Shown here: in pieces, positions 1 through 63,366 of the stretch
How positions within the stretch are numbered: the stretch's first letter is position 1
Layout of the letters: the number at the start of each line of letters is the position of its first letter
From: Rickettsiales bacterium
Lineage (GTDB): Bacteria; Pseudomonadota; Alphaproteobacteria; Rs-D84
Length of the DNA: 63,366 bases
Assembly (NCBI GenBank): GCA_031260805.1
Contig: JAISKV010000005.1
Coordinates: 1-63,366, forward strand
Reading direction: 5' to 3'
The notes under the pieces: generated by a model
The model's input: only the letters and a program-made list of their open reading frames with translations
The model's database searches: none
Told to the model about the DNA's origin: nothing
Made by a program: the position numbers and the translations under genes

Positions 1-137
1 CGTCCGCCTGCGGCGTCCACCCCTTCGCTAGCGAAGGGGAATTTGATGGCCTGCATCATACAACGAAACAACCGAAGTTGGGACAAATCCCCTTCGCTAG
101 CGAAGGGGTGGACGCCGCAGGCGGACGGGGTAGTGGT
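1..137. repeat. Palindromic element family A, copy 1
   Basis: Two inverted arms surround a unique centre. Each arm holds a hairpin of the type CCCCTTCGCTAGCGAAGGGG plus a GC-rich outer hairpin (GTCCGCCTGCGG). The right arm ends in GGGGTAGTGGTA and the left arm is cut by the window edge. The centre has GATGGCCTGCA and GGGACAAAT, which recur in the copy at 10533-10665. It lies just past the 3' end of the minus-strand hydrolase gene and could act as its terminator. Confidence 0.9.
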
Positions 138-149
138 AAATATTACCTG

Positions 150-1070
150 TTATTTTACTGCGCGGGATTTAATCTGATTCAATATGATTTCTGAAAAATT
201 TTCATATCCGCGCAAATTCGGCTGGAACGCATGATCTGCATTATCCAGAACCGCGATTGTTTTGTGCGGAATTTTCAACCCGCCAATCAGCCTGCGATTA
301 ATACTGTACTCCGCCATGGTGTCGTCCATGCCCAGAATGAAACTGATGTGCTTGCCGCGGCATCTTTCGCCCAGATTGTATTTTTCTGAAATATCGTATG
401 CAGTCTTTAATGGAATATCCGATAATTCTACATCCGGTATCGGCAAGTCAAAGCATTTCGGCGCATTTGGAACCTCGAATACTTTTCCTGCAATATCCTG
501 CCGCGTCATATAGACTTTGTCGGCCAAATTGCGCCACAACGCGCCCGACGGATCGCGCTTCATCATCCGCGCGCGCGCCTTCATCAATTTGGTCGTCGTG
601 ATAAAGTAAGGATTATTCAAGACAAATTCATCAAAGAATCCCGACACAAATCGCGAATCCATGGCCAGATCGGACAACGCGCGGCAAGAAATAGAGTGCG
701 CCCATGCGATATTGTAATTCTGGCACAATCCATGATTGTTTTTGGCGCGCAAAATTCCGCGCATCAGCGCGCCGCGCTGGTGGTCCAGCCGCATTTTGTT
801 TATATCTTTGGGTTCGCCGGATGTGGCGGACAGCGCGACGCCTTCCACGGCGGCGATATCAAACCCAATGTCCAGCGCGATTTGCTGGGCCGCCAACAGA
901 AATTCTTCCGCCGGACTGCCCCCGAACCCGTGCATGAAAAACACAGTGCCGATGGGCGCGCGATTTTTTGTGTATGAATAATATAAATTTGTTAAATGAT
1001 CACCAGTCTTGATATTGTATACTGCGTCCGTTTCGTCAAAATATTGCGACGCGATTGTTTCAACTTTCAT
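150..1070 (-). CDS. Alpha/beta hydrolase-fold protein
   Basis: The 306-residue protein looks like a cytoplasmic alpha/beta hydrolase. The oxyanion-loop motif HGFGGSP lies near residue 47. A nucleophile-elbow-like AHSIS segment sits near residue 124 instead of a perfect GxSxG, and the DNADHAFQ segment near the C-terminus fits the catalytic histidine. No signal peptide is visible. The substrate is unknown, and because the elbow is atypical the catalytic serine is uncertain. The gene stands alone, ends next to a family A palindromic element and starts with ATG. Confidence 0.7.
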   Translation of the reverse strand: MKVETIASQYFDETDAVYNIKTGDHLTNLYYSYTKNRAPIGTVFFMHGFGGSPAEEFLLAAQQIALDIGFDIAAVEGVALSATSGEPKDINKMRLDHQRGALMRGILRAKNNHGLCQNYNIAWAHSISCRALSDLAMDSRFVSGFFDEFVLNNPYFITTTKLMKARARMMKRDPSGALWRNLADKVYMTRQDIAGKVFEVPNAPKCFDLPIPDVELSDIPLKTAYDISEKYNLGERCRGKHISFILGMDDTMAEYSINRRLIGGLKIPHKTIAVLDNADHAFQPNLRGYENFSEIILNQIKSRAVK

Positions 1071-1119
1071 TTGTTAACTCCGGCCGGGAATTTACATCAA
1101 ATCTTGGGAAAAATCAACA

Positions 1120-1575
1120 TTAAATAGTGCGGCCCAGCATGTTGTTCCAACCAATCGTCTTAAATCCGCGCTTTGGATCCTTGTACCAGTTCAGCGTTTT
1201 AGGATCCGGCGAAGAATAAAGCCATGTGTACCGACTGTTCATTTCCCGGGCGGCCGCGCAGTACGCATCCAGCAAAATGCCGCCGATTCCATTTTTGTGC
1301 TTGCGGTGATCTACATACAAATGATCCAGTTTCAGCGGGTTCAGGGCAGGGTCCAACCCTACATATTCTGGCGGCATTTCCAAATGTCCCTGAATAAATC
1401 CCAGAATTCCATGAACTTCATGTGAAAAAGTGTATAAAATCCCTGAAAATTCAGCCTTTGATAAATCGTAATACACCATTTCGCTGTCGTTGCAGTCGCA
1501 ATGAATGGCCAAATCCGTGCAATCACAACGCAGTTCCGGCGTCAAGCGATAAATTCTTTTGATAATTCCGTCCAT
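1120..1575 (-). CDS. GNAT-family N-acetyltransferase
   Basis: The 151-residue protein has the acetyl-CoA binding motif A in the segment LYVDHRKHKNGIGGILLDAY, followed by a beta-strand and the YKDPKRGFKTIG ending typical of GNAT enzymes. The start was placed at the ATG preceded by GGTGG seven bases upstream. A TTG six codons upstream keeps the frame but lacks a ribosome site. The N-terminal part contains a CDCTD/CDCND cysteine-aspartate stretch not usual for GNAT proteins. The substrate is unknown. Confidence 0.65.
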   Translation of the reverse strand: MDGIIKRIYRLTPELRCDCTDLAIHCDCNDSEMVYYDLSKAEFSGILYTFSHEVHGILGFIQGHLEMPPEYVGLDPALNPLKLDHLYVDHRKHKNGIGGILLDAYCAAAREMNSRYTWLYSSPDPKTLNWYKDPKRGFKTIGWNNMLGRTI

Positions 1576-1660
1576 GATATTCCACCAATTCAATTTGATA
1601 TTAACCGAACCGAATATAACATGAAATCTATTTTTGTCAACTTTTTCAGATAGTCAGTCC

Positions 1661-1763
1661 CGTCGTCATTCCGGGGGAGCGCAGCGAAACCCGGAATCCA
1701 TGGGGACCCCCCGGGTCATCCGTCTGTGCTACGCACAGCCGTGAACCGCCCGGGGTGACGACA
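1661..1763. repeat. REP-like palindrome, family C
   Basis: This element is built from CGTCATTCCGGG...CCCGGAATCC, followed by a second GC-rich palindrome around GGGTGACGAC. The same CGTCATTCCGG/CCGGAATGACG signature recurs five more times in the window, including inside trmD. The rest of the gap between 1576 and 2121 holds a CCAACC-rich stretch and the promoter of the next gene. A 90-codon open frame over it is not credible as a gene. Confidence 0.85.
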
Positions 1764-2074
1764 GAGTGGCACGACGGTGTTTTTTGGGTCTGGACACCCG
1801 CAACAACATGAAAAGTGGATGATGATGAACTCCAGAATGGGCGATCCCGAGCACGAATGTTGCGCGTAGCGATAGCGAGCGCGCGGCCGGAATAGTTAGC
1901 AATCACCAAACTATACATAATATATATTATACGCCTTTTGAGTGTTCGGTTTTCAGCGGATACGACTAATTACCATAACTCCAACCTTTCATCCCATCCC
2001 GCCGGCCATAACCATCCAACCCATCCACTCCAACCATCCAATCCAACTCACCACTCCAACCAACAACTTTTCTC

Positions 2075-2104
2075 TTGCATCGGGTTTCGCAAATTTGTTA
2101 TAAT
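2075..2104 (+). promoter_or_regulatory. Sigma70-type promoter of the autotransporter gene
   Basis: TTGCAT and TATAAT are separated by 18 bases and lie 17 bases upstream of the start codon. GAGAG serves as the ribosome site. Confidence 0.65.
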
Positions 2105-2121
2105 CGCATTACAGAGAGATT

Positions 2122-5100
2122 ATGATTAAGAAAATTGCCATCTTATTTGGATTTATTGCGTTTTTTAGCGGCGCGAATGCTGCTTCCGACGACTTCCAGA
2201 CTGCCGCGCAACTGCTGTCTGCGGCGCGCGCCGGCGATGTGAAGTATGTGGAAACCCTGGTAAATGCCGGCGCGAATGTGAATTTCGTTGACAACACGGG
2301 GCTGTCCATCGTATGCACCGCGCTGATGAACAATGATATTCGCGCGGCGCAAATCCTGCAAGTTTACGGCGCAGATGCATCCAATTGCGACAAGCAAATC
2401 AAGAATTTCAAGAACCGAATACCGTCCGAGGAGTCCGGGGGACTCTTTTCAGGGCTTTCCACTGCCCAGGGAATGACATTGGCGGTCGGTGGGGCCGCCC
2501 TTGTTGTTGGTGGGCTGTATTTATTGACTGATGTGTTCGGCAACGGCAATCATAACAGCACAAATCCCAGCGGAAACCACCCCGGCGGAAATGGAAACAG
2601 CGGCGGGAACAGCGGCGGCGGCGAATGGTCTTATGGCGCCCTGCCCAGCGGCACGCGCAGCGATTACGATCTGAACTTTTACAGCCCGACCGACGCAACC
2701 AGCATTTATGCCAAGGATTTCGCATTCATGAGCGCGGTTCCGGTTTCATCCGTAAACGGCGCGCCGTACGCGGCCGCACGCCAGAATTATTTGCTGATGA
2801 TGCATGGCTATTCCCCCCTGGCCCGCGGATACCAAGGAATGCGGACTTTCCGGCGCGCCGACAAATCCGCGCTGAATGTTTCCAATGTTGAATTTGATGT
2901 GAACAATGCGGCGGGCGGCGGGCGGCCCGTGGCTGTCGCACTGATAACAGACAATGGTATCAATCCGACGGGCAGCGCGGAAAAAGGCTTTTTAATCGCG
3001 GCGCATTGCAGCACGGGCAGCGAAGATGTCGGATGCACGGCGGCTGCGACCGGCAAAGACGATGTTTTCAGCAAATATTACAACGATAAAATTGAAACGC
3101 GCGGCGATTCCTTGGGCGATTTCACCACCAGCGAGCGCGCCGGATTTGACCTGTCCGGAAACGGCACTGTGTTTAATTTATCTGCGACCGATGATGAATC
3201 AATGCTGGCAAAAATAATCGCCGGATGGTTTGGCGGCGGACGGGCGGACGGCGATTACTATGGATTCATGCCGAACGGCCAGTTGGTTTTGTACCGCACC
3301 GGCGGCGATATGGCGGGCAAGGACTTTAATTCCTGGAAAGCCATGTATCTGGCGGCGCAATTGAATACCAGCGATACGGACCTGTCCGATCTGACCAGCA
3401 TTATTGTAAATGCGTCCCTGCCCGCTGCGATGCGCGCGACAAATGCCAAGACGATAACCGGCTTTCTGTCCGCTTACTATGGCGCTGACGCGGAAACGCG
3501 CAAGAGCGGATTTGTCGCGCTGATTGACTCTATTTACGACGATGTTGCCGATACGGACGATGCAACAACGCCCGGGATTTATGCCAGCAATCTGTTTAAT
3601 TCAATCGGCAACAGCAACTTTCAGATGATAGTCATGCCGACCGGCAGTTTTGTTTATAATGCCGGCGACCCGATATTGGAAGCAACTGTTGAAAACGCCG
3701 CGCCGCTGGCGTATGCAAATCTGAACAAATACTTTATGTCTGTCGTCGCGGTCAGCATGTCCGGCGGCACTGATTCAGCATCTGTCGCCGGTTGGAGCGG
3801 CCCGACCAAGACAAACCAAATCACCCTGTCCAACTGGCGCGATGAAAACGGCACGACCGTCCAGTCTGCAATTGACGCGCTGGGGCCGACGCCGACATCG
3901 CAACAGGTCTTGGACGCGATTGCCGCGGCGACCGCCGACGACACGATGAATGTATCGCGCGCATGCGGCGTGGCCGGACGCGGCGGGAATGGGATTGATC
4001 CTTGGTGCTTTGCGGCGGCGGGCGCAACGCCTGCGGCGGCCGCGGCGGCGGCAGGCGGCGCGGTTGGCGCGATCAAGGGCGCTTTCAATTACATGTCAAT
4101 GAAACAGATTTTCACCCTGCTGGCCGTGACCAGCGAAGGCGGATTTCTGAAAACCGCGTTCGACGGAACCATTTATACCCAGGATACGCTGACCGAGCAT
4201 CTGAAACAAATTTATGCCATGCCGCTGCAATATCAGCAGCGGATTGACAACGGCGAAGACTATCTGTCCGTGTTTGCCGAAGTTTACGGATACGGGCTGA
4301 TAAATCTGGAACGCGCGACAAAACCGGGCAGCCGGGTGTATTATTTTGACGGCGAAAAAATATCCAGCGCGAACGGAAACGCGTACTGGCGCGCGGCATC
4401 AAACACTGCATTTCGCAATTCCGCCGCGTTCGGCGCGCGCAGCGCCAGCATTTCTTCGTCTTTTTACGATATGGTGGAGAGTCTGGACGGCGGCATCGCC
4501 CTGCCCCGCGTTTGGAATTATGATTTCAGCATGGGCGCGGATTCACGGCACGCGCTGTACATGGGGGATGTACTGTCAGAGTTCAGGGTTCAGGGTTCAG
4601 AGTTCAGAAAACATACAGATGGGCTGGATGTCGAGATGTCATTTTCGGAAAAGCAATTCAATGACAATCTGGGCGGATTGGATAACCTGAAATTCGGATG
4701 GAACGGGGAAAATTATTCGCTGACCGCGGATTATCAGCGGCACTTTACAGACGGGCGCGCGCGGTTTGACGGCACTGCGAATCCGATACTCGGACTGGCG
4801 TCAAATGTGATTTCCAGCGGCGCGAATTTTCGCGCGGGCAATTGGTCATTCGGCGGGCGCGCGTTTTCGGGCGCGATAACCGATGAATCCTTGCTGGAAA
4901 ACGATCCTACCGTTTCGGCGCAGTTTAATCCGGCAATAATCGGCCGTATAAATGGCGGCGAGTCCGGACTGGGATACAATTTCGGCAAATTGTCATTCAA
5001 TGCGAATGTCGGGTTTATGAACGAAACAAACACTCTGCTGGGGGCGTATTCGGACGGATTGCTGGCCATGGGCAGCGGGCGGACGACCTATATTGACTCG

Positions 5101-5547
5101 TCAGTGTCGTTCGCACCGGCGGACTGGCTGAAAATCGGCGCGCGCGCAACGATCGCGGCGACAAAAACAGGCGGCACGGGCAACCTTATCCTGGGCCTGA
5201 CGAATGTGAATTCCAATGCATTTTCCGTATCGGCGGATGTCGGTAATTTCAGTTTTGCGGCGGCGCTGCCGCTGGCCGCGACCAGCGGCGCGATGCGGTA
5301 CGCGGACGCCCGGTACGGCGTTGTCGAGCATGATGACGGATCGTATGAATTGACACAGGATTTCGGGGTTGCGGAAATTGGGTTGGCGCCGGACGCGCGC
5401 GAAACGCGGCTGTCTGGCGCGTACCGCGCAAAACTGGGGGCCGGCACAAACGCGGCGTTCGGCTTTATTTACAGAATCAACCCGAATCACACGACTGCGT
5501 TTGGGAACGAATCAATCTTGATGACCAAGATCAAAACAGCATTTTAG
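2122..5547 (+). CDS. Autotransporter-like protein: ankyrin repeats, degenerate subtilase passenger, C-terminal beta-barrel
   Basis: This is a 1141-residue exported protein. Residues 1-20 form a signal peptide ending in ANA. Residues 25-95 contain ankyrin-like repeats, 107-140 a hydrophobic segment and 140-170 a Gly/Asn/Ser linker. The passenger has S8-peptidase landmarks: a VVAVS strand near 540, a GAT-P segment near 632 where active enzymes have GTS-M-A-x-P, and YGYGLINLERAT near 720. The catalytic serine therefore appears lost. The last ~280 residues alternate like an outer-membrane barrel and end in Phe. A GTTCAGA heptad array is translated in frame near residue 820. I infer a surface protein without protease activity. 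Confidence 0.7.
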   Translation: MIKKIAILFGFIAFFSGANAASDDFQTAAQLLSAARAGDVKYVETLVNAGANVNFVDNTGLSIVCTALMNNDIRAAQILQVYGADASNCDKQIKNFKNRIPSEESGGLFSGLSTAQGMTLAVGGAALVVGGLYLLTDVFGNGNHNSTNPSGNHPGGNGNSGGNSGGGEWSYGALPSGTRSDYDLNFYSPTDATSIYAKDFAFMSAVPVSSVNGAPYAAARQNYLLMMHGYSPLARGYQGMRTFRRADKSALNVSNVEFDVNNAAGGGRPVAVALITDNGINPTGSAEKGFLIAAHCSTGSEDVGCTAAATGKDDVFSKYYNDKIETRGDSLGDFTTSERAGFDLSGNGTVFNLSATDDESMLAKIIAGWFGGGRADGDYYGFMPNGQLVLYRTGGDMAGKDFNSWKAMYLAAQLNTSDTDLSDLTSIIVNASLPAAMRATNAKTITGFLSAYYGADAETRKSGFVALIDSIYDDVADTDDATTPGIYASNLFNSIGNSNFQMIVMPTGSFVYNAGDPILEATVENAAPLAYANLNKYFMSVVAVSMSGGTDSASVAGWSGPTKTNQITLSNWRDENGTTVQSAIDALGPTPTSQQVLDAIAAATADDTMNVSRACGVAGRGGNGIDPWCFAAAGATPAAAAAAAGGAVGAIKGAFNYMSMKQIFTLLAVTSEGGFLKTAFDGTIYTQDTLTEHLKQIYAMPLQYQQRIDNGEDYLSVFAEVYGYGLINLERATKPGSRVYYFDGEKISSANGNAYWRAASNTAFRNSAAFGARSASISSSFYDMVESLDGGIALPRVWNYDFSMGADSRHALYMGDVLSEFRVQGSEFRKHTDGLDVEMSFSEKQFNDNLGGLDNLKFGWNGENYSLTADYQRHFTDGRARFDGTANPILGLASNVISSGANFRAGNWSFGGRAFSGAITDESLLENDPTVSAQFNPAIIGRINGGESGLGYNFGKLSFNANVGFMNETNTLLGAYSDGLLAMGSGRTTYIDSSVSFAPADWLKIGARATIAATKTGGTGNLILGLTNVNSNAFSVSADVGNFSFAAALPLAATSGAMRYADARYGVVEHDDGSYELTQDFGVAEIGLAPDARETRLSGAYRAKLGAGTNAAFGFIYRINPNHTTAFGNESILMTKIKTAF
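4575..4608. repeat. Heptad array H1 (GTTCAGR) inside the autotransporter gene
   Basis: Four exact 7-bp units, two GTTCAGG then two GTTCAGA, follow a partial unit and are translated as SEFRVQGSEFRK. The same heptad occurs between genes at 39692, 42957 and 52294. Confidence 0.9.
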
Positions 5548-5548
5548 A

Positions 5549-5639
5549 AGGTTTTAGATTTGAGGTTTAAGGTTTAAGGTTTAAGGTAATCATGCCGACA
5601 ACATCAAACCTTAAACCTCAAACCTTAAACCTAAAACCT
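5549..5639. repeat. Inverted heptad element H2 (GGTTTAA)
   Basis: The left arm repeats GGTTTAA three times. The right arm carries the complement (TTAAACC units), separated by an 18-base centre. It starts a few bases after the autotransporter stop codon. Transcribed, it would form a long hairpin followed by a T-rich stretch, so it may end transcription. Confidence 0.9.
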
Positions 5640-5708
5640 ATTTTTTCCTTTACTATTCCCCAGTTATCCGGTAAAATTCCCGTACAATTTATCAAAGGAT
5701 TATTTTTT

Positions 5709-6632
5709 ATGGCTATTAAAATTCGCGACTATGAAGTCCGATTGACCAGAAGCAAAGAAGAACGGCGTATGGTGCGCCAATTGCGGTACAGATGTTTTGT
5801 TGAAGAAGAAGGGGCGTCCGCAACCGAAGAACAGCGGCAACTGCGCGAAGAATACGATTCTTATGACACTTACGCCGATTACATGGGCGTGTTCCACAAT
5901 GGGCAGATTGTCGGGACTTACCGCATTATTGACCGTGAAATTGCGGAAAAGACCGACGGCTTTTATACAGAGTCTGAATACGATTTGCGCAAAATCCGCA
6001 GCATTCGCGGGAATATCGGCGAAATGTCGCGCGCCTGCGTGGATCCGGCCTACCGCGATGCAGGCTTGGTCATGCGCCTGCTGTGGCTGGGCCTGGGCGA
6101 GTACTGCATAAAAAACAAAATTGTGATTCTGTTCGGCGTCGCGTCATGGGTCGGTACGAATCCGGCCGAATCAGTGCATGCGATTTCGTATCTGTATTAC
6201 AATCATCTGGCGCCGCTGTCGTTGCGCGCGACGGTCAAGACTGAAAACTTTGCCGAAGGCGTCAATCCAAAATTATCGCGCATGAAGATTCTGCCGCGCG
6301 AATTCGCGGACAAGAAAATCGCAGAATCGCAGATGACGCCGCTGGTCAAGGGGTATCTGCGGCTGGGCGCGGACTTTGGCAGCGGGGTTTTTATTGACAA
6401 GCCGTTCAACACTTACGATGTATTTGTTACATTGCAAACGAAAAAGATAGCCAGCGCTTACCAGAAAAGATTTACCGGCGACGGCGAGTCATTTGACAGG
6501 TTCAAGATAAAATACGGGCCGTTCAAGACATTCGGGAAAATCATGTCCCTGCCCTTTACCGGGGTCGCGGCATTGGCCAAGTTATTGCTGAAACCGGATG
6601 ACATTGCAGACGCGGAATTGGAGCGGGATTAA
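5709..6632 (+). CDS. olsB: OlsB-like ornithine N-acyltransferase (GNAT-type)
   Basis: The 307-residue protein resembles OlsB, which transfers a 3-hydroxyacyl group from ACP to ornithine in ornithine-lipid synthesis. Visible features are an N-terminal RSKEERRMVRQLRYRCFVEE segment, the EMSRACVDPAYR motif and a following FGVASWVGT segment. The ATG was chosen because AAAGGA lies nine bases upstream; the frame is open further upstream only through the H2 repeat. The gene overlaps the next by one base (TAATG). A PlsC-like acyltransferase that could act as OlsA lies two genes downstream. The role is inferred from family and context. Confidence 0.65.
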   Translation: MAIKIRDYEVRLTRSKEERRMVRQLRYRCFVEEEGASATEEQRQLREEYDSYDTYADYMGVFHNGQIVGTYRIIDREIAEKTDGFYTESEYDLRKIRSIRGNIGEMSRACVDPAYRDAGLVMRLLWLGLGEYCIKNKIVILFGVASWVGTNPAESVHAISYLYYNHLAPLSLRATVKTENFAEGVNPKLSRMKILPREFADKKIAESQMTPLVKGYLRLGADFGSGVFIDKPFNTYDVFVTLQTKKIASAYQKRFTGDGESFDRFKIKYGPFKTFGKIMSLPFTGVAALAKLLLKPDDIADAELERD

Positions 6633-7723
6633 TGAAAATATATTCAGATTCTTATGCGACGGCGACGCAAAAGTTCATCCAGGCGGCGGAAAAATACGGC
6701 CCGGTGAAATGGTATTCTCATCCGAAATCGGATTACCGGATTCCGACGCTTAACCTGGGCGACGGGCCGCGCAAAATCGTGATTAATTCCGGAATGCACG
6801 GGATAGAAGGCTTTTTCGGCAGCGCGTCAATTCTGCGTTGGCTGGATGGCGGCGCGGACTTTCTGCATCCGCGGTATTGGAATGATTTTCAGATAACAAT
6901 CATTCATATAATCAACGGGTACGGCATGGATAAACTGTCGCGCGAAAATGCGAGCAATGTTGATCTGAACCGCAACTTTCGCGATTGGAAAACCGCGCCG
7001 GAACGAAATGATCTGTACGCAATCGGACATGACTTGATCGTGTCGGATCCGCGCGGGAACGGCGCGCAAACAAAATTGAGCCTGATGCGCGAATTTCATG
7101 CCGCGCACAAGGACGACGGGGTGTTCAAGTCCCTGGCCCGCGGCCAATATGAATTTCGCGACGGGATATTTTACGGCGGCGCGGGACCAGAGCCTGAACA
7201 CGAAATGATCATGCAGATTTACAATGCCGTCATGTCCAAAAATGCAAAATCATTGTTAAGCATCGGACTGCACACGGGATGCGGAATATTTCGTCCAAAA
7301 ACAAAGATTCAATCCCAGGACATTTTGGTATCGCATCAGACAAATCATAAAAATACTGAATTTTTCCGCGATATTTTCGGGGAGAAATTCGGTATCGTCC
7401 CGGACGATCGCGCGGAAGTGAACGCGGCGGCATTGGGCGGAGATCTGGTTGATTATTTGGAAGCACAATTTCCCGGCGCGATGACGGCTGATTTGGAAAT
7501 TGGAACCGGCACCTGCATTTCGTCTGTAATTAAAAAGCGCATGGACCAGGGGGACCGGATTTGGGAGATGGCGCACCTGGGCCGGCTGCGCAAGACAACC
7601 CAGGCGCACCTGATAGAAAGTTGGTTTCCGACGAACCCGGTCTGGCGCAAAATGGCGGTCGGCGCGATGGACAACTTTGCATCGTGCATGGCGCAATATA
7701 TGGAAAAGAGCAAATTAAAATAA
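6632..7723 (+). CDS. DUF2817 (M14-like) metallopeptidase-fold protein
   Basis: The 363-residue protein matches the DUF2817 branch of the M14 carboxypeptidase fold. The zinc motif appears as MHGIEG near residue 55, the VDLNRNF substrate motif near 112 and the GLHTG histidine near 213. It has no signal peptide, so it should be cytoplasmic. It is translationally coupled to the OlsB-like gene by a TAATG overlap. The substrate is unknown; an amidase or peptidase role is inference. Confidence 0.7.
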   Translation: MKIYSDSYATATQKFIQAAEKYGPVKWYSHPKSDYRIPTLNLGDGPRKIVINSGMHGIEGFFGSASILRWLDGGADFLHPRYWNDFQITIIHIINGYGMDKLSRENASNVDLNRNFRDWKTAPERNDLYAIGHDLIVSDPRGNGAQTKLSLMREFHAAHKDDGVFKSLARGQYEFRDGIFYGGAGPEPEHEMIMQIYNAVMSKNAKSLLSIGLHTGCGIFRPKTKIQSQDILVSHQTNHKNTEFFRDIFGEKFGIVPDDRAEVNAAALGGDLVDYLEAQFPGAMTADLEIGTGTCISSVIKKRMDQGDRIWEMAHLGRLRKTTQAHLIESWFPTNPVWRKMAVGAMDNFASCMAQYMEKSKLK

Positions 7724-7725
7724 GT

Positions 7726-7754
7726 TTGACAAAGTCTGTTAATTCGGTTAACAT
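7726..7754 (+). promoter_or_regulatory. Sigma70 promoter before the NYN gene
   Basis: TTGACA and TAACAT lie 17 bases apart, starting right behind the preceding stop codon. The transcript would begin about 75 bases before the NYN start codon and would include the hairpin at 7795-7816. Confidence 0.75.
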
Positions 7755-7794
7755 ATGTATATATCCGCTAGACTCGTAGGCGAGCCAATTTAAT

Positions 7795-7822
7795 AAGGGT
7801 GGCTTTTGCCACCCTTAATTTT
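7795..7822 (+). promoter_or_regulatory. Terminator-like hairpin in the NYN gene leader
   Basis: AAGGGTGGC pairs perfectly with GCCACCCTT over a TTTT loop and is followed by AATTTT. It lies between promoter and ribosome site (GGAAAGGG), so it could be an attenuator or a stability element. A small CTCG/CGAG hairpin lies just upstream. Confidence 0.55.
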
Positions 7823-7834
7823 GGAAAGGGCATT

Positions 7835-8461
7835 ATGATGAAGACAATTTTTCTAATAGACTCTGGATGTTTGAGGCATATATTTAAGCAAAACGAATGT
7901 TCATATACTGCCGATGGCATAGAAGCATTTGCCCTTGACTGCATGGATCAAATTAATGAAAAAAACAGTTTGCTTAGAATATTATTTTATGACTGCCTGC
8001 CGTTTCGCGGAAAAGTCAAATCACCAATAAGCAAGACAGATATAGAACATATTGGCGAAGACAGACTGCTGGGCAAACTCGGGCAAAAAAATTATTTTGC
8101 AATACGGTATGGGAAATTAAAATTCCGTGGCTGGGCTCTCAAAGAAGAATCGTATAGTAAAAACTGTGAATTGGAAGACAGTGATTTTAATCCGATTTTT
8201 GAGCAAAAAGGCGTAGATCTCCGCATTGGCATGGATATATCAAAATATGCTCATGATAAAACTATCGGGCACATAATTTTATTGTCCGCCGATACTGATT
8301 TTGTGCCCGCTCTGAAATGCGCGCGAACCAATGGTATTAAAATTTCCATGCTGGTGATGGATAAGTTTGATATACATTTTGACTTAAAGACCCATAGTGA
8401 TTCAATTATGGTGATAAAATTTCCAAAGAATAATGCCAATATTAAAAAGTGGAATAAATGA
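7835..8461 (+). CDS. NYN-domain protein (PIN-like ribonuclease fold)
   Basis: The 208-residue protein has NYN/PIN-like landmarks: IFLIDSG at the N-terminus, a central DLRIGMDI segment and the acidic LLSADTDFVPAL motif near residue 150, which together could bind a metal. The ATG follows GGAAAGGG; reading further upstream would translate the leader hairpin. The gene is richer in A/T than its neighbours and may have been acquired. It overlaps the downstream acyltransferase by ATGA. RNA cleavage is inferred from the fold only. Confidence 0.65.
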   Translation: MMKTIFLIDSGCLRHIFKQNECSYTADGIEAFALDCMDQINEKNSLLRILFYDCLPFRGKVKSPISKTDIEHIGEDRLLGKLGQKNYFAIRYGKLKFRGWALKEESYSKNCELEDSDFNPIFEQKGVDLRIGMDISKYAHDKTIGHIILLSADTDFVPALKCARTNGIKISMLVMDKFDIHFDLKTHSDSIMVIKFPKNNANIKKWNK

Positions 8462-9249
8462 GATTCATTATCGCATGCGTGAAATTTTTCTTGTTCTGGT
8501 GCGCGGTTGTCGTGCAACTGCCGATTCTGGCCATACTGCCATCGGGCCGGATTTCAATCGCATACAGCCGCTTTTTCTGGATTGTCCTGATGTGGGTTTC
8601 CGGCGTTCATTATAAAAAAACAGGCGTGAAATTATCAAAAAATCGCCCGCTGATGATTGTGTCCAACCATATTTCCGTCTTGGAATTCGCGGTGTTTCCG
8701 ATTGTATTCGGCGCGGGAATGATTGGCAAGGATGGCATTAAAAAAATGCCTTTGGTCGGATATGTCGCGAAAAAAGTCGGCGTTGTATTCATCAAGCGGG
8801 AACGCAGCGCGGCCGCGACGGAAACTGCAAAGATTGCCGATTCCATAATGAATGTAAAATATCCGATGCTGATTTTTCCCGAAGGAACGACCACATCCGG
8901 AACTTATGTCCTGCCGTTGAAAAGCGCTATGTTTTCGTTTGCCGAAGGAAATGACAAATTGACAATCCAGCCGGTCGTCATGCATTACCGCACCGCGCGC
9001 GGCCACAAAATTTCGGACCAGGTTATGGCCGACGACTATGCATACTTTGATAATGTGAAAATGACCCAGCCGCCGTATTGCAAGGTAGAGCGCAGCGCAT
9101 TCGGGCAATTGTTTCACATCATGAAAATCGGCGGCGTGCGCCTGGACCTGCATGTGCTGCCGCCGGCGGACACCGCCGGACTGAATCGCAAACAAATTGC
9201 AGAGTTGCTGCATGCTCAAATAAACGAATATTTTAACAAACACAAATAA
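8458..9249 (+). CDS. PlsC/OlsA-like lysophospholipid acyltransferase
   Basis: The 263-residue membrane protein has one or two N-terminal hydrophobic segments. It carries the acyltransferase motifs SNHISVLE (HX4E in place of the common HX4D) near residue 70 and FPEGTTTSG near residue 140. The family esterifies lysophosphatidate or lyso-ornithine lipid. With an OlsB-like gene nearby, an OlsA role is possible, but ordinary phosphatidate synthesis is equally so. The start codon overlaps the NYN stop codon (ATGA). Confidence 0.75.
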   Translation: MRFIIACVKFFLFWCAVVVQLPILAILPSGRISIAYSRFFWIVLMWVSGVHYKKTGVKLSKNRPLMIVSNHISVLEFAVFPIVFGAGMIGKDGIKKMPLVGYVAKKVGVVFIKRERSAAATETAKIADSIMNVKYPMLIFPEGTTTSGTYVLPLKSAMFSFAEGNDKLTIQPVVMHYRTARGHKISDQVMADDYAYFDNVKMTQPPYCKVERSAFGQLFHIMKIGGVRLDLHVLPPADTAGLNRKQIAELLHAQINEYFNKHK

Positions 9250-9260
9250 AGAGAATCAAA

Positions 9261-10529
9261 ATGAGAATACAAAACTTGTGCGTGAAACTGGAACGAAATG
9301 ATTCCGGTCTGGATACCACGCACGGGACAAAAATCGCATTGCGCGGCGGATACATCCATCAAACAACGGCCGGGGTTTACACCCTGTCGCCGCTGGGCCT
9401 GCGCGTGCAGCGCAAGATAGAGCAGATCGTCCGCACGGAAATGGACGCGGTGGACGGTCAGGAAATCCGCATGCCGGTCGTCAGCGGCGCGGATCTGTGG
9501 CGCGAATCCGGCCGCTATGACAACATGGATAACTTGCAGAAATTCAAGGGGCGCAACGGGGTTGATTATGTTCTGAATCCCACGCATGAAGAAGTCGTTG
9601 TGGATTACACGCGCGCCGTTTTGGAAACTTACCGCCAGCTGCCGTTCATGGTTTATCAGATTCAGACCAAGTACCGCGATGAACTGCGCACGCGCGCGGG
9701 CCTTATCCGCACGCGCGAATTCACGATGAAGGACGGGTATTCTTTCCATGAAACGCAGGGCGATTTGGAAAACTATTACCATCGCGTGTTCGGCGCGTAC
9801 GAACGGATTTTCGCACGCGTTGGACTGCGCGGCGTGTTCGCGACGGAATCCGACAACGGCGACATGGGCGGAAATTTTTCCCAAGAATTCCAATGGCTGT
9901 CCCCGATTGGCGAAGACACGGTTTACTTTTGCGACGCATGCAAATACAGCGCGAACAAGGAAGTCGCCGAAAATGGAATCTGCCCGAAATGCGGCGCGCA
10001 AATGCGGGCCGAGCGCGGCGTGGAAGTTGGAAACATCTTTCAATTGTCCACAAAGTATTCCGTCGCGATGGGATTGAAATTCACGACCGCGGACGGCGCG
10101 CAGCAGCATCCGATAATGGGATGCTATGGCATTGGCATCGGGCGGACGCTGGCATGTTTGATAGAGCAGGACGCGGATGAAAACGGGCCGAAATGGAACA
10201 TGGCGGTTGCGCCTTTTGCGGTCGCGGTTATCGGAATTCCTGATAAATCCGGCGACTCTTTGCGTCTGGCGAACCGCGTTTACGATGAACTGATTGCGGC
10301 TGGAATTGATGTTATCCTGGACGATCGCGATGCGCGCGCGGGGGAAAAGTTTGCGGACGCGGATTTAATCGCCGCGCCTGTGCAATTGATTGTTTCTGAA
10401 AAGAACACCGCGAATGGAATCGTGGAAGTAAAATACCGCACGCCGATTGATACAACCGGCCTGCCCGACTCTGTCAAGATTGACGATGCGGCGGCAGGGG
10501 TCAAAAAAATAGTTGAATTATTGCAATAA
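9261..10529 (+). CDS. proS: Prolyl-tRNA synthetase, short form
   Basis: This class II synthetase of 422 residues charges tRNA-Pro. Motif 2 appears in KYRDELRTRAGLIRTREF and motif 3 in GCYGIGIGRTLA; the C-terminal anticodon-binding domain follows. The large editing (INS) domain of many bacterial ProRS is absent. In its place stands a small four-cysteine segment, CDAC...CPKC, that could bind zinc. Loss of the editing domain is known among Alphaproteobacteria. Confidence 0.93.
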   Translation: MRIQNLCVKLERNDSGLDTTHGTKIALRGGYIHQTTAGVYTLSPLGLRVQRKIEQIVRTEMDAVDGQEIRMPVVSGADLWRESGRYDNMDNLQKFKGRNGVDYVLNPTHEEVVVDYTRAVLETYRQLPFMVYQIQTKYRDELRTRAGLIRTREFTMKDGYSFHETQGDLENYYHRVFGAYERIFARVGLRGVFATESDNGDMGGNFSQEFQWLSPIGEDTVYFCDACKYSANKEVAENGICPKCGAQMRAERGVEVGNIFQLSTKYSVAMGLKFTTADGAQQHPIMGCYGIGIGRTLACLIEQDADENGPKWNMAVAPFAVAVIGIPDKSGDSLRLANRVYDELIAAGIDVILDDRDARAGEKFADADLIAAPVQLIVSEKNTANGIVEVKYRTPIDTTGLPDSVKIDDAAAGVKKIVELLQ

Positions 10530-10532
10530 TCA

Positions 10533-10665
10533 AACCACTACCCCGCCGCTGCGCGGCCCCCCTTCGCCAGCGAAGGGGAATTGTCCCGACTTCGTTTCAA
10601 GGTGCAGGCCATCAAAATCCCCTTCGCTGGCGAAGGGGTGCTGCGCAGCGGCGGGGTAGTGGTAT
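10533..10665. repeat. Palindromic element family A, copy 2
   Basis: This is a complete copy. The outer arms ACCACTACCCC and GGGGTAGTGGT enclose GC hairpins, the CCCCTTCGC/GCGAAGGGG hairpins and a centre with GGGACAA, GAAACGAAGT (complement) and GGCCATCAAA. It sits between the convergent proS and M48 genes and could terminate both. Confidence 0.92.
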
Positions 10666-11960
10666 TATTTATCCTTTATTATTTTCAATAAATCGTTCGC
10701 TTTCAGATATTCCGGGGAATTTTTTTGCAATTTTCCCATTGCGGATTTCGCGTATTTTTTTGTCTCGCCCGGCTTTTTAATCAAGTTGTAATATTCCGCC
10801 ATCGCCCAATCGGATTCGCCTTCGTTCCCGCGCAATTTTTCCGCGCGCGACAAGACAAAGTACGCCAGCGGGCCGGGATCCGAAATTATCGCCAATTTCG
10901 CAAGCCCCGCCGCGCTGTCCGCGTCCCCTGGCCGGCGCCGCTCGGTCAAGACCAATGCCTGCGCGGTTTGGATTTGCGGCGCGTTCGGGCGCAGTTTCAA
11001 TGCCGCACCGTACGCAGCGATACTGTCGTCGTAATGCCCGTATTTATATTCCAAATCACCCATTAATTCATAAAAGAACGGGTTGCCGGGCCCCCGCCGG
11101 ATTAGCGTTTGCGCGCCGGTTTTTGCCAATGCCAGATTGCCGCGCGTCATGTTGAAAATCGCGCGCGCGTAAATCGCCGCATCGGATTTGTCCGCGGCCG
11201 GGTAAGTCGCGGCAACTGCATCCCGGGTCCCCAGATACCCGTCCAGTTTCGCGCGGACCAGCGCGTAAGATTTTTCATCCGGCGCCGCTGTTTTATCCTG
11301 TTTCATGCTTTTTAATTTCTCTTTTATATTCTGCAATCTTTCCGCGGTCAGCGGGTGATTCGTATTGTTCGGATTTATTTTATCTTCGGATTGCATGTCC
11401 TGCATCAGCCGCATAACTTCCAGAAATCCCGCCGTCGGCACCCCCGCACGCGCCAGCAAATCAAGCCCCGCCGCGTCCGCCTGGCGTTCTTCGTCGCGCG
11501 AAAAGGCCAGCAGCGATTGCTGGGCCATGCCGCCCGCCCCCGCCAGCAATCCGACGCCCGCCTGGGGATTCAGCGCGATTAATCCCGCGCCCAAGGCCTG
11601 CATCACCAGCATCCGTTTCATTTCCGCGGCCATGCGGTCGGACATCTGCACCATGTGGCCGCCGGTCATGTGGCCCAGTTCGTGCGCGACAACCGCCTGA
11701 ACCGCATTTGGATTTTTAATTTTCTGAATCAGCCCGGTGTAAATGTAAATGTCTTCGCCGCCCATGACAAATGCGTTGAATTGGTTGTCGCCGATTAAAT
11801 GAATGCGCAGGCGGCCGTCAGGAATTCCAGCGGCGCGCCCGATTGGCGCGACCATTTCGTATAAAACGGATTCTATTTCCGTGTCGCGGATCTCGGTCGC
11901 GGCGAACGCCGCTGGAAAAATAAAAATTAAAAGATAAAAGATAAAAATTAATTTTTTCAT
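10665..11960 (-). CDS. Periplasmic M48 metalloprotease with TPR repeats (BepA-like)
   Basis: The 431-residue protein has a signal peptide ending near AAFAA (residue 21), the zinc motif HELGH at 93-97 with the third ligand in RDEERQAD near 170, and TPR-like helices in the C-terminal half. That arrangement matches BepA/YfgC, which monitors outer-membrane protein assembly. The start is the ATG of MKKLIFIF; an upstream extension would translate a family B repeat. The signal peptide core is encoded by AAAAGAT heptads. Confidence 0.85.
   Translation of the reverse strand: MKKLIFIFYLLIFIFPAAFAATEIRDTEIESVLYEMVAPIGRAAGIPDGRLRIHLIGDNQFNAFVMGGEDIYIYTGLIQKIKNPNAVQAVVAHELGHMTGGHMVQMSDRMAAEMKRMLVMQALGAGLIALNPQAGVGLLAGAGGMAQQSLLAFSRDEERQADAAGLDLLARAGVPTAGFLEVMRLMQDMQSEDKINPNNTNHPLTAERLQNIKEKLKSMKQDKTAAPDEKSYALVRAKLDGYLGTRDAVAATYPAADKSDAAIYARAIFNMTRGNLALAKTGAQTLIRRGPGNPFFYELMGDLEYKYGHYDDSIAAYGAALKLRPNAPQIQTAQALVLTERRRPGDADSAAGLAKLAIISDPGPLAYFVLSRAEKLRGNEGESDWAMAEYYNLIKKPGETKKYAKSAMGKLQKNSPEYLKANDLLKIIKDK
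11922..11949. repeat. Heptad array H5 (AAAAGAT/ATCTTTT) in a signal peptide
   Basis: Four units (AAAAATT, AAAAGAT, AAAAGAT, AAAAATT) encode on the minus strand the hydrophobic core IFIFYLLIFI of the M48 protease signal peptide. Four other signal peptides in the window are encoded by the same heptad. Confidence 0.85.
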
Positions 11961-12015
11961 GATAGTAGTTTGTACGGATGATGCGCATCCTTTTGGTAGT
12001 TGGTAAGTTGCATAT

Positions 12016-12182
12016 CCAGTTCCCCTCCCATGGAGGGGTGCCGCGCCAGCGGCGGGGTGGTTTACCAAAGTTTTATTTAATAAATACTAAAATTCATTCC
12101 ATCCTTAAATCATACTTCATAAATCATAAATCCTGTAAACCACCCCGGCCTGCGGCCACCCCTCCAAGGGAGGGGAACTGCC
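12016..12182. repeat. Palindromic element family B, copy 1, with H4 heptads in its centre
   Basis: The arms contain CCCCTCCCATGGAGGGG-type hairpins, a GC-rich hairpin (CCGGCCTGCGG) and the outer GTAAACCACCCC. The centre holds heptads CTTAAAT, CATACTT, CATAAAT, CATAAAT at 12104-12131, the H4 family also found inside rimM and ruvX. It lies between map and the M48 gene. Confidence 0.9.
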
Positions 12183-12188
12183 ATTGTT

Positions 12189-12950
12189 TCATGACAGCGG
12201 TTCTGTAAAAATCACAATACCGTCTTCGGTTATTCCGATTGTCTGCTCCCACTGCGCGGACCAGCCGCCGTCCGTCGTTCGCGCGGTCCAGCCATCCGCG
12301 TCAATAACCATGGCAGCCGATTTTTCGCACAGCATCGGTTCTATCGTAAAGACAAATCCTGGAACCATTTTCAACTTTTCCTGCGATTTTTCATACCAAT
12401 GGTAAATCTGCGGATCGTCGTGCATTTTTTTTCCAATCCCATGCCCGACAAAGTCATGGCTGATTGAAAATCCGTTCGCCGTCGCGATTTCTTCTATGAC
12501 GCGGCCGATTTCGGACAGCGCCGCGCCCGGGCCGCAGACAGAAATAGCAGTGTTCATGCAATCTTGGGCCGTCTGCACCAATTTTCTGTGCGGCGCGGAA
12601 ACATTTCCGACACAGAACATCCGCGAAGCATCTCCGAAAAAACCATGGTATTCCGCTGTCAAATCAATATTGATTATATCGCCGTCTTTTAATATTTCAT
12701 CTTCGCGCGGAATGCCGTGAACAATGACATCATTCACGCTGGTCGTGATGTGCATGGGAAATCCCATGTATCCGAAATCCGCGCTGCGCGCGCCGCGCGA
12801 CACCAGGAAATCATTTGCAATCCTGTCAATTTCCGCCGTTGAAATCCCGGCGCGCACATGCGGCGCGACATGGTCAAAGCATTGTGCGACAATGTCGCCG
12901 ACAATGCGCAGTTTCTTGAAGTCTTTGGGGGCGTAAACACTGGGGATCAT
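12189..12950 (-). CDS. map: Methionine aminopeptidase, type I
   Basis: The 253-residue enzyme removes the N-terminal methionine from nascent proteins. All five metal ligands are visible: Asp96, Asp107, His170 (VGHGIG), Glu204 (TIEPML) and Glu235 (QWEQT). The substrate histidine is His78. The length is normal. It starts one base after the holA stop codon, so the two are probably co-translated. A family B palindrome follows its 3' end. Confidence 0.95.
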   Translation of the reverse strand: MIPSVYAPKDFKKLRIVGDIVAQCFDHVAPHVRAGISTAEIDRIANDFLVSRGARSADFGYMGFPMHITTSVNDVIVHGIPREDEILKDGDIINIDLTAEYHGFFGDASRMFCVGNVSAPHRKLVQTAQDCMNTAISVCGPGAALSEIGRVIEEIATANGFSISHDFVGHGIGKKMHDDPQIYHWYEKSQEKLKMVPGFVFTIEPMLCEKSAAMVIDADGWTARTTDGGWSAQWEQTIGITEDGIVIFTEPLS

Positions 12951-12951
12951 T

Positions 12952-13950
12952 TCAACGGCCTCTTTTTCTGATTGCCATTTTCGCCGCCTTGATAACCAGC
13001 TTTAACGCAAAGTCGCGCAGCAGCAGTTCCAATGGAATTTTTGTTGTCCGCGACTGCGTTTCTATTTCCGCCAGCCTGTCCAGGACGGACACCAGATCGC
13101 CGGCTTCCCAAATGCGCCGCGCCGCGTCGTAATGCGATTGCCACTTGTAAAACACGCGCGGCGAAATCCCTCCGGAAACATCATTCAGCAAAGCCCGGAA
13201 ATGCCGCGTCAATGCGGATAAAATCATGAAATGCTCGTAATCGGACATCTCAAAAAATATCCGGTCCATCGCGCGCAGCGTCTGCTGCATATATCCGGCC
13301 GTCAGCGAGTACACGAATTCATCCACATTCATCGCGCCGGTGTCCGGCAGACATTTTTCAACATCCGCCAGCGACACGACAGCCGCCCCGTCGCAGTAAA
13401 TCGCTATTTTCTTCAAGAATGACCGCACGATTCCGCGATCGCCGCCCAGATGGACGCACATGTACTGCATCGCGTCCGGATCAATTCTTTTGATGGAATT
13501 GGTCGCGAACAAATCTTTCTGAATCAGCGCGGCCAGTCCGTCCGCGCTGTCCGCATAGCACGCCAGGCATGCAAAGTCTTTCGCGTTTTCCGCAAACGCG
13601 CGCAGTTTTCCGCCGGCTGTCAGATTGTCCGCTGTTATGACGACAAACGCGTCCAGTCCCGGCGCGGCGCATAACTCTGTCAATGTGGCGGAATCGCCGT
13701 CGCGCGCGTTGGCGACCAGCACCATTTTTCGTCCGCCGAAAAACGAAGGGCTGCATGCTTCGGCAAACAGAGCGTCGGATTTTTCTTTTAACTCTCCGGC
13801 TTCTATGGCATACAAATTATCAGGGGAAATTTCCAGTTTCTGCGCGGCGCGGTCCGCAAATTCGTCAACCTGGCCCGCATCAGGTCCGAATATCAGAATC
13901 CCGCGAACGCCGGCTATCGCCGCATTAAAATCTTTTTCATAAATCTTCAT
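12952..13950 (-). CDS. holA: DNA polymerase III delta subunit
   Basis: The 332-residue protein has the HolA pattern: an N-terminal ATPase-like domain starting GVRGILIFGPDAGQVDEFA, a middle helical domain and a C-terminal collar domain. In the clamp loader it opens the beta sliding clamp. It follows fabH with a four-base gap and precedes map. Placement in the fabH-plsX cluster is unusual. Confidence 0.85.
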   Translation of the reverse strand: MKIYEKDFNAAIAGVRGILIFGPDAGQVDEFADRAAQKLEISPDNLYAIEAGELKEKSDALFAEACSPSFFGGRKMVLVANARDGDSATLTELCAAPGLDAFVVITADNLTAGGKLRAFAENAKDFACLACYADSADGLAALIQKDLFATNSIKRIDPDAMQYMCVHLGGDRGIVRSFLKKIAIYCDGAAVVSLADVEKCLPDTGAMNVDEFVYSLTAGYMQQTLRAMDRIFFEMSDYEHFMILSALTRHFRALLNDVSGGISPRVFYKWQSHYDAARRIWEAGDLVSVLDRLAEIETQSRTTKIPLELLLRDFALKLVIKAAKMAIRKRGR

Positions 13951-13954
13951 CTGA

Positions 13955-14893
13955 TCAGATTCTAAACAACGCCGCGCCCCAAGTCAAGCCGCTGCCGAAT
14001 GCCGGATACAAGATCAATTGGCCCTGCTTAATCATTCCGGTATCCAGCGCGTCGGCCAATGCCAAGACCCCGCTGGCCCCGCTGGTATTCGCATGCTTGC
14101 CGACCGTCAGAATTATCTTGTCAAACGGGAACCCCAGTTTTTCCGCCCCGCTTTGTATAATTCGCAGATTCGCCTGGTGCGGGATAATCCAATCTATGTT
14201 CTCGGCCGTTATGCCGGCATGCTCCATTATATACCGCGCGGCATCAGGCATGCAGGTCACAGCCTTTTTATATGTTTCCGGCCCGTTCATGAAAATATGG
14301 TGATCGGGCGTCGCGTGCAGCATGTCAAATCCGCGGCCGTCCGCCATGACGACCGTATCAATAATTCCGCTATAAAAACTGTCCGTATACTCAAATATCA
14401 GCGCGCCCGCGCCGTCGCCGAACAGCACCGCGCTGGACCGGTCGGTCCAATCAATAAAGCGCGTCATCTTTTCCGCGCCGATAATCATTATCCGCCTGTG
14501 CATGCCCGCCGTGAAAAAAGCCCGCGCGCAATGCATTGCGTAAATATATCCGTTGCACGCGCCGCGCACATCAAATCCCGGAACATCGCGCGTGATGCCA
14601 ATCCGTCCCTGAACTTGGAGCGCGACTGACGGAAAATCCAATTCAGGCGTCGTCGTCGCGACAATAATCATATCCAGATCGTCCGCTGAAATCTTTGCGT
14701 TTTCCAGCGCGCGCATCGCCGCAGCCGTCGCCATGTCCGCAACCGTTTCATCATCGCGGGCAAAGTGCCGCTGGTGCATTCCGGTCCGGCTTACAATCCA
14801 CTCGTCAGTCGTGTCCATAATCCGCGCGAAATCTTCATTCGTCATTATTTTTTCAGGCAGATATGACCCGTATCCGATAAGTTTGCTTCCCAT
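13955..14893 (-). CDS. fabH: 3-oxoacyl-ACP synthase III
   Basis: The 312-residue condensing enzyme starts fatty-acid synthesis from acetyl-CoA and malonyl-ACP. The catalytic triad Cys113 (GACNG), His239 (IPHQAN) and Asn269 (HANTSG) is complete. The gene starts immediately after the plsX stop codon and belongs to the rpmF-plsX-fabH cluster common in Proteobacteria. Confidence 0.95.
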   Translation of the reverse strand: MGSKLIGYGSYLPEKIMTNEDFARIMDTTDEWIVSRTGMHQRHFARDDETVADMATAAAMRALENAKISADDLDMIIVATTTPELDFPSVALQVQGRIGITRDVPGFDVRGACNGYIYAMHCARAFFTAGMHRRIMIIGAEKMTRFIDWTDRSSAVLFGDGAGALIFEYTDSFYSGIIDTVVMADGRGFDMLHATPDHHIFMNGPETYKKAVTCMPDAARYIMEHAGITAENIDWIIPHQANLRIIQSGAEKLGFPFDKIILTVGKHANTSGASGVLALADALDTGMIKQGQLILYPAFGSGLTWGAALFRI

Positions 14894-15949
14894 TTACTCC
14901 CCCAATTCCACGCGTATTGCCGCCAGTTTTTCAACGCGCTGCGCTATCTTGTCGTTAAAGTTCGCATTCGCCAGATTCGCCGCGTATGAAATCGCGTTCG
15001 CGAACGCAATCGCGTCGCTGTTCCCGTGCGTCTTGACGCTGAATCCGTTCAGCCCCAGAAACACCGCGCCGGCATAAGACCGCGGATCCAATTTGTTCTT
15101 TAACCGCTTGAATACATGCGCCAGCATGAACGACAATGAAATGAAAATCCACGACTTGTAAAAAGTCTCCTTCATCACGCGCGTTATCAGTTTCGCTGTC
15201 CCTTCCACCGTTTTCAGAACTATGTTTCCGGTGAACCCGTCGGTCACGACAACATCCACCAGCCCCGCGCTGATATCGGTGCCTTCTACGAATCCAACAT
15301 AATGATACGGCAGAACCGCGGCGTTTTCCTGCAAGACCTTGTTCAGTTTTATCAGAACTTCATCGCCCTTTTGATCTTCTTCGCCAATGTTCAGAATACC
15401 CAGTTTCGGCCGTGTCGTCCTGGCCATTATTTCTGAATACACGCTGCCCATTATTGCAAAGTCAAACAGATTGAACGCATCGTATTGAATGTTCGCACCC
15501 AGATCCAGCATGACCACGCGGCCGTCGCCGCCGCCGGACGGCAGCATGGTTGTAATCGCAGGCCGCGAAATTCCATCCAATGTTTTCAACGCCAACTTTG
15601 ACAAAGCCATCAGCACGCCGGTGTTGCCCGCGCTGACCACCGCGACGGAGTTCCCTTCGCGGACATCGCGCACAGCCATGTACATGCTGGTGTCGGACGC
15701 ATGGCGAATGACATCGCGCGGCTTGTCGGTTGATTTTATAACACCGGACGAATGAATTATCTCGGAATCCGCTGCGACGCGCTTGTACTTTTTCAGCAGA
15801 GGCCGAATGCGCCGCTCGTCCCCGAAAATTCGGAACTTTATTTTAGCGTCCTGGTTCTGAAACAAGAATTGGTTGATGCCGCCCAAAACAGCGCGGGGGG
15901 CATGATCGCCCCCCATCGCATCAATCGCAATAATTTTTTGCGCGGACAT
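14894..15949 (-). CDS. plsX: Phosphate acyltransferase
   Basis: The 351-residue protein makes acyl-phosphate from acyl-ACP for phospholipid synthesis. The family hallmarks are IDAMGGDHAP at the N-terminus, SAGNTG near residue 106 and VVTDGFTGN near residue 235. It is followed directly by fabH and preceded by rpmF with a two-base gap, so the three are likely one operon. Confidence 0.95.
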   Translation of the reverse strand: MSAQKIIAIDAMGGDHAPRAVLGGINQFLFQNQDAKIKFRIFGDERRIRPLLKKYKRVAADSEIIHSSGVIKSTDKPRDVIRHASDTSMYMAVRDVREGNSVAVVSAGNTGVLMALSKLALKTLDGISRPAITTMLPSGGGDGRVVMLDLGANIQYDAFNLFDFAIMGSVYSEIMARTTRPKLGILNIGEEDQKGDEVLIKLNKVLQENAAVLPYHYVGFVEGTDISAGLVDVVVTDGFTGNIVLKTVEGTAKLITRVMKETFYKSWIFISLSFMLAHVFKRLKNKLDPRSYAGAVFLGLNGFSVKTHGNSDAIAFANAISYAANLANANFNDKIAQRVEKLAAIRVELGE

Positions 15950-15951
15950 GG

Positions 15952-16125
15952 TTATTTTTTAACCACAGCCCGACCGTCGTAAGTCCCGCAAGCCGGGCAA
16001 ACATGATGCGGACGGCGTTTTTCGCCGCATTTGGTGCAGACGGACGCCGGCATGACATCCAATGCGTCATGACTGCGCCGCTGGGCGGTTCTGGCTTTTG
16101 ATACTTTGCTTTTTTGCACTGCCAT
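15952..16125 (-). CDS. rpmF: 50S ribosomal protein L32
   Basis: The 57-residue protein begins MAVQKSKVSKAR and contains the C30-x2-C33 and C43-x2-C46 zinc pairs of L32. It is short, and it was recognised from the minus strand between plsX and the small gene upstream. It heads the rpmF-plsX-fabH cluster. Confidence 0.95.
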   Translation of the reverse strand: MAVQKSKVSKARTAQRRSHDALDVMPASVCTKCGEKRRPHHVCPACGTYDGRAVVKK

Positions 16126-16190
16126 TTTGATTCCTTTTTGCTATCTAAATCGGCTGTATTCTAACAGATATTTTATATATTTCAATACTT

Positions 16191-16466
16191 TTATCTGGCA
16201 TTTATCTGCCTGGCAATATTTGCCATTTCTGAAAAATCAACACGCGATTCAATCGCCGCGCGCAGCCGGGCCCGCCCGGTGTTTATCTTTGCGCCTTGGT
16301 TTATCTGGCGCGCAATGTTTCCGGCCATGGCCAAATCGCCGCCCGGAACATTCTGGAACCAGTCCGCCGCGCCGCTGCGCGCCGATCCGATGACTTCATC
16401 CAGGGTCTGTGGCAGCCCGGTTGAATTCGGCAATCCATTGATTAAAAGATCTAAATTTTGCGACAT
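16191..16466 (-). CDS. Small protein of unknown function with an internal repeat
   Basis: The 91-residue protein starts at the ATG of MSQNLDLL. No family is recognised. The segment MAGNIARQIN near residue 50 is repeated as MANIARQIN at the C-terminus, suggesting two related helices. There is no signal peptide or membrane segment. It lies between a disrupted tRNA-Leu gene and rpmF. Confidence 0.5.
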   Translation of the reverse strand: MSQNLDLLINGLPNSTGLPQTLDEVIGSARSGAADWFQNVPGGDLAMAGNIARQINQGAKINTGRARLRAAIESRVDFSEMANIARQINAR

Positions 16467-16487
16467 CGCTGCTTTCTTTATTTTGGT

Positions 16488-16525
16488 GGCTTGCCACCCG
16501 AAGCGTCGCAGACGCGAAGGGTGGT
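16488..16525. repeat. Palindrome just past the tRNA-Leu 3' end
   Basis: CCACCC and GGGTGG flank GCGTC and GACGC in a nested inverted repeat, overlapping the encoded CCA end. A further GGTGGC/GCCACC hairpin overlaps it on the left. It may have terminated the original tRNA transcript. Confidence 0.5.
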
Positions 16526-16579
16526 GGGGATAGTGGGACTTGAACCCACACGATTGCAATAATCAAAGGATTTTAAGTC
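16522..16579 (-). pseudogene. 3' half of a disrupted tRNA-Leu(UAA) gene (attL)
   Basis: Read on the minus strand this is a variable arm (GATT/AATC), a T arm (GTGGGTTCAAGTCCCAC), acceptor strand TATCCCC and encoded CCA. The acceptor strand pairs with GGGGATA of the half gene at 21261-21302. Joined at the shared 13-bp core, the halves give an 87-nt tRNA-Leu(UAA). The crossover lies in the anticodon arm. Confidence 0.85.
16567..16579. other. Integration core, left copy (attL)
   Basis: AGGATTTTAAGTC is repeated exactly at 21261-21273 in direct orientation and marks the ends of the 4.7-kb element. It covers the anticodon loop. Confidence 0.85.
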
Positions 16580-16669
16580 TTTTAATCATTGCTTTAACAA
16601 TCTTGATTAAACTTAAATAATCCTTGATATTCCGCCGATTCTGCTTTATAATTACTTTAACCAAATGCG

Positions 16670-16725
16670 GTAGCAAACAACCATTTTTAGTAGCAAATAC
16701 CGCTTTTAGTAGCAAATAGGTAGCA
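16670..16725. repeat. TAGCAAA direct repeats: probable integrase arm sites
   Basis: Three TAGCAAA copies precede the integrase start codon. The 18-mer AGTAGCAAATAGGTAGCA at 16708-16725 recurs exactly at 21139-21156 near the other end. Shared arm-type sites at both ends are expected for a tyrosine-recombinase element. Confidence 0.7.
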
Positions 16726-16727
16726 GA

Positions 16728-17927
16728 ATGAAGCCCAACCATATCCACTTTACAGAAAAGAGTTTAGCAGACTTGTCCACCCCAGCGCAAGGCGAAAATC
16801 AAGCCGTGTATTATGATAAGAATAATACAGACGGCTTGTGCGTGATTATTACCTATGGCGGAACAAAGACCTATTATGCCTATATGAAACACCTGGGCAG
16901 ACCATGCAGGGTTAAAATCGGGCGCGTCGGGGATACAAAACTTGTAAATGCACGCAAGAAAGCCCACGAACTGAAAGAGTTGTCTATCAACGGCAAAGAC
17001 CCCAGTGCAAACCGCCGCGACGAATTGCGCGATATGACACTGAAAACATTCTATGAAACACAATACAAGCCGCGCCATGGCGAAATCCGCAAAAAGGAAT
17101 CGTCCCAGGCCCGCGACGAAACGATTTTTAATAATTACCTTTCTGATTTCCACAGCCGTAAAATGATAACGATAAAGCGCGACGAAATAGAACGGCTACA
17201 CAATGACCTAAATAAACGGCTTAGCCCATATACGGCTAATCGTATGTTATCCCTTCTTAGACACATGTATAATATAGCGACTATATGGGGTTATCCCGCA
17301 GACAGAGGCAATCCAACGGCAGGGATTCATAAGTTCCCAGAAAAAAGCCGCGACCGCTTTCTGTCCCCCGACGAATTGACGCGATTTTTTGCCGCGCTGA
17401 ACAAAGAAACCCATACGATGTTCAAGAACTATGTTCTGTTATCCCTTTTTATTGGCCAACGCGCCGACAATATGATTTCTATGCGCTGGGATAATATAGA
17501 CCTGCAAAATGGATTTGTGTATTTTCCCGACACGAAAAACAACGAACCGCACCGCGTGCCATTGTCGGCCACTGCAACAAAGATTTTAACCGATATGAAA
17601 AAGACGGCGAAAAGTGGGTGGGTGTTCCCCGCGCCATGGGACAAGACCGCAGGACAACATATAGGCGATTTTCGTAATCCATGGATAAGATTCAGAGAAC
17701 AAATAGGAATGCCAGATTTGCGAATTCATGATTTGCGTCGGACACTTGGCAGTTATCAAGCGATAGAAGGTGCGAGTTTGTCGGTTATCGGTAAATCATT
17801 GGGACATAAATCCCTGGCCGCAACAAATGTTTATGCCCGCCTGCTAAATGACCCAGTTTTAGAATCCATGCAAAAAGCCGAGGATAAAATGCTAAGTTAT
17901 ATCAAGTCCGACGATACAGAAAAATAA
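16728..17927 (+). CDS. Tyrosine site-specific integrase
   Basis: The 399-residue protein has the P4-like layout: an N-terminal arm-binding region, a core-binding region around residues 100-190 and a C-terminal catalytic domain. Catalytic residues are visible as Arg in GQRADN, HDLRR, GHKSLAATN and the tyrosine in NVYARL. It lies next to the left attachment core with TAGCAAA repeats directly upstream. It should catalyse integration into the tRNA-Leu anticodon arm. Confidence 0.93.
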   Translation: MKPNHIHFTEKSLADLSTPAQGENQAVYYDKNNTDGLCVIITYGGTKTYYAYMKHLGRPCRVKIGRVGDTKLVNARKKAHELKELSINGKDPSANRRDELRDMTLKTFYETQYKPRHGEIRKKESSQARDETIFNNYLSDFHSRKMITIKRDEIERLHNDLNKRLSPYTANRMLSLLRHMYNIATIWGYPADRGNPTAGIHKFPEKSRDRFLSPDELTRFFAALNKETHTMFKNYVLLSLFIGQRADNMISMRWDNIDLQNGFVYFPDTKNNEPHRVPLSATATKILTDMKKTAKSGWVFPAPWDKTAGQHIGDFRNPWIRFREQIGMPDLRIHDLRRTLGSYQAIEGASLSVIGKSLGHKSLAATNVYARLLNDPVLESMQKAEDKMLSYIKSDDTEK

Positions 17928-17936
17928 TGCGCTGAC

Positions 17937-18731
17937 CTATTGTTTGTATTTTTCGCTGACGGGGGTATAATTTGACGGCTGATAGCGGCTTATTTTATAT
18001 TTTCCGACCTTGCCCTGCATATTCTCGCCTTGAAGTATCTGTGAAACATCATAGGTCGTTTTCCAGGCATTCGCAATATGCGACAATGAGGAATAGCCCC
18101 CTTGGTGTTCTTTGTATCCAAATTTGGCGTTCAGTTGCAGAGTGTAGTCCTCGCCATTGTATAAATCTGAATATAAAGAACCCTTGCCATTATTCTCTGA
18201 CCATGTATCGGTTAAAATTCCATTTTTTATATCGTCATAATTATTATAGGCAATAAATTTCATGCTATAACTCTCATAGTATCTTGTTTCATTATAAACA
18301 GATGTTGTATAGAGGCCGTAGTTTCCCGATGTATAAGCAACTGGTCTAGTTGATTGTGAACTATACAACCAATTTGACAATGGGGCTATAAAACTAAATC
18401 CGTCTTGTGCGGCAACAATCGCGGCCGCGACAAGCAGTTTACCCTGCGGGTCGCGACTTTCAACATATCCGCCCTTAAAAGACACTTCGTATTCTTTGAT
18501 GTTCAATCTTTCGCCCAGCCGTATATCCTTTTTATAGCATTCGTCTTTTTCAAGTGGAATACATCCCGCAGTATCCTTTTTATTTGCGGGCGCGAAAAAA
18601 GCCCCGTCGTTGTTGGTTGTGCTTTCTCTTGCCTCAATATAATCAAAAACATTATTGTCGGTTATGCGCCTATCTGACACACCGCCGCAAGCCGAAACAA
18701 ATATAGATAAAATCAAAATTAGTTTTTTCAT
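17937..18731 (-). CDS. Element-encoded lipoprotein of unknown function
   Basis: The 264-residue protein has a lipoprotein signal with lipobox VSAC (cysteine at residue 15). The mature part is rich in Tyr, Ser and Asn, has a short hydrophobic run around residues 100-115 and two cysteines near 57 and 65. No family is recognised. The start is supported by AGGAG six bases upstream. Its leader contains a terminator and competing hairpins. As cargo on a mobile element it may alter the cell surface; this is inference. Confidence 0.7.
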   Translation of the reverse strand: MKKLILILSIFVSACGGVSDRRITDNNVFDYIEARESTTNNDGAFFAPANKKDTAGCIPLEKDECYKKDIRLGERLNIKEYEVSFKGGYVESRDPQGKLLVAAAIVAAQDGFSFIAPLSNWLYSSQSTRPVAYTSGNYGLYTTSVYNETRYYESYSMKFIAYNNYDDIKNGILTDTWSENNGKGSLYSDLYNGEDYTLQLNAKFGYKEHQGGYSSLSHIANAWKTTYDVSQILQGENMQGKVGKYKISRYQPSNYTPVSEKYKQ

Positions 18732-18742
18732 ATCTAACTCCT

Positions 18743-18772
18743 AAATAAAAAACCGCCAACAGGAATTGGCGG
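18743..18772 (-). terminator. Intrinsic terminator in the lipoprotein leader
   Basis: On the minus strand CCGCCAA, a six-base loop and TTGGCGG are followed by TTTTTTATTT, ending just before the AGGAG ribosome site. A transcript reaching the gene must read through it, which suggests attenuation. Confidence 0.75.
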
Positions 18773-18784
18773 TCGGGATGTTAG

Positions 18785-18863
18785 AAAAATCATGATTTAG
18801 TATGACCTCGCAGTTTTCGGGTTGCCCCTATTTTATGACTGCGACAACCCGACCATGATTTTT
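18785..18863 (-). ncRNA. Candidate structured leader RNA with interleaved stems
   Basis: Four complementary segments alternate: TCGCAGT (18808-18814), TCGGGTTG (18817-18824), ACTGCGA (18838-18844), CAACCCGA (18845-18852). The two stems interleave, so they form a pseudoknot or exclude each other. An outer repeat AAAAATCATG/CATGATTTTT (18785-18794/18854-18863) encloses them. On the minus strand the block leads into the terminator and then the lipoprotein gene. Confidence 0.5.
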
Positions 18864-19217
18864 TTAATGAAATTACGGCCAGGAAATATCGGCATACAAG
18901 ACACCGATATTGGGAAATACAATGCAAGGCATCGCTAAATCAAAGAACTTTTCTAAGGTTCCCGAACCCACTTCCCAATGGATTCAAGACAAAGTATACA
19001 TTCTAAAACATAAAAAATAAACAAATAAATTGTGCATAGGGTGGGCAAAATTTTAACAGAGGCCCTGGCACACCCCTTTTAAGAATTATTGGGGCGGGTA
19101 AGTGGAATATGGGGGCATACACATTCGCACAAACCACGCGGAAAACAGGCAAAAAATAATATGTAATTGACGCAGGCCCCCGTTTGCCTGTATAATCTAT
19201 CTGAAAGATAATACAAA
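18864..19217. other. Non-coding stretch of the integrative element
   Basis: No convincing gene is present. The 22-bp sequence at 19034-19055 is repeated in inverted orientation at 20020-20041. Short frames on the minus strand lack ribosome sites and family resemblance. Confidence 0.5.
19034..19055 (+). repeat. 22-bp inverted repeat, left copy
   Basis: GCATAGGGTGGGCA followed by AAATTTTA matches the complement of 20020-20041 at 21 of 22 positions. The two copies bracket the HUH-like Rep gene and its palindromes, so they may be binding sites of a replication or regulatory protein. Confidence 0.6.
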
Positions 19218-19261
19218 CCAGAAATAAGCGATGTGTGCCTGCACACATCGCTTATTTCTGG
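19218..19261. repeat. Perfect 21-bp inverted repeat with a 2-base loop
   Basis: CCAGAAATAAGCG/CGCTTATTTCTGG arms extend without mismatch to a CT loop. It could extrude as a cruciform and is a candidate replication-initiation site for the adjacent Rep-like protein, or a strong hairpin RNA. Confidence 0.8.
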
Positions 19262-19311
19262 GCGGGACTTTAACAATCGCGTATTTTTCCCGTAATTCTG
19301 GGATTTTTAAT

Positions 19312-19359
19312 ACCGACACGCCATAACCAGCGGCTAGCCGCTGGTTATGGCGTGTCGGT
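19312..19359. repeat. Perfect 48-bp palindrome
   Basis: The sequence is its own complement from end to end, centred on CTAG (GCGGCTAGCCGC). It covers the last codons of the Rep-like gene, whose C-terminal Pro-Thr-Asp tail it encodes. It is a candidate origin or terminator. Confidence 0.85.
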
Positions 19360-19851
19360 TGGTGTCGGTTTTAGTGATAAATTAAACAATTCCTCGGACG
19401 GAATCCAAACACTGGTATCTATTCGTCTTGTTCCGTCGGGCCATATATGTTTAAGAACATACTTGTGTAATCGCGCGGGTGTTTTTTTAATTCGTAATAC
19501 TAATAAATCTGGAATTGGCTCGCGCGGCTTTTTCTTTGCCGTTTGGAATTTATTGTGTATTTCTCTTTTGTTGTGTGCCTGGTCTTTTAATAATATATGC
19601 CCATGCCAACCATAGACGGCGTTCTTTTCTGCAATCATTCTGAAAGTGATGTGATTACGCCTCCACCTTGCCCCCAACATTGCTCGTTCCCACCGCCCCA
19701 TAACCACACGAACATATCTTTTCAATGTTTCAATATCTTTCGGTTTATGGTTTGTATCAAATTGCAGTGGTATATGAAAGGTCGGCTCAAAACTTGATAA
19801 ATCGTCATATATCGCTTGTCTGATTTGCTCGTGCTGTCGGTTCATTTTCAT
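19345..19851 (-). CDS. HUH-like replication initiator of the element
   Basis: The 168-residue protein is basic. It contains a WHGHILLK segment near residue 80, resembling the two-histidine metal motif, and a YVLK segment near residue 130, resembling the YxxK catalytic motif of HUH endonucleases. The small size fits rolling-circle Rep proteins. Two ATG codons lie close together behind AAAAGGGAT; the first was taken. The flanking perfect palindromes strengthen a replication role, but the motif spacing and the glycine between the histidines leave doubt. Confidence 0.5.
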   Translation of the reverse strand: MKMNRQHEQIRQAIYDDLSSFEPTFHIPLQFDTNHKPKDIETLKRYVRVVMGRWERAMLGARWRRNHITFRMIAEKNAVYGWHGHILLKDQAHNKREIHNKFQTAKKKPREPIPDLLVLRIKKTPARLHKYVLKHIWPDGTRRIDTSVWIPSEELFNLSLKPTPTDTP

Positions 19852-20019
19852 ATCCCTTTTGTTGTATGTGAAAACTGGAAAAGTTTTCAATTTTCCTTAT
19901 TGTTTTTCAGACATTCGCCGCCTTTGCCAGTCATTAAAACACGATGCAAATGCGGACGAAATAAAGCAGTATTTGCGCGGGGCCATAAATTGAAAAAAGG
20001 GGCTGGGGTGGCACAATTC

Positions 20020-20041
20020 TAAAATTATGCCCACCCTATGC
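20020..20041 (-). repeat. 22-bp inverted repeat, right copy
   Basis: This is the complement of the sequence at 19034-19055 with one mismatch. It overlaps the 3' end of the AlpA-like gene. Confidence 0.6.
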
Positions 20042-20251
20042 CCCTTCAACTTTGTTTTCTGTTTGCGACGCAATCCATATATCCAGGTCTGCCTTGCGGT
20101 ATCTGATACATTTTCCCCAACGCACGAATGGAATTTTTTGTTTCCCATAATGCCGCCAAGAGTTCAGAGTGCCGATAGTCGTGCCAAGATACTTTGCCGC
20201 CTCTGTTTGCGACATAAGAACCGCCGAACCTGTATTGTCTTGATTTTCCAT
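20036..20251 (-). CDS. AlpA/excisionase-like helix-turn-helix protein
   Basis: The 71-residue protein has the MerR/AlpA-type fold: MSQTEAAKYLGTTIGTLNSWR forms the winged helix-turn-helix, followed by IPFVRWGKCIRYRKADLDIWI. Such proteins act as excision factors or regulators of integrative elements. The start was set at the ATG six bases behind AAAGGA; a GTG eight codons upstream is less likely. Confidence 0.75.
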   Translation of the reverse strand: MENQDNTGSAVLMSQTEAAKYLGTTIGTLNSWRHYGKQKIPFVRWGKCIRYRKADLDIWIASQTENKVEGA

Positions 20252-20352
20252 TTTCATTTCCTTTCGTATAAACACAGCAGAATCGCCTTGTTTACTTGTA
20301 TTTTTTCATTTGGAAAAATCCGTGTATAGAAAAATAATAAAAGTATAAAAAT

Positions 20353-20379
20353 ATGTAAAAAATCCGCAGAAGGCGGATT
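20353..20379 (-). terminator. Intrinsic terminator of the tRNA-Leu/unknown-protein transcript
   Basis: On the minus strand AATCCGC, a five-base loop and GCGGATT are followed by six T residues, 40 bases past the stop codon of the upstream gene. Confidence 0.75.
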
Positions 20380-20419
20380 GGGATACTTTTATTATTTGGA
20401 ATAAGAGTATAACGAATCG

Positions 20420-20965
20420 TTATAGCAGCGATTCAATTTCAAGAATCTTTTGTCGCTGTGCATCCGTCAAAGGTTTATTGTTTTTGCGTGCCAGAGTTAT
20501 ACTGATATAAGACAGCGGATTATCCAACATTCCATAATACCTGGTATAAAGATTTTCTGCGCTTTCTTTATATCCGTATTCCGCTTTTATATCTTTCATT
20601 ATATCAGTCAATTTTGTTTTTTTCGGGAATTTGGCTTTATGTTGCTCAACGCGGTTATAAAGTAATACGCCGTCATTACCAAGCCACTTAGTGGGCTGTC
20701 CTGGTGTCTTTACTTCCTCTCGGTGCATAAACCCAACAATGCCGTATTCAACGGCCATTTTTTGTATAAATTCTCTAACGACTTTGGGTAATTTTTTGGG
20801 TCTGACAAGACCATATTTCTCAAACAATGCCTGTTCTTTTTCAACCAAACAAGAATCCAGTGTATCATGTGCAACAGCGGGGCTTATCTTTCGGAGGCCC
20901 TCTATAAAAACTTTCGGGGGAAGTGGTCTGTCTAAGACACTATCTTTTATCGGTCTTTTGCCCAT
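20420..20965 (-). CDS. Mobile-element protein of unknown function
   Basis: The 181-residue protein starts at MGKRPIKDSV, eighteen bases after the CCA end of tRNA-Leu. A longer frame would run through the tRNA gene and is rejected. The C-terminal half has GQPTKWLGNDGVLLYNRVEQ and a later LYTRYYG; I associate this layout with small phage and element proteins but cannot name it. No signal peptide or membrane segment is seen. It is probably co-transcribed with the tRNA. Confidence 0.6.
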   Translation of the reverse strand: MGKRPIKDSVLDRPLPPKVFIEGLRKISPAVAHDTLDSCLVEKEQALFEKYGLVRPKKLPKVVREFIQKMAVEYGIVGFMHREEVKTPGQPTKWLGNDGVLLYNRVEQHKAKFPKKTKLTDIMKDIKAEYGYKESAENLYTRYYGMLDNPLSYISITLARKNNKPLTDAQRQKILEIESLL

Positions 20966-20982
20966 GTGTAGTTCTCTTAAAA

Positions 20983-21069
20983 TGGTGGTCTTGGCGGGAC
21001 TTGAACCCGCACGAGTGCAATACTCAATGGATTTTAAGTCCACAGCGTCTACCATTCCGCCACAAGACC
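20983..21069 (-). tRNA. tRNA-Leu(UAA), intact, carried by the element
   Basis: The 87-nt gene folds as a complete type II tRNA: acceptor GGTCTTG/CAAGACC, anticodon loop CTTAAAA with UAA, variable arm GAGT/ACTC, T arm GCGGGTTCAAGTCCCGC and encoded CCA. It has the same length as the disrupted host tRNA-Leu reconstructed from the element ends but a different acceptor stem. It presumably replaces the broken gene. Confidence 0.93.
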
Positions 21070-21079
21070 ATTTCCGAAA

Positions 21080-21108
21080 ACTATACTTTACTAATGTTAA
21101 ATTTTCAA
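21080..21108 (-). promoter_or_regulatory. Promoter of the element tRNA-Leu
   Basis: On the minus strand TTGAAA and TATAGT are 17 bases apart, ten bases before the mature tRNA 5' end. Confidence 0.7.
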
Positions 21109-21138
21109 GAACGAAAATCAACACTTTTTATTGCCGTC

Positions 21139-21156
21139 AGTAGCAAATAGGTAGCA
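21139..21156. repeat. 18-bp arm-type repeat, right end of the element
   Basis: AGTAGCAAATAGGTAGCA is identical to 16708-16725 and in the same orientation. It lies between the tRNA-Leu and the right attachment core. Confidence 0.75.
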
Positions 21157-21260
21157 AAAAGAAAAATTTAGGAAATTGCAAATTTATAACAATCGTCGCA
21201 AACCCGCTTAAATCTAATCTTTTCTGGCAGATTTACAATCCATATAATCGTAATGATTAC

Positions 21261-21302
21261 AGGATTTTAAGTCCTCAGCGTCTACCGTTCCGCCATATCC
21301 CC
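21261..21302 (-). pseudogene. 5' half of a disrupted tRNA-Leu(UAA) gene (attR)
   Basis: Read on the minus strand: acceptor GGGGATA, D arm GGCGGAACGGTAGACGC and anticodon arm AGGACTTAAAATCCT. Beyond the core, element sequence offers a TAATC/GATTA variable-arm-like stem but no proper T arm or matching acceptor strand, so this end is not restored to a functional tRNA. The core copy is 21261-21273. Confidence 0.85.
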
Positions 21303-21313
21303 GGCGTTGTGCA

Positions 21314-21341
21314 ATATTAACACAGATAAAACGAAAATCAA
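21314..21341 (-). promoter_or_regulatory. Original promoter of the disrupted tRNA-Leu
   Basis: On the minus strand TTGATT and TAATAT are 16 bases apart and 11 bases before the old tRNA 5' end. It now drives the broken half gene into the element. Confidence 0.55.
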
Positions 21342-21389
21342 CGGATTTTTATTGATTTGCCGCGAACAATTAAACATCGTTCATGCCAA

Positions 21390-21698
21390 TTAAATCAACT
21401 TTTTCTTTTCCCGGTCAAATTCCGATTTGGTTATCGCGCCGGATTTCAGCAATTTATGCAGTTTTTCCAATTTATCCAGATTGGTATCCTTGGCGACCCA
21501 ATCGCCCGGCTTCCATACCAGCGACAGTATCAGCGCGACCACCCAGGTAATGCCAAAGAGCAATCCGCACCATGCCAGAATCCGTATAGCGCTCAATTCG
21601 CTGCCGGTTATCCCGCGCAAAACCGCCACCCGTATCGGTATCTGGATAATCAGAACTGCAATTATCAATATTAATACAAACCATACAAGAAATATCAT
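21390..21698 (-). CDS. Membrane protein with a C-terminal SHOCT domain
   Basis: The 102-residue protein has two membrane helices (about residues 2-21 and 41-62) and ends in a SHOCT motif, LDKLEKLHKLLKSGAITKSE, a short oligomerisation module. It overlaps the mscL stop codon by ATGA, so the two may be made together. The function is unknown. Confidence 0.7.
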   Translation of the reverse strand: MIFLVWFVLILIIAVLIIQIPIRVAVLRGITGSELSAIRILAWCGLLFGITWVVALILSLVWKPGDWVAKDTNLDKLEKLHKLLKSGAITKSEFDREKKKLI

Positions 21699-22255
21699 TT
21701 TTTCACCGCCTTTTTTACTTTTTTAATCATGCCGTCGCCCAACTCTGCCAGTTTTTTCAACGAAATTTCAGGTTCTGCCGCCACGACCGGCGCGGCCTTT
21801 ACAGGTTTCAGCGCGCTCAAACAATACGGGCATTTCGTCGCATTAACGCCGACATCCGATTTCTGGCAATACGGGCAAATCCGCGTTGTTATCGCCGCCG
21901 GCGAATGAGCGCGAACTTTGCTGACAACGCGCACAATCATGAACACCGCAAACATTGTTATAAAGAAACTGACCAGAGTGTTGATGAACAGCCCGACATT
22001 CAGCGTGGTCGCGCCCGCGGACTGCGCCGCCGCGACAGTATGATAAACCGCGCCTTCGCCGCCGCCGCGAATAATTATGAACCAGTTGGAAAAATCCACC
22101 CCGCCGATAAGCAACCCGATCGGCGGCATAATGATATCCTTGACCAAAGAATTCACGACCCCGGTCATCACGCTGCCGACAATGATACCGACAGCCATGT
22201 CAATCGCGCTGCCCTTGGCAATGAACGCCTTGAATTCCAATAGAATTTTTTTCAT
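21695..22255 (-). CDS. mscL: Large-conductance mechanosensitive channel with added zinc ribbon
   Basis: The 186-residue protein has the MscL core: an N-terminal amphipathic helix, EFKAFIAKGSAIDMAVGIIVG in the first membrane helix and a second helix near residues 85-110. Unlike typical ~140-residue MscL it has a CPYC...CPYC zinc-ribbon-like insert near residues 125-145 and a basic C-terminal helix. The start was set at MKKILLEF behind a G-rich ribosome site. It opens under osmotic downshock. Confidence 0.88.
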   Translation of the reverse strand: MKKILLEFKAFIAKGSAIDMAVGIIVGSVMTGVVNSLVKDIIMPPIGLLIGGVDFSNWFIIIRGGGEGAVYHTVAAAQSAGATTLNVGLFINTLVSFFITMFAVFMIVRVVSKVRAHSPAAITTRICPYCQKSDVGVNATKCPYCLSALKPVKAAPVVAAEPEISLKKLAELGDGMIKKVKKAVKK

Positions 22256-22302
22256 TTGCCCCCCCTTTGCGCATGCATTGTAAGTTAAAAAGCAGTAATC
22301 AG

Positions 22303-23367
22303 TCAATCAATATTTGCCAACTGCTCTAACTTGTCCGCCGCGGTGTTTGCGTCAATCATTTCATCCAGGCCAGCCCCGCCCGCCAAAATATCGTCCAGTT
22401 TGTACAGCGTCAATTTTATGCGATGGTCCGTCACCCGCTGTTCCGGGAAATTATAAGTCCGGATTTTCTCGCTGCGATCGCCGCCGCCCACCATTGACCT
22501 TCTTAAATTGCCACTTTTGGTTTCTTGTTCAACCCGTTGTTTTTCGTACAGTTTTGCACGCAAGACATTCATTGCGGATTCTTTGTTTGACAATTGGGAA
22601 CGACCATCCTGACACGCGACAACTATCCCGGTCGGCAAATGGGTTATGCGAACCGCGCTGTCGGTTTTATTGACATGCTGACCGCCCGCCCCGCTGGATC
22701 GGTAAGTGTCAATGCGCAGATCTTTGTCGTCTATCACGACATCCAACTCCTCCGCTTCGGGCATGACCGCGACGGAGGCGGCGGAAGTATGAATACGGCC
22801 GGACGCCTCTGTCTCTGGAACCCGTTGAACACGGTGGATTCCGCCCTCGAACTTAAACCGGGCGAACGCGCCTTGGCCCGCGACGCGAAAAACAACTTCC
22901 TTGTACCCGTTCAGACTGGTTGGATTTTCTTCTATAACCTCTATCTTCCAACCATGCCGGGCAGCGTAAAGTTTATACTGATTGTACAGGTCGCCAGCGA
23001 ACAAAGCAGATTCTTCACCGCCAACCCCGGCGCGAATTTCAACGATAACCGAATGGTCGTCCGCATCGTCCCGGGGTAGTAAGGCAACTTGAAGTCCTTT
23101 CTCTACTTCTGGCAACAACTTGTTGAATTCAGCCAATTGTTCTTCGGCCATACCTTTTAATTCCGGTTCGCGCAACATCTCGGTCGCGTCATCAATCCCG
23201 GCCTGGATGCGAAAATATTCATTAATAATCGGCATGATTTCATTCAGCGCTGAATATTCTTTGGACAGCCGCGATAATTCGGCCCCGGAAATATTTCCAC
23301 CGTTCATCAAACCTTCTATCTCGGTCGCGCGCGCCCGAATATCTTTTAATTTTTGTCCCGCTATCAT
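22303..23367 (-). CDS. prfA: Peptide chain release factor 1
   Basis: The 354-residue factor ends translation at UAA and UAG. The GGQ motif is at 228-230, and the codon-recognition tripeptide appears as P-E-T at 184-186, where E. coli RF1 has PAT. Its ATG shares one base with the hisS stop codon (TAATG), indicating coupling. No prmC gene follows. Confidence 0.95.
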
Positions 23368-24662
23368 TATTTCACCAACTTTATAACATCCGCCAGGGCC
23401 AGTTTTTGCTGATCGCCGCTGGTCATATTTTTAACCGTCAGCATTTCAGAACTTACTTCATCTTCCCCGATTATCACACTGAACCTGCTTCCAATTTTAT
23501 CAGCAAATTCAATTTGATTCTTGAATTTTTTATCAGTATCCAGGTACGGCACCGCAACAACCCCGGCGCCGCGCAATTCATTCAAGACATTTATCGCGTA
23601 CGCTGCCTGCTGCTGCCCAATAACCAGCACGGCGACATCTGCCGGCGTTTCATATTTTGACCAATCAATTCGTCCTGAATCAATCGCCATCGCGACAACG
23701 CGGTTTATGCCAATAGCCAATCCGACGCCGGCAATCTTGGTCTTGCTGAATTTTCCGACCAGATTTTCATACTGTCCGCCGCCGCCGATTGATCCCAATT
23801 CCGGATAATCGTCCGATACCGCTTCATATACCAGACCAGTGTAATACCCCAGTCCGCGAACAATCGCCACATCTATCTGAAAATTTTTCACCCCGGAACA
23901 TTCAAGCAGTTTTCCAAAATCATCCAATTCCGCAATCGCGGCATCAATATTAACATCACAGTTTAATAAAACCGAATAACCGATTGTAAAAACACTGTTA
24001 ATTAAATCTGCATTTTCTCTAAAAACCGTTGCCAGCCCCGCCAGAAATTCGTCGCCCGGCATTTTTTTCTGTTTGTCAATCAGCACCAGCGCCGCGCGCC
24101 GCGCGTCATCGTCAAACCCCATCCAGTCAAACACCGCGTTCCAAAAACGACGGCTGCCGATGCGAATTGTGTACCGGCCGACCAGTTCCGGAATCACGCT
24201 GTAAACCTGTTCCCAAACCGCAATCAGTTCAGCGTCATAGTTTGTTGACAACCGGCCCACGCCCATAATGTCCATGTCCAGCTGGTAAAATTCGCGATAT
24301 CGGTATTTTTGCGGCCGCTCGCCCCTATACCGCTTGGAATACTGGGTCGCGCGGAACGGAAACGCCAGATCATTCAGGTGTCCCGCCACATACCGCGCCA
24401 AGCCGACCGTCCCGTCATAGCGCAGCCCCATCTTGGTCTCGCCTTTCTGGAAAAGATACATTTCGGTCGCGGTATCCTCGAAATCTTCCGCATCGGTCAA
24501 GACTTCGGCACGCTCGACCGCGGGCAAGTCCAAATACTCAAACCCGGCGTTTTTCAGCACGCCGCGCATGCGGGCGACGCAATCGTCCATAAATCTTTGC
24601 TGGGCCGGCAATAATTCCACAAATCCCGACAGCGGCTTTGTTGATTTTAATTCTGTTGTCAT
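23367..24662 (-). CDS. hisS: Histidyl-tRNA synthetase
   Basis: The 431-residue class II synthetase has motif 2 in [22 protein letters not shown] and the HisRS signatures [12 protein letters not shown] and GGGGQYENL; a C-terminal anticodon-binding domain follows. The start MTTELKST has AAGGA eight bases upstream, while the upstream frame has no ribosome site. Confidence 0.93.
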
Positions 24663-24840
24663 TTTATATTCCTTTTGATTTTTATTATAGCGCATCCGCG
24701 CGCAAAATTGCACGCGATAAATTTTGTATTAAATCGGGTATGCTAAGAATTCACGCCGGCGGCGTGATGGATAAAAGAAAACGACAAAGAATAAAATTCT
24801 GCGTTCATGCGGGCTATTATAGCGCGAAAAAGTCAGAAAA

Positions 24841-25491
24841 TCAAATTTTATTGTGCAGTTCCGCGCCATGATTGTTCAGCCAGCGGCGCGCGGCCGCGAC
24901 ATTCCCGTCATACAACTGCCCGACCAGATTCCAAAATTCCGGCGAATGATTCATAAACCGGCGGTGCGCCAGTTCATGCAGAATGACATAGCGCATGATT
25001 TCCGGCGGCGCGAATGCCAGCCGCCAGGACAGCGAAATCGCGCCAGAAGCCGAGCAAGATCCCCAACGGCTGGTCGTATCGCGGGCCGTCAGGCGCGTCG
25101 GATGCAACCCCCGCGGCGCGGCGCGGATAATTTCGCGAGCGCGGATTAAAAACATTTCCCGAATTTTATCGCGAACGCGCCGCTGATAAAACTCGGGCCG
25201 GCACGCGATAAGCGGGCATTCGTACGGACTTCCAAAAATAGTAATTGTATCGCCGGGCGAAATTCGCGGCGCGGCCGCGGCCGGCGCATTTGCGAAAAAT
25301 TTTTCCAGCCAGCCGCGGCGCGATTCCATGAAATTTAGCGCGGCGCGGCGCCCCGCCGCCGCCGGGACTGACACGCGGATTTCGCGCCGCGCCGCAGCGC
25401 GCGGCCGAACGCAGATGTTTTTCAATCCGCGCCGCGTTGTAAAAATTACCGGGATTTTTTCGCCTGATAAAAGGGTGAATTCATCGGACAT
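24841..25491 (-). CDS. YgjP-like metallopeptidase-fold protein (DUF45)
   Basis: The 216-residue protein matches the YgjP/DUF45 family: TSRWGSCSASGAISLSWRL followed by VILHELAH (zinc motif) and NHSPEFW (third ligand region). No signal peptide is present. The biological substrate is not known. The ~180 bases between it and hisS hold no gene I can support. Confidence 0.85.
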   Translation of the reverse strand: MSDEFTLLSGEKIPVIFTTRRGLKNICVRPRAAARREIRVSVPAAAGRRAALNFMESRRGWLEKFFANAPAAAAPRISPGDTITIFGSPYECPLIACRPEFYQRRVRDKIREMFLIRAREIIRAAPRGLHPTRLTARDTTSRWGSCSASGAISLSWRLAFAPPEIMRYVILHELAHRRFMNHSPEFWNLVGQLYDGNVAAARRWLNNHGAELHNKI

Positions 25492-25568
25492 GTTTTATGA
25501 AGAATTTATGACTTATACTTATTGTATCATGAATTGAAATAAAGTTGCTCATCTTTTTGCGCTCACTA

Positions 25569-25701
25569 TCCCCCATCGTCATTCCGGGCAAGCGCGTCAG
25601 CGCGCGACCCGGAATCCAGGTCATTGCTGTCAATTTTGCAACGCAAAATTGTGCGTTATTCTACCTGGATCCCGCATCAAGTGCGGGATGACGATGGGGG
25701 A
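25569..25701. repeat. REP-like palindrome, family C
   Basis: The arms CCCCATCGTCATTCCGGG and GCGGGATGACGATGGGG enclose internal hairpins (GCGCGTCAGCGCGC and TTTTGCAACGCAAAA). It separates carD from the YgjP-like gene. Confidence 0.88.
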
Positions 25702-25744
25702 ATATTCAGTTCAAGGAAATACAATACACACAAATACCCTGCCG

Positions 25745-26308
25745 CTATTCCGAATCTTCTTCCAGTTCTTCTTCCAGATCTTCGTCAACGGCGTTCAGAT
25801 CCAGTTCCGGCGGCACGCCCATCATGTCTTCTATCTTCAATGTGGCGGAATCCAAGTCAATCTTGTGCAGAATCGCGTACTCTTGGGCCATTCTTTCCAG
25901 CGCGCGCAGATACAATCCGCGGGCCGAGAAATTCATCATATCCGTCGGTTCGCGGCGGCGCAGATCGCGCAAAACATCCGCCACGCGGGCCGGGTCGCCG
26001 GAATTAATGCTCTCTTCATACTGGGCGGACCGGCGCGCCCAGATAAGCCTTTTCGCGACCGGCTTGTCCCGCGCGCTTTCAATAATTTTATTCAATTCTT
26101 TTGGGGACGCCAGCGGGCGCAGGCCTGATATTTCCGCGCGGTCAACCGGCACGCGCAGGGTCATGCGGTTCCGCTCGAACTCTATAACCAACAGCGTTAT
26201 TTTTTGTCCGCCGACACTCTGCTCTTCGGTGCGCAGCAATTTGCCCACGCCAACCGTCGGATAGACCACAAAATCGCCATTCTTGAAACTTAATTTCTTT
26301 GCCGCCAT
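25745..26308 (-). CDS. carD: CarD-family transcription regulator
   Basis: The 187-residue protein has an N-terminal RNA-polymerase interaction domain (FKNGDFVVYPTVGVGKLL) and a helical DNA-binding domain, with a very acidic C-terminal tail (DEDLEEELEEDSE). CarD proteins stabilise open promoter complexes. The start MAAKKLSF was chosen because the promoter TATAAT lies only about 20 bases upstream, excluding a longer frame. Confidence 0.88.
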   Translation of the reverse strand: MAAKKLSFKNGDFVVYPTVGVGKLLRTEEQSVGGQKITLLVIEFERNRMTLRVPVDRAEISGLRPLASPKELNKIIESARDKPVAKRLIWARRSAQYEESINSGDPARVADVLRDLRRREPTDMMNFSARGLYLRALERMAQEYAILHKIDLDSATLKIEDMMGVPPELDLNAVDEDLEEELEEDSE

Positions 26309-26329
26309 GTAAAAGCCCCAGTTTTGGCG

Positions 26330-26358
26330 ATTATACCACAGAAAATGCACATCCGCAA
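26330..26358 (-). promoter_or_regulatory. Promoter of carD
   Basis: On the minus strand TTGCGG and TATAAT are 17 bases apart, giving a short leader of about 14 bases. Confidence 0.6.
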
Positions 26359-26362
26359 ATTA

Positions 26363-26434
26363 AAGTGCAGGTGTAGGTGAAGGTGTAAGTGTAGGCCATT
26401 AACCTTCATCTCCACCTTCACCTACACTTTCACT
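26363..26434. repeat. Inverted short-unit element H6 (AGGTGT/ACCTTC)
   Basis: Six-base-spaced units (AGGTGT, AGGTGA, AGGTGT) run into a GGCCATTAACC centre and complementary TTCACC/TACACC units. The stop codon of the upstream lipoprotein lies inside it. A sister element with the GGCCATCACC centre lies at 56700-56776. Confidence 0.85.
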
Positions 26435-26867
26435 GCCCCAGACCAGCCGGCGAAAACCGCCCGACATTATTCATCAATTCTTGCAGCGCGTTCAATTCAA
26501 CCGCTGCCGGGATTGGCGTTTCATCGCCGTCCAGACCAATGCCGGCAAAGTCCCCATCGTGCAGAACCCGCGTTTTTGTAATGCGTCCCGCCCCGTCTGC
26601 CCATGCGAACAGCGCGGTTTTATTGGAAAACGAATGCGGAAACGGCCCGTTATAGTTTTCATCCGCGCCGTAATACATCAATATTTTTTCGCGCCCGTAC
26701 AGGGTCTGACCCTGGGGGCTGCCGAATTTCTCTTCCAGTCCCGCGACAGTCTTCACGCCGGCCGCCTGTGCGTCAATATCATCCGGGAACACATACCCGC
26801 GGTGCTTGGTCTGGCACGCCGCCAGACAAATGAAAGATAACAGATAAAAGATTGCAGTTTTTCTCAT
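26430..26867 (-). CDS. BamE/SmpA-like outer-membrane lipoprotein
   Basis: The 145-residue protein has lipobox LAAC (cysteine at 18) and a GYVFPDDID...GVKTVAGLEEKFGSPQG layout similar to alphaproteobacterial BamE-like lipoproteins of the Bam complex. Its signal peptide core is written in ATCTTTT heptads. It overlaps the stop codon of the giant upstream gene by ATGA. The BamE assignment is tentative because the segment after residue 60 is unusual. Confidence 0.6.
   Translation of the reverse strand: MRKTAIFYLLSFICLAACQTKHRGYVFPDDIDAQAAGVKTVAGLEEKFGSPQGQTLYGREKILMYYGADENYNGPFPHSFSNKTALFAWADGAGRITKTRVLHDGDFAGIGLDGDETPIPAAVELNALQELMNNVGRFSPAGLGQ
26826..26856. repeat. Heptad array H5 in the BamE-like signal peptide
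   Basis: On the minus strand ATCTTTT, ATCTGTT, ATCTTTC encode IFYLLSFI, the same peptide core as in the other H5-containing signal peptides. Confidence 0.75.
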
Positions 26868-29800
26868 CGTTCGCCTTTGCCATCATTTTGGTCTTTAATA
26901 TACCGCTTGTCAATACCCATGATTGTTTCGGAATATGAAATCTCAGCCTGATTTTTATCCATTTGGACCGCCGGGACGAATTCATCCGGCGCGTCAAAGA
27001 CAAACTTGATGCCGCCCTGCCCGGCCGATACCGCCGGCCGCTTGCCGCGCATCAGCATTTTGGCCGCAACGCCCAGTTTTATAAACTTGTCCATCGCGCC
27101 GGCGCCAACGACCGCCGAAATTATTTCATTCAGTTCCGCGCCGCTTAACGATTTGCTGGGATTTTTAGAGTATTCAATTATGTCGGAAAGCGCAAACAAA
27201 CCTTTCTGAATATCCGCGATATAGTCGGCGTTTACGCCCAGAATTCCGGCTTTCTTTGACATCTCTTCGGTCTTTTTAGAAATCGCGACCGCCAAATCCC
27301 GGCCATGCGCGACAGAATTCGCGACAGATTCCAGCAAATCGCCCAGCATCAAGCGGTCATTCTTGCCTGGCCGCCGCATCATCATGCCGCCGGTGTCAAA
27401 GATATTTATCGCGACATTGCCGTCGGGCAAAACCTGAAAATTCTGCTGGCCTGCATGCCGGTCAATATCCCACGCGCCGCCGGCCAGCATGTTGCGCAGT
27501 TCCAGCGCGACATACGCGCGCGCCATGTCGTGCTTTTTATCCAGCGGCAATTCGTCGCTGTTCAGCGACCGGCCCGCCGCCATGTCCATAATTTTATAGC
27601 CGTCGCCATAAAAGTTCCACTTGGCCGCGCGCGGCGAATATTTCACCCCGTCAATTTCAACCGCGGTTCCGGAATACATTTTTTCCGCCGCGACAAACTG
27701 TGCGTTTCCCGCAATCGCGTTTGTCTCGGTATCGGCGGACTGCCGCGCCCGCTTTGCAATATTCTTCATCGGCGAATAAGCGGAATCAATTTTTGACAAA
27801 TCCGCGACCGTTTTTTCAATAACGCCAAACCCGAACGCGGCCTTGTCCGATGCATTCGGACGCAGCAGTTGCAGCACTTTCGGACCGCCGTCAAATTCAA
27901 TCGCGACCGTTATCCAAAAACTGCCCGCGCCCAACAATTCCCCGACGCGCCCGATGCGCGCGCGCAGTTCATTCGGAACGGTCCGTTCAATTATGTCAAA
28001 AATTTCCGCCCTGTTCGGCGATTCCGCGCTGTCGCGCAAACGCGCCAATTCGCGGCGGATGCCGACCGGCAGCCCGTTGATATACGACACCAATTGCCCG
28101 AATTTTATCCACGCGGGGCCCATCGTCTCAAAGAACTGGCGCAGGCCGCGCCCAACCAAGGCATCCGCATCGCCCGCATCTGATTTTTCATCACCCAGAT
28201 GCCCGGACGCGGCAATTGCGGCCAGCATTGTCGGACCCGCGTTGCCGAAATTTTTTACAACGCTGGACAAAATGATTTTCGCCATAACGGAATATTTGCC
28301 GTCATCGCCGAAATACAAATTTGCGACGAAATCAACATTGTTATTCATGCTGGATGATATTTTCATGCGGCTTAACAATTTGTCCATCACGACGGTCTTT
28401 TCCGCGATGGACGCGTCGGCATAAGCCTTGTGAATCTGGCGAAATGTTTCCGCGCCAGCCCGTCCCAGCATTATTTCTGGAATCTTGGCCACGGATTCAT
28501 CCGTCAGCGGCGACAGCAGAAAATTTATAATGGATTCCGACCTGTATCCGACGGCATCCATAAGTGCGTCAAACAAGTGGCCCTTGGCTGAATGCTTATC
28601 AAAATCGGCCGCGTCAACCGTAATCGTTTTTTTGTCGCCCAACAGTTTTGCGGCCGCCGCCTGGGATACCACCCGCCTGGACAGCATTTCCAAAATCTGC
28701 TGCTGGGTCTGCGCGTCAAATTTATACGCGGCGATGCGGTCTGATTCAGCGCGGATTGCGGCCAGTTTTTCCGCGCTGCCATCATCAATGCCAATTTTCT
28801 TGACAGATTCGGCCAAGTATAAATTTATCAGCCCGGCACGCTGGTCCATGAATTTCAACGGCCCGCGCCGGTTCAGATAAGTTTTGTCTGAAAAATAATT
28901 GCCGCTTAAAACCGCCGCAGACATTTCCTGGGGATTCGGCAATGCCGCAATCGCGTCAACCAGACGGTCCAGAAAATCACCCTGGTTGTCAGCGAACAGA
29001 CCAGCATGTTCGCACACCGCGTACCAGTCAAGCAAGCCCTGGGCATCTATTGGAATTTGTCCGGATTTATTCAGCGCATCCCAAAACAACTTTAATAACG
29101 CTTTGTTGATTATTGATGAATCTACGGATGACATTTTATCCAGATCGCTGATAATTTTTAGAAAATCGGGCGCGCCGCCAAATATTTTTCCAGCAATATA
29201 AATATTTGGGTACTGCGTGCCGTGCATCTGATACAAACTGTTATCCGGAACGACGCAAAGCCGTGCAAAAATATCGCCAAACTGCCGGTCTGGCAGTCTG
29301 GAAATCGCATAATCAATTATTTTATGTGTAAGAGATCTGAAATCTGATATCCGCGATAAATATTCTATGGCTATCGCGTCCTTGGCGGCCGGGGACCATA
29401 TTTCTTTGCCATCGTCGCGGCCATCAACAAATATATGCCTTTCAATTACGGAATAACCAAATTTTCCGGAAACGCACGCCATTTTTACCAGCGCAGATGC
29501 CAGGTTATCTGGCCAGAATTTCCCGCCGCCCGCGCCGAATGTCTTGTATCCGCTGCCGCCGTCATCACCGTTTTTCTTATAATATTCAGAAATTATTTCC
29601 CAACCGATATTCATATAATTATTAAAAATTTTGTCATAATCGTCATTCTCTGAAAAAACCGCGGCCGCGGATTGCGGATCTCTGGCCCCGTTGAGCAAAT
29701 CCGCAAGAGCATTTGTTTTCGCGGCATATTTTTTGATGTTCTGTATATTTAATAATTCGTAAAACACAAGTGAATCCACCAGGCCGTGTAATATCCCATC

Positions 29801-31117
29801 TGGGCCGATTTTCATATATCCGCTGCTAGTGTTATAATAATAAAATCCGTCAATTATTGACATTTTTTTACTGGATAAATTGAATACATCTTGTAAGACC
29901 CATTGCAATTCATTAATATCATCCGCCCACAGCAACAGATTCAGCCATGGCACGCGTTCGCCCGGCGCAAAGTCCTGTTTCGGCAGATTAAATCTGAAAT
30001 ATTTTATATAAATCTGGTGCTCCCTTATGTTGGGAAGCGTCCTTTCGGCCGAATTCTTGTCAGCGGCCAGCAGCAATTCGTCAATCAAATCGCCAACATT
30101 TTGCATCTCGGGCCAGGTTGATGGCGGCAACCGCAAGGAATAATCGTTCCATATCCTGTCCATAATTGCGTCGCATTCTTTGAGCGTCCGGCCCGATTCC
30201 GCCAGCGCCGCCATGAATCCAGGATAAATCGCGCTCAATTCCGCATACGCCGGCGAATTTTTATTTATTTCGTCCCATGCAAAATTATCATCTTGGAATC
30301 TCTCTTTTGGCAAAGATTTAGAGTTCAGAACCGCTTTGCACAGGTCTGAAAATCTGTGATTATTGCCGATATTGCCGGCCCGGATTTCAGGAATCAGCGC
30401 GCGCATGATTTTCGCGGTCAAAATCTGCGACGCGTCGTCTGTCTTGAATTCGCGCCGCAATACCGATTCAACAAAACCGTATGCGCCGTCTTTCTCGGCC
30501 GCCGCCAGATACTTTTTCTGAAACCCGCCCCATCCGACGCGCAGCGCGGGATTCGGTTTCGGCGAACCCAGTTCTATTTTTTTCTTGGTCAGATAAATCC
30601 GCAGATCTTCCGATCGGGCCAGTTCGCTGCCGTGCACATCCAATGATGCCAGCAGATTTATGCTTTTATCAAACAGTTTGTCCGTAAATGCCAACGCCGC
30701 GTCAGGATCGTATCCCGCGGATATCATCATGTCAATTGAGTGCAGATCCGCCAGCCGTTCCTGGAAAATATTATTTTTGGAATCCTTCCAGATATATTGG
30801 TAAATAAAGTGGCCCAATTCATGGCCCAGAACATACGCCAACTCCGATTCGCTGGCGCACATTTTTATCAGCGCGTCATTCGCGAAAATAATATGCCTGC
30901 CGTTCAATGCGTGTTTTTTATTCACAAAGCAGGCCTGCGGCCCGTGGCCGCGGCCGGTCAGGAATGTGAATTCATTGATATCAAATTCAGGCCCGGCATG
31001 CGCCATCAGCCGCGCCGCAACCGCGCGCATTTTGTCGGACGCCATCCTGCCGGCATCTGATGCCGGATCAATGACATTCAGTTCTTCCCATAAATCTTTT
31101 GCCAGAATCTTATCCAT
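26864..31117 (-). CDS. Giant fusion: M48-type metallopeptidase domain plus ABC1/UbiB-like kinase-fold domain
   Basis: The 1417-residue protein has no signal peptide. Near the N-terminus HELGH (99-103) and ERLAD (from 120) form an M48/gluzincin zinc site. About 850 residues of helical sequence follow with no recognised domain. From about residue 990 it resembles ABC1/UbiB: GPAWIKFGQLVS (the KxGQ motif), a glycine-rich LGAGSFW loop, IDRHAGQQNF (catalytic-loop-like) and IFDTGG (DFG-like). The usual ATP lysine appears replaced by Gln in KVLQLLRP. It starts three bases after nifJ, inside the operon. The function is unknown. Confidence 0.65.
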   Translation of the reverse strand: MDKILAKDLWEELNVIDPASDAGRMASDKMRAVAARLMAHAGPEFDINEFTFLTGRGHGPQACFVNKKHALNGRHIIFANDALIKMCASESELAYVLGHELGHFIYQYIWKDSKNNIFQERLADLHSIDMMISAGYDPDAALAFTDKLFDKSINLLASLDVHGSELARSEDLRIYLTKKKIELGSPKPNPALRVGWGGFQKKYLAAAEKDGAYGFVESVLRREFKTDDASQILTAKIMRALIPEIRAGNIGNNHRFSDLCKAVLNSKSLPKERFQDDNFAWDEINKNSPAYAELSAIYPGFMAALAESGRTLKECDAIMDRIWNDYSLRLPPSTWPEMQNVGDLIDELLLAADKNSAERTLPNIREHQIYIKYFRFNLPKQDFAPGERVPWLNLLLWADDINELQWVLQDVFNLSSKKMSIIDGFYYYNTSSGYMKIGPDGILHGLVDSLVFYELLNIQNIKKYAAKTNALADLLNGARDPQSAAAVFSENDDYDKIFNNYMNIGWEIISEYYKKNGDDGGSGYKTFGAGGGKFWPDNLASALVKMACVSGKFGYSVIERHIFVDGRDDGKEIWSPAAKDAIAIEYLSRISDFRSLTHKIIDYAISRLPDRQFGDIFARLCVVPDNSLYQMHGTQYPNIYIAGKIFGGAPDFLKIISDLDKMSSVDSSIINKALLKLFWDALNKSGQIPIDAQGLLDWYAVCEHAGLFADNQGDFLDRLVDAIAALPNPQEMSAAVLSGNYFSDKTYLNRRGPLKFMDQRAGLINLYLAESVKKIGIDDGSAEKLAAIRAESDRIAAYKFDAQTQQQILEMLSRRVVSQAAAAKLLGDKKTITVDAADFDKHSAKGHLFDALMDAVGYRSESIINFLLSPLTDESVAKIPEIMLGRAGAETFRQIHKAYADASIAEKTVVMDKLLSRMKISSSMNNNVDFVANLYFGDDGKYSVMAKIILSSVVKNFGNAGPTMLAAIAASGHLGDEKSDAGDADALVGRGLRQFFETMGPAWIKFGQLVSYINGLPVGIRRELARLRDSAESPNRAEIFDIIERTVPNELRARIGRVGELLGAGSFWITVAIEFDGGPKVLQLLRPNASDKAAFGFGVIEKTVADLSKIDSAYSPMKNIAKRARQSADTETNAIAGNAQFVAAEKMYSGTAVEIDGVKYSPRAAKWNFYGDGYKIMDMAAGRSLNSDELPLDKKHDMARAYVALELRNMLAGGAWDIDRHAGQQNFQVLPDGNVAINIFDTGGMMMRRPGKNDRLMLGDLLESVANSVAHGRDLAVAISKKTEEMSKKAGILGVNADYIADIQKGLFALSDIIEYSKNPSKSLSGAELNEIISAVVGAGAMDKFIKLGVAAKMLMRGKRPAVSAGQGGIKFVFDAPDEFVPAVQMDKNQAEISYSETIMGIDKRYIKDQNDGKGER

Positions 31118-31120
31118 GTC

Positions 31121-33439
31121 TTAACTGTCTTTTTCGCGCATGGCGAAGTTTGCGATGTGCTGCTTTAACTCGCGCCGATAATCATTATTTTTTGACGCGC
31201 TGGCCACCAGTTTGTCAAAGTTCTTGTTCACCGCCGCAGCCGCCGCAAAGCGGTTTTCCGATTTTATAAATTCGGCGAACGCAGCCGCGTCCGCGCCGCT
31301 GCTGTCCATGGACAGCCCGGTTTCCGGATGAAACCTGAACAGCGGCCATGCGCCGGAATTCACGATTGACTGCTGGTGCGCCACAGAGTTTTTCAGATCA
31401 AACCCGTGCGAGATGCAAGGGCTGTACGCCAGGATTATTGACGGGCCGTCGAACGACTCGGCTTCGCGGAATGCACGGATTGCCTGGACCTGATTCGCGC
31501 CCAATGCAATCTGCGCGACATACGCGCCGGACATCATCGCAATCAGCCCCAGATCTTTTTTCGCATGCTCCTTGCCGCCGACCGCGAATTTCATGGACGC
31601 GCCGAACGGCGTAGATTTTGACGACTGGCCGCCTGTGTTGGAATACCCTTCGGTATCCAGAACCAGGACATTCACATTTTCGCCGCTGTGCAGCACATGA
31701 TCCAATCCGCCGTATCCGATATCGTACGCCCAGCCGTCCCCGCCGATTATCCAGACGGACTTGTCGGTTGCCGCATCAGCCATGGAATCCAGCATTTTCT
31801 GATTTTTATTTTCTGATTTTTCCAATGTTTCCAAAAACGCTTTTTTCTGATTCAGCGCCAAACGCATGCCCAGACCGTATTCGGCATTATCCTCAAACAG
31901 AGAATTTGACCATGCCGGGCCGCATCCGCGCGAATCCGCGCGCCAGGGCGTCGTCGGCAGGTTTCCGCCGTAAATGGAAGAGCATCCCGTCGCGTTCGCG
32001 ACCACCATCTTGTCGCCGAACAAATGCGCCAGCAATTTGATGTAAGGCGTTTCGCCGCATCCGGCGCACGCGCCCGGAAACTCAAAATAATGCGGCAGCA
32101 GTTCAATGTGCTTTGGAATGTTCAGGTTTAATTTTTCGCGCGGAAATTCAGGTAAATCCGCCGCGTCGTCAAACGCCGCCTGGTCCGCTTCGTTAATCGG
32201 AATCATGCGCAGCGCGGATACCGGACAATTTCCGACGCACACCTTGCATCCCGTGCAGTCCGCTGGACTGATGTTTAATGTGAACCGCGCATCCTGCCCC
32301 AATTCCGGCGTTTTCATATCAACAAATTTCACTTTTAACTTTTCACTTTTCACTTTATCAGAATCAACCGCGTTGATTCTGATTGCCGCGTGCGGGCACA
32401 GCATGCTGCACTTGCCGCATTGAATGCACTTGTCCAGATCAACCGCCGCGACATGCGCCGCCATCGCGCGCTTTTCATACCTGGCCGTGCCGACCGGGAA
32501 TTCGCCGTAATTCTGAAACACCGACACAGGCAGATCGTCGCCGCGCATCGCCGCCATTTCGCCCAGCGTCGCCGCAATGCCGACCGGCGCGCCGATCATC
32601 GCCGGGATAAAGTCCGGCGCGTCGGCCGCTGGCGCGGACGGCAGCCGGAATTCAATCAGAAATTCCACGGCGCGGTCAACCGCCGCCCAGTTAGCCGCGA
32701 CGATATCCATGCCTTTCTTTTTATATGTCTTTTCAATCGCGTCTTTGGCGGACCCGGCCGCGACCGCCGGATCAATAATTTTCGTCAGATTGAAGAAATT
32801 CAGCATGATGAAAGTATTTGTTCTGCTGCCCAGCCCCAGTTCCGCCGCCGCCCGATTCGCATCCAGAAAATAAACGCGCGCGCGCATGCGTATCAAATGC
32901 TCGGCCGCGCTGCGCGGCAGCATCGCGAATGCATCCGCGGGCGCGATTCCGGTGTTTATCATAACAGTGCCGCCGGGCCGCAATCCGCGGAAGACATCAA
33001 ACCGCCGCGCGATGATGAAATTGGAAACCGATATGAAATCCGCGTATTCCACCAAGTATTGCGACCGTATGTGATCCGGCGCGAATCGCAGATGCGAAGC
33101 GGTCAGCCCGCCGCTTTTCTTGGAATCGTAAACCGCGTATGACTGGGGAAACAATTCCGAATTTTCACCGACAATCTTTACAATGTTCTTGACCGCGCCG
33201 ACCGTGCCGTCAGACCCAATTCCGTAAAGAATCGCGGACCGGTATCCCGCATCGTCATTCGCGAACAGCGGATCGGTTTTCAGCGACAGCCCGGTCAGAT
33301 CATCATTGATTCCGACGGTAAAGTTATGACGCAGTTCGCCCAGTTTCATATCGCGCACAATGGCCGCGACATCGCGCGGCTTGAACTCTTTGGACCCCAG
33401 TCCGTACCGCCCGCCGAAAATTTTTATATCTTTATGCAT
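31121..33439 (-). CDS. nifJ: Pyruvate:ferredoxin oxidoreductase, C-terminal part
   Basis: The 772-residue protein corresponds to the C-terminal two thirds of single-chain PFOR. It begins at IFGGRYGLGSKEF, has two 4Fe-4S motifs (CIQCGKCSMLCP and CTGCKVCVGNCP), then the thiamine-diphosphate domain with CAGCGETPY and GGDGWAYDIGYGG. With the N-terminal part 1.5 kb upstream it should oxidise pyruvate to acetyl-CoA and reduce ferredoxin. A heptad array is translated between the two cluster motifs. Confidence 0.93.
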   Translation of the reverse strand: MHKDIKIFGGRYGLGSKEFKPRDVAAIVRDMKLGELRHNFTVGINDDLTGLSLKTDPLFANDDAGYRSAILYGIGSDGTVGAVKNIVKIVGENSELFPQSYAVYDSKKSGGLTASHLRFAPDHIRSQYLVEYADFISVSNFIIARRFDVFRGLRPGGTVMINTGIAPADAFAMLPRSAAEHLIRMRARVYFLDANRAAAELGLGSRTNTFIMLNFFNLTKIIDPAVAAGSAKDAIEKTYKKKGMDIVAANWAAVDRAVEFLIEFRLPSAPAADAPDFIPAMIGAPVGIAATLGEMAAMRGDDLPVSVFQNYGEFPVGTARYEKRAMAAHVAAVDLDKCIQCGKCSMLCPHAAIRINAVDSDKVKSEKLKVKFVDMKTPELGQDARFTLNISPADCTGCKVCVGNCPVSALRMIPINEADQAAFDDAADLPEFPREKLNLNIPKHIELLPHYFEFPGACAGCGETPYIKLLAHLFGDKMVVANATGCSSIYGGNLPTTPWRADSRGCGPAWSNSLFEDNAEYGLGMRLALNQKKAFLETLEKSENKNQKMLDSMADAATDKSVWIIGGDGWAYDIGYGGLDHVLHSGENVNVLVLDTEGYSNTGGQSSKSTPFGASMKFAVGGKEHAKKDLGLIAMMSGAYVAQIALGANQVQAIRAFREAESFDGPSIILAYSPCISHGFDLKNSVAHQQSIVNSGAWPLFRFHPETGLSMDSSGADAAAFAEFIKSENRFAAAAAVNKNFDKLVASASKNNDYRRELKQHIANFAMREKDS
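32327..32357. repeat. Heptad array H3 (AAAGTGA/TTTTCAC) inside nifJ
   Basis: Units TTTTAAC, TTTTCAC, TTTTCAC are translated on the minus strand as KVKSEKLKVKF between the two ferredoxin-like motifs. One unit carries TTAA in place of TCAC, which avoids an in-frame stop. Confidence 0.85.
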
Positions 33440-33443
33440 TTAA

Positions 33444-34091
33444 TCAAGCCTTTGTTTCTTTCAACCAACTTTTAATAGATTTTACCGATGAAACGGCTAT
33501 CACAATCTCTGCGAAAATATACAGCCAGGATCCGGACATTGCAAATAAAAACACCCCGAAACTGTCGGCGGCAAGAAAGCAGAACCAAGCGTCTATTTTC
33601 TTTCTTATAATCAGGACATTTCCGACAAGAATCAACGCGGTATACAGCCAGTCCATGATTGTAATCGCCCCCAGTTCTGTTCCGAAAAACATCACCCAGG
33701 CAGCGGCAGCCAGAACGAGAGCGATTCTTAACCGACTGTCCAAAAACGACGGTTTTAATTCTTTTTTATTCTTGGCCGGGTGCCGCCAAGACCAGATTGA
33801 CAATGCCAGAATCGCGCATAAAACAATGGATAGAGTCATGTTCCCATACAATCCCAAATGCCAAAACCACCACGCCAAAATTGCGCGAAACGCCATGTTG
33901 AAAATGAAACCCTGAACTTTTTGCCTGCGGATCAGATCAATTGAAACAGGAACGATTATGACCGCAATCAGTTCTATCGGCGACACTGAAATTCCGAAAC
34001 AAAAACGCAGCGCGGCAACCCAAACGGCCAAAGCCGCCCAGAAAAAAGCAATCATTCTGTTTTCATAAACAAACCGTCTCATTTCAGACAT
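33444..34091 (-). CDS. PnuC-like nicotinamide riboside (vitamin) transporter
   Basis: The 215-residue membrane protein has about six to seven hydrophobic helices and PnuC-like features: a conserved FWHLGLYGNMTLS segment and a W-rich IWSW followed by a charged loop. Members import nicotinamide riboside or thiamine precursors by facilitated diffusion. It lies between the two PFOR halves with four-base spacing to the downstream half. The substrate is not determined. Confidence 0.65.
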   Translation of the reverse strand: MSEMRRFVYENRMIAFFWAALAVWVAALRFCFGISVSPIELIAVIIVPVSIDLIRRQKVQGFIFNMAFRAILAWWFWHLGLYGNMTLSIVLCAILALSIWSWRHPAKNKKELKPSFLDSRLRIALVLAAAAWVMFFGTELGAITIMDWLYTALILVGNVLIIRKKIDAWFCFLAADSFGVFLFAMSGSWLYIFAEIVIAVSSVKSIKSWLKETKA

Positions 34092-34476
34092 TCCTGTTGT
34101 TCAGTATCGTAATTGTCAATTTGCACTTATTCCCCTTCGCCAGCGAAGGGGAATAATCTGGAATAAACACCGCTTCTTTTTTAGTCACACCTGTGCCAAC
34201 AGATATAATCATATCAAGATTGTAATAATCTAATTCTTCTGTCGTTGTGCCGCGAAATCCTTGCTCTATGACTGTTGCAATTTTTGCAACAGTCGCGTTT
34301 TCCGTCAGTTCACCATCGGAAAATATATTCTTTATATGCCTTGATATATTTGATTTATCCCTGCCAAACAGGGTTGAAATCTGATTAAGATTCAACCATA
34401 CCGTATCATTTTCCAACCGAACTTCAACATGATTTCCATTCGGATTTTCATAAATTATTATCTGATTATTTTCCAT
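34084..34476 (-). pseudogene. Truncated RhuM-family protein
   Basis: The 130-residue product matches only the N-terminal third of RhuM-type proteins (LNLNQISTLFGRDKSNISRHI, LDYYNLDMIISVG). After that a family A palindrome core supplies DYSPSLAKGNK and a short tail to the stop. The rest of the gene is missing, so it is probably a remnant. It overlaps the start of the PnuC-like gene. Confidence 0.7.
34129..34155. repeat. Core hairpin of palindromic family A inside the RhuM remnant
   Basis: ATTCCCCTTCGCCAGCGAAG and its closing strand form a near-perfect palindrome identical to the core hairpin of complete family A elements. It is in frame near the 3' end of the remnant. Confidence 0.8.
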
Positions 34477-34489
34477 TTATCTATCCGTA

Positions 34490-34924
34490 TCACAACTCTT
34501 TTATCATCTCAACGAAAGTCTCGCCGGCGACAAAGCCAAACCGCTTGTAAAAATTCACAAGGCGCGGATTTTGCGAATCTGCATACAAAACTAAGTATTT
34601 GCCACCGTTTTCTTTTACGCGCGCGGCAAACGCGTCCATAATTTTTTTATAAACATCCGTTCCGCGAAAATCCGGATGAACCGTAAAATAACTCCCCATG
34701 GCCCAGGTCGGATTTACAAAATTTTCACCAAACACGAATGCGATAATTTTATTGTTTTGTTCCGCAACAAGAACTATGCCGCGCTGCGCGTCTATCTGAT
34801 TTTGCAAATCAATATCACTGAAAGAAATTTCCGCATCAGAACCGGCGCCAAAAGTCAGCACCCCAATTTTTTGCAGTTCTTTGATTGCATCAAAATCTTT
34901 GGGCTGCGCATTGCGAATTATCAT
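34490..34924 (-). CDS. GNAT-family N-acetyltransferase
   Basis: The 144-residue protein has the GNAT layout: an N-terminal IIRNAQPKDFDAI strand-helix, YFTVHPDFRGTDVYKKIMDA as motif A and NPRLVNFYKRFGF near the end. It starts three bases after the stop codon of the PFOR N-terminal part and is one of three passenger genes between the PFOR halves. The substrate is unknown. Confidence 0.75.
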   Translation of the reverse strand: MIIRNAQPKDFDAIKELQKIGVLTFGAGSDAEISFSDIDLQNQIDAQRGIVLVAEQNNKIIAFVFGENFVNPTWAMGSYFTVHPDFRGTDVYKKIMDAFAARVKENGGKYLVLYADSQNPRLVNFYKRFGFVAGETFVEMIKEL

Positions 34925-34927
34925 TCC

Positions 34928-36138
<1,211 letters not shown>

Positions 36139-36140
36139 GA

Positions 36141-37454
36141 TTATTCCTTTGTTTTATTAATATTTACTTTGGCCAATGCGCGGACCATGTCCATCGCGCG
36201 CTGCAACTGATAGTCGCGCGCTTCTTTTTCTTCATCGCTCAACTTTGCCGCATCTTCATCGTCGTCGGTTTTCTTGTCGTCTTTCTTAGTGTCGTTTTTC
36301 AACGCGCGCGAAAAAGACGCTTCGGAGAAAATGTCTTTTTTCTTTTCCAAAACTTCCACCTTGGACTGCAAGACTTCCACATCGGGCGTGATGCCTTCGC
36401 CCTGGATAGACTTGCCGGAAGGCGTGTAATACCGCGCGATTGTCAGATGAATCGCAGTGCCGTCCTTGAACGGCTTTTGCTGCTGCACGCTGCCTTTGCC
36501 AAAAGACTGGCTGCCCATCACGACGGCGCGGCCGTTGTCTTGCAGCGCGCCCGCGACGATTTCAGACGCGGACGCGGATCCGTGGTTTATCAAAACAACC
36601 ACGGGCTTGCCGCCCGCCAGGTCCCCCGGGGTCGCCGCATTCCTTTCAATCCCAGACTCATCACGGCCGCGCGTGGAAACGATTTCACCACTGTCCAAAA
36701 AGGCATCCGCGACATCAATCGCCGCGGTCAGATATCCGCCCGGATTGTTGCGCACATCCAGTATGTACCCGATGACTTTTTTCTTTTCCAAACCGGCGAT
36801 GGCTTCTTTTATTTCCTTGGCCGTCGTCGCACCAAAATCCGAAATGCGGATATAGCCCAGTTTATTGTCGTCGCCCTTGGTGTCGGACTTAACTGACTTC
36901 ACCTTTATAACCGCGCGTTTCAGCGTCAAGACGCGCGGCTCGCGCGAACCGTCGCTGACTATCGTCAGTTTTACCTTGGTCCCTGGCTTGCCTTTCATCT
37001 TTTTGACCGCCTGGTTCAGCGTCATGTCAAAAACCTGCTCTCCGTCAATGTGGGTTATATAGTCGCCCGGCTTGATTCCGGCACGCGCCGCAGGCGTGTC
37101 GTCCAGCGGCGAAATGACGCGCACCGCCCCACGGTCAGAAGTAATCTGAATGCCCAGACCGCCGAAAGAGCCGCCTGTTTTATCGGTAAACTCCTTCATG
37201 TCTTCGGCCGGCAGGTATGAAGAATGCGGATCCAAAGATTCCAGCATGCCGTTCATGGCTGCCTCTAACATCTTTTTCTCATCCACTTCCTCCACATAAT
37301 TTTCACGCGCAGCCTCGAACACCAGCGCGAATTTTTTAAGTTCTTCGTAAATCTGCGCGTCTGTCAAATGCTTGACCGGCTCTTTCTTTTTGTCCGCGGC
37401 CTGCGCTGAAAAAAGAATAAGGAACAACGATCCCAGAATAAAGAATTTTTTCAT
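36141..37454 (-). CDS. ctpA: Carboxy-terminal processing protease (S41)
   Basis: The 437-residue periplasmic protease has a signal peptide ending at SAQAA (residue 20), a PDZ domain around residues 85-185 and the S41 catalytic domain. The probable catalytic serine is Ser295 in GSASASE, with lysine Lys320 in SFGKGS, 25 residues later as usual. A charged Lys/Asp-rich stretch lies near residue 390. It likely trims C-termini of envelope proteins. Confidence 0.93.
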   Translation of the reverse strand: MKKFFILGSLFLILFSAQAADKKKEPVKHLTDAQIYEELKKFALVFEAARENYVEEVDEKKMLEAAMNGMLESLDPHSSYLPAEDMKEFTDKTGGSFGGLGIQITSDRGAVRVISPLDDTPAARAGIKPGDYITHIDGEQVFDMTLNQAVKKMKGKPGTKVKLTIVSDGSREPRVLTLKRAVIKVKSVKSDTKGDDNKLGYIRISDFGATTAKEIKEAIAGLEKKKVIGYILDVRNNPGGYLTAAIDVADAFLDSGEIVSTRGRDESGIERNAATPGDLAGGKPVVVLINHGSASASEIVAGALQDNGRAVVMGSQSFGKGSVQQQKPFKDGTAIHLTIARYYTPSGKSIQGEGITPDVEVLQSKVEVLEKKKDIFSEASFSRALKNDTKKDDKKTDDDEDAAKLSDEEKEARDYQLQRAMDMVRALAKVNINKTKE

Positions 37455-37534
37455 ATTTTCCCCTGTATAGCGGTCAAAATATACTAGAAAAATGACATTA
37501 ACGCAATTAGTTTTTAGTTTTCAGTCGTCCCCCC

Positions 37535-37562
37535 TTGACGCCCGTATTTTTTTACCTATATT
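37535..37562 (+). promoter_or_regulatory. dnaK promoter
   Basis: TTGACG and TATATT are 16 bases apart. An overlapping reading, CTTGACG with CCTATAT 14 bases later, partly matches a heat-shock sigma32 site. The expected transcript start lies downstream of an earlier in-frame ATG (37566), fixing the dnaK start at 37593. Confidence 0.65.
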
Positions 37563-37592
37563 CCCATGGAACAAATTAAAATGGAGAATCAA

Positions 37593-39473
37593 ATGGCGAA
37601 AGTTCTGGGAATAGATTTGGGAACAACCAACAGCGCGATGTCTTTTATGGACGGCGCGGAACCGAAAATTATTGAAAACGCCGAAGGTCAGCGGACAACC
37701 CCGTCCATCGTCGGCTTTGTCAGCGGGGGCGAGCAACTGGTTGGAATTACTGCGAAAAACCAGGCGGTCACCAATCCGCAAAACACCGTTTACGAAATCA
37801 AGCGGCTGATGGGGCTGCGCTTTGACAGCCCGGAAGCGCGCGAAATACAAAAGCATGTGCCGTACAAAATCGTCGCGGGCGACAACGGCGACGCCTGGGT
37901 TGAAATTGACGGCAAGAAATACGCGCCCTCGCAAATATCCGCTATTATTCTGGGCAAGTTGAAAAAAGACGCCGAAGCGTATCTGGGCGAAAAAATCACA
38001 GACGCGGTAATAACAGTGCCGGCGTACTTTAACGATTCCCAGCGCCAGGCGACAAAAGACGCCGGAAAAATCGCGGGCCTGAATGTTCTGCGCATCGTGA
38101 ACGAACCGACCGCGGCGGCATTGGCGTACGGATTGGACAAGTCCAAGAACGGGACTGTCGCGGTGTACGACCTGGGCGGCGGAACTTTTGATATATCAAT
38201 CCTGGAAATCATTGACGGCGTGTTCGAGGTTAAGTCAACAAACGGCGACACCATGCTGGGCGGCGCGGATTTTGACGCGCGAATACTGAAACACTTGGTT
38301 GACGAATTCAAGACGACCAGCGGCATTGATTTGTCCGCGGACAAACTGGCGCTGCAACGGTTGAAAGAAGCGGCGGAAAAAGCAAAAATTGAACTGTCGT
38401 CAAAAACCAGCACCGACATCAACCTGCCCTTTATAACAGCGGACGCATCCGGCCCGCGGCATTTCAACACCACGCTGACGCGCGCGCGGCTGGAATCGCT
38501 GGTCGCGGATCTGATTGACCGCACGATAGAGCCTTGCAAGCGCGCGCTGAAAGACGCCGGGATTGAAAAATCCGGCATCAGCGAAGTAATTCTGGTCGGC
38601 GGGCAAACCCGCATGCCGCGCGTCCAGGAAGCAGTGCGCGAATTCTTTGCCCGCGAGCCGCACAAAGGCGTGAATCCTGACGAAGTCGTCGCAAACGGCG
38701 CTGCCATCCAGGGCGGCGTGTTAAAGGGCGATGTCAAGGATGTCCTGCTGCTGGATGTTACGCCGCTGTCATTGGGCATTGAAACACTGGGCGGCGTGTT
38801 CACGCGCCTGATTGACCGCAACACGACGATTCCGACTAAAAAATCACAGGTCTTTTCCACCGCCGACGACAACCAGTCCGCCGTGACAATCCGCGTCTTT
38901 CAGGGCGAGCGGGAAATGGCCGCCGACAATAAACTGCTGGGCCAGTTCAATCTGGAAGGAATCGCGCCCGCGCCGCGCGGAATGCCGCAGATAGAAGTGT
39001 CTTTTGACATTGATGCGAACGGCATCGTGAATGTGTCGGCGAAAGACAAGGCGACCGGCAAGGAACAGCAGATTTCCATCAAATCCGATGGCGGATTGTC
39101 CGAAGAAGAAATCAAGAAAATGATGGATGAAGCGGCCGCGAACGCCGAAAACGACAAGAAAAAACGCGAATTGGTTGATGCGAAAAACACCGCTGAAACC
39201 GCAGTGTTCACAGTTGAAAAATCACTGAAAGAACACGGCGACAAAGTATCCGGCGATGTGAAATCCGCAATTGAATCCGCGCGCGACGCGTTGAAATCCG
39301 AATTAGAAAAATCGGATGCAACGGCGGAATCATTGAAAGAAAAAACGGATGCGCTGACCGAAACGGCAATGAAACTGGGCGAAGCGATTTATAAAGCAAG
39401 CCAAGAATCAACCCCAGCCGACGGCGCAGCCGGTGAAACCGGCGCAACAGACGCCGAATTCACGGAAAAATAA
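37593..39473 (+). CDS. dnaK: Chaperone protein DnaK (Hsp70)
   Basis: The 626-residue chaperone has the canonical start [14 protein letters not shown], the ATPase motifs [15 protein letters not shown] and [13 protein letters not shown], the substrate-binding domain and a helical lid. GGAG lies seven bases before the chosen ATG. Neither dnaJ nor grpE is adjacent. A strong terminator follows. Confidence 0.97.
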
Positions 39474-39498
39474 AAAACGGGCTGCGGCCCGTTTTTTT
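39474..39498 (+). terminator. dnaK terminator
   Basis: ACGGGC, a TGCG loop and GCCCGT are followed by seven T residues, immediately after the stop codon. Confidence 0.9.
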
Positions 39499-39526
39499 GA
39501 GACATGTGAAATGAAACATGAATCAA

Positions 39527-39688
39527 TACCCCGTCTTGCGCTTACGCGCAATCCACCCCTTCGCTGGCGAAGGGGAATTTGTTGGCCTGCGCCACACAAT
39601 AAAACAACATTTATTGAAACGAGGTTGTGATAATCCCCCTTCACTTGGCGAAGGGGTGGCGCGCGTAGCGCGACGGGGGTAGTGGTAA
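39527..39688. repeat. Palindromic element family A, copy 3
   Basis: The outer TACCCCG and CGGGGGTAGTGGTA, inner GCGC hairpins and CCCCTTCGC/GCGAAGGGG hairpins surround a centre with TTGTTGGCCTGCG and GAAACGAGGTTGTGA. It is more diverged than the other copies. Confidence 0.88.
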
Positions 39689-39691
39689 AAA

Positions 39692-39722
39692 CTGAACTCT
39701 AAACTCTGCACCCTGAACTCTA
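39692..39722. repeat. Heptad array H1 (CTGAACT)
   Basis: The units CTGAACT, CTAAACT, CTGCACC, CTGAACT are the complement of the GTTCAGA array found inside the autotransporter gene. Confidence 0.85.
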
Positions 39723-39726
39723 ATAA

Positions 39727-39754
39727 TTGACTTACTTGTTTTGTGCGGTATAAT
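39727..39754 (+). promoter_or_regulatory. Promoter giving a probably leaderless addA transcript
   Basis: TTGACT and TATAAT are 16 bases apart. The start codon begins seven bases after TATAAT, where transcription itself should begin. Confidence 0.7.
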
Positions 39755-39760
39755 CGGCGC

Positions 39761-42301
39761 ATGGGGAAAAATCAACTCTTGCCGGTTCAAGACATTGCCG
39801 CGGATCCGCAGCGCAACATCCGCGTCCAGGCGAATGCCGGCACAGGCAAGACTTTCGTTCTTATCCAGCGGCTGCTGCGCATTTTGTTTCGCGGACGCCC
39901 GGGCGACGGGGTGCTGTGTCTGACATACACCAATGCCGGCGCCAGCGAGATGAAAAACAGGATTCTGCGCGCGCTGCGCGAATGGGCGGTTGCAGACGAT
40001 GCGCGTCTGCGCGAATTGCTGGCTGATGTCGCGCCGACGAAAATCCCGACGAACGATGATTTGACGCGCGCCAGGGCGGTATTTTTTCACTTTTTGGACA
40101 ATCCGGAAACATTGCAGATAAGCACGATTCACAGTTTCTGCGAAATGGTGCTTCGCCGCTTTCCGATAGAAGCCGGAATTTCACCGACATGGCGCCTGAT
40201 TCAAGGGGCCGAACAGCGGCGCGTCATGCATGACGCCTTTGCGCGGCTGGTTGCGACGAACGAAGAGCGAACGCTGGTCGCTTTTGATCGTGTCGCGGGT
40301 CAGGTTGCGGAATCAAATTTGGATGATTTGACCAATGTTTTAATCGGGCAATACAGACGATTTTTTCACTTTAATGACCGCGAGCAATTTATTGAAGCGT
40401 CTAGGAAATATCTGGCAACATCCGATGCTGCGCGGGCGAACTTTTACAGTGATTCTGCGGTGCGGAATCGGCGGGATTTGGAAGCGGTTATACGGGATGA
40501 TTTGTTGAAAAAGCCAAACGCATGGTTGGTTGGCTATCTGAATATTTTGACAGAATTTAATGCTGGAAAAATCGGGTTCGGGGACTATAAAATTGACGGG
40601 CGGATTAAACGGGACTATCTGGCGGCTGAACGGGCATTGTGGACTGAATGTCGCGAAGAGACCGTAAATCAGCAGATTTTTGACAACAGCGTCGCATTCT
40701 TTGATTTGTGCGACGCCTATGCCCGCAGTTATAAAAGTGTCAAGCAGTCGCTGGGCGCGCTGGATTTTGACGATTTGTTGATGCGGACGCGCGATTTGTT
40801 CGGAAATCCGCAGTATTTTGGCTGGGTCTTGTCCGGATTGGATAATAATCTGCGCCATATTCTGGTGGATGAAGCCCAAGATACTTCGCCGGAACAATGG
40901 GATATTTTAACCGCATTGTCTTCGGATTTTCAAGCGACCGGCGATGCGGGCGAAAATCCGCGGTCTTTGTTTGTCGTTGGCGACACCAAGCAATCAATTT
41001 ATTCATTCCAAGGGGCGTCTCCGGACGCGATGGCGGCTGCGATTAATCAGATGTCGCAAAATATAGGCGTATCTGGCAGGGGGATAGAATCGTTGAATCT
41101 GGACACCAGTTTCAGAACACTGCCGGAAATATTAAAAGTTGTTGATTATTTTTTCAGCGACACTTCAATAATTAATTTTACAAAGTTCGTAAATAATTTA
41201 CATATGATTTTTCGTACCGATGGCGCCGGATTGGTCAATGTAAATCCGCTGATGTCTGTTCCGGATGATTCCAATACGGAAACAATGCGGACAGAATATA
41301 TTAAAAAAATCGCCACAGATATTGAAAATCTGGTAAAAATCAAGGATGAAAATCCGTACGATATAATGGTTTTGGTGCAACGGCGCGGACCCTTGGCACC
41401 CATGCTGGATAATGAATTAAAGTTGCGCGGCGTGCCGGTGGCGGGCAGCGACAGGATTATTTTAGGGGAATTTCTTTTAATCCGTGATTTTTTAAGATTA
41501 TTCAGATATATAATTGAAACGACTGACGATTATTCGTTGGCGTGCGTGTTGAAATCGCCGCTTTTCGGATTAACCGATTCCGGGATTTATGAACTCTGTC
41601 ATGGGCGTTCCGGGACGCTGGGCGACGCGCTGCGCGATGCGCGGCCGGACATATTTTCAGAATTGGAAAAGTTTGTTGCGATGGGGCCAGACACGCCGCC
41701 TTATAAATTTATAAACGCTGTTTTGGCGGCAAACGGCAATCGCGAGAAATTTATCGCCGCGTTTGGCGCGCCGGCATTAGAGCCGCTGGATAAATTCATC
41801 ACTCTGGCCCTGTCGTTCGAGCGGACCCAGCCCGGCGGCCTGGCCGAATTCATGAAATGGTTCATGGAAGGCGAATCCGAAATAAAACTGAATCCGCAGT
41901 CCGGCGGCGGCGTTCGCATAATGACCGTGCATTCGGCCAAAGGCCTGGAAGCCAAGATTGTTTTCCTGATAGACACGGTGAAAAATCCGCGCAGCGCGAC
42001 CGCGCAGCGCATCGCGCCGCCGCTGGACATTCCGGGCGGCGGCATCTTATGGCGCGGCAACGCGGATAAATCCGCGGCTTTTGACGCTGCCGCGGCGGCG
42101 GATCTGGAACTGCGCATTGCCGAATATTACAGGCTGCTGTATGTCGCGATGACGCGCGCGCGCGATCAACTGCATATTTACGGATTTTGCGGCGCGCGGG
42201 AAACCGGCGCGGATTTGTCTTGGTTCACACATTTGTCGCGCGTCTTGGCGGATATCCCCGGCGCGGAAAAATCAGACGACGGGGCGGTGCGTATAAAATG
42301 A
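39761..42301 (+). CDS. addA: AddA-type UvrD-family helicase subunit
   Basis: The 846-residue helicase has Walker A ANAGTGKT (24-31), the motif II region LVDEAQDTSPEQW, GDTKQSIYSFQGA, and motif VI in YVAMTRARDQL. It resembles the helicase part of alphaproteobacterial AddA, which with AddB repairs double-strand breaks. The nuclease domain is encoded by the next, overlapping frame (ATGA). No addB is in the window. Confidence 0.88.
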   Translation: MGKNQLLPVQDIAADPQRNIRVQANAGTGKTFVLIQRLLRILFRGRPGDGVLCLTYTNAGASEMKNRILRALREWAVADDARLRELLADVAPTKIPTNDDLTRARAVFFHFLDNPETLQISTIHSFCEMVLRRFPIEAGISPTWRLIQGAEQRRVMHDAFARLVATNEERTLVAFDRVAGQVAESNLDDLTNVLIGQYRRFFHFNDREQFIEASRKYLATSDAARANFYSDSAVRNRRDLEAVIRDDLLKKPNAWLVGYLNILTEFNAGKIGFGDYKIDGRIKRDYLAAERALWTECREETVNQQIFDNSVAFFDLCDAYARSYKSVKQSLGALDFDDLLMRTRDLFGNPQYFGWVLSGLDNNLRHILVDEAQDTSPEQWDILTALSSDFQATGDAGENPRSLFVVGDTKQSIYSFQGASPDAMAAAINQMSQNIGVSGRGIESLNLDTSFRTLPEILKVVDYFFSDTSIINFTKFVNNLHMIFRTDGAGLVNVNPLMSVPDDSNTETMRTEYIKKIATDIENLVKIKDENPYDIMVLVQRRGPLAPMLDNELKLRGVPVAGSDRIILGEFLLIRDFLRLFRYIIETTDDYSLACVLKSPLFGLTDSGIYELCHGRSGTLGDALRDARPDIFSELEKFVAMGPDTPPYKFINAVLAANGNREKFIAAFGAPALEPLDKFITLALSFERTQPGGLAEFMKWFMEGESEIKLNPQSGGGVRIMTVHSAKGLEAKIVFLIDTVKNPRSATAQRIAPPLDIPGGGILWRGNADKSAAFDAAAAADLELRIAEYYRLLYVAMTRARDQLHIYGFCGARETGADLSWFTHLSRVLADIPGAEKSDDGAVRIK

Positions 42302-42717
42302 CAAAATTGCAAGAATTTTTGCAGGGCCGCGATGCGAAAAATGCGGCGGTTGAATACGGAACGCGGATTCACGCGCGATTGCAATTCGCGACTGCGCGCA
42401 GCCTGGGCGATATTGACGCGCGCTTGGCGGACAATTCGGAAATCGCGCGATTTTTCGGCGATGGTTCCCGCGCCGAAGTCCCGATTGCAGGGATTGCGGG
42501 CGGCCGATTTGTTTCGCGCCGCATTGACAGATTGCTGGTCGGGGACGGGGCTGTTGAATTTTTGGATTATAAGACCGATGCGGATCACGCCGCAAATCGC
42601 GAAAAATACGCGCGTCAGATGGCCGAGTATGCCGCGCTGCTGCGCGACGCGTTTCCTGGGCATGAAGTCAGGGGCTGGATTTTATACCTGTCCGATTGCA
42701 GTTTGGAAAGTTTTTAA
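42298..42717 (+). CDS. addA: RecB-family nuclease domain of split AddA
   Basis: The 139-residue protein matches the C-terminal nuclease module of AddA/RecB: GTRIHARLQF (motif with His), RIDRLLVGDGAVEFLDYKTD (the PD-(D/E)XK catalytic core) and RQMAEYAALL (the QxxxY motif). It begins inside the helicase stop codon (ATGA), with an unrelated reading frame upstream. The split falls in the linker between helicase and nuclease. Confidence 0.85.
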   Translation: MTKLQEFLQGRDAKNAAVEYGTRIHARLQFATARSLGDIDARLADNSEIARFFGDGSRAEVPIAGIAGGRFVSRRIDRLLVGDGAVEFLDYKTDADHAANREKYARQMAEYAALLRDAFPGHEVRGWILYLSDCSLESF

Positions 42718-42773
42718 TTGCCATTCAGAAATCCGTTGATTCAGAGCAATTATATCATATATATCAGGATTAT

Positions 42774-42876
42774 AAGTGAAAAAGATGAATAGCGAAAGAA
42801 GTTTAATTTCGCCGTCGCGCTTTGCGCGACACATTTACTTCTTTCACTCTTTTCACTTTTTTTAGTTTTTTCACTT
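42774..42876. repeat. Composite element H3: AAAGTGA heptads around a GTCGCGC hairpin
   Basis: Heptad-like AAGTGAAAAAG arms and TTTCACTCTTTTCAC arms flank CGTCGCGC/GCGCGAC. The same architecture occurs at 52565-52651 and 60390-60506. Confidence 0.8.
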
Positions 42877-42882
42877 AATTTT

Positions 42883-42931
42883 GGTAAACCACCCCGCCGC
42901 TGCGCGGCACCCCTCCAAAGGAGGGGAACTG
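42883..42931. repeat. Single arm of palindromic family B
   Basis: TAAACCACCCCGCCGCTGCG through CCCCTCCAAAGGAGGGGAAC is one complete arm. The matching second arm is absent. Confidence 0.88.
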
Positions 42932-42956
42932 GCCGTGGTAGTGGGAAAAAAACAAA

Positions 42957-42998
42957 CTATAAACTCTGAACCACGAACCCTGGACTCTAAACTCTGAC
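42957..42998. repeat. Heptad array H1, six units
   Basis: CTATAAA, CTCTGAA, CCACGAA, CCCTGGA, CTCTAAA, CTCTGAC run up to the stop codon of the minus-strand gene that follows. Confidence 0.85.
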
Positions 42999-43549
42999 TA
43001 GTGCTTCATTTTCATCGTTCTGGTCGGGGCGACCGCTGTGCGGCGGACGCTGGGCGCACGGCTGTTTTCACCGCCACCGGTTGAACTGGCGCACAGCCAT
43101 GAATCATTCTGCATAATCGCCACCTGATTCGGGGCGCATTCCGGCATCAGGCGATCCCAGACAAAGCAATCGCCGGACATTTTGGATGCATACGCGTTAT
43201 TATCCGCCCCGCCCCTGGTGTACGCCCCGTATTCAGGATTAAACACGCCGCGCGATTGCCCCGCGCACCACTTGCGATCGCCAAAGCATGAGATGCATTT
43301 TCCATTGGCATCGCACAATTCAGACGGCGCCGCCGTATCGCGGTACCCGGTTATAACGCGGTTTTCCAATCCCATGTATTTCCCGTTTTCCAAATCGCGG
43401 CACCATAACCTTTCGCATTCATATGTTTCAATCCCGTCCAGATTCTTCGCGCTTTTCTTCAAGACATGCCCGTCGCCGCAATTAAACGCGGCGTCCGCCG
43501 CGGGCGATATAAGAGACAAAAGACAAAAGATGTAAAATAATTTCTTCAC
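42998..43549 (-). CDS. Secreted cysteine-rich protein of unknown function
   Basis: The 183-residue protein has a signal peptide ending ADAA near residue 21 and a mature part with about a dozen cysteines (CGDG, CERLWC, CDANGKCISCFG, WCAG, ECAP), suggesting a disulphide-bonded extracytoplasmic domain. The C-terminus is basic and rich in Arg and Thr. It is divergent from another secreted protein gene with similarly spaced cysteines. No family is recognised. Confidence 0.7.
   Translation of the reverse strand: MKKLFYIFCLLSLISPAADAAFNCGDGHVLKKSAKNLDGIETYECERLWCRDLENGKYMGLENRVITGYRDTAAPSELCDANGKCISCFGDRKWCAGQSRGVFNPEYGAYTRGGADNNAYASKMSGDCFVWDRLMPECAPNQVAIMQNDSWLCASSTGGGENSRAPSVRRTAVAPTRTMKMKH
43511..43537. 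repeat. Heptad array H5 in the cysteine-rich protein signal peptide
   Basis: On the minus strand ATCTTTT, GTCTTTT, GTCTCTT encode IFCLLSLI. Confidence 0.75.
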
Positions 43550-43572
43550 AGCATGATTATATCATTTTTCTC

Positions 43573-43602
43573 TGGCAAGTTTCCATGGAAAAATAATATA
43601 AT
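43573..43602 (+). promoter_or_regulatory. Promoter of a secreted-protein gene, probably leaderless
   Basis: TGGCAA and TATAAT are 18 bases apart. The chosen ATG (43610) lies eight bases after TATAAT, and no ribosome site precedes it. Confidence 0.5.
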
Positions 43603-43609
43603 GCCATTA

Positions 43610-44503
43610 ATGAGAATTTTTATCATTTGTCTTTTATCTTTTATATCGCTCAATGCGGGCGCGGCCGCATTGAATAACTATGTGTCGCCGACGCAGTACA
43701 ATGTGATGCAGCCGTACTTGAACAATTCCATGCGGACCGCCATGAAGCCGGGCGGCGATACGGACTTTATGCAGCCGTACGGGGCGGGATTTATCCGAAC
43801 CGCGCACATCGGCGGCGCGGCTGATTCGCGCAAAGTCGTCGCGCGCAGCGCGGCGCCCGCTCAAACAGGCCAAACGACGGGAACAGCGCGCGCGGCAACC
43901 CAGCGGCGCGTGGTCGCGCGAAGCGGCCGCGGCGATAATTCTTGGTTTGCATCCGCAAATAATGGAATTCTGGCGGCGGTTGACGACAGCACCGCGATAA
44001 ACCCGAATATCACGGCCAGCCAGTGTTTAAGCGATTATACCGCATGCATGGAGGGTTATTGCAAACGGGACGGCACCCTGTACAACAGATGCTTTTGCAG
44101 CGCGCGGCTGACGGAGATTGACGGCGCGTACCAGCCGGCAATCCAGAATTTATTGGGTCAAATCAACGACTTGCGAAACGGCGGCGGCATAACGCGCGAA
44201 GAAGCCGAGCAAACTTGGGCCGAAATCTATGGCGAATACTATGCCGATTCCAATCACATCGGGGATGTATATCAGACACTGGATATCGCATGGCCGGATG
44301 CCGATACCAGAACGCGCGGGCAGAATGCGTTCGCGACCGGGCATTCCTGGTGCAGCCAGAATTTATCAAACTGCTTTTCCAGCGCGAATCTGATGCGCGA
44401 CGCGTACCGTTCCAGAATCGCCAGCGACTGCGCGTCGTATGAAAAGTATCTGGGGAATGTAAAAACCGCGGCGGAACGGATCATCGCGGATTACAGCGAT
44501 TAA
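43610..44503 (+). CDS. Secreted protein of unknown function
   Basis: The 297-residue protein has a signal peptide MRIFIICLLSFISLNAGAAA whose core is written in heptads, a low-complexity Ala/Arg-rich stretch near residue 85-110 and a C-terminal domain with cysteine pairs (CLSDYTACMEGYC, CFCSAR, CSQNLSNCF). An ATG nine bases upstream is possible. No family is recognised. It is divergently arranged with the cysteine-rich gene at 42998-43549. Confidence 0.65.
   Translation: MRIFIICLLSFISLNAGAAALNNYVSPTQYNVMQPYLNNSMRTAMKPGGDTDFMQPYGAGFIRTAHIGGAADSRKVVARSAAPAQTGQTTGTARAATQRRVVARSGRGDNSWFASANNGILAAVDDSTAINPNITASQCLSDYTACMEGYCKRDGTLYNRCFCSARLTEIDGAYQPAIQNLLGQINDLRNGGGITREEAEQTWAEIYGEYYADSNHIGDVYQTLDIAWPDADTRTRGQNAFATGHSWCSQNLSNCFSSANLMRDAYRSRIASDCASYEKYLGNVKTAAERIIADYSD
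43613..43647. repeat. Heptad array H5 in a signal peptide
   Basis: AATTTTT, ATCATTT, GTCTTTT, ATCTTTT, ATATCGC encode the core IFIICLLSFIS. Confidence 0.75.
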
Positions 44504-44522
44504 AAAAGCAATCCGCTGCGGA

Positions 44523-45080
44523 TTATTTGCTTTTATAACCAAATGTTTCTTTGATTTTCACAGCAAAACTTGAAACAGAACCTATGATTTTATCCGCAAA
44601 TGTTTCAAGCCCCTGGGTCAAGGGACTGCTGTTTGAGTCATTTGTTAAATCACCGGTTTGTTTATATTCGCCAAGTTTGGATTGAGACTCTATCCAGAAA
44701 TCAATCAAGAATACAAAAGCCGTCAAACCGAGTGTAAGTTCTGCGACCTGGGCAGCAGAAAAGTCCCGCAATTGAGATGTGTCAACGGCCAATCCCCTGC
44801 CCGCCAGAATCAAACACAGCGCCGCCGGAGCGACAACCGCATTCGCCTTGGCCACGGTTCCAAGGATTCGCAATAAATCTTGTTTATTAATTTTCTTGAA
44901 CAATTTCGCAACAACAGGGGTGGTTATCGCAGTCGTTATGCCCGGCAATATCAGCCAGCCGAAATCCCCTGATTGAACCACGCTATGAATGGACGGAATC
45001 AGTAAGCCCCCGTTAAGTCCGACATATTTGACCAATCTGTGCGCCTCGCCAACATCAAGATGTTTTTTATACTCTGTCAT
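44523..45080 (-). CDS. Membrane protein of unknown function
   Basis: The 185-residue protein has three or four hydrophobic helices (around GLLIPSIHS, LILPGITTAITTPVVA, ANAVVAPAALCLILAG and LTLGLTAFVFLIDFWI) and a soluble, charged C-terminus. The start MTEYKKHL was chosen; upstream codons would run through a family C repeat. No family is recognised. Confidence 0.55.
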   Translation of the reverse strand: MTEYKKHLDVGEAHRLVKYVGLNGGLLIPSIHSVVQSGDFGWLILPGITTAITTPVVAKLFKKINKQDLLRILGTVAKANAVVAPAALCLILAGRGLAVDTSQLRDFSAAQVAELTLGLTAFVFLIDFWIESQSKLGEYKQTGDLTNDSNSSPLTQGLETFADKIIGSVSSFAVKIKETFGYKSK

Positions 45081-45144
45081 ACTTTTTATCACTTTTTTAA
45101 TAATGCGAAACCTTGTCATCCCCGCTCTAAACCATCCCCCCCCT

Positions 45145-45206
45145 TCGTCACCCCGGGCCACGACCCGGGGTCCATGGATTCCGGGTCGTGGCCCGGAATG
45201 ACGACA
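45145..45206. repeat. REP-like palindrome, family C
   Basis: CGTCACCCCGGGCC...GACCCGGGG, CCATGG at the centre and GGCCCGGAATGACG at the right end. Confidence 0.88.
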
Positions 45207-45248
45207 GGTGATAATTAAAGTGAAAATCCGCCACCGTTTGATTAATTT

Positions 45249-46130
45249 CTATAAATATTTTTCCAGCATTTTCTGCAAACGCGAAAACTTGAAATATCTG
45301 TTTTTTATAAATGTTTCATACTGGCTTACCATGCCATACGCATAATGCAGGTCTTTATACTTAACAACCCCCGCTTCCGCCTGCCAGCGGTTAAATCCGC
45401 CATTTTTAATAAATTTCAAGAAATTTCTGGGCGATCCGGCTTCCAAAAATCCGCCCTTGTAATATACGGAATCATAAAATCTGTTGTCTGTATTCCTGTG
45501 CCCTTCGCCGTTCAGTTTGGCTTTTTCCGATTTTGACGCGCTGCGGCCCAACGCCGAACCAAGATTCTGTTTCATCACTTGCGATGTGAAATCCATCTCG
45601 TCCTTTTCAAGTTTGCTCATAAAATCGCAAAGACATTTGGCATTCACAACGGAAACGGCGCGTTTCAGAATCGGCTTGCCGGATGACGCAGCCTCAATAA
45701 ACTTCTGTGTGAATCCATTTCCAGTCCATCCGTTATTGTCAATAAAACCCTGAATATTATCCAAGCCGACGGCATCGGCCAGAACATTTGTCGCAATATT
45801 ATCGCTGTACAGCAGCATTGCCTTTAATAACTTGCGTATTTCTATAAAACCGGGGGATTCCAGCCCGCAATAACTGGTCCACGGATATATTATTTGTTTC
45901 AGTTTATCTTGCTGGCCAACCATTAACTTGGAATCGGCATCCAGTTTGTTTGTTTCAATCTGCCTCTGAACTTCGGCCCCGATAAAGATTTTTAATGCGC
46001 TGGCTGGATAAATAAACATATCCGGATTGTGTTCAAGGGTCTTTCCGGTGTTGAAATCATATATATAAAACCCAACCTTTGTGCAAGGATTCGGCAAATG
46101 CGGCAAAAGTTTTGTATATGAAATTTTCAT
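45249..46130 (-). CDS. Class A beta-lactamase-fold serine hydrolase
   Basis: The 293-residue protein has the three penicilloyl-serine motifs: S44-A-L-K47, S109-D-N111 and K225-G-G in place of KTG. A Glu166-like residue is not obvious. There is no signal peptide, so a periplasmic beta-lactamase role is unlikely unless export is unusual. It might act on peptidoglycan fragments or small esters in the cytoplasm; this is inference. Confidence 0.7.
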   Translation of the reverse strand: MKISYTKLLPHLPNPCTKVGFYIYDFNTGKTLEHNPDMFIYPASALKIFIGAEVQRQIETNKLDADSKLMVGQQDKLKQIIYPWTSYCGLESPGFIEIRKLLKAMLLYSDNIATNVLADAVGLDNIQGFIDNNGWTGNGFTQKFIEAASSGKPILKRAVSVVNAKCLCDFMSKLEKDEMDFTSQVMKQNLGSALGRSASKSEKAKLNGEGHRNTDNRFYDSVYYKGGFLEAGSPRNFLKFIKNGGFNRWQAEAGVVKYKDLHYAYGMVSQYETFIKNRYFKFSRLQKMLEKYL

Positions 46131-46142
46131 ATTTGCAAACCG

Positions 46143-46760
46143 CTAATGAATGCTATTTTGTATGTATTCTGCATTTGCGCCGTATTTTCCATGCAGGGTT
46201 TCGCCTTCATTGATTACGAAGTCTGATTCTGCAAGATTTATTTCAGAAACGGTTTTTCCGTCAAATTCCATGCCCTTGACGACAATTGACTTGCCGCGGG
46301 CAAAATTCACGAATTCGTCCAAATCAACAGCAACCACCGAATCTACTTCCCCGTCATCAAAGTGAAAATCGGTCAATTCCCCGTCAAAGTCAGCCCAGAA
46401 CACATTGGCGAAAACCCGGTCTATAAATAAACTGCCATCAGATTTTTTTATATCGGCCACCCAGGTTGTTTCGGATATTTGTCGCGGATTTACAACAGAA
46501 ATCCCGATTTCTTGCACAATCTCGCGGGCGAACGCTTGTTCAACAGATTCACCGGCTGAAATATGCCCGCTGGCAGTCGTGTACAACTTGCCGGCATTGG
46601 CTGTCATCGTCCGGCTGCGGCGTTGAAAAACCATTTTTCCGCGCCAAACAATCCAGCAATGAACTGTTTTGTGCCATAATCCAAAAGCGTGCGCGACATT
46701 TCTGTCCGCCGTGCCGATATGTTTTTTATTTGCGTCATAAATGTCTAGAAATTCTGCCAT
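46143..46760 (-). CDS. Nudix hydrolase
   Basis: The 205-residue protein has a Nudix box starting GHISAGESVEQAFAREIVQE and ending IGI, matching GX5EX7REUXEEXGU except for one Glu to Gln. The HKTVHCWIV segment before the box resembles isopentenyl-diphosphate isomerase-like Nudix proteins. The substrate is unknown. It follows the beta-lactamase-like gene's start by 12 bases and both lie on the minus strand. Confidence 0.85.
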   Translation of the reverse strand: MAEFLDIYDANKKHIGTADRNVAHAFGLWHKTVHCWIVWRGKMVFQRRSRTMTANAGKLYTTASGHISAGESVEQAFAREIVQEIGISVVNPRQISETTWVADIKKSDGSLFIDRVFANVFWADFDGELTDFHFDDGEVDSVVAVDLDEFVNFARGKSIVVKGMEFDGKTVSEINLAESDFVINEGETLHGKYGANAEYIQNSIH

Positions 46761-46861
46761 TTTTCAATCTTTTCTCCACAGTGCGGCCGGGCCCGCCTTC
46801 GCGCGATACGCTTCGACGCGGCACTCAATTTTCAGCCCTCGCTTCGCTCGGTGAAAATTGG

Positions 46862-46935
46862 TGGTTGGGGCACACGGACTCGAACCGCGATATACAGAGT
46901 CAGAGTCTGCTGTTCTACCATTAAACTATGCCCCA
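46862..46935 (-). tRNA. tRNA-Gln(CUG)
   Basis: The 74-nt gene has acceptor TGGGGCA/TGCCCCA beginning with the U1 typical of tRNA-Gln, D arm GTTTAATGGTAGAAC, anticodon loop CTCTGAC with CUG, T arm GCGGTTCGAGTCCGTG and encoded CCA. GatCAB in the same window may amidate its misacylated Glu. A CAATTTTCA/TGAAAATTG hairpin follows at 46828-46860. Confidence 0.9.
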
Positions 46936-46982
46936 AGTGCCGTCAATTCTGACACACGCCATCTTAAATTGCAAGTTTTTTA

Positions 46983-48644
46983 TCACATCTCGGCCGGGAC
47001 GCGCAGACCCATCAAATCCAATCCTGTCGTCAATGCTTGCGCTATCTTTTCCACTATCCACAGCCGCCCTGCCCGCGTTTCCGCGTCAACATCGCTGCGC
47101 AGAATTGGGAAGTTATGGTAATACCCGTTCGCCATCTGCGCCAGATCATAGACGAAATTTGCCAGCAAAGACGGATCGCGTCGCGCAAAGGCCCCATTCA
47201 CGACATTTTCCAGATCATTGATTTTCAGCAACAGCGTCCGTTCGTCCGCATGCAGTCGCGTTGGCGCGGCCGCCGCAGATTCCGCGCGGGCCAGCACTGA
47301 ATTCAACCGCACTGCGGCATATAAAATATATGGTCCGGTGCGTCCGTCAAACGAACTTATCTGCTTTGGATCAAACACATAATCGCTGCGCACATCGTGC
47401 GACAAATCATTGAACTTCAAGGCCGCCAGCGCGATCATTTCCATGGTTTCGTCCGGCAGTGTTTTTTCTGATTCCCTGGCGCGCGCCAGCACCGCTTCGT
47501 TCGCAATGTTTATCATGTCGCGCAGCCCGGCCGCATTGCCGTCGCGCGTTTTCAACGGCGTTCCGTCAGTGCCGTTTATGGTGCCGTATCCGACATGCTC
47601 CATCTGGCTTTCGGGATAAATTCCGGACATTCCGCACACGCGGAACAACTGCGCAAAGTGCAGATTCTGCCGCGCGTCCGTAAAGAAAATCATGCGGTCC
47701 GGATTATCGGTTATTTTCTTGCAGTACGCCGCCGCGATATCCGTTGAATCATAGGTATCCGCCCCGCGAGAATCCGTCCACATCATCGGCGGCATCGGCG
47801 CGTTGTCGTCTTCGCGCCGCACAGGGATAACCATCGCCCCTTCGCTGGGCGTTATCATATTTTTACCGCGCAGTATTTCTTCAACCGCGTCCAGATATCC
47901 CGCCGCGTTCCGCTCCCCCAGATTATTATCAAAGGGCAGCATGTTCAGCCGCCGCACGACATCATTCATGTCATCCAATGCAATAGGCAGGAATTTGTCG
48001 TACACCGCCCGGAACTCTGGATTTCCATTCTGAAACTCGTTCTTGATAAAATGCGCGCGCGCCATGAATTCCGCATCTTCCTTGGCCAGAGAATTCGCGG
48101 CCGGATAAATTTTGTTCAATTCATCGGCGGACAGTTTTTCAATGTCAATGCCATGCTTTTCAACCCAGGCGATTATCAGCGCCATCGGGCGGCCCCAGTC
48201 GCCCATGTGATTCCAAGAAATCATCCGATGCCCCAGAAAACGGCCCAAGCGGTTGAATGTGTCGCCGACAATGCTGGTGCGCAGATGCCCGATGTGCATG
48301 CTCTTTGCGACATTATACGAACCATAATCCAGGTCAATGGTTTGAGGTTTGTGGTTTAAGGTTTGCGGTTCTTCGGCAACGCTTTTTATTATAAAATCGT
48401 CTTTCATTTTTATATTTATAAAGCCCGGACCCGCGATTGATACCGAATCAACACCGTCAATTTCCGCGATTTTCTGCATGATTTCAGCCGCCATTTCGCG
48501 CGGATTTCTGCCGGCTGCTTTTGCGGCAACCATCGCGGCATTTGTCGCAAAGTCCCCGAATTCCGGATTTTTTGGTATTTCCAAACCGGCATTTTCGCCG
48601 ATTGCTGATTTAATTTTATCTGAAATATATTTATAAATGTTCAT
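46983..48644 (-). CDS. argS: Arginyl-tRNA synthetase
   Basis: The 553-residue class I enzyme has the HIGH motif in MHIGHLRTS, an anticodon-binding domain with HDVRSDYVF and a C-terminal ANFVYDLAQMANGYYHNFP. The KMSKS loop is represented by LKTRDGNAAGL, as common in ArgRS. Just before the catalytic domain an H2 heptad array adds PQTLNHKPQTI. The ATG behind a purine-rich GGAGAG was chosen. Confidence 0.94.
   Translation of the reverse strand: MNIYKYISDKIKSAIGENAGLEIPKNPEFGDFATNAAMVAAKAAGRNPREMAAEIMQKIAEIDGVDSVSIAGPGFINIKMKDDFIIKSVAEEPQTLNHKPQTIDLDYGSYNVAKSMHIGHLRTSIVGDTFNRLGRFLGHRMISWNHMGDWGRPMALIIAWVEKHGIDIEKLSADELNKIYPAANSLAKEDAEFMARAHFIKNEFQNGNPEFRAVYDKFLPIALDDMNDVVRRLNMLPFDNNLGERNAAGYLDAVEEILRGKNMITPSEGAMVIPVRREDDNAPMPPMMWTDSRGADTYDSTDIAAAYCKKITDNPDRMIFFTDARQNLHFAQLFRVCGMSGIYPESQMEHVGYGTINGTDGTPLKTRDGNAAGLRDMINIANEAVLARARESEKTLPDETMEMIALAALKFNDLSHDVRSDYVFDPKQISSFDGRTGPYILYAAVRLNSVLARAESAAAAPTRLHADERTLLLKINDLENVVNGAFARRDPSLLANFVYDLAQMANGYYHNFPILRSDVDAETRAGRLWIVEKIAQALTTGLDLMGLRVPAEM
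48337..48371. repeat. Heptad array H2 inside argS
   Basis: ATGGTTT, GAGGTTT, GTGGTTT, AAGGTTT, GCGGTTC are translated on the minus strand as EPQTLNHKPQTI between the N-terminal and catalytic domains. Confidence 0.9.
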
Positions 48645-48663
48645 GATTTTACCAACTCTCCGC

Positions 48664-48721
48664 CGCCCCGGGCCGCGACCCGGGGTCCATGGATTCCGGG
48701 TCAAGCCCGGAATGACGATGG
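48664..48721. repeat. REP-like palindrome, family C
   Basis: CCCCGGGCCGCGACCCGGGG, central CCATGG, then GGGTCAAGCCCGGAATGACG. It lies between the divergent argS and parE genes. Confidence 0.88.
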
Positions 48722-48798
48722 ATTATTTAACTTGATTTTAAGTATATAAAAATTTTTACCATTTGCAAAAATTAAAAATTTATTATATTGTGGACGCC

Positions 48799-50769
48799 AT
48801 GGCAAGTAATTATTCCGCATCTGATATTCAAGTTCTGGAAGGTTTGGAACCGGTCCGCCTGCGTCCCGGCATGTACATCGGCGGCACGGACGACAAGGCC
48901 TGGCACCATCTGCCGGTGGAAATTCTGGACAACGCGATTGACGAAGCCGTCGCCGGTTTCGCCAAGAAAATCGTCGTGCGCCTGATTGACGCGAAAACAA
49001 TAGAGATTGATGACGACGGCCGCGGCGTTCCGGTGGATCCGCATCCGCAGTATCCTGACAAATCCGCATTGGAAATCATCTTTTCCATGCTGCATTCCGG
49101 CGGAAAATTCAACAATAATGTTTACAAGACCAGCGGCGGCCTGCATGGCGTCGGCGCGGCCGTTGTCAACGCGCTGAGCGAGTTGACAACCGTTGTGTCG
49201 TCCCGCGACGGGTTTGAGTGGACCCAGTCTTTTTCGCGCGGCAAAACGCTGGGGCCGGTCGTCCGCGGCACGGCGACGAAATCGCACGGCACGCGCGTGC
49301 GTTTCACAATTGATTCGCAAATTTTCGGCGAAGCGGCGGCTTTCCGGCCTGTCCGGATTTACCGATTGGCGCGGCGCAAGGCGTTTTTAAGCCGCGGGCT
49401 GAAAATTTATTGGGACTGTAATCCGGCGCTGATATCCGAAGAAATGAATATACCGGCGGCGGCGGAATTTTACTATCCGGGCGGCGTTGCGGATTTTCTG
49501 AACCAGGACACCGCGGACAAGCCAAAGATTCTGCCAAAGATTTTCAGCGGCGACGCGGCGTTTCCGGATGGCAACGGCCAGCATGTTGAATGGGCGATGA
49601 CATTTATGACCGATGAAAACGGCGCGGCATCCGACGACGGATTTTTCTCTTCTTACTGCAACACGATTGCGACGACCGAAGGCGGCACGCACGAATCGGG
49701 ATTCAAGTCCGCGATTACCAAGGGGCTGAAAGCATACGCGGAAAAAATCGGCAACAAATCCGGCGCGAGCATAATTTCAGACGATGTGTTTGACAGCGCG
49801 GCCGCGATCGTATCCGTCTTTTACAATACCCCGCAATTCTTGGGACAGACAAAGGAAAAGTTGTCAAATCCGGAAATCGCGCGGCTGACTGAAAACGCCC
49901 TGCGCGATCCTTGGGAAATATTTCTGGCGTCAGATCCGAAAACAGCGAACGCGCTGCTGGACTTTGTCATCAATCTGGCGAACGCGCGGATTAAAACGAA
50001 AGCGGTGAAAGACATCGCGCGCAAGACCCCGACCAAGCGCGCGCGCATGCCGCTGAAACTGGCCGACTGCGCCAAGCACGGCATCGCCGGAACGGAACTG
50101 TTTATTGTAGAAGGCCAATCCGCGGGCGGCACGGCCAAGCAGGCGCGCGACCGCGCGACCCAGGCGATTTACCCGCTGCGCGGAAAAATACTGAATGTCA
50201 TTTCCAACAGCGATGACAAGTTTGCGGCGAACGCGGAGATAACGGACCTTATTGACATCATCGGCGCGGGCACCGCCAGCGGATGGAACGAAGACAAACT
50301 GCGGTATGAAAAAGTCATCATCATGACCGATGCCGATGTTGACGGCAGCCATATTTCATCGCTGCTGATGGCGTTCTTTTATAACACAATGCCGCAGTTG
50401 ATTCACGGGGGGCATTTGTACTTATCATGCCCGCCGCTGTTCCGGCTGACCGCGGGCGCGCAATCTGTGTATGTTGATTCCGAAGAAGAACTGGAAGAAT
50501 TAAAGGCGGCCAAGTTCAAGGGGCGGAAACTGGAAATATCGCGATTCAAGGGGCTGGGCGAAATGATGCCGAATCAGTTAAAGGAAACGACGATGAGTCC
50601 GAAAACGCGGCGCTTGATTCGCGTGGAACTGCCGCCGAAAACGGATGAAGGAATCATTGACACTGCGGAAACAAAACGCATCGTGAACGAACTGATGGGA
50701 AAAAAACCGGAATACCGGCTGAAATTCATAACTGAAAACGCCAAGTTTGTAAAAGACCTGGACATATGA
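48799..50769 (+). CDS. parE: DNA topoisomerase IV subunit B
   Basis: The 656-residue subunit has the GHKL ATPase domain (EILDNAIDEAVAG, DDDGRGVPV, GLHGVGAAVVNALS) and the TOPRIM domain (FIVEGQSAGG, TDADVDGSHI). With ParC it decatenates daughter chromosomes. The start MASNYSASDI lies nine bases after a TATATT box, so the leader is extremely short. Confidence 0.93.
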   Translation: MASNYSASDIQVLEGLEPVRLRPGMYIGGTDDKAWHHLPVEILDNAIDEAVAGFAKKIVVRLIDAKTIEIDDDGRGVPVDPHPQYPDKSALEIIFSMLHSGGKFNNNVYKTSGGLHGVGAAVVNALSELTTVVSSRDGFEWTQSFSRGKTLGPVVRGTATKSHGTRVRFTIDSQIFGEAAAFRPVRIYRLARRKAFLSRGLKIYWDCNPALISEEMNIPAAAEFYYPGGVADFLNQDTADKPKILPKIFSGDAAFPDGNGQHVEWAMTFMTDENGAASDDGFFSSYCNTIATTEGGTHESGFKSAITKGLKAYAEKIGNKSGASIISDDVFDSAAAIVSVFYNTPQFLGQTKEKLSNPEIARLTENALRDPWEIFLASDPKTANALLDFVINLANARIKTKAVKDIARKTPTKRARMPLKLADCAKHGIAGTELFIVEGQSAGGTAKQARDRATQAIYPLRGKILNVISNSDDKFAANAEITDLIDIIGAGTASGWNEDKLRYEKVIIMTDADVDGSHISSLLMAFFYNTMPQLIHGGHLYLSCPPLFRLTAGAQSVYVDSEEELEELKAAKFKGRKLEISRFKGLGEMMPNQLKETTMSPKTRRLIRVELPPKTDEGIIDTAETKRIVNELMGKKPEYRLKFITENAKFVKDLDI

Positions 50770-50795
50770 TAAAATAAAAGCAAAAGGAAGGAACC

Positions 50796-51356
50796 ATGAA
50801 AAAAATTATTCTCGCATCTGTTATGGCATTGGCGGCCGCGCCCGCTTTTTCCGCGGCGGACATCGCCATATATTACTCGCCCACATGCCCGCATTGCCAT
50901 CACGCGCGCGATTTCATCAGCAGCACGCTGATTTACGAATATCCGACGCTGGCCGTCGTTGAATACAATGTTTCAGAAAACGCCGGATACAATGAATTCG
51001 CCAAGGCGTTGAAAACCTGCGGATATGAAAGCGGCGGCGTCCCGGTCGCGGTCGTCAACGGCAAATGCTTTCAAGGATTCGGCGCGCCGGAAAACACAGG
51101 GGTTGAATTTCGCGCCGCGCTGGATGCAAAATTAACGGCGGCGGAAAAGGAAGCGTCAAAAAACGCGTCGGCCGAATTTAAGAAAGACGGCGCCCAGTTC
51201 CGCGCGGCGCATCCGGACCGCGTGCGCGCGATATCGGAATTTTCAGCCGAAACCGTCCAAAAAAAAACTAGCAATTCGGCGATATATTTCTATGGATTGC
51301 TGATTATATTGGTCGCAGGCCTAGGATTTGTCTTGTTTTCCAAGAAAAAGAAATAA
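50796..51356 (+). CDS. Membrane-anchored thioredoxin-like protein
   Basis: The 186-residue protein has a signal peptide ending FSA (residue 20), a thioredoxin-fold domain with C31-P-H-C34 and a GGVPVAV cis-proline loop, a helical charged region and a C-terminal membrane helix (about 160-180) with a KKKK tail. It is probably a periplasmic or envelope thiol redox protein. AAGGAAGG precedes the ATG. Confidence 0.8.
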   Translation: MKKIILASVMALAAAPAFSAADIAIYYSPTCPHCHHARDFISSTLIYEYPTLAVVEYNVSENAGYNEFAKALKTCGYESGGVPVAVVNGKCFQGFGAPENTGVEFRAALDAKLTAAEKEASKNASAEFKKDGAQFRAAHPDRVRAISEFSAETVQKKTSNSAIYFYGLLIILVAGLGFVLFSKKKK

Positions 51357-51360
51357 TTGA

Positions 51361-52047
51361 ATGTTTGATCTGACGACTTTTGATTACATTTACGCTGGCG
51401 TGGTACTGGCCAGCACGATATGGGCCACGATACGCGGCGGCGTGTACGAAACGGTCGCGACGGTTTCTTGGATTGTCGCGGCGATAACTTCGCGATTCGT
51501 TTCACCTTTTCTGGACACCCAGTTGCAGCGGCTGTTCGGACTGTCGGAATCCAGCGTCGGAACGCTGATGGCGTCTTACCTGATTGTGTTTCTGGTCATT
51601 CTGGTTATATTCTCGTTCTTTGCCCAGCGGCTGCGCGACCGGGTCCAGCAATCGCTGCTGAAAGTAACGGATCACTCGCTGGGCGTGGTGTTCGGGATTG
51701 TCCGCGGCATAGTGCTGATGGGGGTCTTGTATTGGGGCGGCCTGTGGTGGTATTCCGATTCGCAGTTGCCGGAATTTGTCGCGAACGCGCGATCACGGCC
51801 TGTCGCCCAACTGACAATGGTGAAAATCCACGACTGGTTCGTGCCGGGCGCAGACAAGTTGATAGAACGGGACATGCGCGGCACGGTGGAAGCGCAGAAA
51901 ATTTACGACAATCTGATAAATCCGCAAATTGAAAAAGCAGAAGTGAAAACGGAAGACACGGGGTATAAAAGTTCTGAACGAACAGCGCTGGAAAATCAAT
52001 TGCTGCAAATTGAAAATTCCGCGCGGGAAGACGACTTGCAAAACTAA
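51361..52047 (+). CDS. cvpA: CvpA-family membrane protein
   Basis: The 228-residue protein has four membrane helices and the CvpA-like opening FDYIYAGVVLASTIWATIRGGVYETV with the conserved glycine-rich turn. The C-terminal 70 residues are charged. Members affect colicin V production and envelope stress. It starts four bases after the thioredoxin-like gene. Confidence 0.85.
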   Translation: MFDLTTFDYIYAGVVLASTIWATIRGGVYETVATVSWIVAAITSRFVSPFLDTQLQRLFGLSESSVGTLMASYLIVFLVILVIFSFFAQRLRDRVQQSLLKVTDHSLGVVFGIVRGIVLMGVLYWGGLWWYSDSQLPEFVANARSRPVAQLTMVKIHDWFVPGADKLIERDMRGTVEAQKIYDNLINPQIEKAEVKTEDTGYKSSERTALENQLLQIENSAREDDLQN

Positions 52048-52064
52048 ATCCAAAGGAGAGATGG

Positions 52065-52262
52065 ATGAAAAAATTGTTTTTAATATTCGGTTTGGCGCTG
52101 ACGGTCGCGGCATGCGAATCCATGCCTGATAAAATCGTGTTCACCCAGTCGGTATCCGCCAGCGGCGCGCGGTACGAGGCCTATGTTAACGACCAAAAAT
52201 TGGAATTGCTGAACAAGGGCCGCGAATGGCGCATTTATGCGGAAGATATAAAAAAGATATAA
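52065..52262 (+). CDS. Small lipoprotein of unknown function
   Basis: The 65-residue protein has a lipobox VAAC (cysteine at 17) and a mature part of only 48 residues. GGAGAG precedes its ATG and a strong terminator follows. No family is recognised. Confidence 0.7.
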   Translation: MKKLFLIFGLALTVAACESMPDKIVFTQSVSASGARYEAYVNDQKLELLNKGREWRIYAEDIKKI

Positions 52263-52289
52263 AAAACGCGGCACAGCCGCGTTTTTTTA
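52262..52289 (+). terminator. Intrinsic terminator after the small lipoprotein
   Basis: CGCGGC, an ACA loop and GCCGCG are followed by seven T residues. Confidence 0.9.
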
Positions 52290-52293
52290 TGGT

Positions 52294-52372
52294 TTTCAGA
52301 GTTCAGAGTACAGAGTTCAATTTTTTACAAATCACACAGTGATTTGTCATTCCGGCCTCGGGCCGGAATAGG
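52294..52372. repeat. H1 heptads, an ACAAATCAC hairpin and a short family C palindrome
   Basis: GTTCAGA-type units cover 52294-52320. ACAAATCAC/GTGATTTGT forms a hairpin at 52327-52347. CATTCCGGCC/GGCCGGAAT follows at 52348-52371. No gene is present here. Confidence 0.7.
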
Positions 52373-52392
52373 GCCAAAAAATAAGGCACTGC

Positions 52393-52560
52393 CCTGTCCG
52401 CCTGTGGGCACCCCTCCACAGGAAGAGAGCCGCTCTTTACGCTCTCAATTAACTTCTCTTCATCATCGCGATGGCGTTTTCCAAAATTATCGCCGCCGCG
52501 ACTGCATCCAGTTCCCCTCTCTTGGAGGGGTGGACGCCGCAGGCGGATGGGGTAGTGGTA
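52393..52560. repeat. Palindromic family A/B mosaic with a duplicated ruvX 3' end
   Basis: A degenerate arm (CTGTCCGCCTG...CACCCCTCC) and an intact arm (CCCCTCTCTTGGAGGGGTGG ending in GGGGTAGTGGTA) flank a copy of the last ~30 codons of ruvX. The segment 52436-52533 is identical to 52650-52747. Confidence 0.85.
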
Positions 52561-52564
52561 CAAT

Positions 52565-52651
52565 AAGTGAAAAAACTAAAAAAGTGAATGGTGAAAAAAA
52601 ATTAAATTTTGCCGACGCGCGGTTCCGCGACACATTCACTTCTTTCACTTT
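52565..52651. repeat. Composite element H3
   Basis: GTGAAAAAAC-type arms and TTCACTTCTTTCAC arms flank GACGCGCGGTTCCGCGACA. The architecture is as at 42774-42876. Confidence 0.75.
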
Positions 52652-52662
52652 TACGCTCTCAA

Positions 52663-53121
52663 TTAACTTCTCTTCATCATCGCGATGGCGTTTTCCAAAA
52701 TTATCGCCGCCGCGACTGCATCCAGTTCCCCTCTCTTGGAGGGGTGGCGCGCGCATGCGCGCCGGGGTGGTTTACCGGATTTATTTTTTATTATTTCTTC
52801 TGCTTCCGCGCTGGTAAAATTCTCTTCCATAAACGCAATCGGCAAAGCAATCTGTCCGGACAAATCCGCGGCGAATTTCCGCACGGCCGCCGTCGTTTCC
52901 GAATCGGTCCCATCGCCGTGCAGTGGCAGACCGACAACGATTCCGACCGGCCGCTCGGATTTAATAAAATTTATGATTTCTGATTGATGATTTATTATTT
53001 TTTTTGGAAACGCGAATTCCTGGCGTTCGTCGCTGACGGCCAGTCCGATGCGGCGCACGCCCCAATCAATCCCAATAATGAGTCCGGCGCGCGGAAAATC
53101 CTTGAAATTATCCAAAATCAT
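52663..53121 (-). CDS. ruvX: Holliday junction resolvase-like protein RuvX/YqgF
   Basis: The 152-residue protein begins with the RNase H-like motif IIGIDWGVRRIGLAVSD and has GIVVGLPLHGDG and FTSAEAE. It is expected to process the 16S rRNA 3' end. Two repeats are translated within it: an H4 heptad array giving INHQSEIINF near residue 43, and a family B arm giving PPRRACARHPSKRGE before the conserved LDAVAAAIILE end. Confidence 0.88.
   Translation of the reverse strand: MILDNFKDFPRAGLIIGIDWGVRRIGLAVSDERQEFAFPKKIINHQSEIINFIKSERPVGIVVGLPLHGDGTDSETTAAVRKFAADLSGQIALPIAFMEENFTSAEAEEIIKNKSGKPPRRACARHPSKRGELDAVAAAIILENAIAMMKRS
52720..52783. repeat. Palindromic family B arm inside ruvX
   Basis: AGTTCCCCTCTCTTGGAGGG through GGGGTGGTTTACC is a complete family B arm, in frame near the ruvX 3' end. 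Confidence 0.9.
52968..52995. repeat. Heptad array H4 inside ruvX
   Basis: AATTTAT, GATTTCT, GATTGAT, GATTTAT are read on the minus strand as IINHQSEIINF, nearly the same peptide as in rimM. Confidence 0.9.
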
Positions 53122-53160
53122 AGTATCATTATACAGTTATTTTTTTACAAAGGCAACATT

Positions 53161-53454
53161 ATGGCATTCACACCGGCCCAACTGCAAAAATTCGCGCACA
53201 GCATCAGAATTGAAATATCCGATCAGGAACTGCAAGACATGAATATTGATCAGGTTTTTGACTGGATGGCGCAACTGAAAAAAACCGACACAACCGGGAT
53301 AGAGCCGATGTTCACCCCGGCCCAGAATGACGCCCGCATGCGCGACGATGTCATAACGGTCTCAAATCTGCGCGACGCGGTCTTGGCCAACGCGCCTGAC
53401 AAAGTCGGCGTGGTGCATGGCTGTTTCGCAGTGCCAAAAGTGATAGAGGAATAA
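53161..53454 (+). CDS. gatC: Asp/Glu-tRNA amidotransferase subunit C
   Basis: The 97-residue subunit stabilises GatA and GatB. It has the GatC pattern: an N-terminal helix FAHSIRIEISDQEL and the central TTGIEPMFTP followed by MRDD. It lies one base before gatA. Confidence 0.9.
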   Translation: MAFTPAQLQKFAHSIRIEISDQELQDMNIDQVFDWMAQLKKTDTTGIEPMFTPAQNDARMRDDVITVSNLRDAVLANAPDKVGVVHGCFAVPKVIEE

Positions 53455-53455
53455 A

Positions 53456-54931
53456 ATGAACCTGATTGATCTGACATTGACAGAAGCATTGGCGAAACTG
53501 CGCGCGCGCGAAATTACCGCGACCGAATTGACGCGCGCATATCTGAACCGGATTGAAAAATTCAATGATGAACTTTTCTGCTATCTGACCATAACGCCGC
53601 AGCGCGCGCTGGCCGACGCGGCCGAGTCCGACAAACGCTATGCTGCCGGCACCGCGCGTTTGCTGGAAGGCATTCCGATTGCGATGAAGGACAACTTTGC
53701 GACGCGCGGAATCCGCACGACCGCTGCTTCGCATATTTTGGAAAACTTTGTTCCGGAATACGAATCAACCGTTTCGCAGAAATTCATTGATGCCGGCGCC
53801 GTGCTGCTGGGCAAAACCAATCTCAGCGAGTTTGGCATGGCCAGCACGCCCAAGACATCGGCATTCGGGTTGACATACAACCCGTGGCAGCGGGACAAGA
53901 AATTAACCCCCGGCGGGTCTTCGTGCGGTTCCGCATCGGCCGTTGCGGGCGGATTGGCGCTGGTTGCGACCGGAACTGACACCGGAAATTCAATCAAGTT
54001 CCCGGCGGCATTGACGGGCTTGGTCGGGTTCAAGCCGACATACGGCGTTTGTTCGCGATGGGGCTGCGCGGCGTTTGCTTCTTCGCTGGATCATCCGGGC
54101 GCATTCGGGCGGACCGCGGACGATTGCGCGCTGGCGATGTCCGCAATGATGGGGTTTGACCCGCTGGAATCAACGGCCGCGCCCGTCGCGGACGATATTG
54201 CAAAATCATTGGCGGAACCGCTGGCTGCCTTGCGGCTGACCGGATTGCGAATCGGGCTGGTGCGTGAATTTGATTCATTGGAAATTTCAGACGACATTCG
54301 CCGCACATTCGGCGAACGGATAGAGCAGTTGCGCGCGGCCGGCGCGGAAATCGTTGATATTTCGCTGCCGCATATTAATGATGTCTTGATTTTATATCTG
54401 GTTATTTCGCGGAACGAAGCGTCCAGCAACTTGTCGCGATACGACGGAATGCGATACGGTCTGCGCGTTGAAGGCCGGGATTTGGACGACACATACAAGA
54501 AAACGCGCGCGGCCGGATTCGGGCATTATGTCAAATACCGCCTGCTGACCGGATCTGTCATGCTGACCGAGGCTTTTTATAAAGACTGCCTGCTGCAAGC
54601 CGCAAAAATCCGCAGAATTCTGGACAACGAATTTCTGGCGGCGTTCGCAAAATGCGATTTGATTGTCAGCCCGGCCAGTCCGTGCGTGGCCGCGCCGCTG
54701 CCCGATGATTTCACGCCGAAACAGTTTGACGATGCTGATATTCTGCACATCGGATCAAACATGTCGGGATTGCCCGCGGCATCGGTGCCGATGGGATTGT
54801 CCGGCGGATTGCCAATCGGGATGCACATCATGGGGCCGCGGTTTGACGACAAACGCGTGCTGCAATTTGCGAAAAGCATTGAATCATTGGCAAATTTTGA
54901 CAACCGCCCGTCGGTCGTCATGGGGGAATAG
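53456..54931 (+). CDS. gatA: Asp/Glu-tRNA amidotransferase subunit A
   Basis: The 491-residue amidase releases ammonia from glutamine. The Ser-cisSer-Lys triad is visible: Lys78 (AMKDN), Ser155 (GGSSCGS) and Ser179. The strand around the nucleophile reads GTDTGNSIKFPA where most GatA have TGGSI-R-x-PA. The gene is coupled to gatC and gatB. Confidence 0.95.
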   Translation: MNLIDLTLTEALAKLRAREITATELTRAYLNRIEKFNDELFCYLTITPQRALADAAESDKRYAAGTARLLEGIPIAMKDNFATRGIRTTAASHILENFVPEYESTVSQKFIDAGAVLLGKTNLSEFGMASTPKTSAFGLTYNPWQRDKKLTPGGSSCGSASAVAGGLALVATGTDTGNSIKFPAALTGLVGFKPTYGVCSRWGCAAFASSLDHPGAFGRTADDCALAMSAMMGFDPLESTAAPVADDIAKSLAEPLAALRLTGLRIGLVREFDSLEISDDIRRTFGERIEQLRAAGAEIVDISLPHINDVLILYLVISRNEASSNLSRYDGMRYGLRVEGRDLDDTYKKTRAAGFGHYVKYRLLTGSVMLTEAFYKDCLLQAAKIRRILDNEFLAAFAKCDLIVSPASPCVAAPLPDDFTPKQFDDADILHIGSNMSGLPAASVPMGLSGGLPIGMHIMGPRFDDKRVLQFAKSIESLANFDNRPSVVMGE

Positions 54932-54933
54932 AA

Positions 54934-56412
54934 ATGTACACGATTAAAGGGAAGACCGGCGAATGGGAATTGGTTATCGCGCTGGAAACGCATATAGAAG
55001 TCTTGTCAAACAGCAAACTGTTCAGCGGGGCGAGCGCGGACTATAACCCGACCGTTTCCGCGAACACCCAGGTTTCAATGGTTGACGCGGCGATGCCGGG
55101 CATGCTGCCCGTGCTTAACCGCGAATGCGTGGACCAGGCGATTCGTTTCGGACTGGGCATCAACGCCGACATCACGCGCCGCAGCATTTTCACGCGGAAA
55201 CAGTACTTTTATCCCGATCTGCCCCAGGGATATCAGATAACCCAGCCCGCCGATCGGCCGCCTATTGTCGGCCGCGGCTGGGTTGAAATAGCCGGCGACG
55301 ACGGCAATCCAAAAAAAATATTTATAGAACGCGCGCACCTGGAACAGGATGCCGGGAAAAATATTCATGACATGAATCCGTCGCGGTCTTTTGTTGATTT
55401 GAATCGCGCAGGGGTCTGCCTGCTGGAAATCGTGAACTTTATTGACATTCACAACCGGGAAGAAAATTCTTTTATATCGTCCCCGGATGAAGCCGAGCGG
55501 TATCTGCGTACAATTCGCGAAATCGCGCGCGCAACCGGCGTGTCCAAGGCGAATATGGAAGAAGGCAGCATGCGCGCCGATGTCAATGTATCCGTGCGGC
55601 TGGTCGGCGAAAAGGCGTTTCGCACGCGCACCGAAACGAAAAACATGGTGTCGTTCAAGTTCATAAAAACCGCGATTGAATTTGAGGCGCGCCGCCAGAT
55701 TGAAATTTATGAATCCGGCGGTCAAGTCAGCCAAGACACGATGCATTACAACCAGAACACCGGGAAAACCAGCGTCATGCGGTCCAAGGCGGACGCGCTG
55801 GATTACCGGCACTTTCCGGATCCGGATTTGATGCCGCTGATTGTGAGCGATGAACAAATTGAAAAAATCCGCAGCGCGATGCCTGAATTGCCGGCGGCAA
55901 AGCGCACGCGGTATGTCGGCGACTTTGGCATAACGGAATACGATGCGGCGCGTCTGACGGAAAGCGTGGAGATTTCGGACTATTTCGAGTCGGCGATTGG
56001 CGGCAAGCCGGAAAATGCAAAGTTGATTGCAAATTGGGTGCTGGGCGATCTGGCCGCGCATCCTGAATACGCGATGCCGGCCGCATACTTGGCCGAATTG
56101 GTTGAAATGATTTCCGCGAACGAGATCAACGGCAAGCAGGCCAAGGATTTGTTTATAAAAATGCTGGAAGGCGAATCCGGAAATCCGCGCTCAATTGCGG
56201 ACAAATTCGGGATGAAGCAAATTACGGATACAGGCGCGATTGAATCCGCGGTGAATGCGGTTATCGCGGCAAATCCGGCCCAGGTTGAACAATACCGCAG
56301 CGGCAAGACGGGAATACTCGGGTTTCTGGTCGGCGCGGTTATGAAAGCAACCGGCGGCAAAGCAAATCCGGCAGTCGTAAATCAAATAATGACAGATAAA
56401 TTAAAGGTTTAA
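54934..56412 (+). CDS. gatB: Asp/Glu-tRNA amidotransferase subunit B
   Basis: The 492-residue subunit binds and phosphorylates misacylated Glu-tRNA-Gln or Asp-tRNA-Asn. It has the GatB signatures ALETHIEVLSNSKLFSG, PQGYQITQP and YRHFPDPDLMPL, and the C-terminal YqeY-like tail. The stop codon TAA lies inside an H2 heptad element. Confidence 0.95.
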   Translation: MYTIKGKTGEWELVIALETHIEVLSNSKLFSGASADYNPTVSANTQVSMVDAAMPGMLPVLNRECVDQAIRFGLGINADITRRSIFTRKQYFYPDLPQGYQITQPADRPPIVGRGWVEIAGDDGNPKKIFIERAHLEQDAGKNIHDMNPSRSFVDLNRAGVCLLEIVNFIDIHNREENSFISSPDEAERYLRTIREIARATGVSKANMEEGSMRADVNVSVRLVGEKAFRTRTETKNMVSFKFIKTAIEFEARRQIEIYESGGQVSQDTMHYNQNTGKTSVMRSKADALDYRHFPDPDLMPLIVSDEQIEKIRSAMPELPAAKRTRYVGDFGITEYDAARLTESVEISDYFESAIGGKPENAKLIANWVLGDLAAHPEYAMPAAYLAELVEMISANEINGKQAKDLFIKMLEGESGNPRSIADKFGMKQITDTGAIESAVNAVIAANPAQVEQYRSGKTGILGFLVGAVMKATGGKANPAVVNQIMTDKLKV

Positions 56413-56443
56413 GGTCGCAATTTGCGACCTCAAACCTTAAACC
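56404..56443. repeat. Inverted heptad element H2 at the gatB stop
   Basis: AAGGTTTAAGGTCGCAA pairs with TTGCGACCTCAAACCTT. It supplies the gatB TAA stop and is a hairpin immediately after the gene. Confidence 0.9.
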
Positions 56444-56453
56444 TAATAAAAGC

Positions 56454-56717
56454 ATGTTCGGGATATCGGGTGGCGAATTTTTAGTGATTTTATTCATCGC
56501 GATTGCGGTGATTCCTGCGCGCAGTTGGCCGGCTGTGTTCAAGTTCGCCGCCAAATGCGTGCGCGCCGTCCGTCAGATAATCTGGAAAATCAACGACGCG
56601 ACCGAATCGGTCAAAGATAGAATTGAACGAGAAATGCCGATTGACGAACTGTCCAAGCAAACTTTTGACGATGTAAGCGCCGCATTCCGGACGAAAAAAG
56701 TGAAAGGGAAAAGGTGA
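56454..56717 (+). CDS. tatB: TatA/TatB-family twin-arginine translocase protein
   Basis: The 87-residue protein has the short N-terminal membrane helix GGEFLVILFIAIAVIPARSWP followed by an amphipathic helix, as in TatB. The hinge GP is replaced by P-A-R. No tatC lies in the window. The C-terminal KKVKGKR and the stop are written in repeat sequence shared with the end of fba. Confidence 0.75.
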   Translation: MFGISGGEFLVILFIAIAVIPARSWPAVFKFAAKCVRAVRQIIWKINDATESVKDRIEREMPIDELSKQTFDDVSAAFRTKKVKGKR

Positions 56718-56776
56718 AGGTGTAGGTGCAGGTGCAGGCCATCACCTTCACTTACACCTTCACCTTCACCTTCACT
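56700..56776. repeat. Inverted short-unit element H6 shared by convergent gene ends
   Basis: AGGTGA, AGGTGT, AGGTGC, AGGTGC units, a GGCCATCACC centre and ACCTTC units. The stop codons of tatB (plus) and fba (minus) both lie within it. Confidence 0.9.
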
Positions 56777-57722
56777 TATCAACCCCACTTCCCATGATAT
56801 TTTCTATCTCCCAGACATACAGGTCGCGCATTTTCTGCCGCGCCGCGGCCAGCGGCACGCGCGGATCGTAATTTTCCGGCGCGTTTGCAAATAATTCCCG
56901 CGCCGCCGCAAACCATGCCAGGCGCGAATCGGAATCAACATTTACTTTGCAGACATTCATCGCGGTGGCGCGCCGGATTTGATCCGCCGGAATTCCGCGC
57001 GCATCGCCCAGCCGCCCGCCAAACCGGTTGATTTCAGCAACCAGATTTTCCGGAATATTTGACGCGCCGTGCAGCACCAGCGGAAAGTCCGGCAGCCGCC
57101 GCGCGATTTCATCCAGAATATCAAAGCGCAATTCTTCCGCATCATTTCGCCGCTTGTACGCGCCGTGGCTGGTCCCGACCGCAACCGCCAAACTGTCGCA
57201 GCCAGTCGCCCCCACAAATTTTACCACATCGTCCGGATTTGTATAAAATCCGACTTCATTCCGCGTATTTTCGTCTTCTATGCCAGCCAGCGCGCCCAGT
57301 TCCGCTTCCACCGAAACGCCAAAATTTCCAGCATAGTCAACAACGCTGCGCGACAATTCAACATTTTCATCAAAAGACAGGGCCGATCCGTCAATCATCA
57401 CGCTGGAAAAGCCGGAATCTATGGCATCGCGACATGCGGCCAGCGAATGCCCGTGATCAAGATGCAATGCGGCCCGGATGCCGCGGCCGCGTATCACGGA
57501 TTCAACCATCGCCACGCAAACCGCAGCGCCCATATATTTTAATGCGGATTCGGATACAGCCAGAATCACCGGGCTGCGCGTGTCTGCTGCGGCGGACGCA
57601 ATCGCCTGCAAATTTTCCAGGTTAAAGAAGTTGAACGCCGGCACCGCATATCCGCCGCGCAGCGCGTCCGCAAACATGTCCCGGGTATTAACAAGGCCAA
57701 ATTTTTCATATTCGTATTTCAT
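56772..57722 (-). CDS. fba: Class II fructose-bisphosphate aldolase
   Basis: The 316-residue glycolytic enzyme has the zinc motif HLDHGHS near residue 86, VEAELGALAGIED near 130 and VAVGTSHGAYK near 170. The ATG (MKYEYEKF) lies six bases after a CATAAT box on the minus strand, so the transcript may be leaderless. Confidence 0.92.
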   Translation of the reverse strand: MKYEYEKFGLVNTRDMFADALRGGYAVPAFNFFNLENLQAIASAAADTRSPVILAVSESALKYMGAAVCVAMVESVIRGRGIRAALHLDHGHSLAACRDAIDSGFSSVMIDGSALSFDENVELSRSVVDYAGNFGVSVEAELGALAGIEDENTRNEVGFYTNPDDVVKFVGATGCDSLAVAVGTSHGAYKRRNDAEELRFDILDEIARRLPDFPLVLHGASNIPENLVAEINRFGGRLGDARGIPADQIRRATAMNVCKVNVDSDSRLAWFAAARELFANAPENYDPRVPLAAARQKMRDLYVWEIENIMGSGVDK

Positions 57723-57768
57723 TTTCAGATTATGCCAAATGCGGCGCAAAAATAAAAGTTAAAAAAAC

Positions 57769-57796
57769 TTGACAAAAACATATTTTATTCTACAAT
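57769..57796 (+). promoter_or_regulatory. Promoter of the small lipoprotein gene
   Basis: TTGACA and TACAAT are 16 bases apart, back to back with the fba start region. Confidence 0.75.
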
Positions 57797-57843
57797 TGCT
57801 GCAAAGAGAACCGAGAATGTTGGATAAACAAAGGAATAGACTT

Positions 57844-58161
57844 ATGAAGAAAGTTATTTTGTCTTTGATTGCAGTTGCCGGTTTATCCGCATGCTCGCAT
57901 GATTATTCTGACAACCGCGTCCGTTATACCCAATGGTCCGACGGCGATTGCGTGGTCAGCACGGAACAATCCAGCGGTTGGTATTCAGACCTGGCCGATT
58001 CGTCCAGCAAAACCGTTTATCGCAACACGCAGTGCGCGAAAATCTATCGCGGCGCAGCGCAGCATGTTTCCGCACCGGTCGTTCGTGAACACAGCATCGG
58101 CTGCGGATACAGTTCCTGCAATGTAAACCGCGCGCGCTATGTGCTGGTCCAGGCAGACTAA
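57844..58161 (+). CDS. Small lipoprotein of unknown function
   Basis: The 105-residue protein has lipobox LSAC (cysteine at 17) and a mature region with CVVSTEQSSGWY, CAKIYRGAA and CGYSSC. AAAGGAAT precedes the ATG. It has its own promoter and terminator. No family is recognised. Confidence 0.75.
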   Translation: MKKVILSLIAVAGLSACSHDYSDNRVRYTQWSDGDCVVSTEQSSGWYSDLADSSSKTVYRNTQCAKIYRGAAQHVSAPVVREHSIGCGYSSCNVNRARYVLVQAD

Positions 58162-58165
58162 AATA

Positions 58166-58193
58166 AAAAATCCGCGATTGCGGATTTTTTTTG
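58166..58193 (+). terminator. Intrinsic terminator after the small lipoprotein
   Basis: ATCCGC, a GATT loop and GCGGAT are followed by eight T residues. Confidence 0.9.
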
Positions 58194-58219
58194 ACTTTTT
58201 TATTAAAATTGTCTAAACT
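58191..58219 (+). promoter_or_regulatory. Promoter before the rpsP operon leader
   Basis: TTGACT and TAAACT are 17 bases apart and overlap the end of the preceding terminator. Confidence 0.65.
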
Positions 58220-58225
58220 GTGCGC

Positions 58226-58300
58226 AGGATAAGACGAACCATTGCGCTGTGGCGCTGTGGCAGGGGCGGCCGAGTTATTGGTTCCCCTGGGTTTTTATTG
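58226..58300 (+). ncRNA. Candidate structured leader or small RNA
   Basis: Two stems interleave: GAACCA (58236-58241) with TGGTTC (58279-58284), and CAGGGG (58261-58266) with CCCCTG (58284-58289), the latter followed by GGTTTTTATT. The second resembles a terminator. A tandem GCGCTGTG repeat lies between. It precedes a small gene and the rpsP operon; no known RNA family is recognised. Confidence 0.45.
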
Positions 58301-58321
58301 AAAAATCAAAGGGAAATAATT

Positions 58322-58507
58322 GTGAACGAATCTAAGAAAAATTCTGAAAAAACTGCAAAAACAATTGAAATTGGCGGCAACGCCGGATTTTTGGGATTTA
58401 ATTACAAAGACCAATTGCAGCCTGATCCGCGCCGCGCGGTGAAGTCTGGCGACGCGCCGAAATTAAATATCAATTTCATGAGTGATTTTTTTGCGATTCA
58501 GAAATAA
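58322..58507 (+). CDS. Small protein of unknown function upstream of rpsP
   Basis: The 61-residue protein starts at GTG behind AAAGGG. Its N-terminus is Lys/Ser-rich and its C-terminus contains IEIGGNAGFLGFNYKDQ and SDFFAIQK. No signal peptide or family is recognised. It lies 26 bases before rpsP and is probably co-transcribed. Confidence 0.6.
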   Translation: MNESKKNSEKTAKTIEIGGNAGFLGFNYKDQLQPDPRRAVKSGDAPKLNINFMSDFFAIQK

Positions 58508-58533
58508 ACAATAAACTAAAAAAGGAACATAAA

Positions 58534-58977
58534 ATGGCAGTAGTTATCAGATTACAACGGCATGGCGCAAAAAAACGCCCTTATTACCACATCGTCGCGA
58601 TTGATTCGCGGTGCGCGCGCGACAGCGGGAATATCTTGGAACGCGTCGGATCGTACGACCCTATGCAGCCGCGCGGCAGCGAAAAACGCGTCGCGTTTGA
58701 CGCGGACAAGGTCAAGACCTGGATGGCCAAGGGCGCGAAACCGTCAGACCGCGTTTATCGGTTCTTGGCGGCCGCCGGAATTGTCGCGGCGCGCGTTATC
58801 CCGAACCAGACCAAAAAAGACAAGCAGTCTGAAAAGACATTGATGAAACTGAAAGATCGCGAGGCTAAACTGGCCAAGGCGCGCGAAGCCGAAGAAGCGG
58901 CGAGCGCGGCCCCGGTTGCGGAAGAAATCGCGCCTGTCGCGGAAGAAGCGCCGGCGGGAACGGTCGCTGCGGAATAG
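58534..58977 (+). CDS. rpsP: 30S ribosomal protein S16
   Basis: The 147-residue protein has the S16 core VIRLQRHGAKKRPYYHIVAID and GSYDPMQP. The C-terminal extension after residue ~95 is Lys/Glu/Ala-rich and longer than in E. coli, as in other Alphaproteobacteria. It heads the rpsP-rimM-trmD-rplS operon. Confidence 0.95.
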   Translation: MAVVIRLQRHGAKKRPYYHIVAIDSRCARDSGNILERVGSYDPMQPRGSEKRVAFDADKVKTWMAKGAKPSDRVYRFLAAAGIVAARVIPNQTKKDKQSEKTLMKLKDREAKLAKAREAEEAASAAPVAEEIAPVAEEAPAGTVAAE

Positions 58978-58993
58978 TTTATCGTCCATCGTC

Positions 58994-59434
58994 ATGTCGG
59001 ACGACGCCAGAATCTTGGTTGGTAAAATCGTGGCGGCCCAAGGGCTGCGCGGGGATCTGCGCGTCCAGACATTCACGCGGAATCCGGCGGATTTCCAGGG
59101 ACTGCATCTGATAAATCATCAATCGCAAATCATAAATCATAAATTTGTCCGCAGCGATGGCAGTGTTGCTATTATAAAAATTGACGGTGTTGACGACCGG
59201 ACCGCTGCGGAAAAACTGCGCGGGACAGAATTATTTGTAAACCGCGGCGATCTGCCGGAATTGCCCGAAGGGGAATTTTATCACGCGGATCTGCTGGGCA
59301 TGCGCGTGGGGGACCGGCGGGTTGCAGGCGTGCATGACTTTGGCGCGGGCGATATTCTGGAATTGGATGACGGGACAATGGTGTCTTTTGCAGGCGCGGT
59401 TGTTGACACGGAAAAAAGGGAAATTTTAATATGA
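58994..59434 (+). CDS. rimM: Ribosome maturation factor RimM
   Basis: The 146-residue protein helps mature the 30S head. The N-terminal ILVGKIVAAQGLRGDLRVQ and the PRC-barrel part FYHADLLGM are typical. Near residue 40 a heptad array adds LINHQSQIINHKF. The start is the ATG of MSDDARIL. It overlaps the following small gene by ATGA. Confidence 0.88.
   Translation: MSDDARILVGKIVAAQGLRGDLRVQTFTRNPADFQGLHLINHQSQIINHKFVRSDGSVAIIKIDGVDDRTAAEKLRGTELFVNRGDLPELPEGEFYHADLLGMRVGDRRVAGVHDFGAGDILELDDGTMVSFAGAVVDTEKREILI
59111..59145. repeat. Heptad array H4 inside rimM
   Basis: Five exact units, ATAAATC, ATCAATC, GCAAATC, ATAAATC, ATAAATT, are translated as INHQSQIINHKF. The units that differ remove the in-frame TAA a perfect array would create. 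Confidence 0.92.
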
Positions 59435-59655
59435 GCGAAAATATGCAGAAACCAACAGTGCTGGTTGAAAAAATCACAGGATATACCAAAGATACTTATG
59501 ATGTAAACGGCGTTTTTTATATCGTTGACACAATCAGAACCACTTACAAGATTCATGAAAGCAAATTCGCGCCGACAACGCGCGAACTGCGCAAAAACCA
59601 CGATATCCAGATTAAAAAGTTAGGCCTGGAAATCGTGTCCGCAAAAGTCTTGTGA
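59431..59655 (+). CDS. Small protein between rimM and trmD
   Basis: The 74-residue protein contains alternating hydrophobic strands (VLVEKITGYTKDTYDVNGVFY, IVDTIRTTYKIHE) and no recognised motif. It overlaps rimM by ATGA and trmD by TGATG, so it is firmly part of the operon. An extra gene at this place is uncommon. Confidence 0.65.
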   Translation: MSENMQKPTVLVEKITGYTKDTYDVNGVFYIVDTIRTTYKIHESKFAPTTRELRKNHDIQIKKLGLEIVSAKVL

Positions 59656-60401
59656 TGCATTTTGACATCATCACTCTTTTTCCGGAAATGTTTCCAGGCA
59701 CCTTGGGCGGCGGGGTCGTCGGCCGCGCGTTGGAAAATAAAATCTGGTCGTTTGACGCGATAAATCCGCGCGGCTTTACGGACGGCAATTACCGCCGGGT
59801 GGACGACACCCAGTTCGGCGGCGGCGCGGGGCAAGTGATGATGGCGGAACCAATCGCCCGAACGATTGACGAAATAAAAAAGAATCGTCATGCCGGGCTT
59901 GACCCGGCATCCATGGATTCTGGGTCGCGCGCTGACGCGCCTGTCCGGAATGACGAAAGAAAAATCATATACTTTTCGCCGCGTGGCCGGGTCTGGAACC
60001 AGAAACTGGCGCGGGAATACGCCGGCAAAGATTATACGCTTATCTGCGGGCGGTACGAAGGGCTGGATCAGCGCGTGATTGACGAATATGAAATAGAAGA
60101 AATTTCAATCGGCGATTATATTTTGTCCGGCGGTGAAATCGCCGCCCAGGTTTTTATTGACAGTCTGGTCCGGCTGTGCGATAATGTGCTGCACTCGGCA
60201 GAATCAGCACAGAGCGAAAGTTTTGAAATCGGGGGGTTGGAATGGCCGCTGTATACCCGCCCGTCGTCATGGCGCGGACGCAATGTCCCAGAAGTCCTGA
60301 TGTCCGGCAACCACGCGGCGATAGAGCGTTGGCGGAAAGAACAATCGGATGCCATAACAAATCAACGGCGTCCGGATTTGATAAAAAAAGTGGAAAGTTG
60401 A
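59655..60401 (+). CDS. trmD: tRNA (guanine-N1)-methyltransferase
   Basis: The 248-residue enzyme methylates G37 of tRNAs. The SPOUT knot is visible as ICGRYEGLDQRVIDEY and ISIGDYILSGGE. Between IDEIKK and KIIYFSPRGR a family C palindrome adds about 24 residues (HAGLDPASMDSGSRADAP). The ATG overlaps the previous stop codon (TGATG). The stop lies in an H3 repeat. Confidence 0.93.
   Translation: MHFDIITLFPEMFPGTLGGGVVGRALENKIWSFDAINPRGFTDGNYRRVDDTQFGGGAGQVMMAEPIARTIDEIKKNRHAGLDPASMDSGSRADAPVRNDERKIIYFSPRGRVWNQKLAREYAGKDYTLICGRYEGLDQRVIDEYEIEEISIGDYILSGGEIAAQVFIDSLVRLCDNVLHSAESAQSESFEIGGLEWPLYTRPSSWRGRNVPEVLMSGNHAAIERWRKEQSDAITNQRRPDLIKKVES
59885..59956. repeat. Family C palindrome in frame inside trmD
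   Basis: TCGTCATGCCGGGC...GACCCGGCAT and GCGCGCTGACGCGC lead to CCGGAATGACGA, the same signature as the intergenic copies. Confidence 0.93.
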
Positions 60402-60506
60402 AAGTGAAAAGTGAAAATGCGGCTGGTCGCGCAAGCGCGACATGGTTTTCTAATGATAGCGCAGCGAACGCATTATTTTTACTTTTCATTTTCAACTTTT
60501 CACTTT
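60390..60506. repeat. Composite element H3 between trmD and rplS
   Basis: GAAAGTGAAAAGTGAAAA and TTTTCAACTTTTCAC arms surround GTCGCGC/GCGCGAC. The trmD stop codon lies in the left arm. Confidence 0.88.
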
Positions 60507-60532
60507 GATTTGCGACAAAGGAGCAAATAATT

Positions 60533-60928
60533 ATGGCGAATATAATTGATAAATTGGAAAAACAGCAAATTGAAAAACTGACGGCGGATAAGAAAATCCC
60601 GGACTTCAAGGCCGGCGACACGCTGAAAGTCTTTGTTAAAATCAAGGACGGCGATAAATTCCGCAGCCAGTTGTTCGAGGGCGTTGTAATCGCGCGCAGC
60701 GGCAGCGGCGCGAATGCAAACTTTACCGTGCGCAAGGAATCGTATGGCGTGGGCGTTGAACGGAACTTTCCGCTGTATTCGCCTTTTATTGAAAAAATTG
60801 AAAAGGTCCGCATTGGCCGCGTCCGCCGCGCGAAATTGTTCTTTCTGCGCGCCCTGTCCGGCAAGAAAGCCAGAATTGTGGAAGATCTGGCCGCAACCGC
60901 CGCTGAAAAACGCAATGCGAAAAAATAA
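60533..60928 (+). CDS. rplS: 50S ribosomal protein L19
   Basis: The 131-residue protein has the L19 features [22 protein letters not shown] and [24 protein letters not shown]-like AAAGGAG precedes the ATG. A terminator follows. It closes the rpsP operon. Confidence 0.96.
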
Positions 60929-60929
60929 A

Positions 60930-60957
60930 AAAAAAACGGGCCACGGCCCGTTTTTTA
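60930..60957 (+). terminator. rplS operon terminator
   Basis: ACGGGC, a CACG loop and GCCCGT are followed by six T residues. Confidence 0.9.
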
Positions 60958-60972
60958 AGGTTTCATCCCGCC

Positions 60973-61058
60973 CCCCATCGTCATTGCGGGCTACGACCCG
61001 CAATCCATTTAACCTGGATTCCGGGTTTCGCTTCGCTCCCCCGGAATGACGATAGGGG
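60973..61058. repeat. REP-like palindrome, family C
   Basis: CCCATCGTCATTGCGGG...CCCGCAATCC and GGATTCCGGG...CCCCGGAATGACGATAGGGG. Confidence 0.88.
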
Positions 61059-61159
61059 ATGGTTTAGAGTGTGGGGGTGGGGTCATAGAGCCAGAGCACA
61101 GCGAACGGCGATGCATGAGATTTTTTGACTTTGTTGCACATTAATTGTAAAATGCCGGC

Positions 61160-61504
61160 ATGCATAAAATTTTTATCTTTTCATTTTTATCTTTTATCTT
61201 TTGCGCCGGGGCACACGCGCTTGTTGACAAAAACACCGCATCGCTGCGCGTTATGAACAAGGCCGCCGGCCGCGCCCACACAATTGAAATCCCTGTTGGC
61301 GAAACCCGGAACGACGATAAACTGGCGATAACAGTGCGGTCTTGCAAACGGACGGATCCGTACGCGGCGGAAAACGATTTTGCCTTTGTTGAAATAACCA
61401 AGTCCGATAAACTGATTTTCAGCAATTGGATGAACAAGAACGATTTGGGGGCAAATCCGGTCCAGGATGCCGATTGGGACATCTGGCTGACGGCTTGCAA
61501 ATAA
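61160..61504 (+). CDS. Secreted DUF2155-family protein
   Basis: The 114-residue protein has a signal peptide with core IFIFSFLSFIF (encoded by heptads, cleavage near AHA) and a mature part matching DUF2155: VMNKAAGRAHTIEIPVG, IFSNWMNKN and DWDIWLTAC at the end. DUF2155 is typical of Alphaproteobacteria; its function is not known to me. Confidence 0.75.
   Translation: MHKIFIFSFLSFIFCAGAHALVDKNTASLRVMNKAAGRAHTIEIPVGETRNDDKLAITVRSCKRTDPYAAENDFAFVEITKSDKLIFSNWMNKNDLGANPVQDADWDIWLTACK
61168..61202. repeat. Heptad array H5 in the DUF2155 signal peptide
   Basis: AATTTTT, ATCTTTT, CATTTTT, ATCTTTT, ATCTTTT encode IFIFSFLSFIF. Confidence 0.85.
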
Positions 61505-61505
61505 C

Positions 61506-61805
61506 ATGAAAACATACATAAAATTCATAATCGGAATTATCGCGCTGGCGGCAATCGCGATGGGGCTGTTCGCGACGCTGGCAAAATCAAATCTGGAAAA
61601 CAAGGATTTGCGGCATTGGGCCGGCGCCAGCGAGTCCGAGAAAAATACCGCCGTGCTGCTGCTGTCCGCCGGCGATTCCGCGCATGTGGAAATTTTATCG
61701 CAATGCATTTCGCGCATGGCCGGGTTGCCGGATTCGGGTACGGTTAAAATACGGGATGCGGCGGGACTGTGCGCCATCGGCGTCGCACTGAACGAGAATA
61801 AATAA
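61506..61805 (+). CDS. Small membrane-anchored protein of unknown function
   Basis: The 99-residue protein has one N-terminal membrane helix (FIIGIIALAAIAMGLFATLA) that may be uncleaved, then an extracytoplasmic domain with two cysteines. It follows the DUF2155 gene by one base and ends inside a family B repeat. Confidence 0.65.
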   Translation: MKTYIKFIIGIIALAAIAMGLFATLAKSNLENKDLRHWAGASESEKNTAVLLLSAGDSAHVEILSQCISRMAGLPDSGTVKIRDAAGLCAIGVALNENK

Positions 61806-61945
61806 GTTCCCCTCCTTTGGAGGGGTGCCGCGCGCATGCGCGGCGGGGTGGTTTACAAGATTAATTTATATACATCAATGCAACAAAAAACAAACACTAT
61901 AAACCACCCCGCCGCTGCGCGGCACCCCTCCAAAGGAGGGGAACT
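61804..61945. repeat. Palindromic element family B overlapping the tsaD start
   Basis: The left arm AGTTCCCCTCCTTTGGAGGG through GGGGTGGTTTAC and the right arm TAAACCACCCCGCCGCTGCG through AGGAGGGGAACTT surround a 43-base centre that contains the tsaD ATG. The right arm is translated as the TsaD N-terminal extension. Confidence 0.92.
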
Positions 61946-62984
61946 TTTGCTCTGTCTGGGGATTGAATCTTCTTGCGATGAAACCGCGGCGGCGATCGTT
62001 GATTCGGACCGCAACATTTTGTCGCATGTTATTTACTCGTCCGTGCCGGAACATCAGAAATTCGGCGGCGTTGTGCCCGAACTGGCCGCGCGCGCGCATA
62101 TTCTGGCGATTGACGCCGTTGTTCGCCGCGCGCTGGACGATGCCGGAAAATCAATCAGCGACATTGCAGTTATCGCCGCGACGGCGGGGCCGGGATTAAT
62201 CGGCGGAGTAATTGTCGGCTGGGAATTTGCGGTCGGACTGGCGGACGCGGCGAACAAGCCGCTGGTCGCGGTGAATCATTTGCAGGGGCACGCACTGGTT
62301 CCGCGCCTGACAAACAATGTGGAGTTTCCGTTTTTGCTGCTGCTGGTCAGCGGCGGGCATTCGCAAATCCTGTTGGCGCGCGGCGTCTGCGATTACGAAA
62401 TTATCGGCCAGACGATTGACGATTCCGCCGGTGAAGCGTTTGACAAGGTCGCAAAGATGCTGAACTTGGGCTATCCGGGCGGCCCGGAAATAGACCGGCG
62501 CGCAGCAAAGGGAAATCCGGCCGCGTACAACCTGCCCCGGCCGCTGTGCGACAAACCGAACTGCGATTTTTCATTCAGCGGAATCAAAACCGCGGTGCGG
62601 ACGATTGTGAATAACACCACTACCCCGTCCGCCTGCGGCGTCCACCCCTTCGCTGGCGAAGGGGATTGGGTTGCCGATATCTGCGCGTCGTTCCAGGCGG
62701 CGGTTGTTGATGTTATAATCAACAGGCTGGGCAATGCGGTTAAAATTACAAAGCCAAAGACTTTGGTGGTGGCCGGCGGCGTGGCGAAAAACACTGCGAT
62801 ACGCGGCGCGCTGGAAAAATTTGCGGCCGAAAACGAAATGGAATTCGCCGCGCCGCCACTGAATCTGTGCACAGACAACGGCGCGATGATCGCCTGGGCC
62901 GGGATAGAGAATTTTGCAATCGGAAACATCGTATCCGCGCCTGTATCGCCGCGCCCGCGCTGGCCGCTGACGGAATTAAAATGA
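61878..62984 (+). CDS. tsaD: tRNA N6-threonylcarbamoyladenosine transferase
   Basis: The 368-residue protein transfers the threonylcarbamoyl group to A37. Family motifs are LGIESSCDETAAAIV, VNHLQGHAL (metal histidine), LLLVSGGHSQ and CTDNGAMIAWAG. Two repeats are translated: the family B right arm gives the N-terminal INHPAAARHPSKGGEL, and a family A arm gives NTTTPSACGVHPFAGEGD after FSFSGIKTAVRTI. The ATG in the repeat centre is the only good start before the conserved core. Confidence 0.92.
   Translation: MQQKTNTINHPAAARHPSKGGELLLCLGIESSCDETAAAIVDSDRNILSHVIYSSVPEHQKFGGVVPELAARAHILAIDAVVRRALDDAGKSISDIAVIAATAGPGLIGGVIVGWEFAVGLADAANKPLVAVNHLQGHALVPRLTNNVEFPFLLLLVSGGHSQILLARGVCDYEIIGQTIDDSAGEAFDKVAKMLNLGYPGGPEIDRRAAKGNPAAYNLPRPLCDKPNCDFSFSGIKTAVRTIVNNTTTPSACGVHPFAGEGDWVADICASFQAAVVDVIINRLGNAVKITKPKTLVVAGGVAKNTAIRGALEKFAAENEMEFAAPPLNLCTDNGAMIAWAGIENFAIGNIVSAPVSPRPRWPLTELK
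62614..62669. repeat. Family A arm in frame inside tsaD
   Basis: ACCACTACCCCGTCCGCCTG through CCCCTTCGCTGGCGAAGGGG is one arm of the family A element, matching the right arm at 85-137 in complement. It adds about 18 residues without a stop. Confidence 0.93.
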
Positions 62985-63286
62985 GAAATATCACGCCAGA
63001 AAAACTGGAATTTTTTGAGCAATCCACGCGCCGTCTGTTGAAAATAGCGGACGGCATGCCGCTGAATCGGCTGGACCGGATGAATCTGAAAAACACGACC
63101 CTGCACATTCGCGACAGCATGAAGGTTCCGTCAATCCACGATAATGTCTTTTCGCAATATGCGGATTGCGATACTTTTACTTATCCCAGCGATGGTTTCT
63201 GCAAGGCGGCCAGTTATGTCGCGCACCATCTGAACCTCGGGGGGGGGGGGGGGGGGGGGCCCCCGCCCGTTTTGGTAAAGATTTAA
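62981..63286 (+). CDS. Unknown protein, interrupted by a doubtful poly-G run
   Basis: The gene starts ATGA inside the tsaD stop codon. The reliable part is MRNITPEKLEFFEQS to YVAHHLNL (about 86 residues), helical and charged, with no recognised family. After that a run of 21 G residues and the following bases are unlikely to be genuine, so the true C-terminus is not in this window. Confidence 0.45.
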   Translation: MRNITPEKLEFFEQSTRRLLKIADGMPLNRLDRMNLKNTTLHIRDSMKVPSIHDNVFSQYADCDTFTYPSDGFCKAASYVAHHLNLGGGGGGGPPPVLVKI

Positions 63287-63366
63287 ATAACCCACCTCTG
63301 GACAAACGGCCCGCCTAATTTTATGCCCCGGCGCGCAACAAATAAAAATTATGAACAGACATTTTT
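63239..63366. other. Probable assembly artefact at the window end
   Basis: Twenty-one consecutive G residues are followed by CCCCCGCCCG. Such a run occurs nowhere else in the window and resembles the no-signal poly-G of two-colour sequencers. The bases after it should not be trusted. Confidence 0.7.

Follow-up and report, generated by a model that had tools for sequence, protein, structure and literature searches.

Why should short tandem arrays built from unrelated units keep to one fixed period? The question is raised by the window studied here (the whole 63,366-nucleotide stretch of DNA that was analysed), in which the initial annotation had described five heptamers and one hexamer, H1-H6, and had proposed that a single mechanism creates them. 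All six units are found where that annotation had placed them. When three or more units with a minimum identity of 84% are required, a scan recovers 23 arrays of H1-H6, against 0, 0, 0, 0 and 1 in five local order-3 Markov shuffles, and the window holds 9 period-7 arrays where 0.1 are expected. The suggested checks for enrichment and for a surplus of period 7 relative to other periods, run on 448 kb of stretches from the same genome, gave the anticipated result: 75 period-7 arrays are present versus 0.4 expected, and the other periods from 4 to 13 yield 1-9 arrays each. Period 14 yields 37, which we read as a harmonic of 7. In this sample, 17% of which is intergenic, 49 of 73 strong arrays are mostly intergenic. 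The source genome is that of a reduced alphaproteobacterium near Ca. Enterousia (gyrB 76-80% to alphaproteobacterial and Enterousia MAGs). Its small size had pointed to the candidate phyla radiation, an origin that the gyrB matches led us to reject.

The arrays take the following forms in the window.

5548-5640, + strand: gene-less palindrome of H2 (GGTTTAA), with arm 5548-5587, conserved loop and inverted arm 5600-5640; inverted repeats I6-I8; scan matches 5548-5587 (+) and 5600-5632 (-)
26364-26434, + strand: gene-less palindrome of the hexamer H6 (AGGTGT); I11; arrays 26365-26387 and 26410-26427 (-)
56711-56775, + strand: second gene-less palindrome of H6 (AGGTGT); I13, I18; arrays 56711-56728 and 56753-56771 (-)
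60386-60506, + strand: gene-less palindrome of H3 (AAAAGTG); I9; arrays 60386-60417 and 60481-60506 (-); GC-rich core GCGGCTGGTCGCGC...
56401-56446, + strand: short degenerate palindrome of H2 (GGTTTAA) at the gatB gene end; I23; match 56426-56446 (-)
43488-43665, + strand: H5-type inverted pair, AGACAAA/ATCTTTT, within a longer GC-rich palindrome; I4; 43509-43531 (-) and 43617-43644 (+)
4575-4608, + strand: solo array of H1 (GTTCAGA) within gene 2122-5547
52292-52319, + strand: solo array of H1 (GTTCAGA), intergenic
39688-39708 and 42975-42997, both - strand: arrays of H1 (GTTCAGA) from the window scan
32323-32356, - strand: solo array of H3 (AAAAGTG), in frame in the pyruvate:ferredoxin oxidoreductase (PFOR) gene (31121-33439, -)
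59111-59144, + strand: solo array of H4 (ATAAATC) in a rimM-like gene (58994-59434)
12104-12132, + strand: array of H4 (ATAAATC) in a larger GC-rich palindromic repeat, 12017-12180; I16, I17
52965-52985, - strand: array of H4 (ATAAATC) from the window scan
11916-11946, - strand: array of H5 (AAAAGAT), intergenic
61171-61202, + strand: array of H5 (ATCTTTT), intergenic
26828-26852, - strand: array of H5 from the window scan
48339-48364, + strand: array of H2 (GGTTTAA) inside a predicted gene

Four of the palindromes fold stably as RNA. The H2 palindrome at 5548-5640 (-41.8 kcal/mol, z -9.15) begins immediately 3' of the stop codon of gene 2122-5547, for which no Pfam family was matched, and is followed by a T run. 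Values for the H6 palindromes are -39.1 kcal/mol (z -7.3) at 26364-26434 and -38 kcal/mol (z -7.5) at 56711-56775, and the H3 palindrome at 60386-60506 reaches -58.3 kcal/mol (z -9.0); the GC-rich core of the latter resembles cores at three other loci of the genome (L010, L024 and L025). Arrays at different loci have cores and loops in common, and nearly all arrays fall into about a dozen unit families. Beyond the units named above, the genome has many more families, among them TAATTCT, TAATAAC, ATTATTC, GTTTAGA, TACCAAC and ATCACGA. The idea that the heptamers serve as stop signals in all frames, prompted by the stop codon that most units contain on one strand, was dropped, since such codons are frequent in AT-rich heptamers.

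The units lead to a gene family. Five genes of this genome score above cut-off for PF05635/TIGR02436, the 23S rRNA intervening-sequence protein (IVP). They lie between protein genes on contigs 1, 5, 6, 9 and 13, and all five are flanked by inverted arrays, of five different units that include H2 and H6. The unit of the palindrome at 5548-5640 is the arm unit of the IVP gene at G000:C1:1647-1949, and that of the palindrome at 26364-26434 is the arm unit of the IVP gene at G000:C9:21371-21688. No PF05635 gene is present in the window itself, where only gene-less palindromes and solo arrays from several element families occur, with gene-carrying H2 and H6 copies elsewhere in the genome. For H3, H5 and TAATTCT, neither this genome nor the sample has a gene-bearing copy.

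The full element measures ~443 bp and comprises an array, an ORF of ~120 aa and an inverted array, with about four 7-nt units per array that are C-poor on the coding strand. Across Pseudomonadota, inverted arms are found at 91 of 117 IVP loci versus 2/117 and 3/226 controls, leaving 26 IVP genes without arms at the threshold used; the period is 7 in 73 cases, 8 in seven and 6 in three. The IVP phylogeny tracks the repeat period, and the period-6 elements, which come from three genera, fall in a single IVP clade (97/92). Plasmid IVP loci, mainly cyanobacterial, have arms in 16 of 16 cases. Elements with heptamer arms are present in Nostoc and Calothrix, and IVP elements also lie inside 23S rRNA in G277 and Azospirillum; the identical copies L241 and L251 of G277 are two rRNA operons and were rejected as independent junctions. 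IVP elements also enter conserved operons, among them cas, nrd and type IV secretion.

Orthologous sites, compared in genomes other than that of the window for IVP elements and for a single gene-less palindrome, reveal presence and absence. An IVP element is missing from plasmid sites that are 98-99% identical, and the filled site has a 5-bp GTAAT direct repeat, a candidate target-site duplication; this repeat rests on one site pair, as three further empty-site pairs and that of Picosynechococcus have diverged too far to define exact ends. In one genus, a single site is filled in 11 cases, holds a gene-less heptamer palindrome in one and another insert in one, and is empty in 17, and the arms vary from 2 to 13 units. 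Loci L325 and L326 have ends in common with the Trichormus element. Away from IVP genes there are 129 arrays in 576 kb from eight genomes with IVP versus none in 170 kb from seven genomes without, and array density away from IVP genes follows IVP number with a rho of 0.94 (the genomes are related, so that shared ancestry is included in this value). At least 50 of 102 arrays of the genome itself have a 12-mer common to IVP arms, versus 18 after unit shuffling.

We therefore consider it highly likely that a very small putative mobile element carrying an IVP gene accounts for the window arrays, as its terminal inverted arms, its gene-less copies and its remnants. The sequences themselves show the architecture of the element, its specificity for IVP genes, its presence and absence at orthologous sites, the existence of gene-less forms and a density of arrays that depends on the number of IVP genes. 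Because the solo arrays in genes have no partner arms, and that of PFOR, which occupies a variable loop separating two ferredoxin-type cysteine motifs, adds no extra length, not all arrays are simple insertions. As to mechanism, an IVP oligomer could recognise the arms, either as DNA or as an RNA hairpin, and its geometry would set the period of 6, 7 or 8 nt; the letters of the unit would drift with each IVP lineage, and gene-less copies would be mobilised in trans. Candidates for the chemistry of movement are an activity of the IVP itself, a borrowed reverse transcriptase (RT) and host repair. The IVP is a four-helix bundle, a distant relative of the Avd protein of diversity-generating retroelements, and an IVP relative is pentameric in the one solved structure (PMC4990558; 2gsc, five chains); the arms, with 2-13 units, do not keep to a fixed five. 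A bolder proposal, to which we give rather less than even chances, would have PF05635 proteins provide the mobility of bacterial elements that form a class of their own and lack a recognisable nuclease or transposase: each subunit of a pentamer would read one unit, the geometry of the ring would impose a period of 7 nt, at times 6 or 8 nt, the letters would change along with the protein, and most bacterial heptameric simple repeats would be footprints of such elements.

The alternative that survives best is itself a version of the IVP-element explanation that names the chemistry, and it stands near the template switching of the initial annotation. IVP elements would be Avd-like retroelements that borrow an RT in trans, with the arrays made or lengthened during reverse transcription. 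The IVPs do give weak matches to bAvd models (E 1.9e-6 and 1.4e-7), and a single RT of 350 aa is encoded in this genome, on contig 12. No RT is seen, however, in near-complete relatives that bear IVP, G010 and G024 among them, and several relatives without IVP possess one, which makes this variant unlikely. Neutral polymerase slippage, with 7 bp as the favoured length (a hypothesis quoted for bacterial heptamer repeats; PMC4692102), would have arrays build up in unconstrained sequence, with IVP elements merely carrying some of them. Copy number does vary strongly at one site, Coxiella strains differ in having two versus three copies (PMC4990558) and arrays occupy places of low constraint, among them variable loops and a signal peptide; slippage probably changes the copy number of existing arrays. 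It leaves the inverted pairs around one gene family unexplained. Units did not arise independently at each locus, since about a dozen families, common to many loci and to relatives, make up nearly all arrays; the inverted pairs share cores, the 170 kb of IVP-less relatives hold no arrays, and a period of 6 or 8 goes with IVP lineage. We judge slippage as the source to be quite improbable.

Still less credible is a host role for the palindromes as transcription terminators or regulatory hairpins, in which selection at gene ends would have used heptamers as ready stems. They often lie 3' of stop codons, and the strong fold and T run at 5548-5640 are what a terminator would present; but ordinary GC-rich hairpin terminators adjoin arrays in this genome, solo arrays lie within genes, close relatives lack the palindromes and the tie to one gene family extends across several phyla. 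Secondary use as terminators is compatible with the IVP-element explanation. Finally, the idea that template switching or terminal-transferase-like synthesis creates new arrays anywhere accounts for one fixed period with unrelated units, yet we give it almost no credence, as the same units turn up at many loci, also in other genera (L085 and this genome share an identical 26-mer), arms flank one gene family and genomes without IVP have no arrays. What holds of the original proposal is a single cause behind unrelated units of fixed period. Random de novo units are contradicted by the dozen or so families with common cores and loops, the same units at PF05635 genes and the density that follows IVP number.

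That heptameric simple repeats are over-represented in bacteria is not new, and either slippage of the polymerase or regulation has been suggested as the reason. A link to IVP genes would give them a cause, explain why they are common in many bacteria and predict where they occur, namely in genomes with IVP genes. PF05635, so far an orphan family met mainly in 23S rRNA insertions and in one crystal structure, a pentamer, would also become a candidate for a protein of mobility or array binding. The elements would rank among the smallest mobile elements that carry a gene, leaving hairpins and in-frame repeats behind.

Several known systems resemble these elements in part. REP/REPIN sequences and MITEs are likewise short, dispersed intergenic palindromes that move in trans through a protein encoded elsewhere, as we infer here; unlike them, the present elements have tandem arrays as arms and PF05635 as partner gene, and the genome (assembly 93.5% complete) has no match to a Y1 transposase (RAYT-type, PF01797). 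Diversity-generating retroelements have in Avd a four-helix-bundle accessory protein whose bAvd models score weakly with IVPs, and a non-systematic look at IVP loci found no linked RT, template repeat or variable repeat. The heptameric repeats described as STRR in Calothrix and Nostoc, GGGAATC in Xanthomonas, GGGGA(C/T)T in Nostoc (PMC4692102) and TAACTGA in Beggiatoaceae (PMC4679880) share with ours the period of 7, short length, mostly intergenic location, variable copy number and many inverted pairs (70-75 in each of two Xanthomonas genomes; PMC4692102), but no gene is named in those reports, whose authors found no connection with mobile elements, and they describe one unit per genome versus a dozen here. 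Also related are the 23S rRNA intervening sequences (IVSs) with an S23p/IVP ORF in Coxiella and others (PMC4990558), which share the protein family, the size (428-444 nt) and the terminal inverted repeats. In Coxiella, tandem heptamers of variable copy number adjoin the ORF as they do here (PMC4990558), the only case in which our literature search found heptamers and IVP connected, and the helix-45 region of 23S rRNA is also the site of the G277 element. RNase III-excised IVSs are defined by their location in 23S rRNA, whereas the copies of the present genome lie between protein genes. The elements described here are thus relatives of rRNA IVSs, not rRNA IVSs: most of them sit in operons or intergenic DNA rather than in rRNA, heptamer arrays form both arms throughout the family, and their gene-less derivatives far outnumber the copies that bear a gene.

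A scan of the window for arrays of at least three units at 84% identity recovers, where the initial annotation placed them, all six repeat units that it named: GTTCAGA (H1), GGTTTAA (H2), AAAGTGA or AAAAGTG (H3), ATAAATC (H4), ATCTTTT (H5) and the hexamer AGGTGT (H6). The expected enrichment over shuffled sequence is seen, with 23 arrays in the window against 0, 0, 0, 0 and 1 in five shuffles. A unit-free test finds 9 period-7 arrays in the window (0.1 expected) and 75 (0.4 expected) in a 448-kb sample of the same genome, consisting of the window and 20 further stretches. Period 7 also exceeds the other periods in this sample, as had been predicted: each of periods 4–13 except 7 has 1–9 arrays, and period 14 has 37 as a harmonic of 7. 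Strong arrays are intergenic in 49 of 73 cases, in 17% of the sequence, a split that rests on gene calls by a custom script.

The window corresponds to contig 11 in an assembly of 15 contigs and 729 kb, and the GyrB of this organism is 76–80% identical to those of gut Alphaproteobacteria, Candidatus Enterousia among them. The GGTTTAA pattern is found 91 times in the genome and is almost absent from 59 others of those searched; dense arrays of other units are present in two relatives. The relative G007 has 13 period-8 arrays, an excess, plus 26 of period 7 in 102 kb (L109–L114), these stretches having been chosen in part for GATTTAA matches. On contig 12, two near-identical copies of a stretch of about 150 bp with ATTATTC-family units lie 11 kb apart (L011 12495–12660; L012 4000–4150) and may reflect the recent duplication of an element without its gene. 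Runs of G occur close to contig ends (21 G at window 63239–63259; about 100 G ending contig 3, L028 18764–18869) and are probably a sequencing or assembly artefact. A second dispersed family in the window consists of GC-rich nested palindromes, CAGTTCCCCTCC...GGAGGGGTG...CGGGGTGGTTTACAG, with complementarity of up to 100% over 48 nt; elsewhere in the genome these often adjoin heptamer arrays.

GC-rich nested palindromes in the window
1–127, palindrome copy
10528–10669, palindrome copy
12017–12180, palindrome copy
36001–36138, palindrome copy
61804–61946, palindrome copy

The arrays of this genome are frequently not free-standing. GGTTTAA arrays often take the form of inverted arms around a hairpin, with the conserved loop GGTTGTCGGCATNATTACC; AAAAGTG arrays lie on both sides of a common GC-rich core; and a GAGTTTA inverted pair surrounds a PF05635 gene, which encodes a 23S rRNA intervening-sequence protein (IVP). 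The genome has five PF05635 genes, their products all assigned to TIGR02436 ('four helix bundle protein'), and all five have inverted short-period arrays on both sides, each with a different arm unit: GAGTCCC-like, AGGTGT (H6, period 6), GGTTTAA (H2), GAGTTTA and TAATAAC.

This organization, which we term the IVP element, recurs when PF05635 genes are collected more widely, from 60 relatives plus 399 other Pseudomonadota genomes. Inverted arms with a score of 13 or more are present at 91 of the 117 IVP loci with both flanks available, against 2/117 with exchanged partners and 3/226 in windows shifted by 750 bp. The arm period is 7 nt in 73, 8 nt in 7, 6 nt in 3 and unclear in 8. The median element is 443 bp with an arm of 29 nt, and the arms begin 12 nt upstream of the start codon and 8 nt past the stop codon (medians). 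On the coding strand the upstream arm contains 8.8% C versus 25%, and G exceeds C in 76 of 83. Plasmid relatives of an IVP come chiefly from Nostoc, Calothrix, Anabaena and other cyanobacteria, whose genomes are known for their heptamer repeats; inverted arms occur at all 16 plasmid loci fetched (period 7 in 14, period 8 in 2), and a search of phage records for IVP relatives gave no match. Several plasmid elements lie within operons (cas6/cas4, cas10/cmr3, nrdB/nrdA, type IV secretion); those between CRISPR genes (L302, L309, L311) are at cas6/cas4 in Pseudanabaena and Anabaena plasmids and at cas10/cmr3 in Picosynechococcus. Two IVP loci are within 23S rRNA, in G277 and in Azospirillum. The G277 insert begins at about position 1218 of the Rfam model, which appears to be the helix-45 site that the Coxiella intervening sequence (IVS) occupies (PMC4990558).

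Filled and empty sites can be compared directly. An element of about 423 bp in a Trichormus plasmid is missing from six plasmid records that are 98–99% identical on both flanks; the filled junction, aaaaaGTAAT-element-GTAATtaac, carries a 5-bp direct repeat (GTAAT), versus aaaaaGTAATtaac at the empty site as read in one of the six records. A Nostoc plasmid has a truncated copy at the Trichormus site, and two further plasmids have gene-less copies that share the arms of the Trichormus element. At one site in 30 genomes of a single alphaproteobacterial genus, 11 are filled, 1 holds a gene-less heptamer palindrome, 1 another short insert and 17 are empty, with arms of 2 to 13 units.

Arrays away from IVP genes were counted in stretches of 15 genomes. 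Seven IVP-less genomes have 0 arrays in 170 kb, and eight IVP-bearing genomes have 129 arrays not adjoining an IVP gene in 576 kb; array density and IVP number correlate across the 15 genomes (Spearman 0.94, the P value being indicative only as the genomes are related). A small separate check at the gyrB locus agrees: IVP genes were found in 3/4 genomes with a true heptamer array there versus 4/19 without. At least 50 of 102 arrays in the Rickettsiales genome have a 12-mer in common with IVP arms of that genome or its family (18 after unit shuffling), and the H1 and H4 units reappear in the arms of IVP elements from relatives (L214, L217). No gene-bearing copy is known for the H3, H5 and TAATTCT units, whose IVP gene may have been lost or may lie in sequence that the assembly lacks. 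The best reading of the window repeats is as remnants of IVP elements and copies of them that lack the gene. The idea that unrelated units share one cause is supported, and an IVP-element origin replaces the template-switching or terminal-transferase-like process first proposed.

Arrays also occur inside genes, including a rimM-like gene of the window. Those translated in frame within conserved genes lie in variable loops or a signal peptide.

Conserved genes with translated arrays (the mnmE-like and dacF-like names are read from sequence alone)
Window 31121–33439, pyruvate:ferredoxin oxidoreductase (PFOR) gene, array between its two ferredoxin-type motifs
L022 9945–11225, mnmE-like gene, three different arrays
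L012 15890–17002, dacF-like gene, signal peptide built of TTTTCAC units

The PFOR array adds no length relative to PDB 6cin. Solo arrays in genes may be what imprecise loss left behind, or IVP-element activity may produce them as a by-product.

Period labels cluster on the IVP tree, and the period-6 elements, from three genera, form one clade (support 97/92; 0/500 shuffles). Unit similarity rises with protein identity, a trend that shows arms and gene travelling together rather than binding, because co-inheritance within one element would yield the same trend. The sole close solved structure, XCC0516 (2gsc, five chains), forms a homopentamer whose subunits are four-helix bundles (PMC4990558). 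The most parsimonious inference is that an IVP oligomer would read the array and that its subunit spacing would fix the period; arm length varies, with no constant five units. As to movement, the element could rely on activity of the IVP itself, on an RNA route that borrows a reverse transcriptase, or on host repair acting on the hairpin; none of the three is strongly favoured. IVPs weakly resemble Avd, the accessory protein of diversity-generating retroelements. No Y1 transposase was found in the genome, and one reverse transcriptase was; reverse transcriptases and IVPs do not strictly co-occur.

Reverse transcriptase of the same genome
L009 145–1197, minus strand, contig 12 (G000:C12), 350 aa, motif LPIGNLCSQ ... 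YCDD, reaching the cut-off of no NCBIfam reverse transcriptase model

In the openly licensed PMC literature we found no paper linking heptamer arrays in general to PF05635, nor one describing IVP elements outside rRNA with gene-less derivatives, and a prior report of either may exist. Earlier work has described an excess of heptamers in bacteria, the STRR and the repeats of Xanthomonas, Nostoc and Beggiatoa, as well as the IVS of 23S rRNA and its IVP reading frame, S23p. In the Coxiella IVS, tandem heptamers lie upstream of S23p and their copy number depends on the strain; a descent of IVSs from mobile elements, as their relics, has been proposed before (PMC4990558).

Follow-up and report, generated by a model that had tools for sequence, protein, structure and literature searches.

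The window analyzed here is a 63,366-nucleotide stretch of a 15-contig, 729 kb genome assembly (93.5% complete, 0 estimated contamination) from a Rickettsiales bacterium, a small-genome gut alphaproteobacterium. Within it lies an element that measures 4,694 bp from core to core and has a GC content of ~0.40 as opposed to ~0.52 outside, with a step at both ends (Table 1). On the minus strand a tRNA-Leu(UAA) gene runs from position 21302 into the right core (21273-21261) and is taken up again from the left core (16579-16567) to position 16522. Scripted joining of the two flanks yields GGGGATATGGCGGAACGGTAGACGCTGAG-GACTTAAAATCCT-TTGATTATTGCAATCGTGTGGGTTCAAGTCCCACTATCCCCACCA, in which ARAGORN recognizes a tRNA-Leu(taa) of 87 nt. 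An earlier note on this DNA had placed the halves of one tRNA-Leu at the ends of the element around an exact 13-bp core, and this is correct to the base with the rejoined halves forming a perfect tRNA. The acceptor strands GGGGATA and TATCCCC still pair across the gap between the halves, which we ascribe to a recent split. No tRNA is predicted at the right or the left junction by ARAGORN or Rfam, in agreement with the proposal that neither end restores a full gene. The sole tRNA-Leu(UAA) called by these programs in the window is instead the intact copy that the same note had located inside the element near the right core, from which it is separated by 191 nt.

Table 1. Features of the integrative element and of the host tRNA gene that it divides, in window coordinates.
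Feature	Position	Strand	Remarks
Host tRNA-Leu(UAA), 3' half displaced to integrase end	16522..16579	-	query 30-87, 100% match
Left attachment core AGGATTTTAAGTC	16567..16579		exact 13-bp direct repeat with right core
Arm-type repeat AGTAGCAAATAGGTAGCA, integrase end	16708..16732		92% identity to 21139-21163
Tyrosine integrase, 399 aa, arm-binding domain	16728..17927	+	PF00589 1.2e-21; PF13356 1.2e-9
Putative lipoprotein, 264 aa	17937..18731	-	signal MKKLILILSIFVSACGG
HUH Rep-like endonuclease	19345..19854	-	invariant H84-x-H86 and Y132-x-x-K135 in its family
Small HTH_17 protein, AlpA/excisionase-like	20036..20275	-	PF12728 1.5e-8; phrog_66 excisionase and regulator 2.1e-9
Terminator-like site after 182-aa ORF	20379-20361		
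ORF, 182 aa, starting 14 nt after replacement tRNA	20420..20968	-	homologues in 4/200 other genomes of the order
Replacement tRNA-Leu(UAA), complete with CCA, acceptor GGTCTTG	20983..21069	-	Rfam 62.3 bits; ARAGORN
Promoter-like site TTGAAA-N17-TATAGT, upstream of replacement tRNA	21080..21108	-	10/12 matches
Arm-type repeat AGTAGCAAATAGGTAGCA, tRNA end	21139..21163		between right core and replacement tRNA
Decayed tRNA-Leu 3' half-like element sequence beside right core	21237..21260	-	in-register matches 15/25, 18/35
Right attachment core AGGATTTTAAGTC	21261..21273		exact 13-bp direct repeat with left core
Host tRNA-Leu(UAA), 5' half: acceptor GGGGATA, D arm, anticodon arm to core	21261..21302	-	joins with 3' half to form perfect tRNA

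Intact versions of the divided gene are common among relatives. Genomes G001 and G002 contain tRNA-Leu(UAA) genes with 98-99% identity to the rejoined gene, that of G002 (C8:4883-4969) matching it at 86 of 87 positions, and most of 183 family genomes have an intact gene with 93-99% identity to the host gene of the window. Gene order around the tRNA is too poorly conserved for an empty site to be sought by synteny, and the comparison with relatives was made at the level of the tRNA itself. Some relatives match tRNA-Leu(UAA) at positions 8-87 only; these are natural acceptor-stem variants and were rejected as elements.

The integrase has its full catalytic set, with residues R245, K270, H334, R337 and Y369 invariant in an alignment of 15 relatives, and it is of the type that targets anticodon loops. 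Directly before the arm-type repeat at the integrase end are two further copies of GTAGCAAA, and at the other end the replacement tRNA is placed just inward of the right arm-type repeat. Homologues of the HTH_17 protein occur in most related elements. The structural model of the HUH Rep-like protein (pLDDT 81) is weakly similar in fold to the origin-binding domains of AAV Rep (best E 0.014 in PDB) and to replication proteins of phages (best E 3e-4), and the protein is probably involved in replication or nicking. The putative lipoprotein has no family matches, and the lipoproteins of the two elements compared are unrelated. No virion genes were recognized among the ORFs of the element.

The internal tRNA had additionally been credited with a promoter of its own. 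A candidate does exist at the position expected of one, but comparable sites arise in shuffled sequence (5 seen in the region versus 4.1 expected), and its position is therefore its main support. With this promoter-like site before the tRNA and a terminator-like site after the 182-aa ORF, the tRNA and the ORF are probably read as one transcript.

The surroundings of the integrase gene were scanned for tRNAs, whole or partial, at 80 loci from named genomes, 74 viral loci and the loci of relatives, and the results indicate that this integrase family targets the anticodon loops of Met-CAT, Lys, Thr, Asn, Ala, Arg and Ile tRNAs, among others. In the usual layout the displaced 3' half lies on the integrase side and an intact tRNA at the far end, with no extra 5' half, and the displaced half is usually identical to the 3' half of the intact far-end tRNA. 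In this integrase family 22 mapped relatives are canonical rebuilders of their tRNA, which bears out the statement that most tRNA-targeting elements restore the gene at one end. Three elements depart from this layout in having two orphan halves and, apart from them, an intact tRNA, namely that of the window and those of genomes G005 and G025. The G005 element (loci L127/L208) is 10 kb in length and splits a Leu-UAA gene at an 11-bp core, GACTTAAAATC, with its replacement 135 bp inside the 5' half, while the 7-kb G025 element (locus L162) splits a Thr-GGT gene at a 9-bp core, CTTGGTAAG, and its replacement adjoins the integrase. In G007 the contig stops at a 3' half next to an integrase, the sister of the G005 integrase, and in G011 and G058 an intact tRNA adjoins a related integrase. 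Partial tRNAs in G178, G126, G179, G105 and G177 were left out of the count as they lie at contig ends. The three split-and-replace elements fall in separate well-supported clades of a 95-integrase tree, with at least three changes of integration mode required among 25 labelled rows; since the tree is unrooted, the direction of these changes rests on the excess of canonical members. No split-and-replace case came up among the 74 viral integrase relatives.

The replacement tRNA of the window shares 72 of 87 positions with the host tRNA-Leu(UAA) and 83 of 87 with the replacement in G005, the four differences from the latter all being paired changes in the variable arm, as expected for a tRNA whose function is under selection. 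Both of these replacements have T-A at anticodon-stem pair 28-42, where nearly all native genes have A-T. Among 201 genomes of the order T28-A42 is otherwise present only at the native locus of G017, which belongs to the same genus as G005. In the G025 replacement two anticodon-stem pairs are swapped. Bases flanking the core thus differ from the target in all three replacements while the fold is kept, and the window copy retains 12 of the 13 core bases between swapped stem pairs. Such swaps may make the replacement a poor target for integration, an end similar to the one proposed for Rhizobium phage vTRX32-1 (PMC8631192).

Does the cell depend on this tRNA? There is no second Leu(UAA) among the 34 tRNA matches in its own 93.5%-complete genome, and the exact loop sequence GACTTAAAATCC occurs there only at the three known places. 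This absence is not absolute because, besides its incompleteness, the assembly is missing several isoacceptors, for example Leu(CAA), which is present in a single-contig relative. The near-complete relatives G009, G027 and G033 nevertheless have a single Leu(UAA) match each, and in the window UUA makes up 121 of 15,567 codons and is used by 34 of the 38 long ORFs; dependence is likely on both grounds. We infer that the host has no other tRNA-Leu(UAA) gene, and the dependence suggested in the earlier note is very probable given that the only intact Leu(UAA) gene detected lies inside the element. The replacement would then be expressed and charged.

With high confidence we regard the locus as an integrative element of 4.7 kb that inserts by tRNA-dependent integration, in which the host gene is split and the tRNA of the element replaces it. 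This reading is built on features read from the nucleotide sequence: the host gene is split at a shared core, no tRNA is called at either junction, an intact one lies inside the element, and the integrase gene and arm repeats are present. The tyrosine integrase would catalyze crossover between a short core in attP and the same 13 bp of the host tRNA-Leu(UAA) gene, in its anticodon arm. As attP lacks the remainder of the tRNA, integration would leave the host gene as two dead halves. The cell would survive by means of the complete tRNA-Leu(UAA) that the element carries just inward of its attP arm. This tRNA appears to have a promoter of its own and to share its transcript with the ORF that follows. 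The native gene would be regained on precise excision, and the element is presumably still mobile.

Several other explanations were weighed against this one. The earlier note had suggested that the tRNA stabilizes the element in the manner of an addiction system; under such a reading the cell could not lose the element without losing its one tRNA-Leu(UAA), and the sole intact gene detected does lie within the element. We consider this unlikely because precise excision would recombine the cores and rejoin the host gene exactly, so that loss through the element's own integrase should be harmless, and both the integrase and the HTH/Xis-like gene look intact. A lethal outcome is predicted for imprecise deletion alone, where the internal tRNA goes but the halves stay apart. 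Less probable still is a canonical tRNA-targeting island in which a working tRNA is rebuilt at one junction, the internal copy being no more than cargo. The canonical habit of the 22 mapped relatives and a weak trace of a 3' half at the right junction speak for such an island, but it is refuted at the sequence level by the uncalled junctions and by a right-core flank that matches the 3' half at just 18 of 35 positions and has no acceptor partner for GGGGATA. The chance is equally slight that the assembly is a chimera of two strains, one with an empty site and the other with the tRNA of the element; the genome is indeed in 15 contigs, but the exact core at both ends, the integrase and arm repeats at their expected places, the GC step at both ends and the same layout in two other assemblies argue against it. 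Finally, the still-pairing acceptor strands might hint at halves that are transcribed separately and joined in trans like the split tRNAs of some archaea, which is highly improbable as the pairing follows from a recent split alone, an intact replacement is present and we know of no bacterial case of trans-splicing of such tRNA halves.

The trace at the right junction deserves separate attention. The similarity of this relic to the host 3' half has p ~0.001 by shuffling, 13 of its 17 differences over 35 nt are transitions, and a repeat finder independently lists it as a third copy (D1) with 76% identity over 37 nt, core included. The other junction sides show no such relic, and neither do the junctions of G005 and G025 at which no tRNA is rebuilt. 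The relic is suggestive of an ancestor that rebuilt its tRNA. We raise as a possible, though tentative, scenario that small integrative elements, and not phages alone, may repeatedly have switched from canonical to tRNA-dependent integration as a spare tRNA was gained, the half-tRNA at attP decayed and the anticodon stem of the spare was swapped, leaving it no longer a target. If true, the window element still carries the decaying half and would answer a question on the order of events in the origin of tRNA-dependent lysogeny that was left open in 2024 (PMC10865867). The three split-and-replace elements in separate integrase clades can be compared with their canonical sisters, which makes it testable whether gain of the spare tRNA preceded loss of reconstruction or followed it.

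The mechanism proposed here is already known as tRNA-dependent lysogeny, which has been proven with mutants in mycobacteriophages, where the cores measure 8-17 bp and the mechanism arose repeatedly (PMC10865867, mBio 2024), and further cases are Lj965 and Rhizobium phages. The window appears to fit every sequence-level feature of this mechanism save the phage carrier; it works in the same way yet is not lysogeny, because its carrier is not a phage. As in the actinobacteriophages Fionnbharth, LeBron and Gaia (PMC10865867), there is a tyrosine integrase, an attB in a tRNA gene without reconstruction and an element-borne tRNA of the same isotype. The cores of 13, 11 and 9 bp found here compare with 8-17 bp in actinobacteriophages (PMC10865867), and in both settings there are several origins inside integrase families that are otherwise canonical. 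Those phages, however, are whole temperate phages, whereas the present elements include one of 4.7 kb without virion genes and one of 10 kb with a GajB-like helicase, and their hosts are reduced-genome alphaproteobacteria. The Rhizobium phage vTRX32-1 family (PMC8631192) likewise has an alphaproteobacterial host, a tRNA-Leu split at a 12-bp motif and a replacement tRNA-Leu, for which avoidance of super-integration was the proposed purpose (PMC8631192). In contrast to the small carrier in the window, which has no virion genes, vTRX32-1 is a complete T7-like phage of ~45 kb, and its replacement lacks the core motif while that of the window retains most of the core with swapped flanking stem pairs. 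Anticodon-loop islands of the Islander type (PMC4383910) share the anticodon-centred crossover, the displaced 3' fragment at the integrase end and related integrases, but their distal junction restores the tRNA, unlike that of the window element. Islander-type finders, which look for one intact tRNA and one fragment, would misplace one end of such elements. What is new here is the small non-phage carrier and the recurrence of split plus replacement in two relatives. With these, tRNA-dependent integration reaches beyond phages to small non-phage elements, and to gut alphaproteobacteria with reduced genomes.

The 20-nt stretch containing TTGATTTTCGTT that lies upstream of the replacement tRNA-Leu(UAA) of the element also occurs, at 85%, upstream of the split host tRNA, whereas none of the other tRNA genes retrieved from the window's own genome has it nearby. 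This common upstream stretch may indicate that the spare tRNA was captured together with its promoter. The T28-A42 stem form, sought among 201 genomes of the order, and the accompanying T-stem pair occur in the native-site tRNA-Leu(UAA) of a relative, G017, and elsewhere only in the replacement tRNAs of the window element and of the second split-and-replace element, in genome G005. The native-site gene of G017 may have served as donor, may be a resistant target, or may be a scar left by a lost element.

Besides their tRNAs, the two elements carry further features of their own (see table). Perfect inverted repeats beside the Rep-like gene of the window element are possibly nicking or replication sites, and a further inverted pair flanks this gene. 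The G005 element encodes a GajB-like UvrD helicase, a NERD nuclease-related protein and an uncharacterised protein, a gene set that is perhaps defence cargo.

Coordinates of features in and around the elements and of the G017 tRNA
Feature	Locus	Position	Detail
Perfect inverted repeat	window	19312-19359	24+24 bp, no loop; beside Rep-like gene
Perfect inverted repeat	window	19218-19261	21+21 bp, 2-bp loop; beside Rep-like gene
Further inverted pair	window	19034-19055 / 20020-20041	either side of Rep-like gene
20-nt stretch	window	21110-21129	upstream of replacement tRNA
20-nt stretch	window	21330-21349	upstream of host tRNA
Three-gene set	L127 (G005)	2341-6084	
Native-site tRNA-Leu(UAA)	L136 (G017)	1523-1609	

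Related integrases also occur within assemblies named Gemmiger, Prevotella, Flavobacteriaceae and Planctomycetota (loci L181, L211, L201 and L210), labels that likely reflect mis-binned alphaproteobacterial contigs. At another integrase locus, L216, a tRNA-Pro(TGG)-like gene seemingly missing part of its D arm lies at the far end, 8356 bp downstream of the integrase start. In genome G008, whose contig holds no intact tRNA-Gly(TCC) copy, an apparent tRNA-Gly(TCC) 5' half adjoins a related integrase (L161, upstream of 7743), which is the opposite of the usual arrangement, where the displaced 3' half lies at the integrase end and the intact tRNA at the far end.

Follow-up and report, generated by a model that had tools for sequence, protein, structure and literature searches.

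A gene in the window, by which we mean the whole stretch of 63,366 nucleotides that was analyzed, raises the question of whether a zinc metalloprotease and an ABC1-like kinase can be joined in a single chain and, if so, what such a protein might do for its host, an alphaproteobacterium of the gut whose genome is very small (729 kb in 15 contigs; completeness, 93.5%). The gene and its parts are as follows.

26864..31117, minus strand: fusion gene, 1417 aa, with an ATG start and no internal stop.
30473..31117, minus strand: M48-type metallopeptidase domain, residues 1-215 (fold match 2-209), from Pfam M48, profile hits and the model compared with BepA.
30809..30823, minus strand: HELGH, residues 99-103, predicted zinc site by motif position.
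30731..30763, minus strand: QERLADLHSID, residues 119-129, with the predicted third zinc ligand E120 and D124, invariant in 9/9 members.
28241..30472, minus strand: mostly helical middle, residues 216-959, belonging to no known family, from models of low confidence at about residues 500-650.
27032..28240, minus strand: ABC1/UbiB-type kinase-like domain, residues 960-1362, from hhalign and the model compared with COQ8A.
28094..28105, minus strand: KFGQ, residues 1005-1008, the KxGQ motif of ABC1 proteins by alignment and motif position.
27917..27934, minus strand: LGAGSF, residues 1062-1067, nucleotide loop by alignment, Gly-rich where that of ABC1 proteins is Ala-rich.
27869..27871, minus strand: Q1083 (in KVLQLLRP), column of the beta3 VAIK lysine in MAFFT and hhalign alignments.
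27725..27727, minus strand: E1131, first Glu of the ExD motif, Glu in 29/29 family members.
27593..27595, minus strand: K1175, lysine of strand beta5 (YKIM), proposed stand-in for the beta3 lysine, from the alignment and model strand 485-489.
27437..27472, minus strand: WDIDRHAGQQNF, residues 1216-1227, catalytic-loop equivalent of HADPHPGN with D1219, by alignment and hhalign.
27389..27397, minus strand: DTG, residues 1241-1243, DFG equivalent, with Asp in 29/29 family members.
26894..26959, minus strand: tail motif DKNQAEIS...IMGIDKRYIK, residues 1387-1408, short and conserved, in a model segment of low confidence.

Both sets of motifs that a sequence-only reading had placed in one chain were located in this single open reading frame (HELGH at 99-103, E120, KFGQ at 1005-1008, and LGAGSF at 1062-1067). 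An alignment of nine intact, full-length, single-ORF proteins, that of the window included, shows H99, E100, H103, E120, K1005, Q1008, G1063, G1065, S1066, E1131, K1175, D1219, and D1241 to be invariant. HExxH and KxGQ taken alone are weak evidence, since 5,000 shuffles of the window protein yielded HExxH in 1.5% of cases, KxGQ in 20%, and the two together in 0.24%; we therefore relied on profiles and folds. Among 31 family sequences or fragments, no stretch of 19 residues exceeded a mean hydropathy of 1.6, and the protein is apparently soluble, with neither membrane segment nor signal peptide by this measure. The tail carries a pattern (K..EI followed by LG[IV]) that lies at the C terminus of many members in a poorly modeled region; a scan of 863 frames for this motif as a general secretion tag gave only chance-looking matches outside the family.

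The N-terminal domain is recognizable as an M48 peptidase by several routes. Pfam M48 scores 24.6 bits on the window protein, against a cut-off of 20.3, and matches 9/9 aligned members at an E value of 0.1 or less; the profile of the domain finds M48 peptidases among solved structures (best E, 6e-12). The AlphaFold2 model of residues 1 to 720, built from 15 sequences, has a mean pLDDT of 64, with block means mostly above 80 in residues 11 to 150, and its N-terminal part superimposes on BepA with a Z score of 18.1 (181 residues aligned, 3.3 A) and on Ste24p with a Z score of 9.9. The gluzincin fold, HExxH, the downstream Glu within ExxxD, and later His and Arg positions are common to the fusion and the M48 peptidases BepA/YfgC (6sar and 6ait) and Q74D82 (3c37), the last of which we take to be from Geobacter. 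Those peptidases stand alone or are accompanied by TPR repeats, whereas this domain heads a chain of 1,417 residues with no apparent signal peptide. HExxH is present in 24 of the 27 members with a readable N terminus (21/24 in the initial set and 3/3 newly found nonduplicates); three loci, L161 to L163, are without it and yet keep the architecture. Because the catalytic residues are conserved, we think that the protease half is probably active. The region that follows, from residue 216 to 700, varies rapidly among members, and a profile of the middle (A5) matched nothing in the PDB by sequence. Helical-repeat structures resembled its model at low Z scores, and the model is weak; its fold is accordingly left unnamed.

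The C-terminal part proved harder to place by simple searches. With the full protein as the query, phmmer gave only a chance match among solved structures, a kinase profile (A3) gave none there, and PF03109 matched neither the window protein nor the aligned members; the relationship to ABC1 proteins is drawn from UbiB models, hhalign, and the fold. The NCBIfam UbiB model (TIGR01982) matches residues 980 to 1265 with an E value of 2.9e-6, at 26.1 bits and thus far under its cut-off of 487.55, and an hhalign comparison of the kinase-like domain with 14 ordinary ABC1 proteins gives a Prob of 99.2 and an E value of 2.9e-19. An AlphaFold2 model of residues 690 to 1417, built from 18 sequences with ordinary ABC1 sequences left out of the input, has a mean pLDDT of 76 and a pTM of 0.71; all 12 of its Foldseek matches with an E value of 0.001 or less are ABC1-family proteins, and it aligns with COQ8A over 321 residues (Z, 14.3; 4.3 A). 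Profiles, models, and structural comparison thus agree that one chain contains both the fold of a zinc protease and a fold like that of ABC1 proteins. Separately, an unannotated phage family, phrog_9248, matches 6/9 members, with 7.5e-6 as the lowest E value; its match in the window protein covers residues 989 to 1027 (about 28037-28153), in the KxGQ region, and the family perhaps represents phage-borne ABC1-like proteins.

The domain shares with ABC1/UbiB proteins (COQ8A, which is ADCK3; MSMEG_1954; and UbiB) the fold, the KxGQ motif, the ExD Glu (E1131), the catalytic-loop Asp (D1219), and the metal Asp (D1241), and it differs from them in much of the remaining nucleotide site, in the attached protease, and in its setting, where no quinone context was detected. 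The Ala-rich nucleotide loop is replaced by GAGS (1063-1066); at the position of G1065, Gly is found in 20/20 members of one clade of the family, clade A, versus Ala in 59/62 ordinary ABC1 proteins. According to passages of a study of ADCK3, putting one Gly back into the Ala-rich loop shifts nucleotide preference and allows autophosphorylation (PMC4718504); clade A has Gly in this loop by nature. The beta3 lysine is gone and DFG has become DTG. The catalytic-loop Asn is Gln in 18/20 clade A members in the MAFFT alignment, while hhalign treats QQ as an insertion and keeps N1226 in register. D1219, D1241, and the beta5 lysine are each present in 20/20 clade A members. The alphaC Glu, which is the partner of the lysine in COQ8A and is Glu in 62/62 ordinary ABC1 proteins, is G1137 in the window protein and has been lost from 29/29 family members and from the 3 found later; as this loss extends to members that keep the beta3 lysine, the whole family may consist of weak nucleotide binders.

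The sequence-only reading had suggested that the ATP lysine was replaced by Gln, and the alignments bear this out: Q1083 occupies the beta3 column, which holds Lys in 62/62 ordinary ABC1 proteins. Its further suggestion that the kinase half may be a pseudokinase is weakened by a possibly compensating lysine (once an Arg) on beta5, which is absent from that column in 62/62 ordinary ABC1 proteins. Wherever the beta3 lysine has been lost, beta5 carries Lys or Arg (25/25; 24 Lys and 1 Arg), and wherever it is kept, beta5 carries Ala, Leu, or Ile (69/69; 7 family members and 62 ordinary ABC1 proteins). In clade A, beta3 is Gln, Ser, or Ala and beta5 is Lys in 20/20 sequences; the other clade (n = 9) comprises seven members with beta3 Lys and beta5 Ala, one with Gly and Lys, and one with Ser and Arg; all 62 ordinary ABC1 proteins combine beta3 Lys with beta5 Leu or Ile. 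The rule was stated on an initial set in which 22/22 members without the beta3 lysine had beta5 Lys or Arg (21 Lys and 1 Arg), and three nonduplicate members found afterward (two in genome G572 and one in G423) obeyed it in 3/3 cases. These kinase counts exclude a fragment (L164/L165 in G237), as well as G697, which duplicates L162. Fisher's P over all 94 sequences is 2e-23, a value to be read with their kinship in mind. The maximum-likelihood tree requires two changes for the lysine pattern, and AU tests do not reject a single exchange (p = 0.18 and 0.39 in two tests); perhaps no more than one or two events underlie the covariation.

Strands beta3 and beta5 are adjacent in protein kinase structures. 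Profile-profile alignment by hhalign places both sites in the same register as MAFFT does, and in the model Q1083 (model residue 394) falls within a predicted strand at 389 to 396 and K1175 (model residue 486) within one predicted at 485 to 489. K1175 presumably lies two residues ahead of the one that corresponds to the hinge-side Met (PKA M118 and Abl I313), at a position that we take to face the back of the nucleotide cleft in protein kinases. It is most likely that K1175 takes the place of the beta3 ATP lysine, as judged from these alignments. The nearest precedents are WNK1 and POMK, for which passages of one source (PMC10211241) describe an ATP lysine moved to beta2, its importance shown by mutation. 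They resemble the fusion in that beta3 lacks the VAIK lysine while a different strand of the N lobe carries one; theirs is backed by mutation, whereas that of the fusion lies on beta5 in another kinase-like family and is known from sequence only. Our search of the literature found no fitting case of an ATP lysine on beta5.

Since a beta5 lysine (once an Arg) appears wherever the beta3 lysine is lost, "pseudokinase" is no longer the obvious reading, and relocation of the lysine is, on the alignments, a live alternative to it. A true pseudokinase scaffold would be a dead ABC1-like binding module in which K1175 serves packing or interaction only and the protease is the sole catalyst. Loss of the beta3 Lys and alphaC Glu, the change of DFG to DTG, and the mostly Gln-substituted Asn speak for such a scaffold, as do L161 to L163, which preserve the layout although both active sites are eroded. 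In clade A, however, the loop is Gly-rich throughout, neither Asp is lost, and a Lys that may compensate is always present, a pattern that free decay would not yield, and we regard a dead scaffold as somewhat unlikely.

A quinone role for the fusion seems unlikely because its own genome shows neither an ordinary ABC1 match nor UbiA: PF03109 found nothing there, versus 13/14 control genomes positive, and UbiA was likewise without a match in this 93.5% complete assembly, versus 14/14 control genomes positive. The absence of ordinary ABC1 genes applies to the fusion's own genome, as the profiles used order-wide miss many.

Relatives of the fusion were found in 16/183 genomes of the same family, 14/201 of the same order, and 14/153 of a second order; a single-sequence scan of genome contigs had found none, and the alignment-based scan succeeded. 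A one-genome-per-species collection yielded 79 loci, 17 of the fusion family and 62 ordinary ABC1 genes, the former nearly all from alphaproteobacterial or proteobacterial metagenome-assembled genomes, many of ruminant gut to judge by their titles. Class-wide, 20/385 genomes gave a match, 4 of them family-like by score (the fusion's own genome, G572, G697, and G423) and 16 ordinary ABC1-like by score and frame length. Members that have both domains and are uncut by a contig edge measure 1,198 to 2,481 aa. About 700 residues beyond the kinase domain of the longest (L059:3410-10852, 2,481 aa) have no assignment, and the three members L161 to L163 (about 1,990 aa, beside PPDK) have lost much of the kinase catalytic loop along with HExxH and retain the beta3 lysine and overall layout. 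The fusion is a patchily distributed family, apparently mobile in part, in several alphaproteobacterial lineages. Profile A4, which is divergent and had no positive control, detected no M48 gene beside the 62 ordinary ABC1 genes. The sequence-only reading knew of no description of such a chain, and our literature searches on UbiB or ABC1 with metalloprotease or peptidase M48 likewise turned up no such fusion. In the plastoglobule, according to passages of two sources, an M48 protease, PGM48, shares a compartment with ABC1K kinases (PMC3635846 and PMC12587418); these are separate, unfused plastid proteins, whereas the fusion is a single chain. The folds are known; their combination is new, and the lysine position is unusual.

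The patchy distribution, with members of the two orders interleaved in the kinase tree, speaks for a single-gene defense against phages or mobile elements, in which a sensor part would free the protease upon infection after the manner of the Lit protease, and several neighborhoods point the same way. In G572, each of two fusion copies (L199 and L200) has as neighbors an integrase of phage type and a mobilization gene resembling NikA/MobC, one of them also two AbiE systems, and both are apparently on mobile elements; in G017 a serine recombinase adjoins the fusion, and in G141 a 1,420-aa helicase-nuclease (L033:12983-17242) that matches the candidate defense family PDC-S37 (E, 4.5e-139) lies about 65 bp downstream of it. 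A weak NCBIfam Lit match (E, 0.008) may be added. Against this, no PADLOC family matched any of the nine aligned members at an E value of 0.1 or less, most loci have no recognized defense gene as an immediate neighbor, and the viral contigs, phages, and plasmids searched held no fusion; a defensive function is, in our judgment, unlikely.

The immediate surroundings of the gene in the window suggest another connection.

31121..33439, minus strand: PFOR part 2, 772 aa, 3 bp upstream of the fusion gene.
34928..36001, minus strand: PFOR part 1, 357 aa, a neighbor.
26430..26867, minus strand: putative lipoprotein, 145 aa, overlapping the 3' end of the fusion gene by 4 bp.

The fusion start codon lies 3 bp past the stop codon of PFOR part 2, and its 3' end shares 4 bp with the gene that follows, so that the description of the gene as locked in the PFOR operon is apt for the window genome; it does not extend to the family, where PFOR is the immediate neighbor at 2 of the 26 loci with at least one neighbor read (the window and L058). 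In the window, PFOR (31121-36001) comes as two genes, separated by a GNAT acetyltransferase, by a gene of 130 aa that weakly matches RhuM, and by PnuC; PFOR is also split in G008 (L178), with its parts about 200 bp apart, and its frames in most other carriers are 1,166 to 1,217 aa. The 145-aa putative lipoprotein has an LAAC lipobox, matches LPAM_1 only at an E value of 0.43, and has no family match over a cut-off. Elsewhere, PFL or its activase adjoins the fusion at 2/26 loci (L048 and L051) and PPDK at 3/26 (L161 to L163); LpxK/DUF374-type genes lie near it in five genomes of one genus, and TrmJ-type genes lie at or near L058, L157, and L158 and, by Pfam SpoU, at L159. No neighbor is constant across the fusion loci.

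These data bear on the proposal that the fusion regulates pyruvate-converting enzymes (PFOR, PFL, and PPDK), or serves as their quality-control protease, and is gated by energy charge. Such enzymes adjoin 7/26 loci. The estimated P is 4e-6 when orthologous loci are counted once and each genome is allowed three operons of this kind; the value presupposes a density of one gene per kb and operon numbers that are guesses, and it applies to a post hoc grouping. PFL occurs in 2/14 genomes searched, and the fusion adjoins it in both, whereas PFOR is present in all 14 and adjoins the fusion in only 2. No pyruvate-converting enzyme is recognized at the other 19 loci, orientation varies, and some of the links reflect shared descent; such a regulator seems to us quite improbable.

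The probable lifestyle of the host suggests a further role. Order Rs-D84, to which the host probably belongs, is described, in passages of one study, as fermentative, without a respiratory chain, and likely partner dependent, and a symbiotic or parasitic lifestyle is proposed for it (PMC12306168). A protein delivered into a partner cell would suit that lifestyle, and the large size, fast-changing middle, and conserved tail motif could be read accordingly, but neither a signal peptide nor a membrane segment is seen by hydropathy, and we consider delivery highly improbable. A search for ATP/ADP translocase as lifestyle evidence was dropped because no control genome matched.

The explanation that we prefer, tentatively and at a little under even confidence, is that of an accessory M48-type protease coupled to, and controlled by, a rebuilt ABC1/UbiB nucleotide-binding domain. 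The zinc protease would be linked through the long helical middle to an ABC1-type domain that would no longer be in the service of quinone synthesis. That domain would bind, and perhaps hydrolyze, an adenine nucleotide, with K1175 on beta5 filling the role of the ATP lysine displaced from beta3, and its nucleotide state might switch the protease or position it on a protein target. The window protein keeps the KxGQ plug and both Asp residues expected at the catalytic and metal sites, and it is the lysine covariation together with the fold that leads us to read the domain as a putative nucleotide-responsive regulator. The anatomy is well supported: computation shows the two folds, protease residues that are intact, the covariation of the lysines, a genome of its own with neither UbiA nor an ordinary ABC1 match, and a distribution that is patchy and in part mobile. 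Nucleotide binding, the part played by K1175, coupling to the protease, and the target are inferred. The fuller picture is possible but doubtful: an adenine-nucleotide-gated metalloprotease with its ATP lysine on beta5, which would add a third position to the canonical one and to that on beta2 in WNK1 and POMK, carried by Alphaproteobacteria of anoxic habitats as an accessory and sometimes mobile cargo, at several loci beside pyruvate-converting enzymes.

M48 proteases and ABC1 kinases are both ancient, share a compartment in plastids, and were found in one chain nowhere else; with the fusion, a functional link between the two can be put to the test. Because one family holds both lysine states, nature itself provides a case in which to examine how an ATP lysine may change strand, and the occurrence of an ABC1-type domain without any detected quinone-pathway gene bears on the root function of ABC1 proteins.
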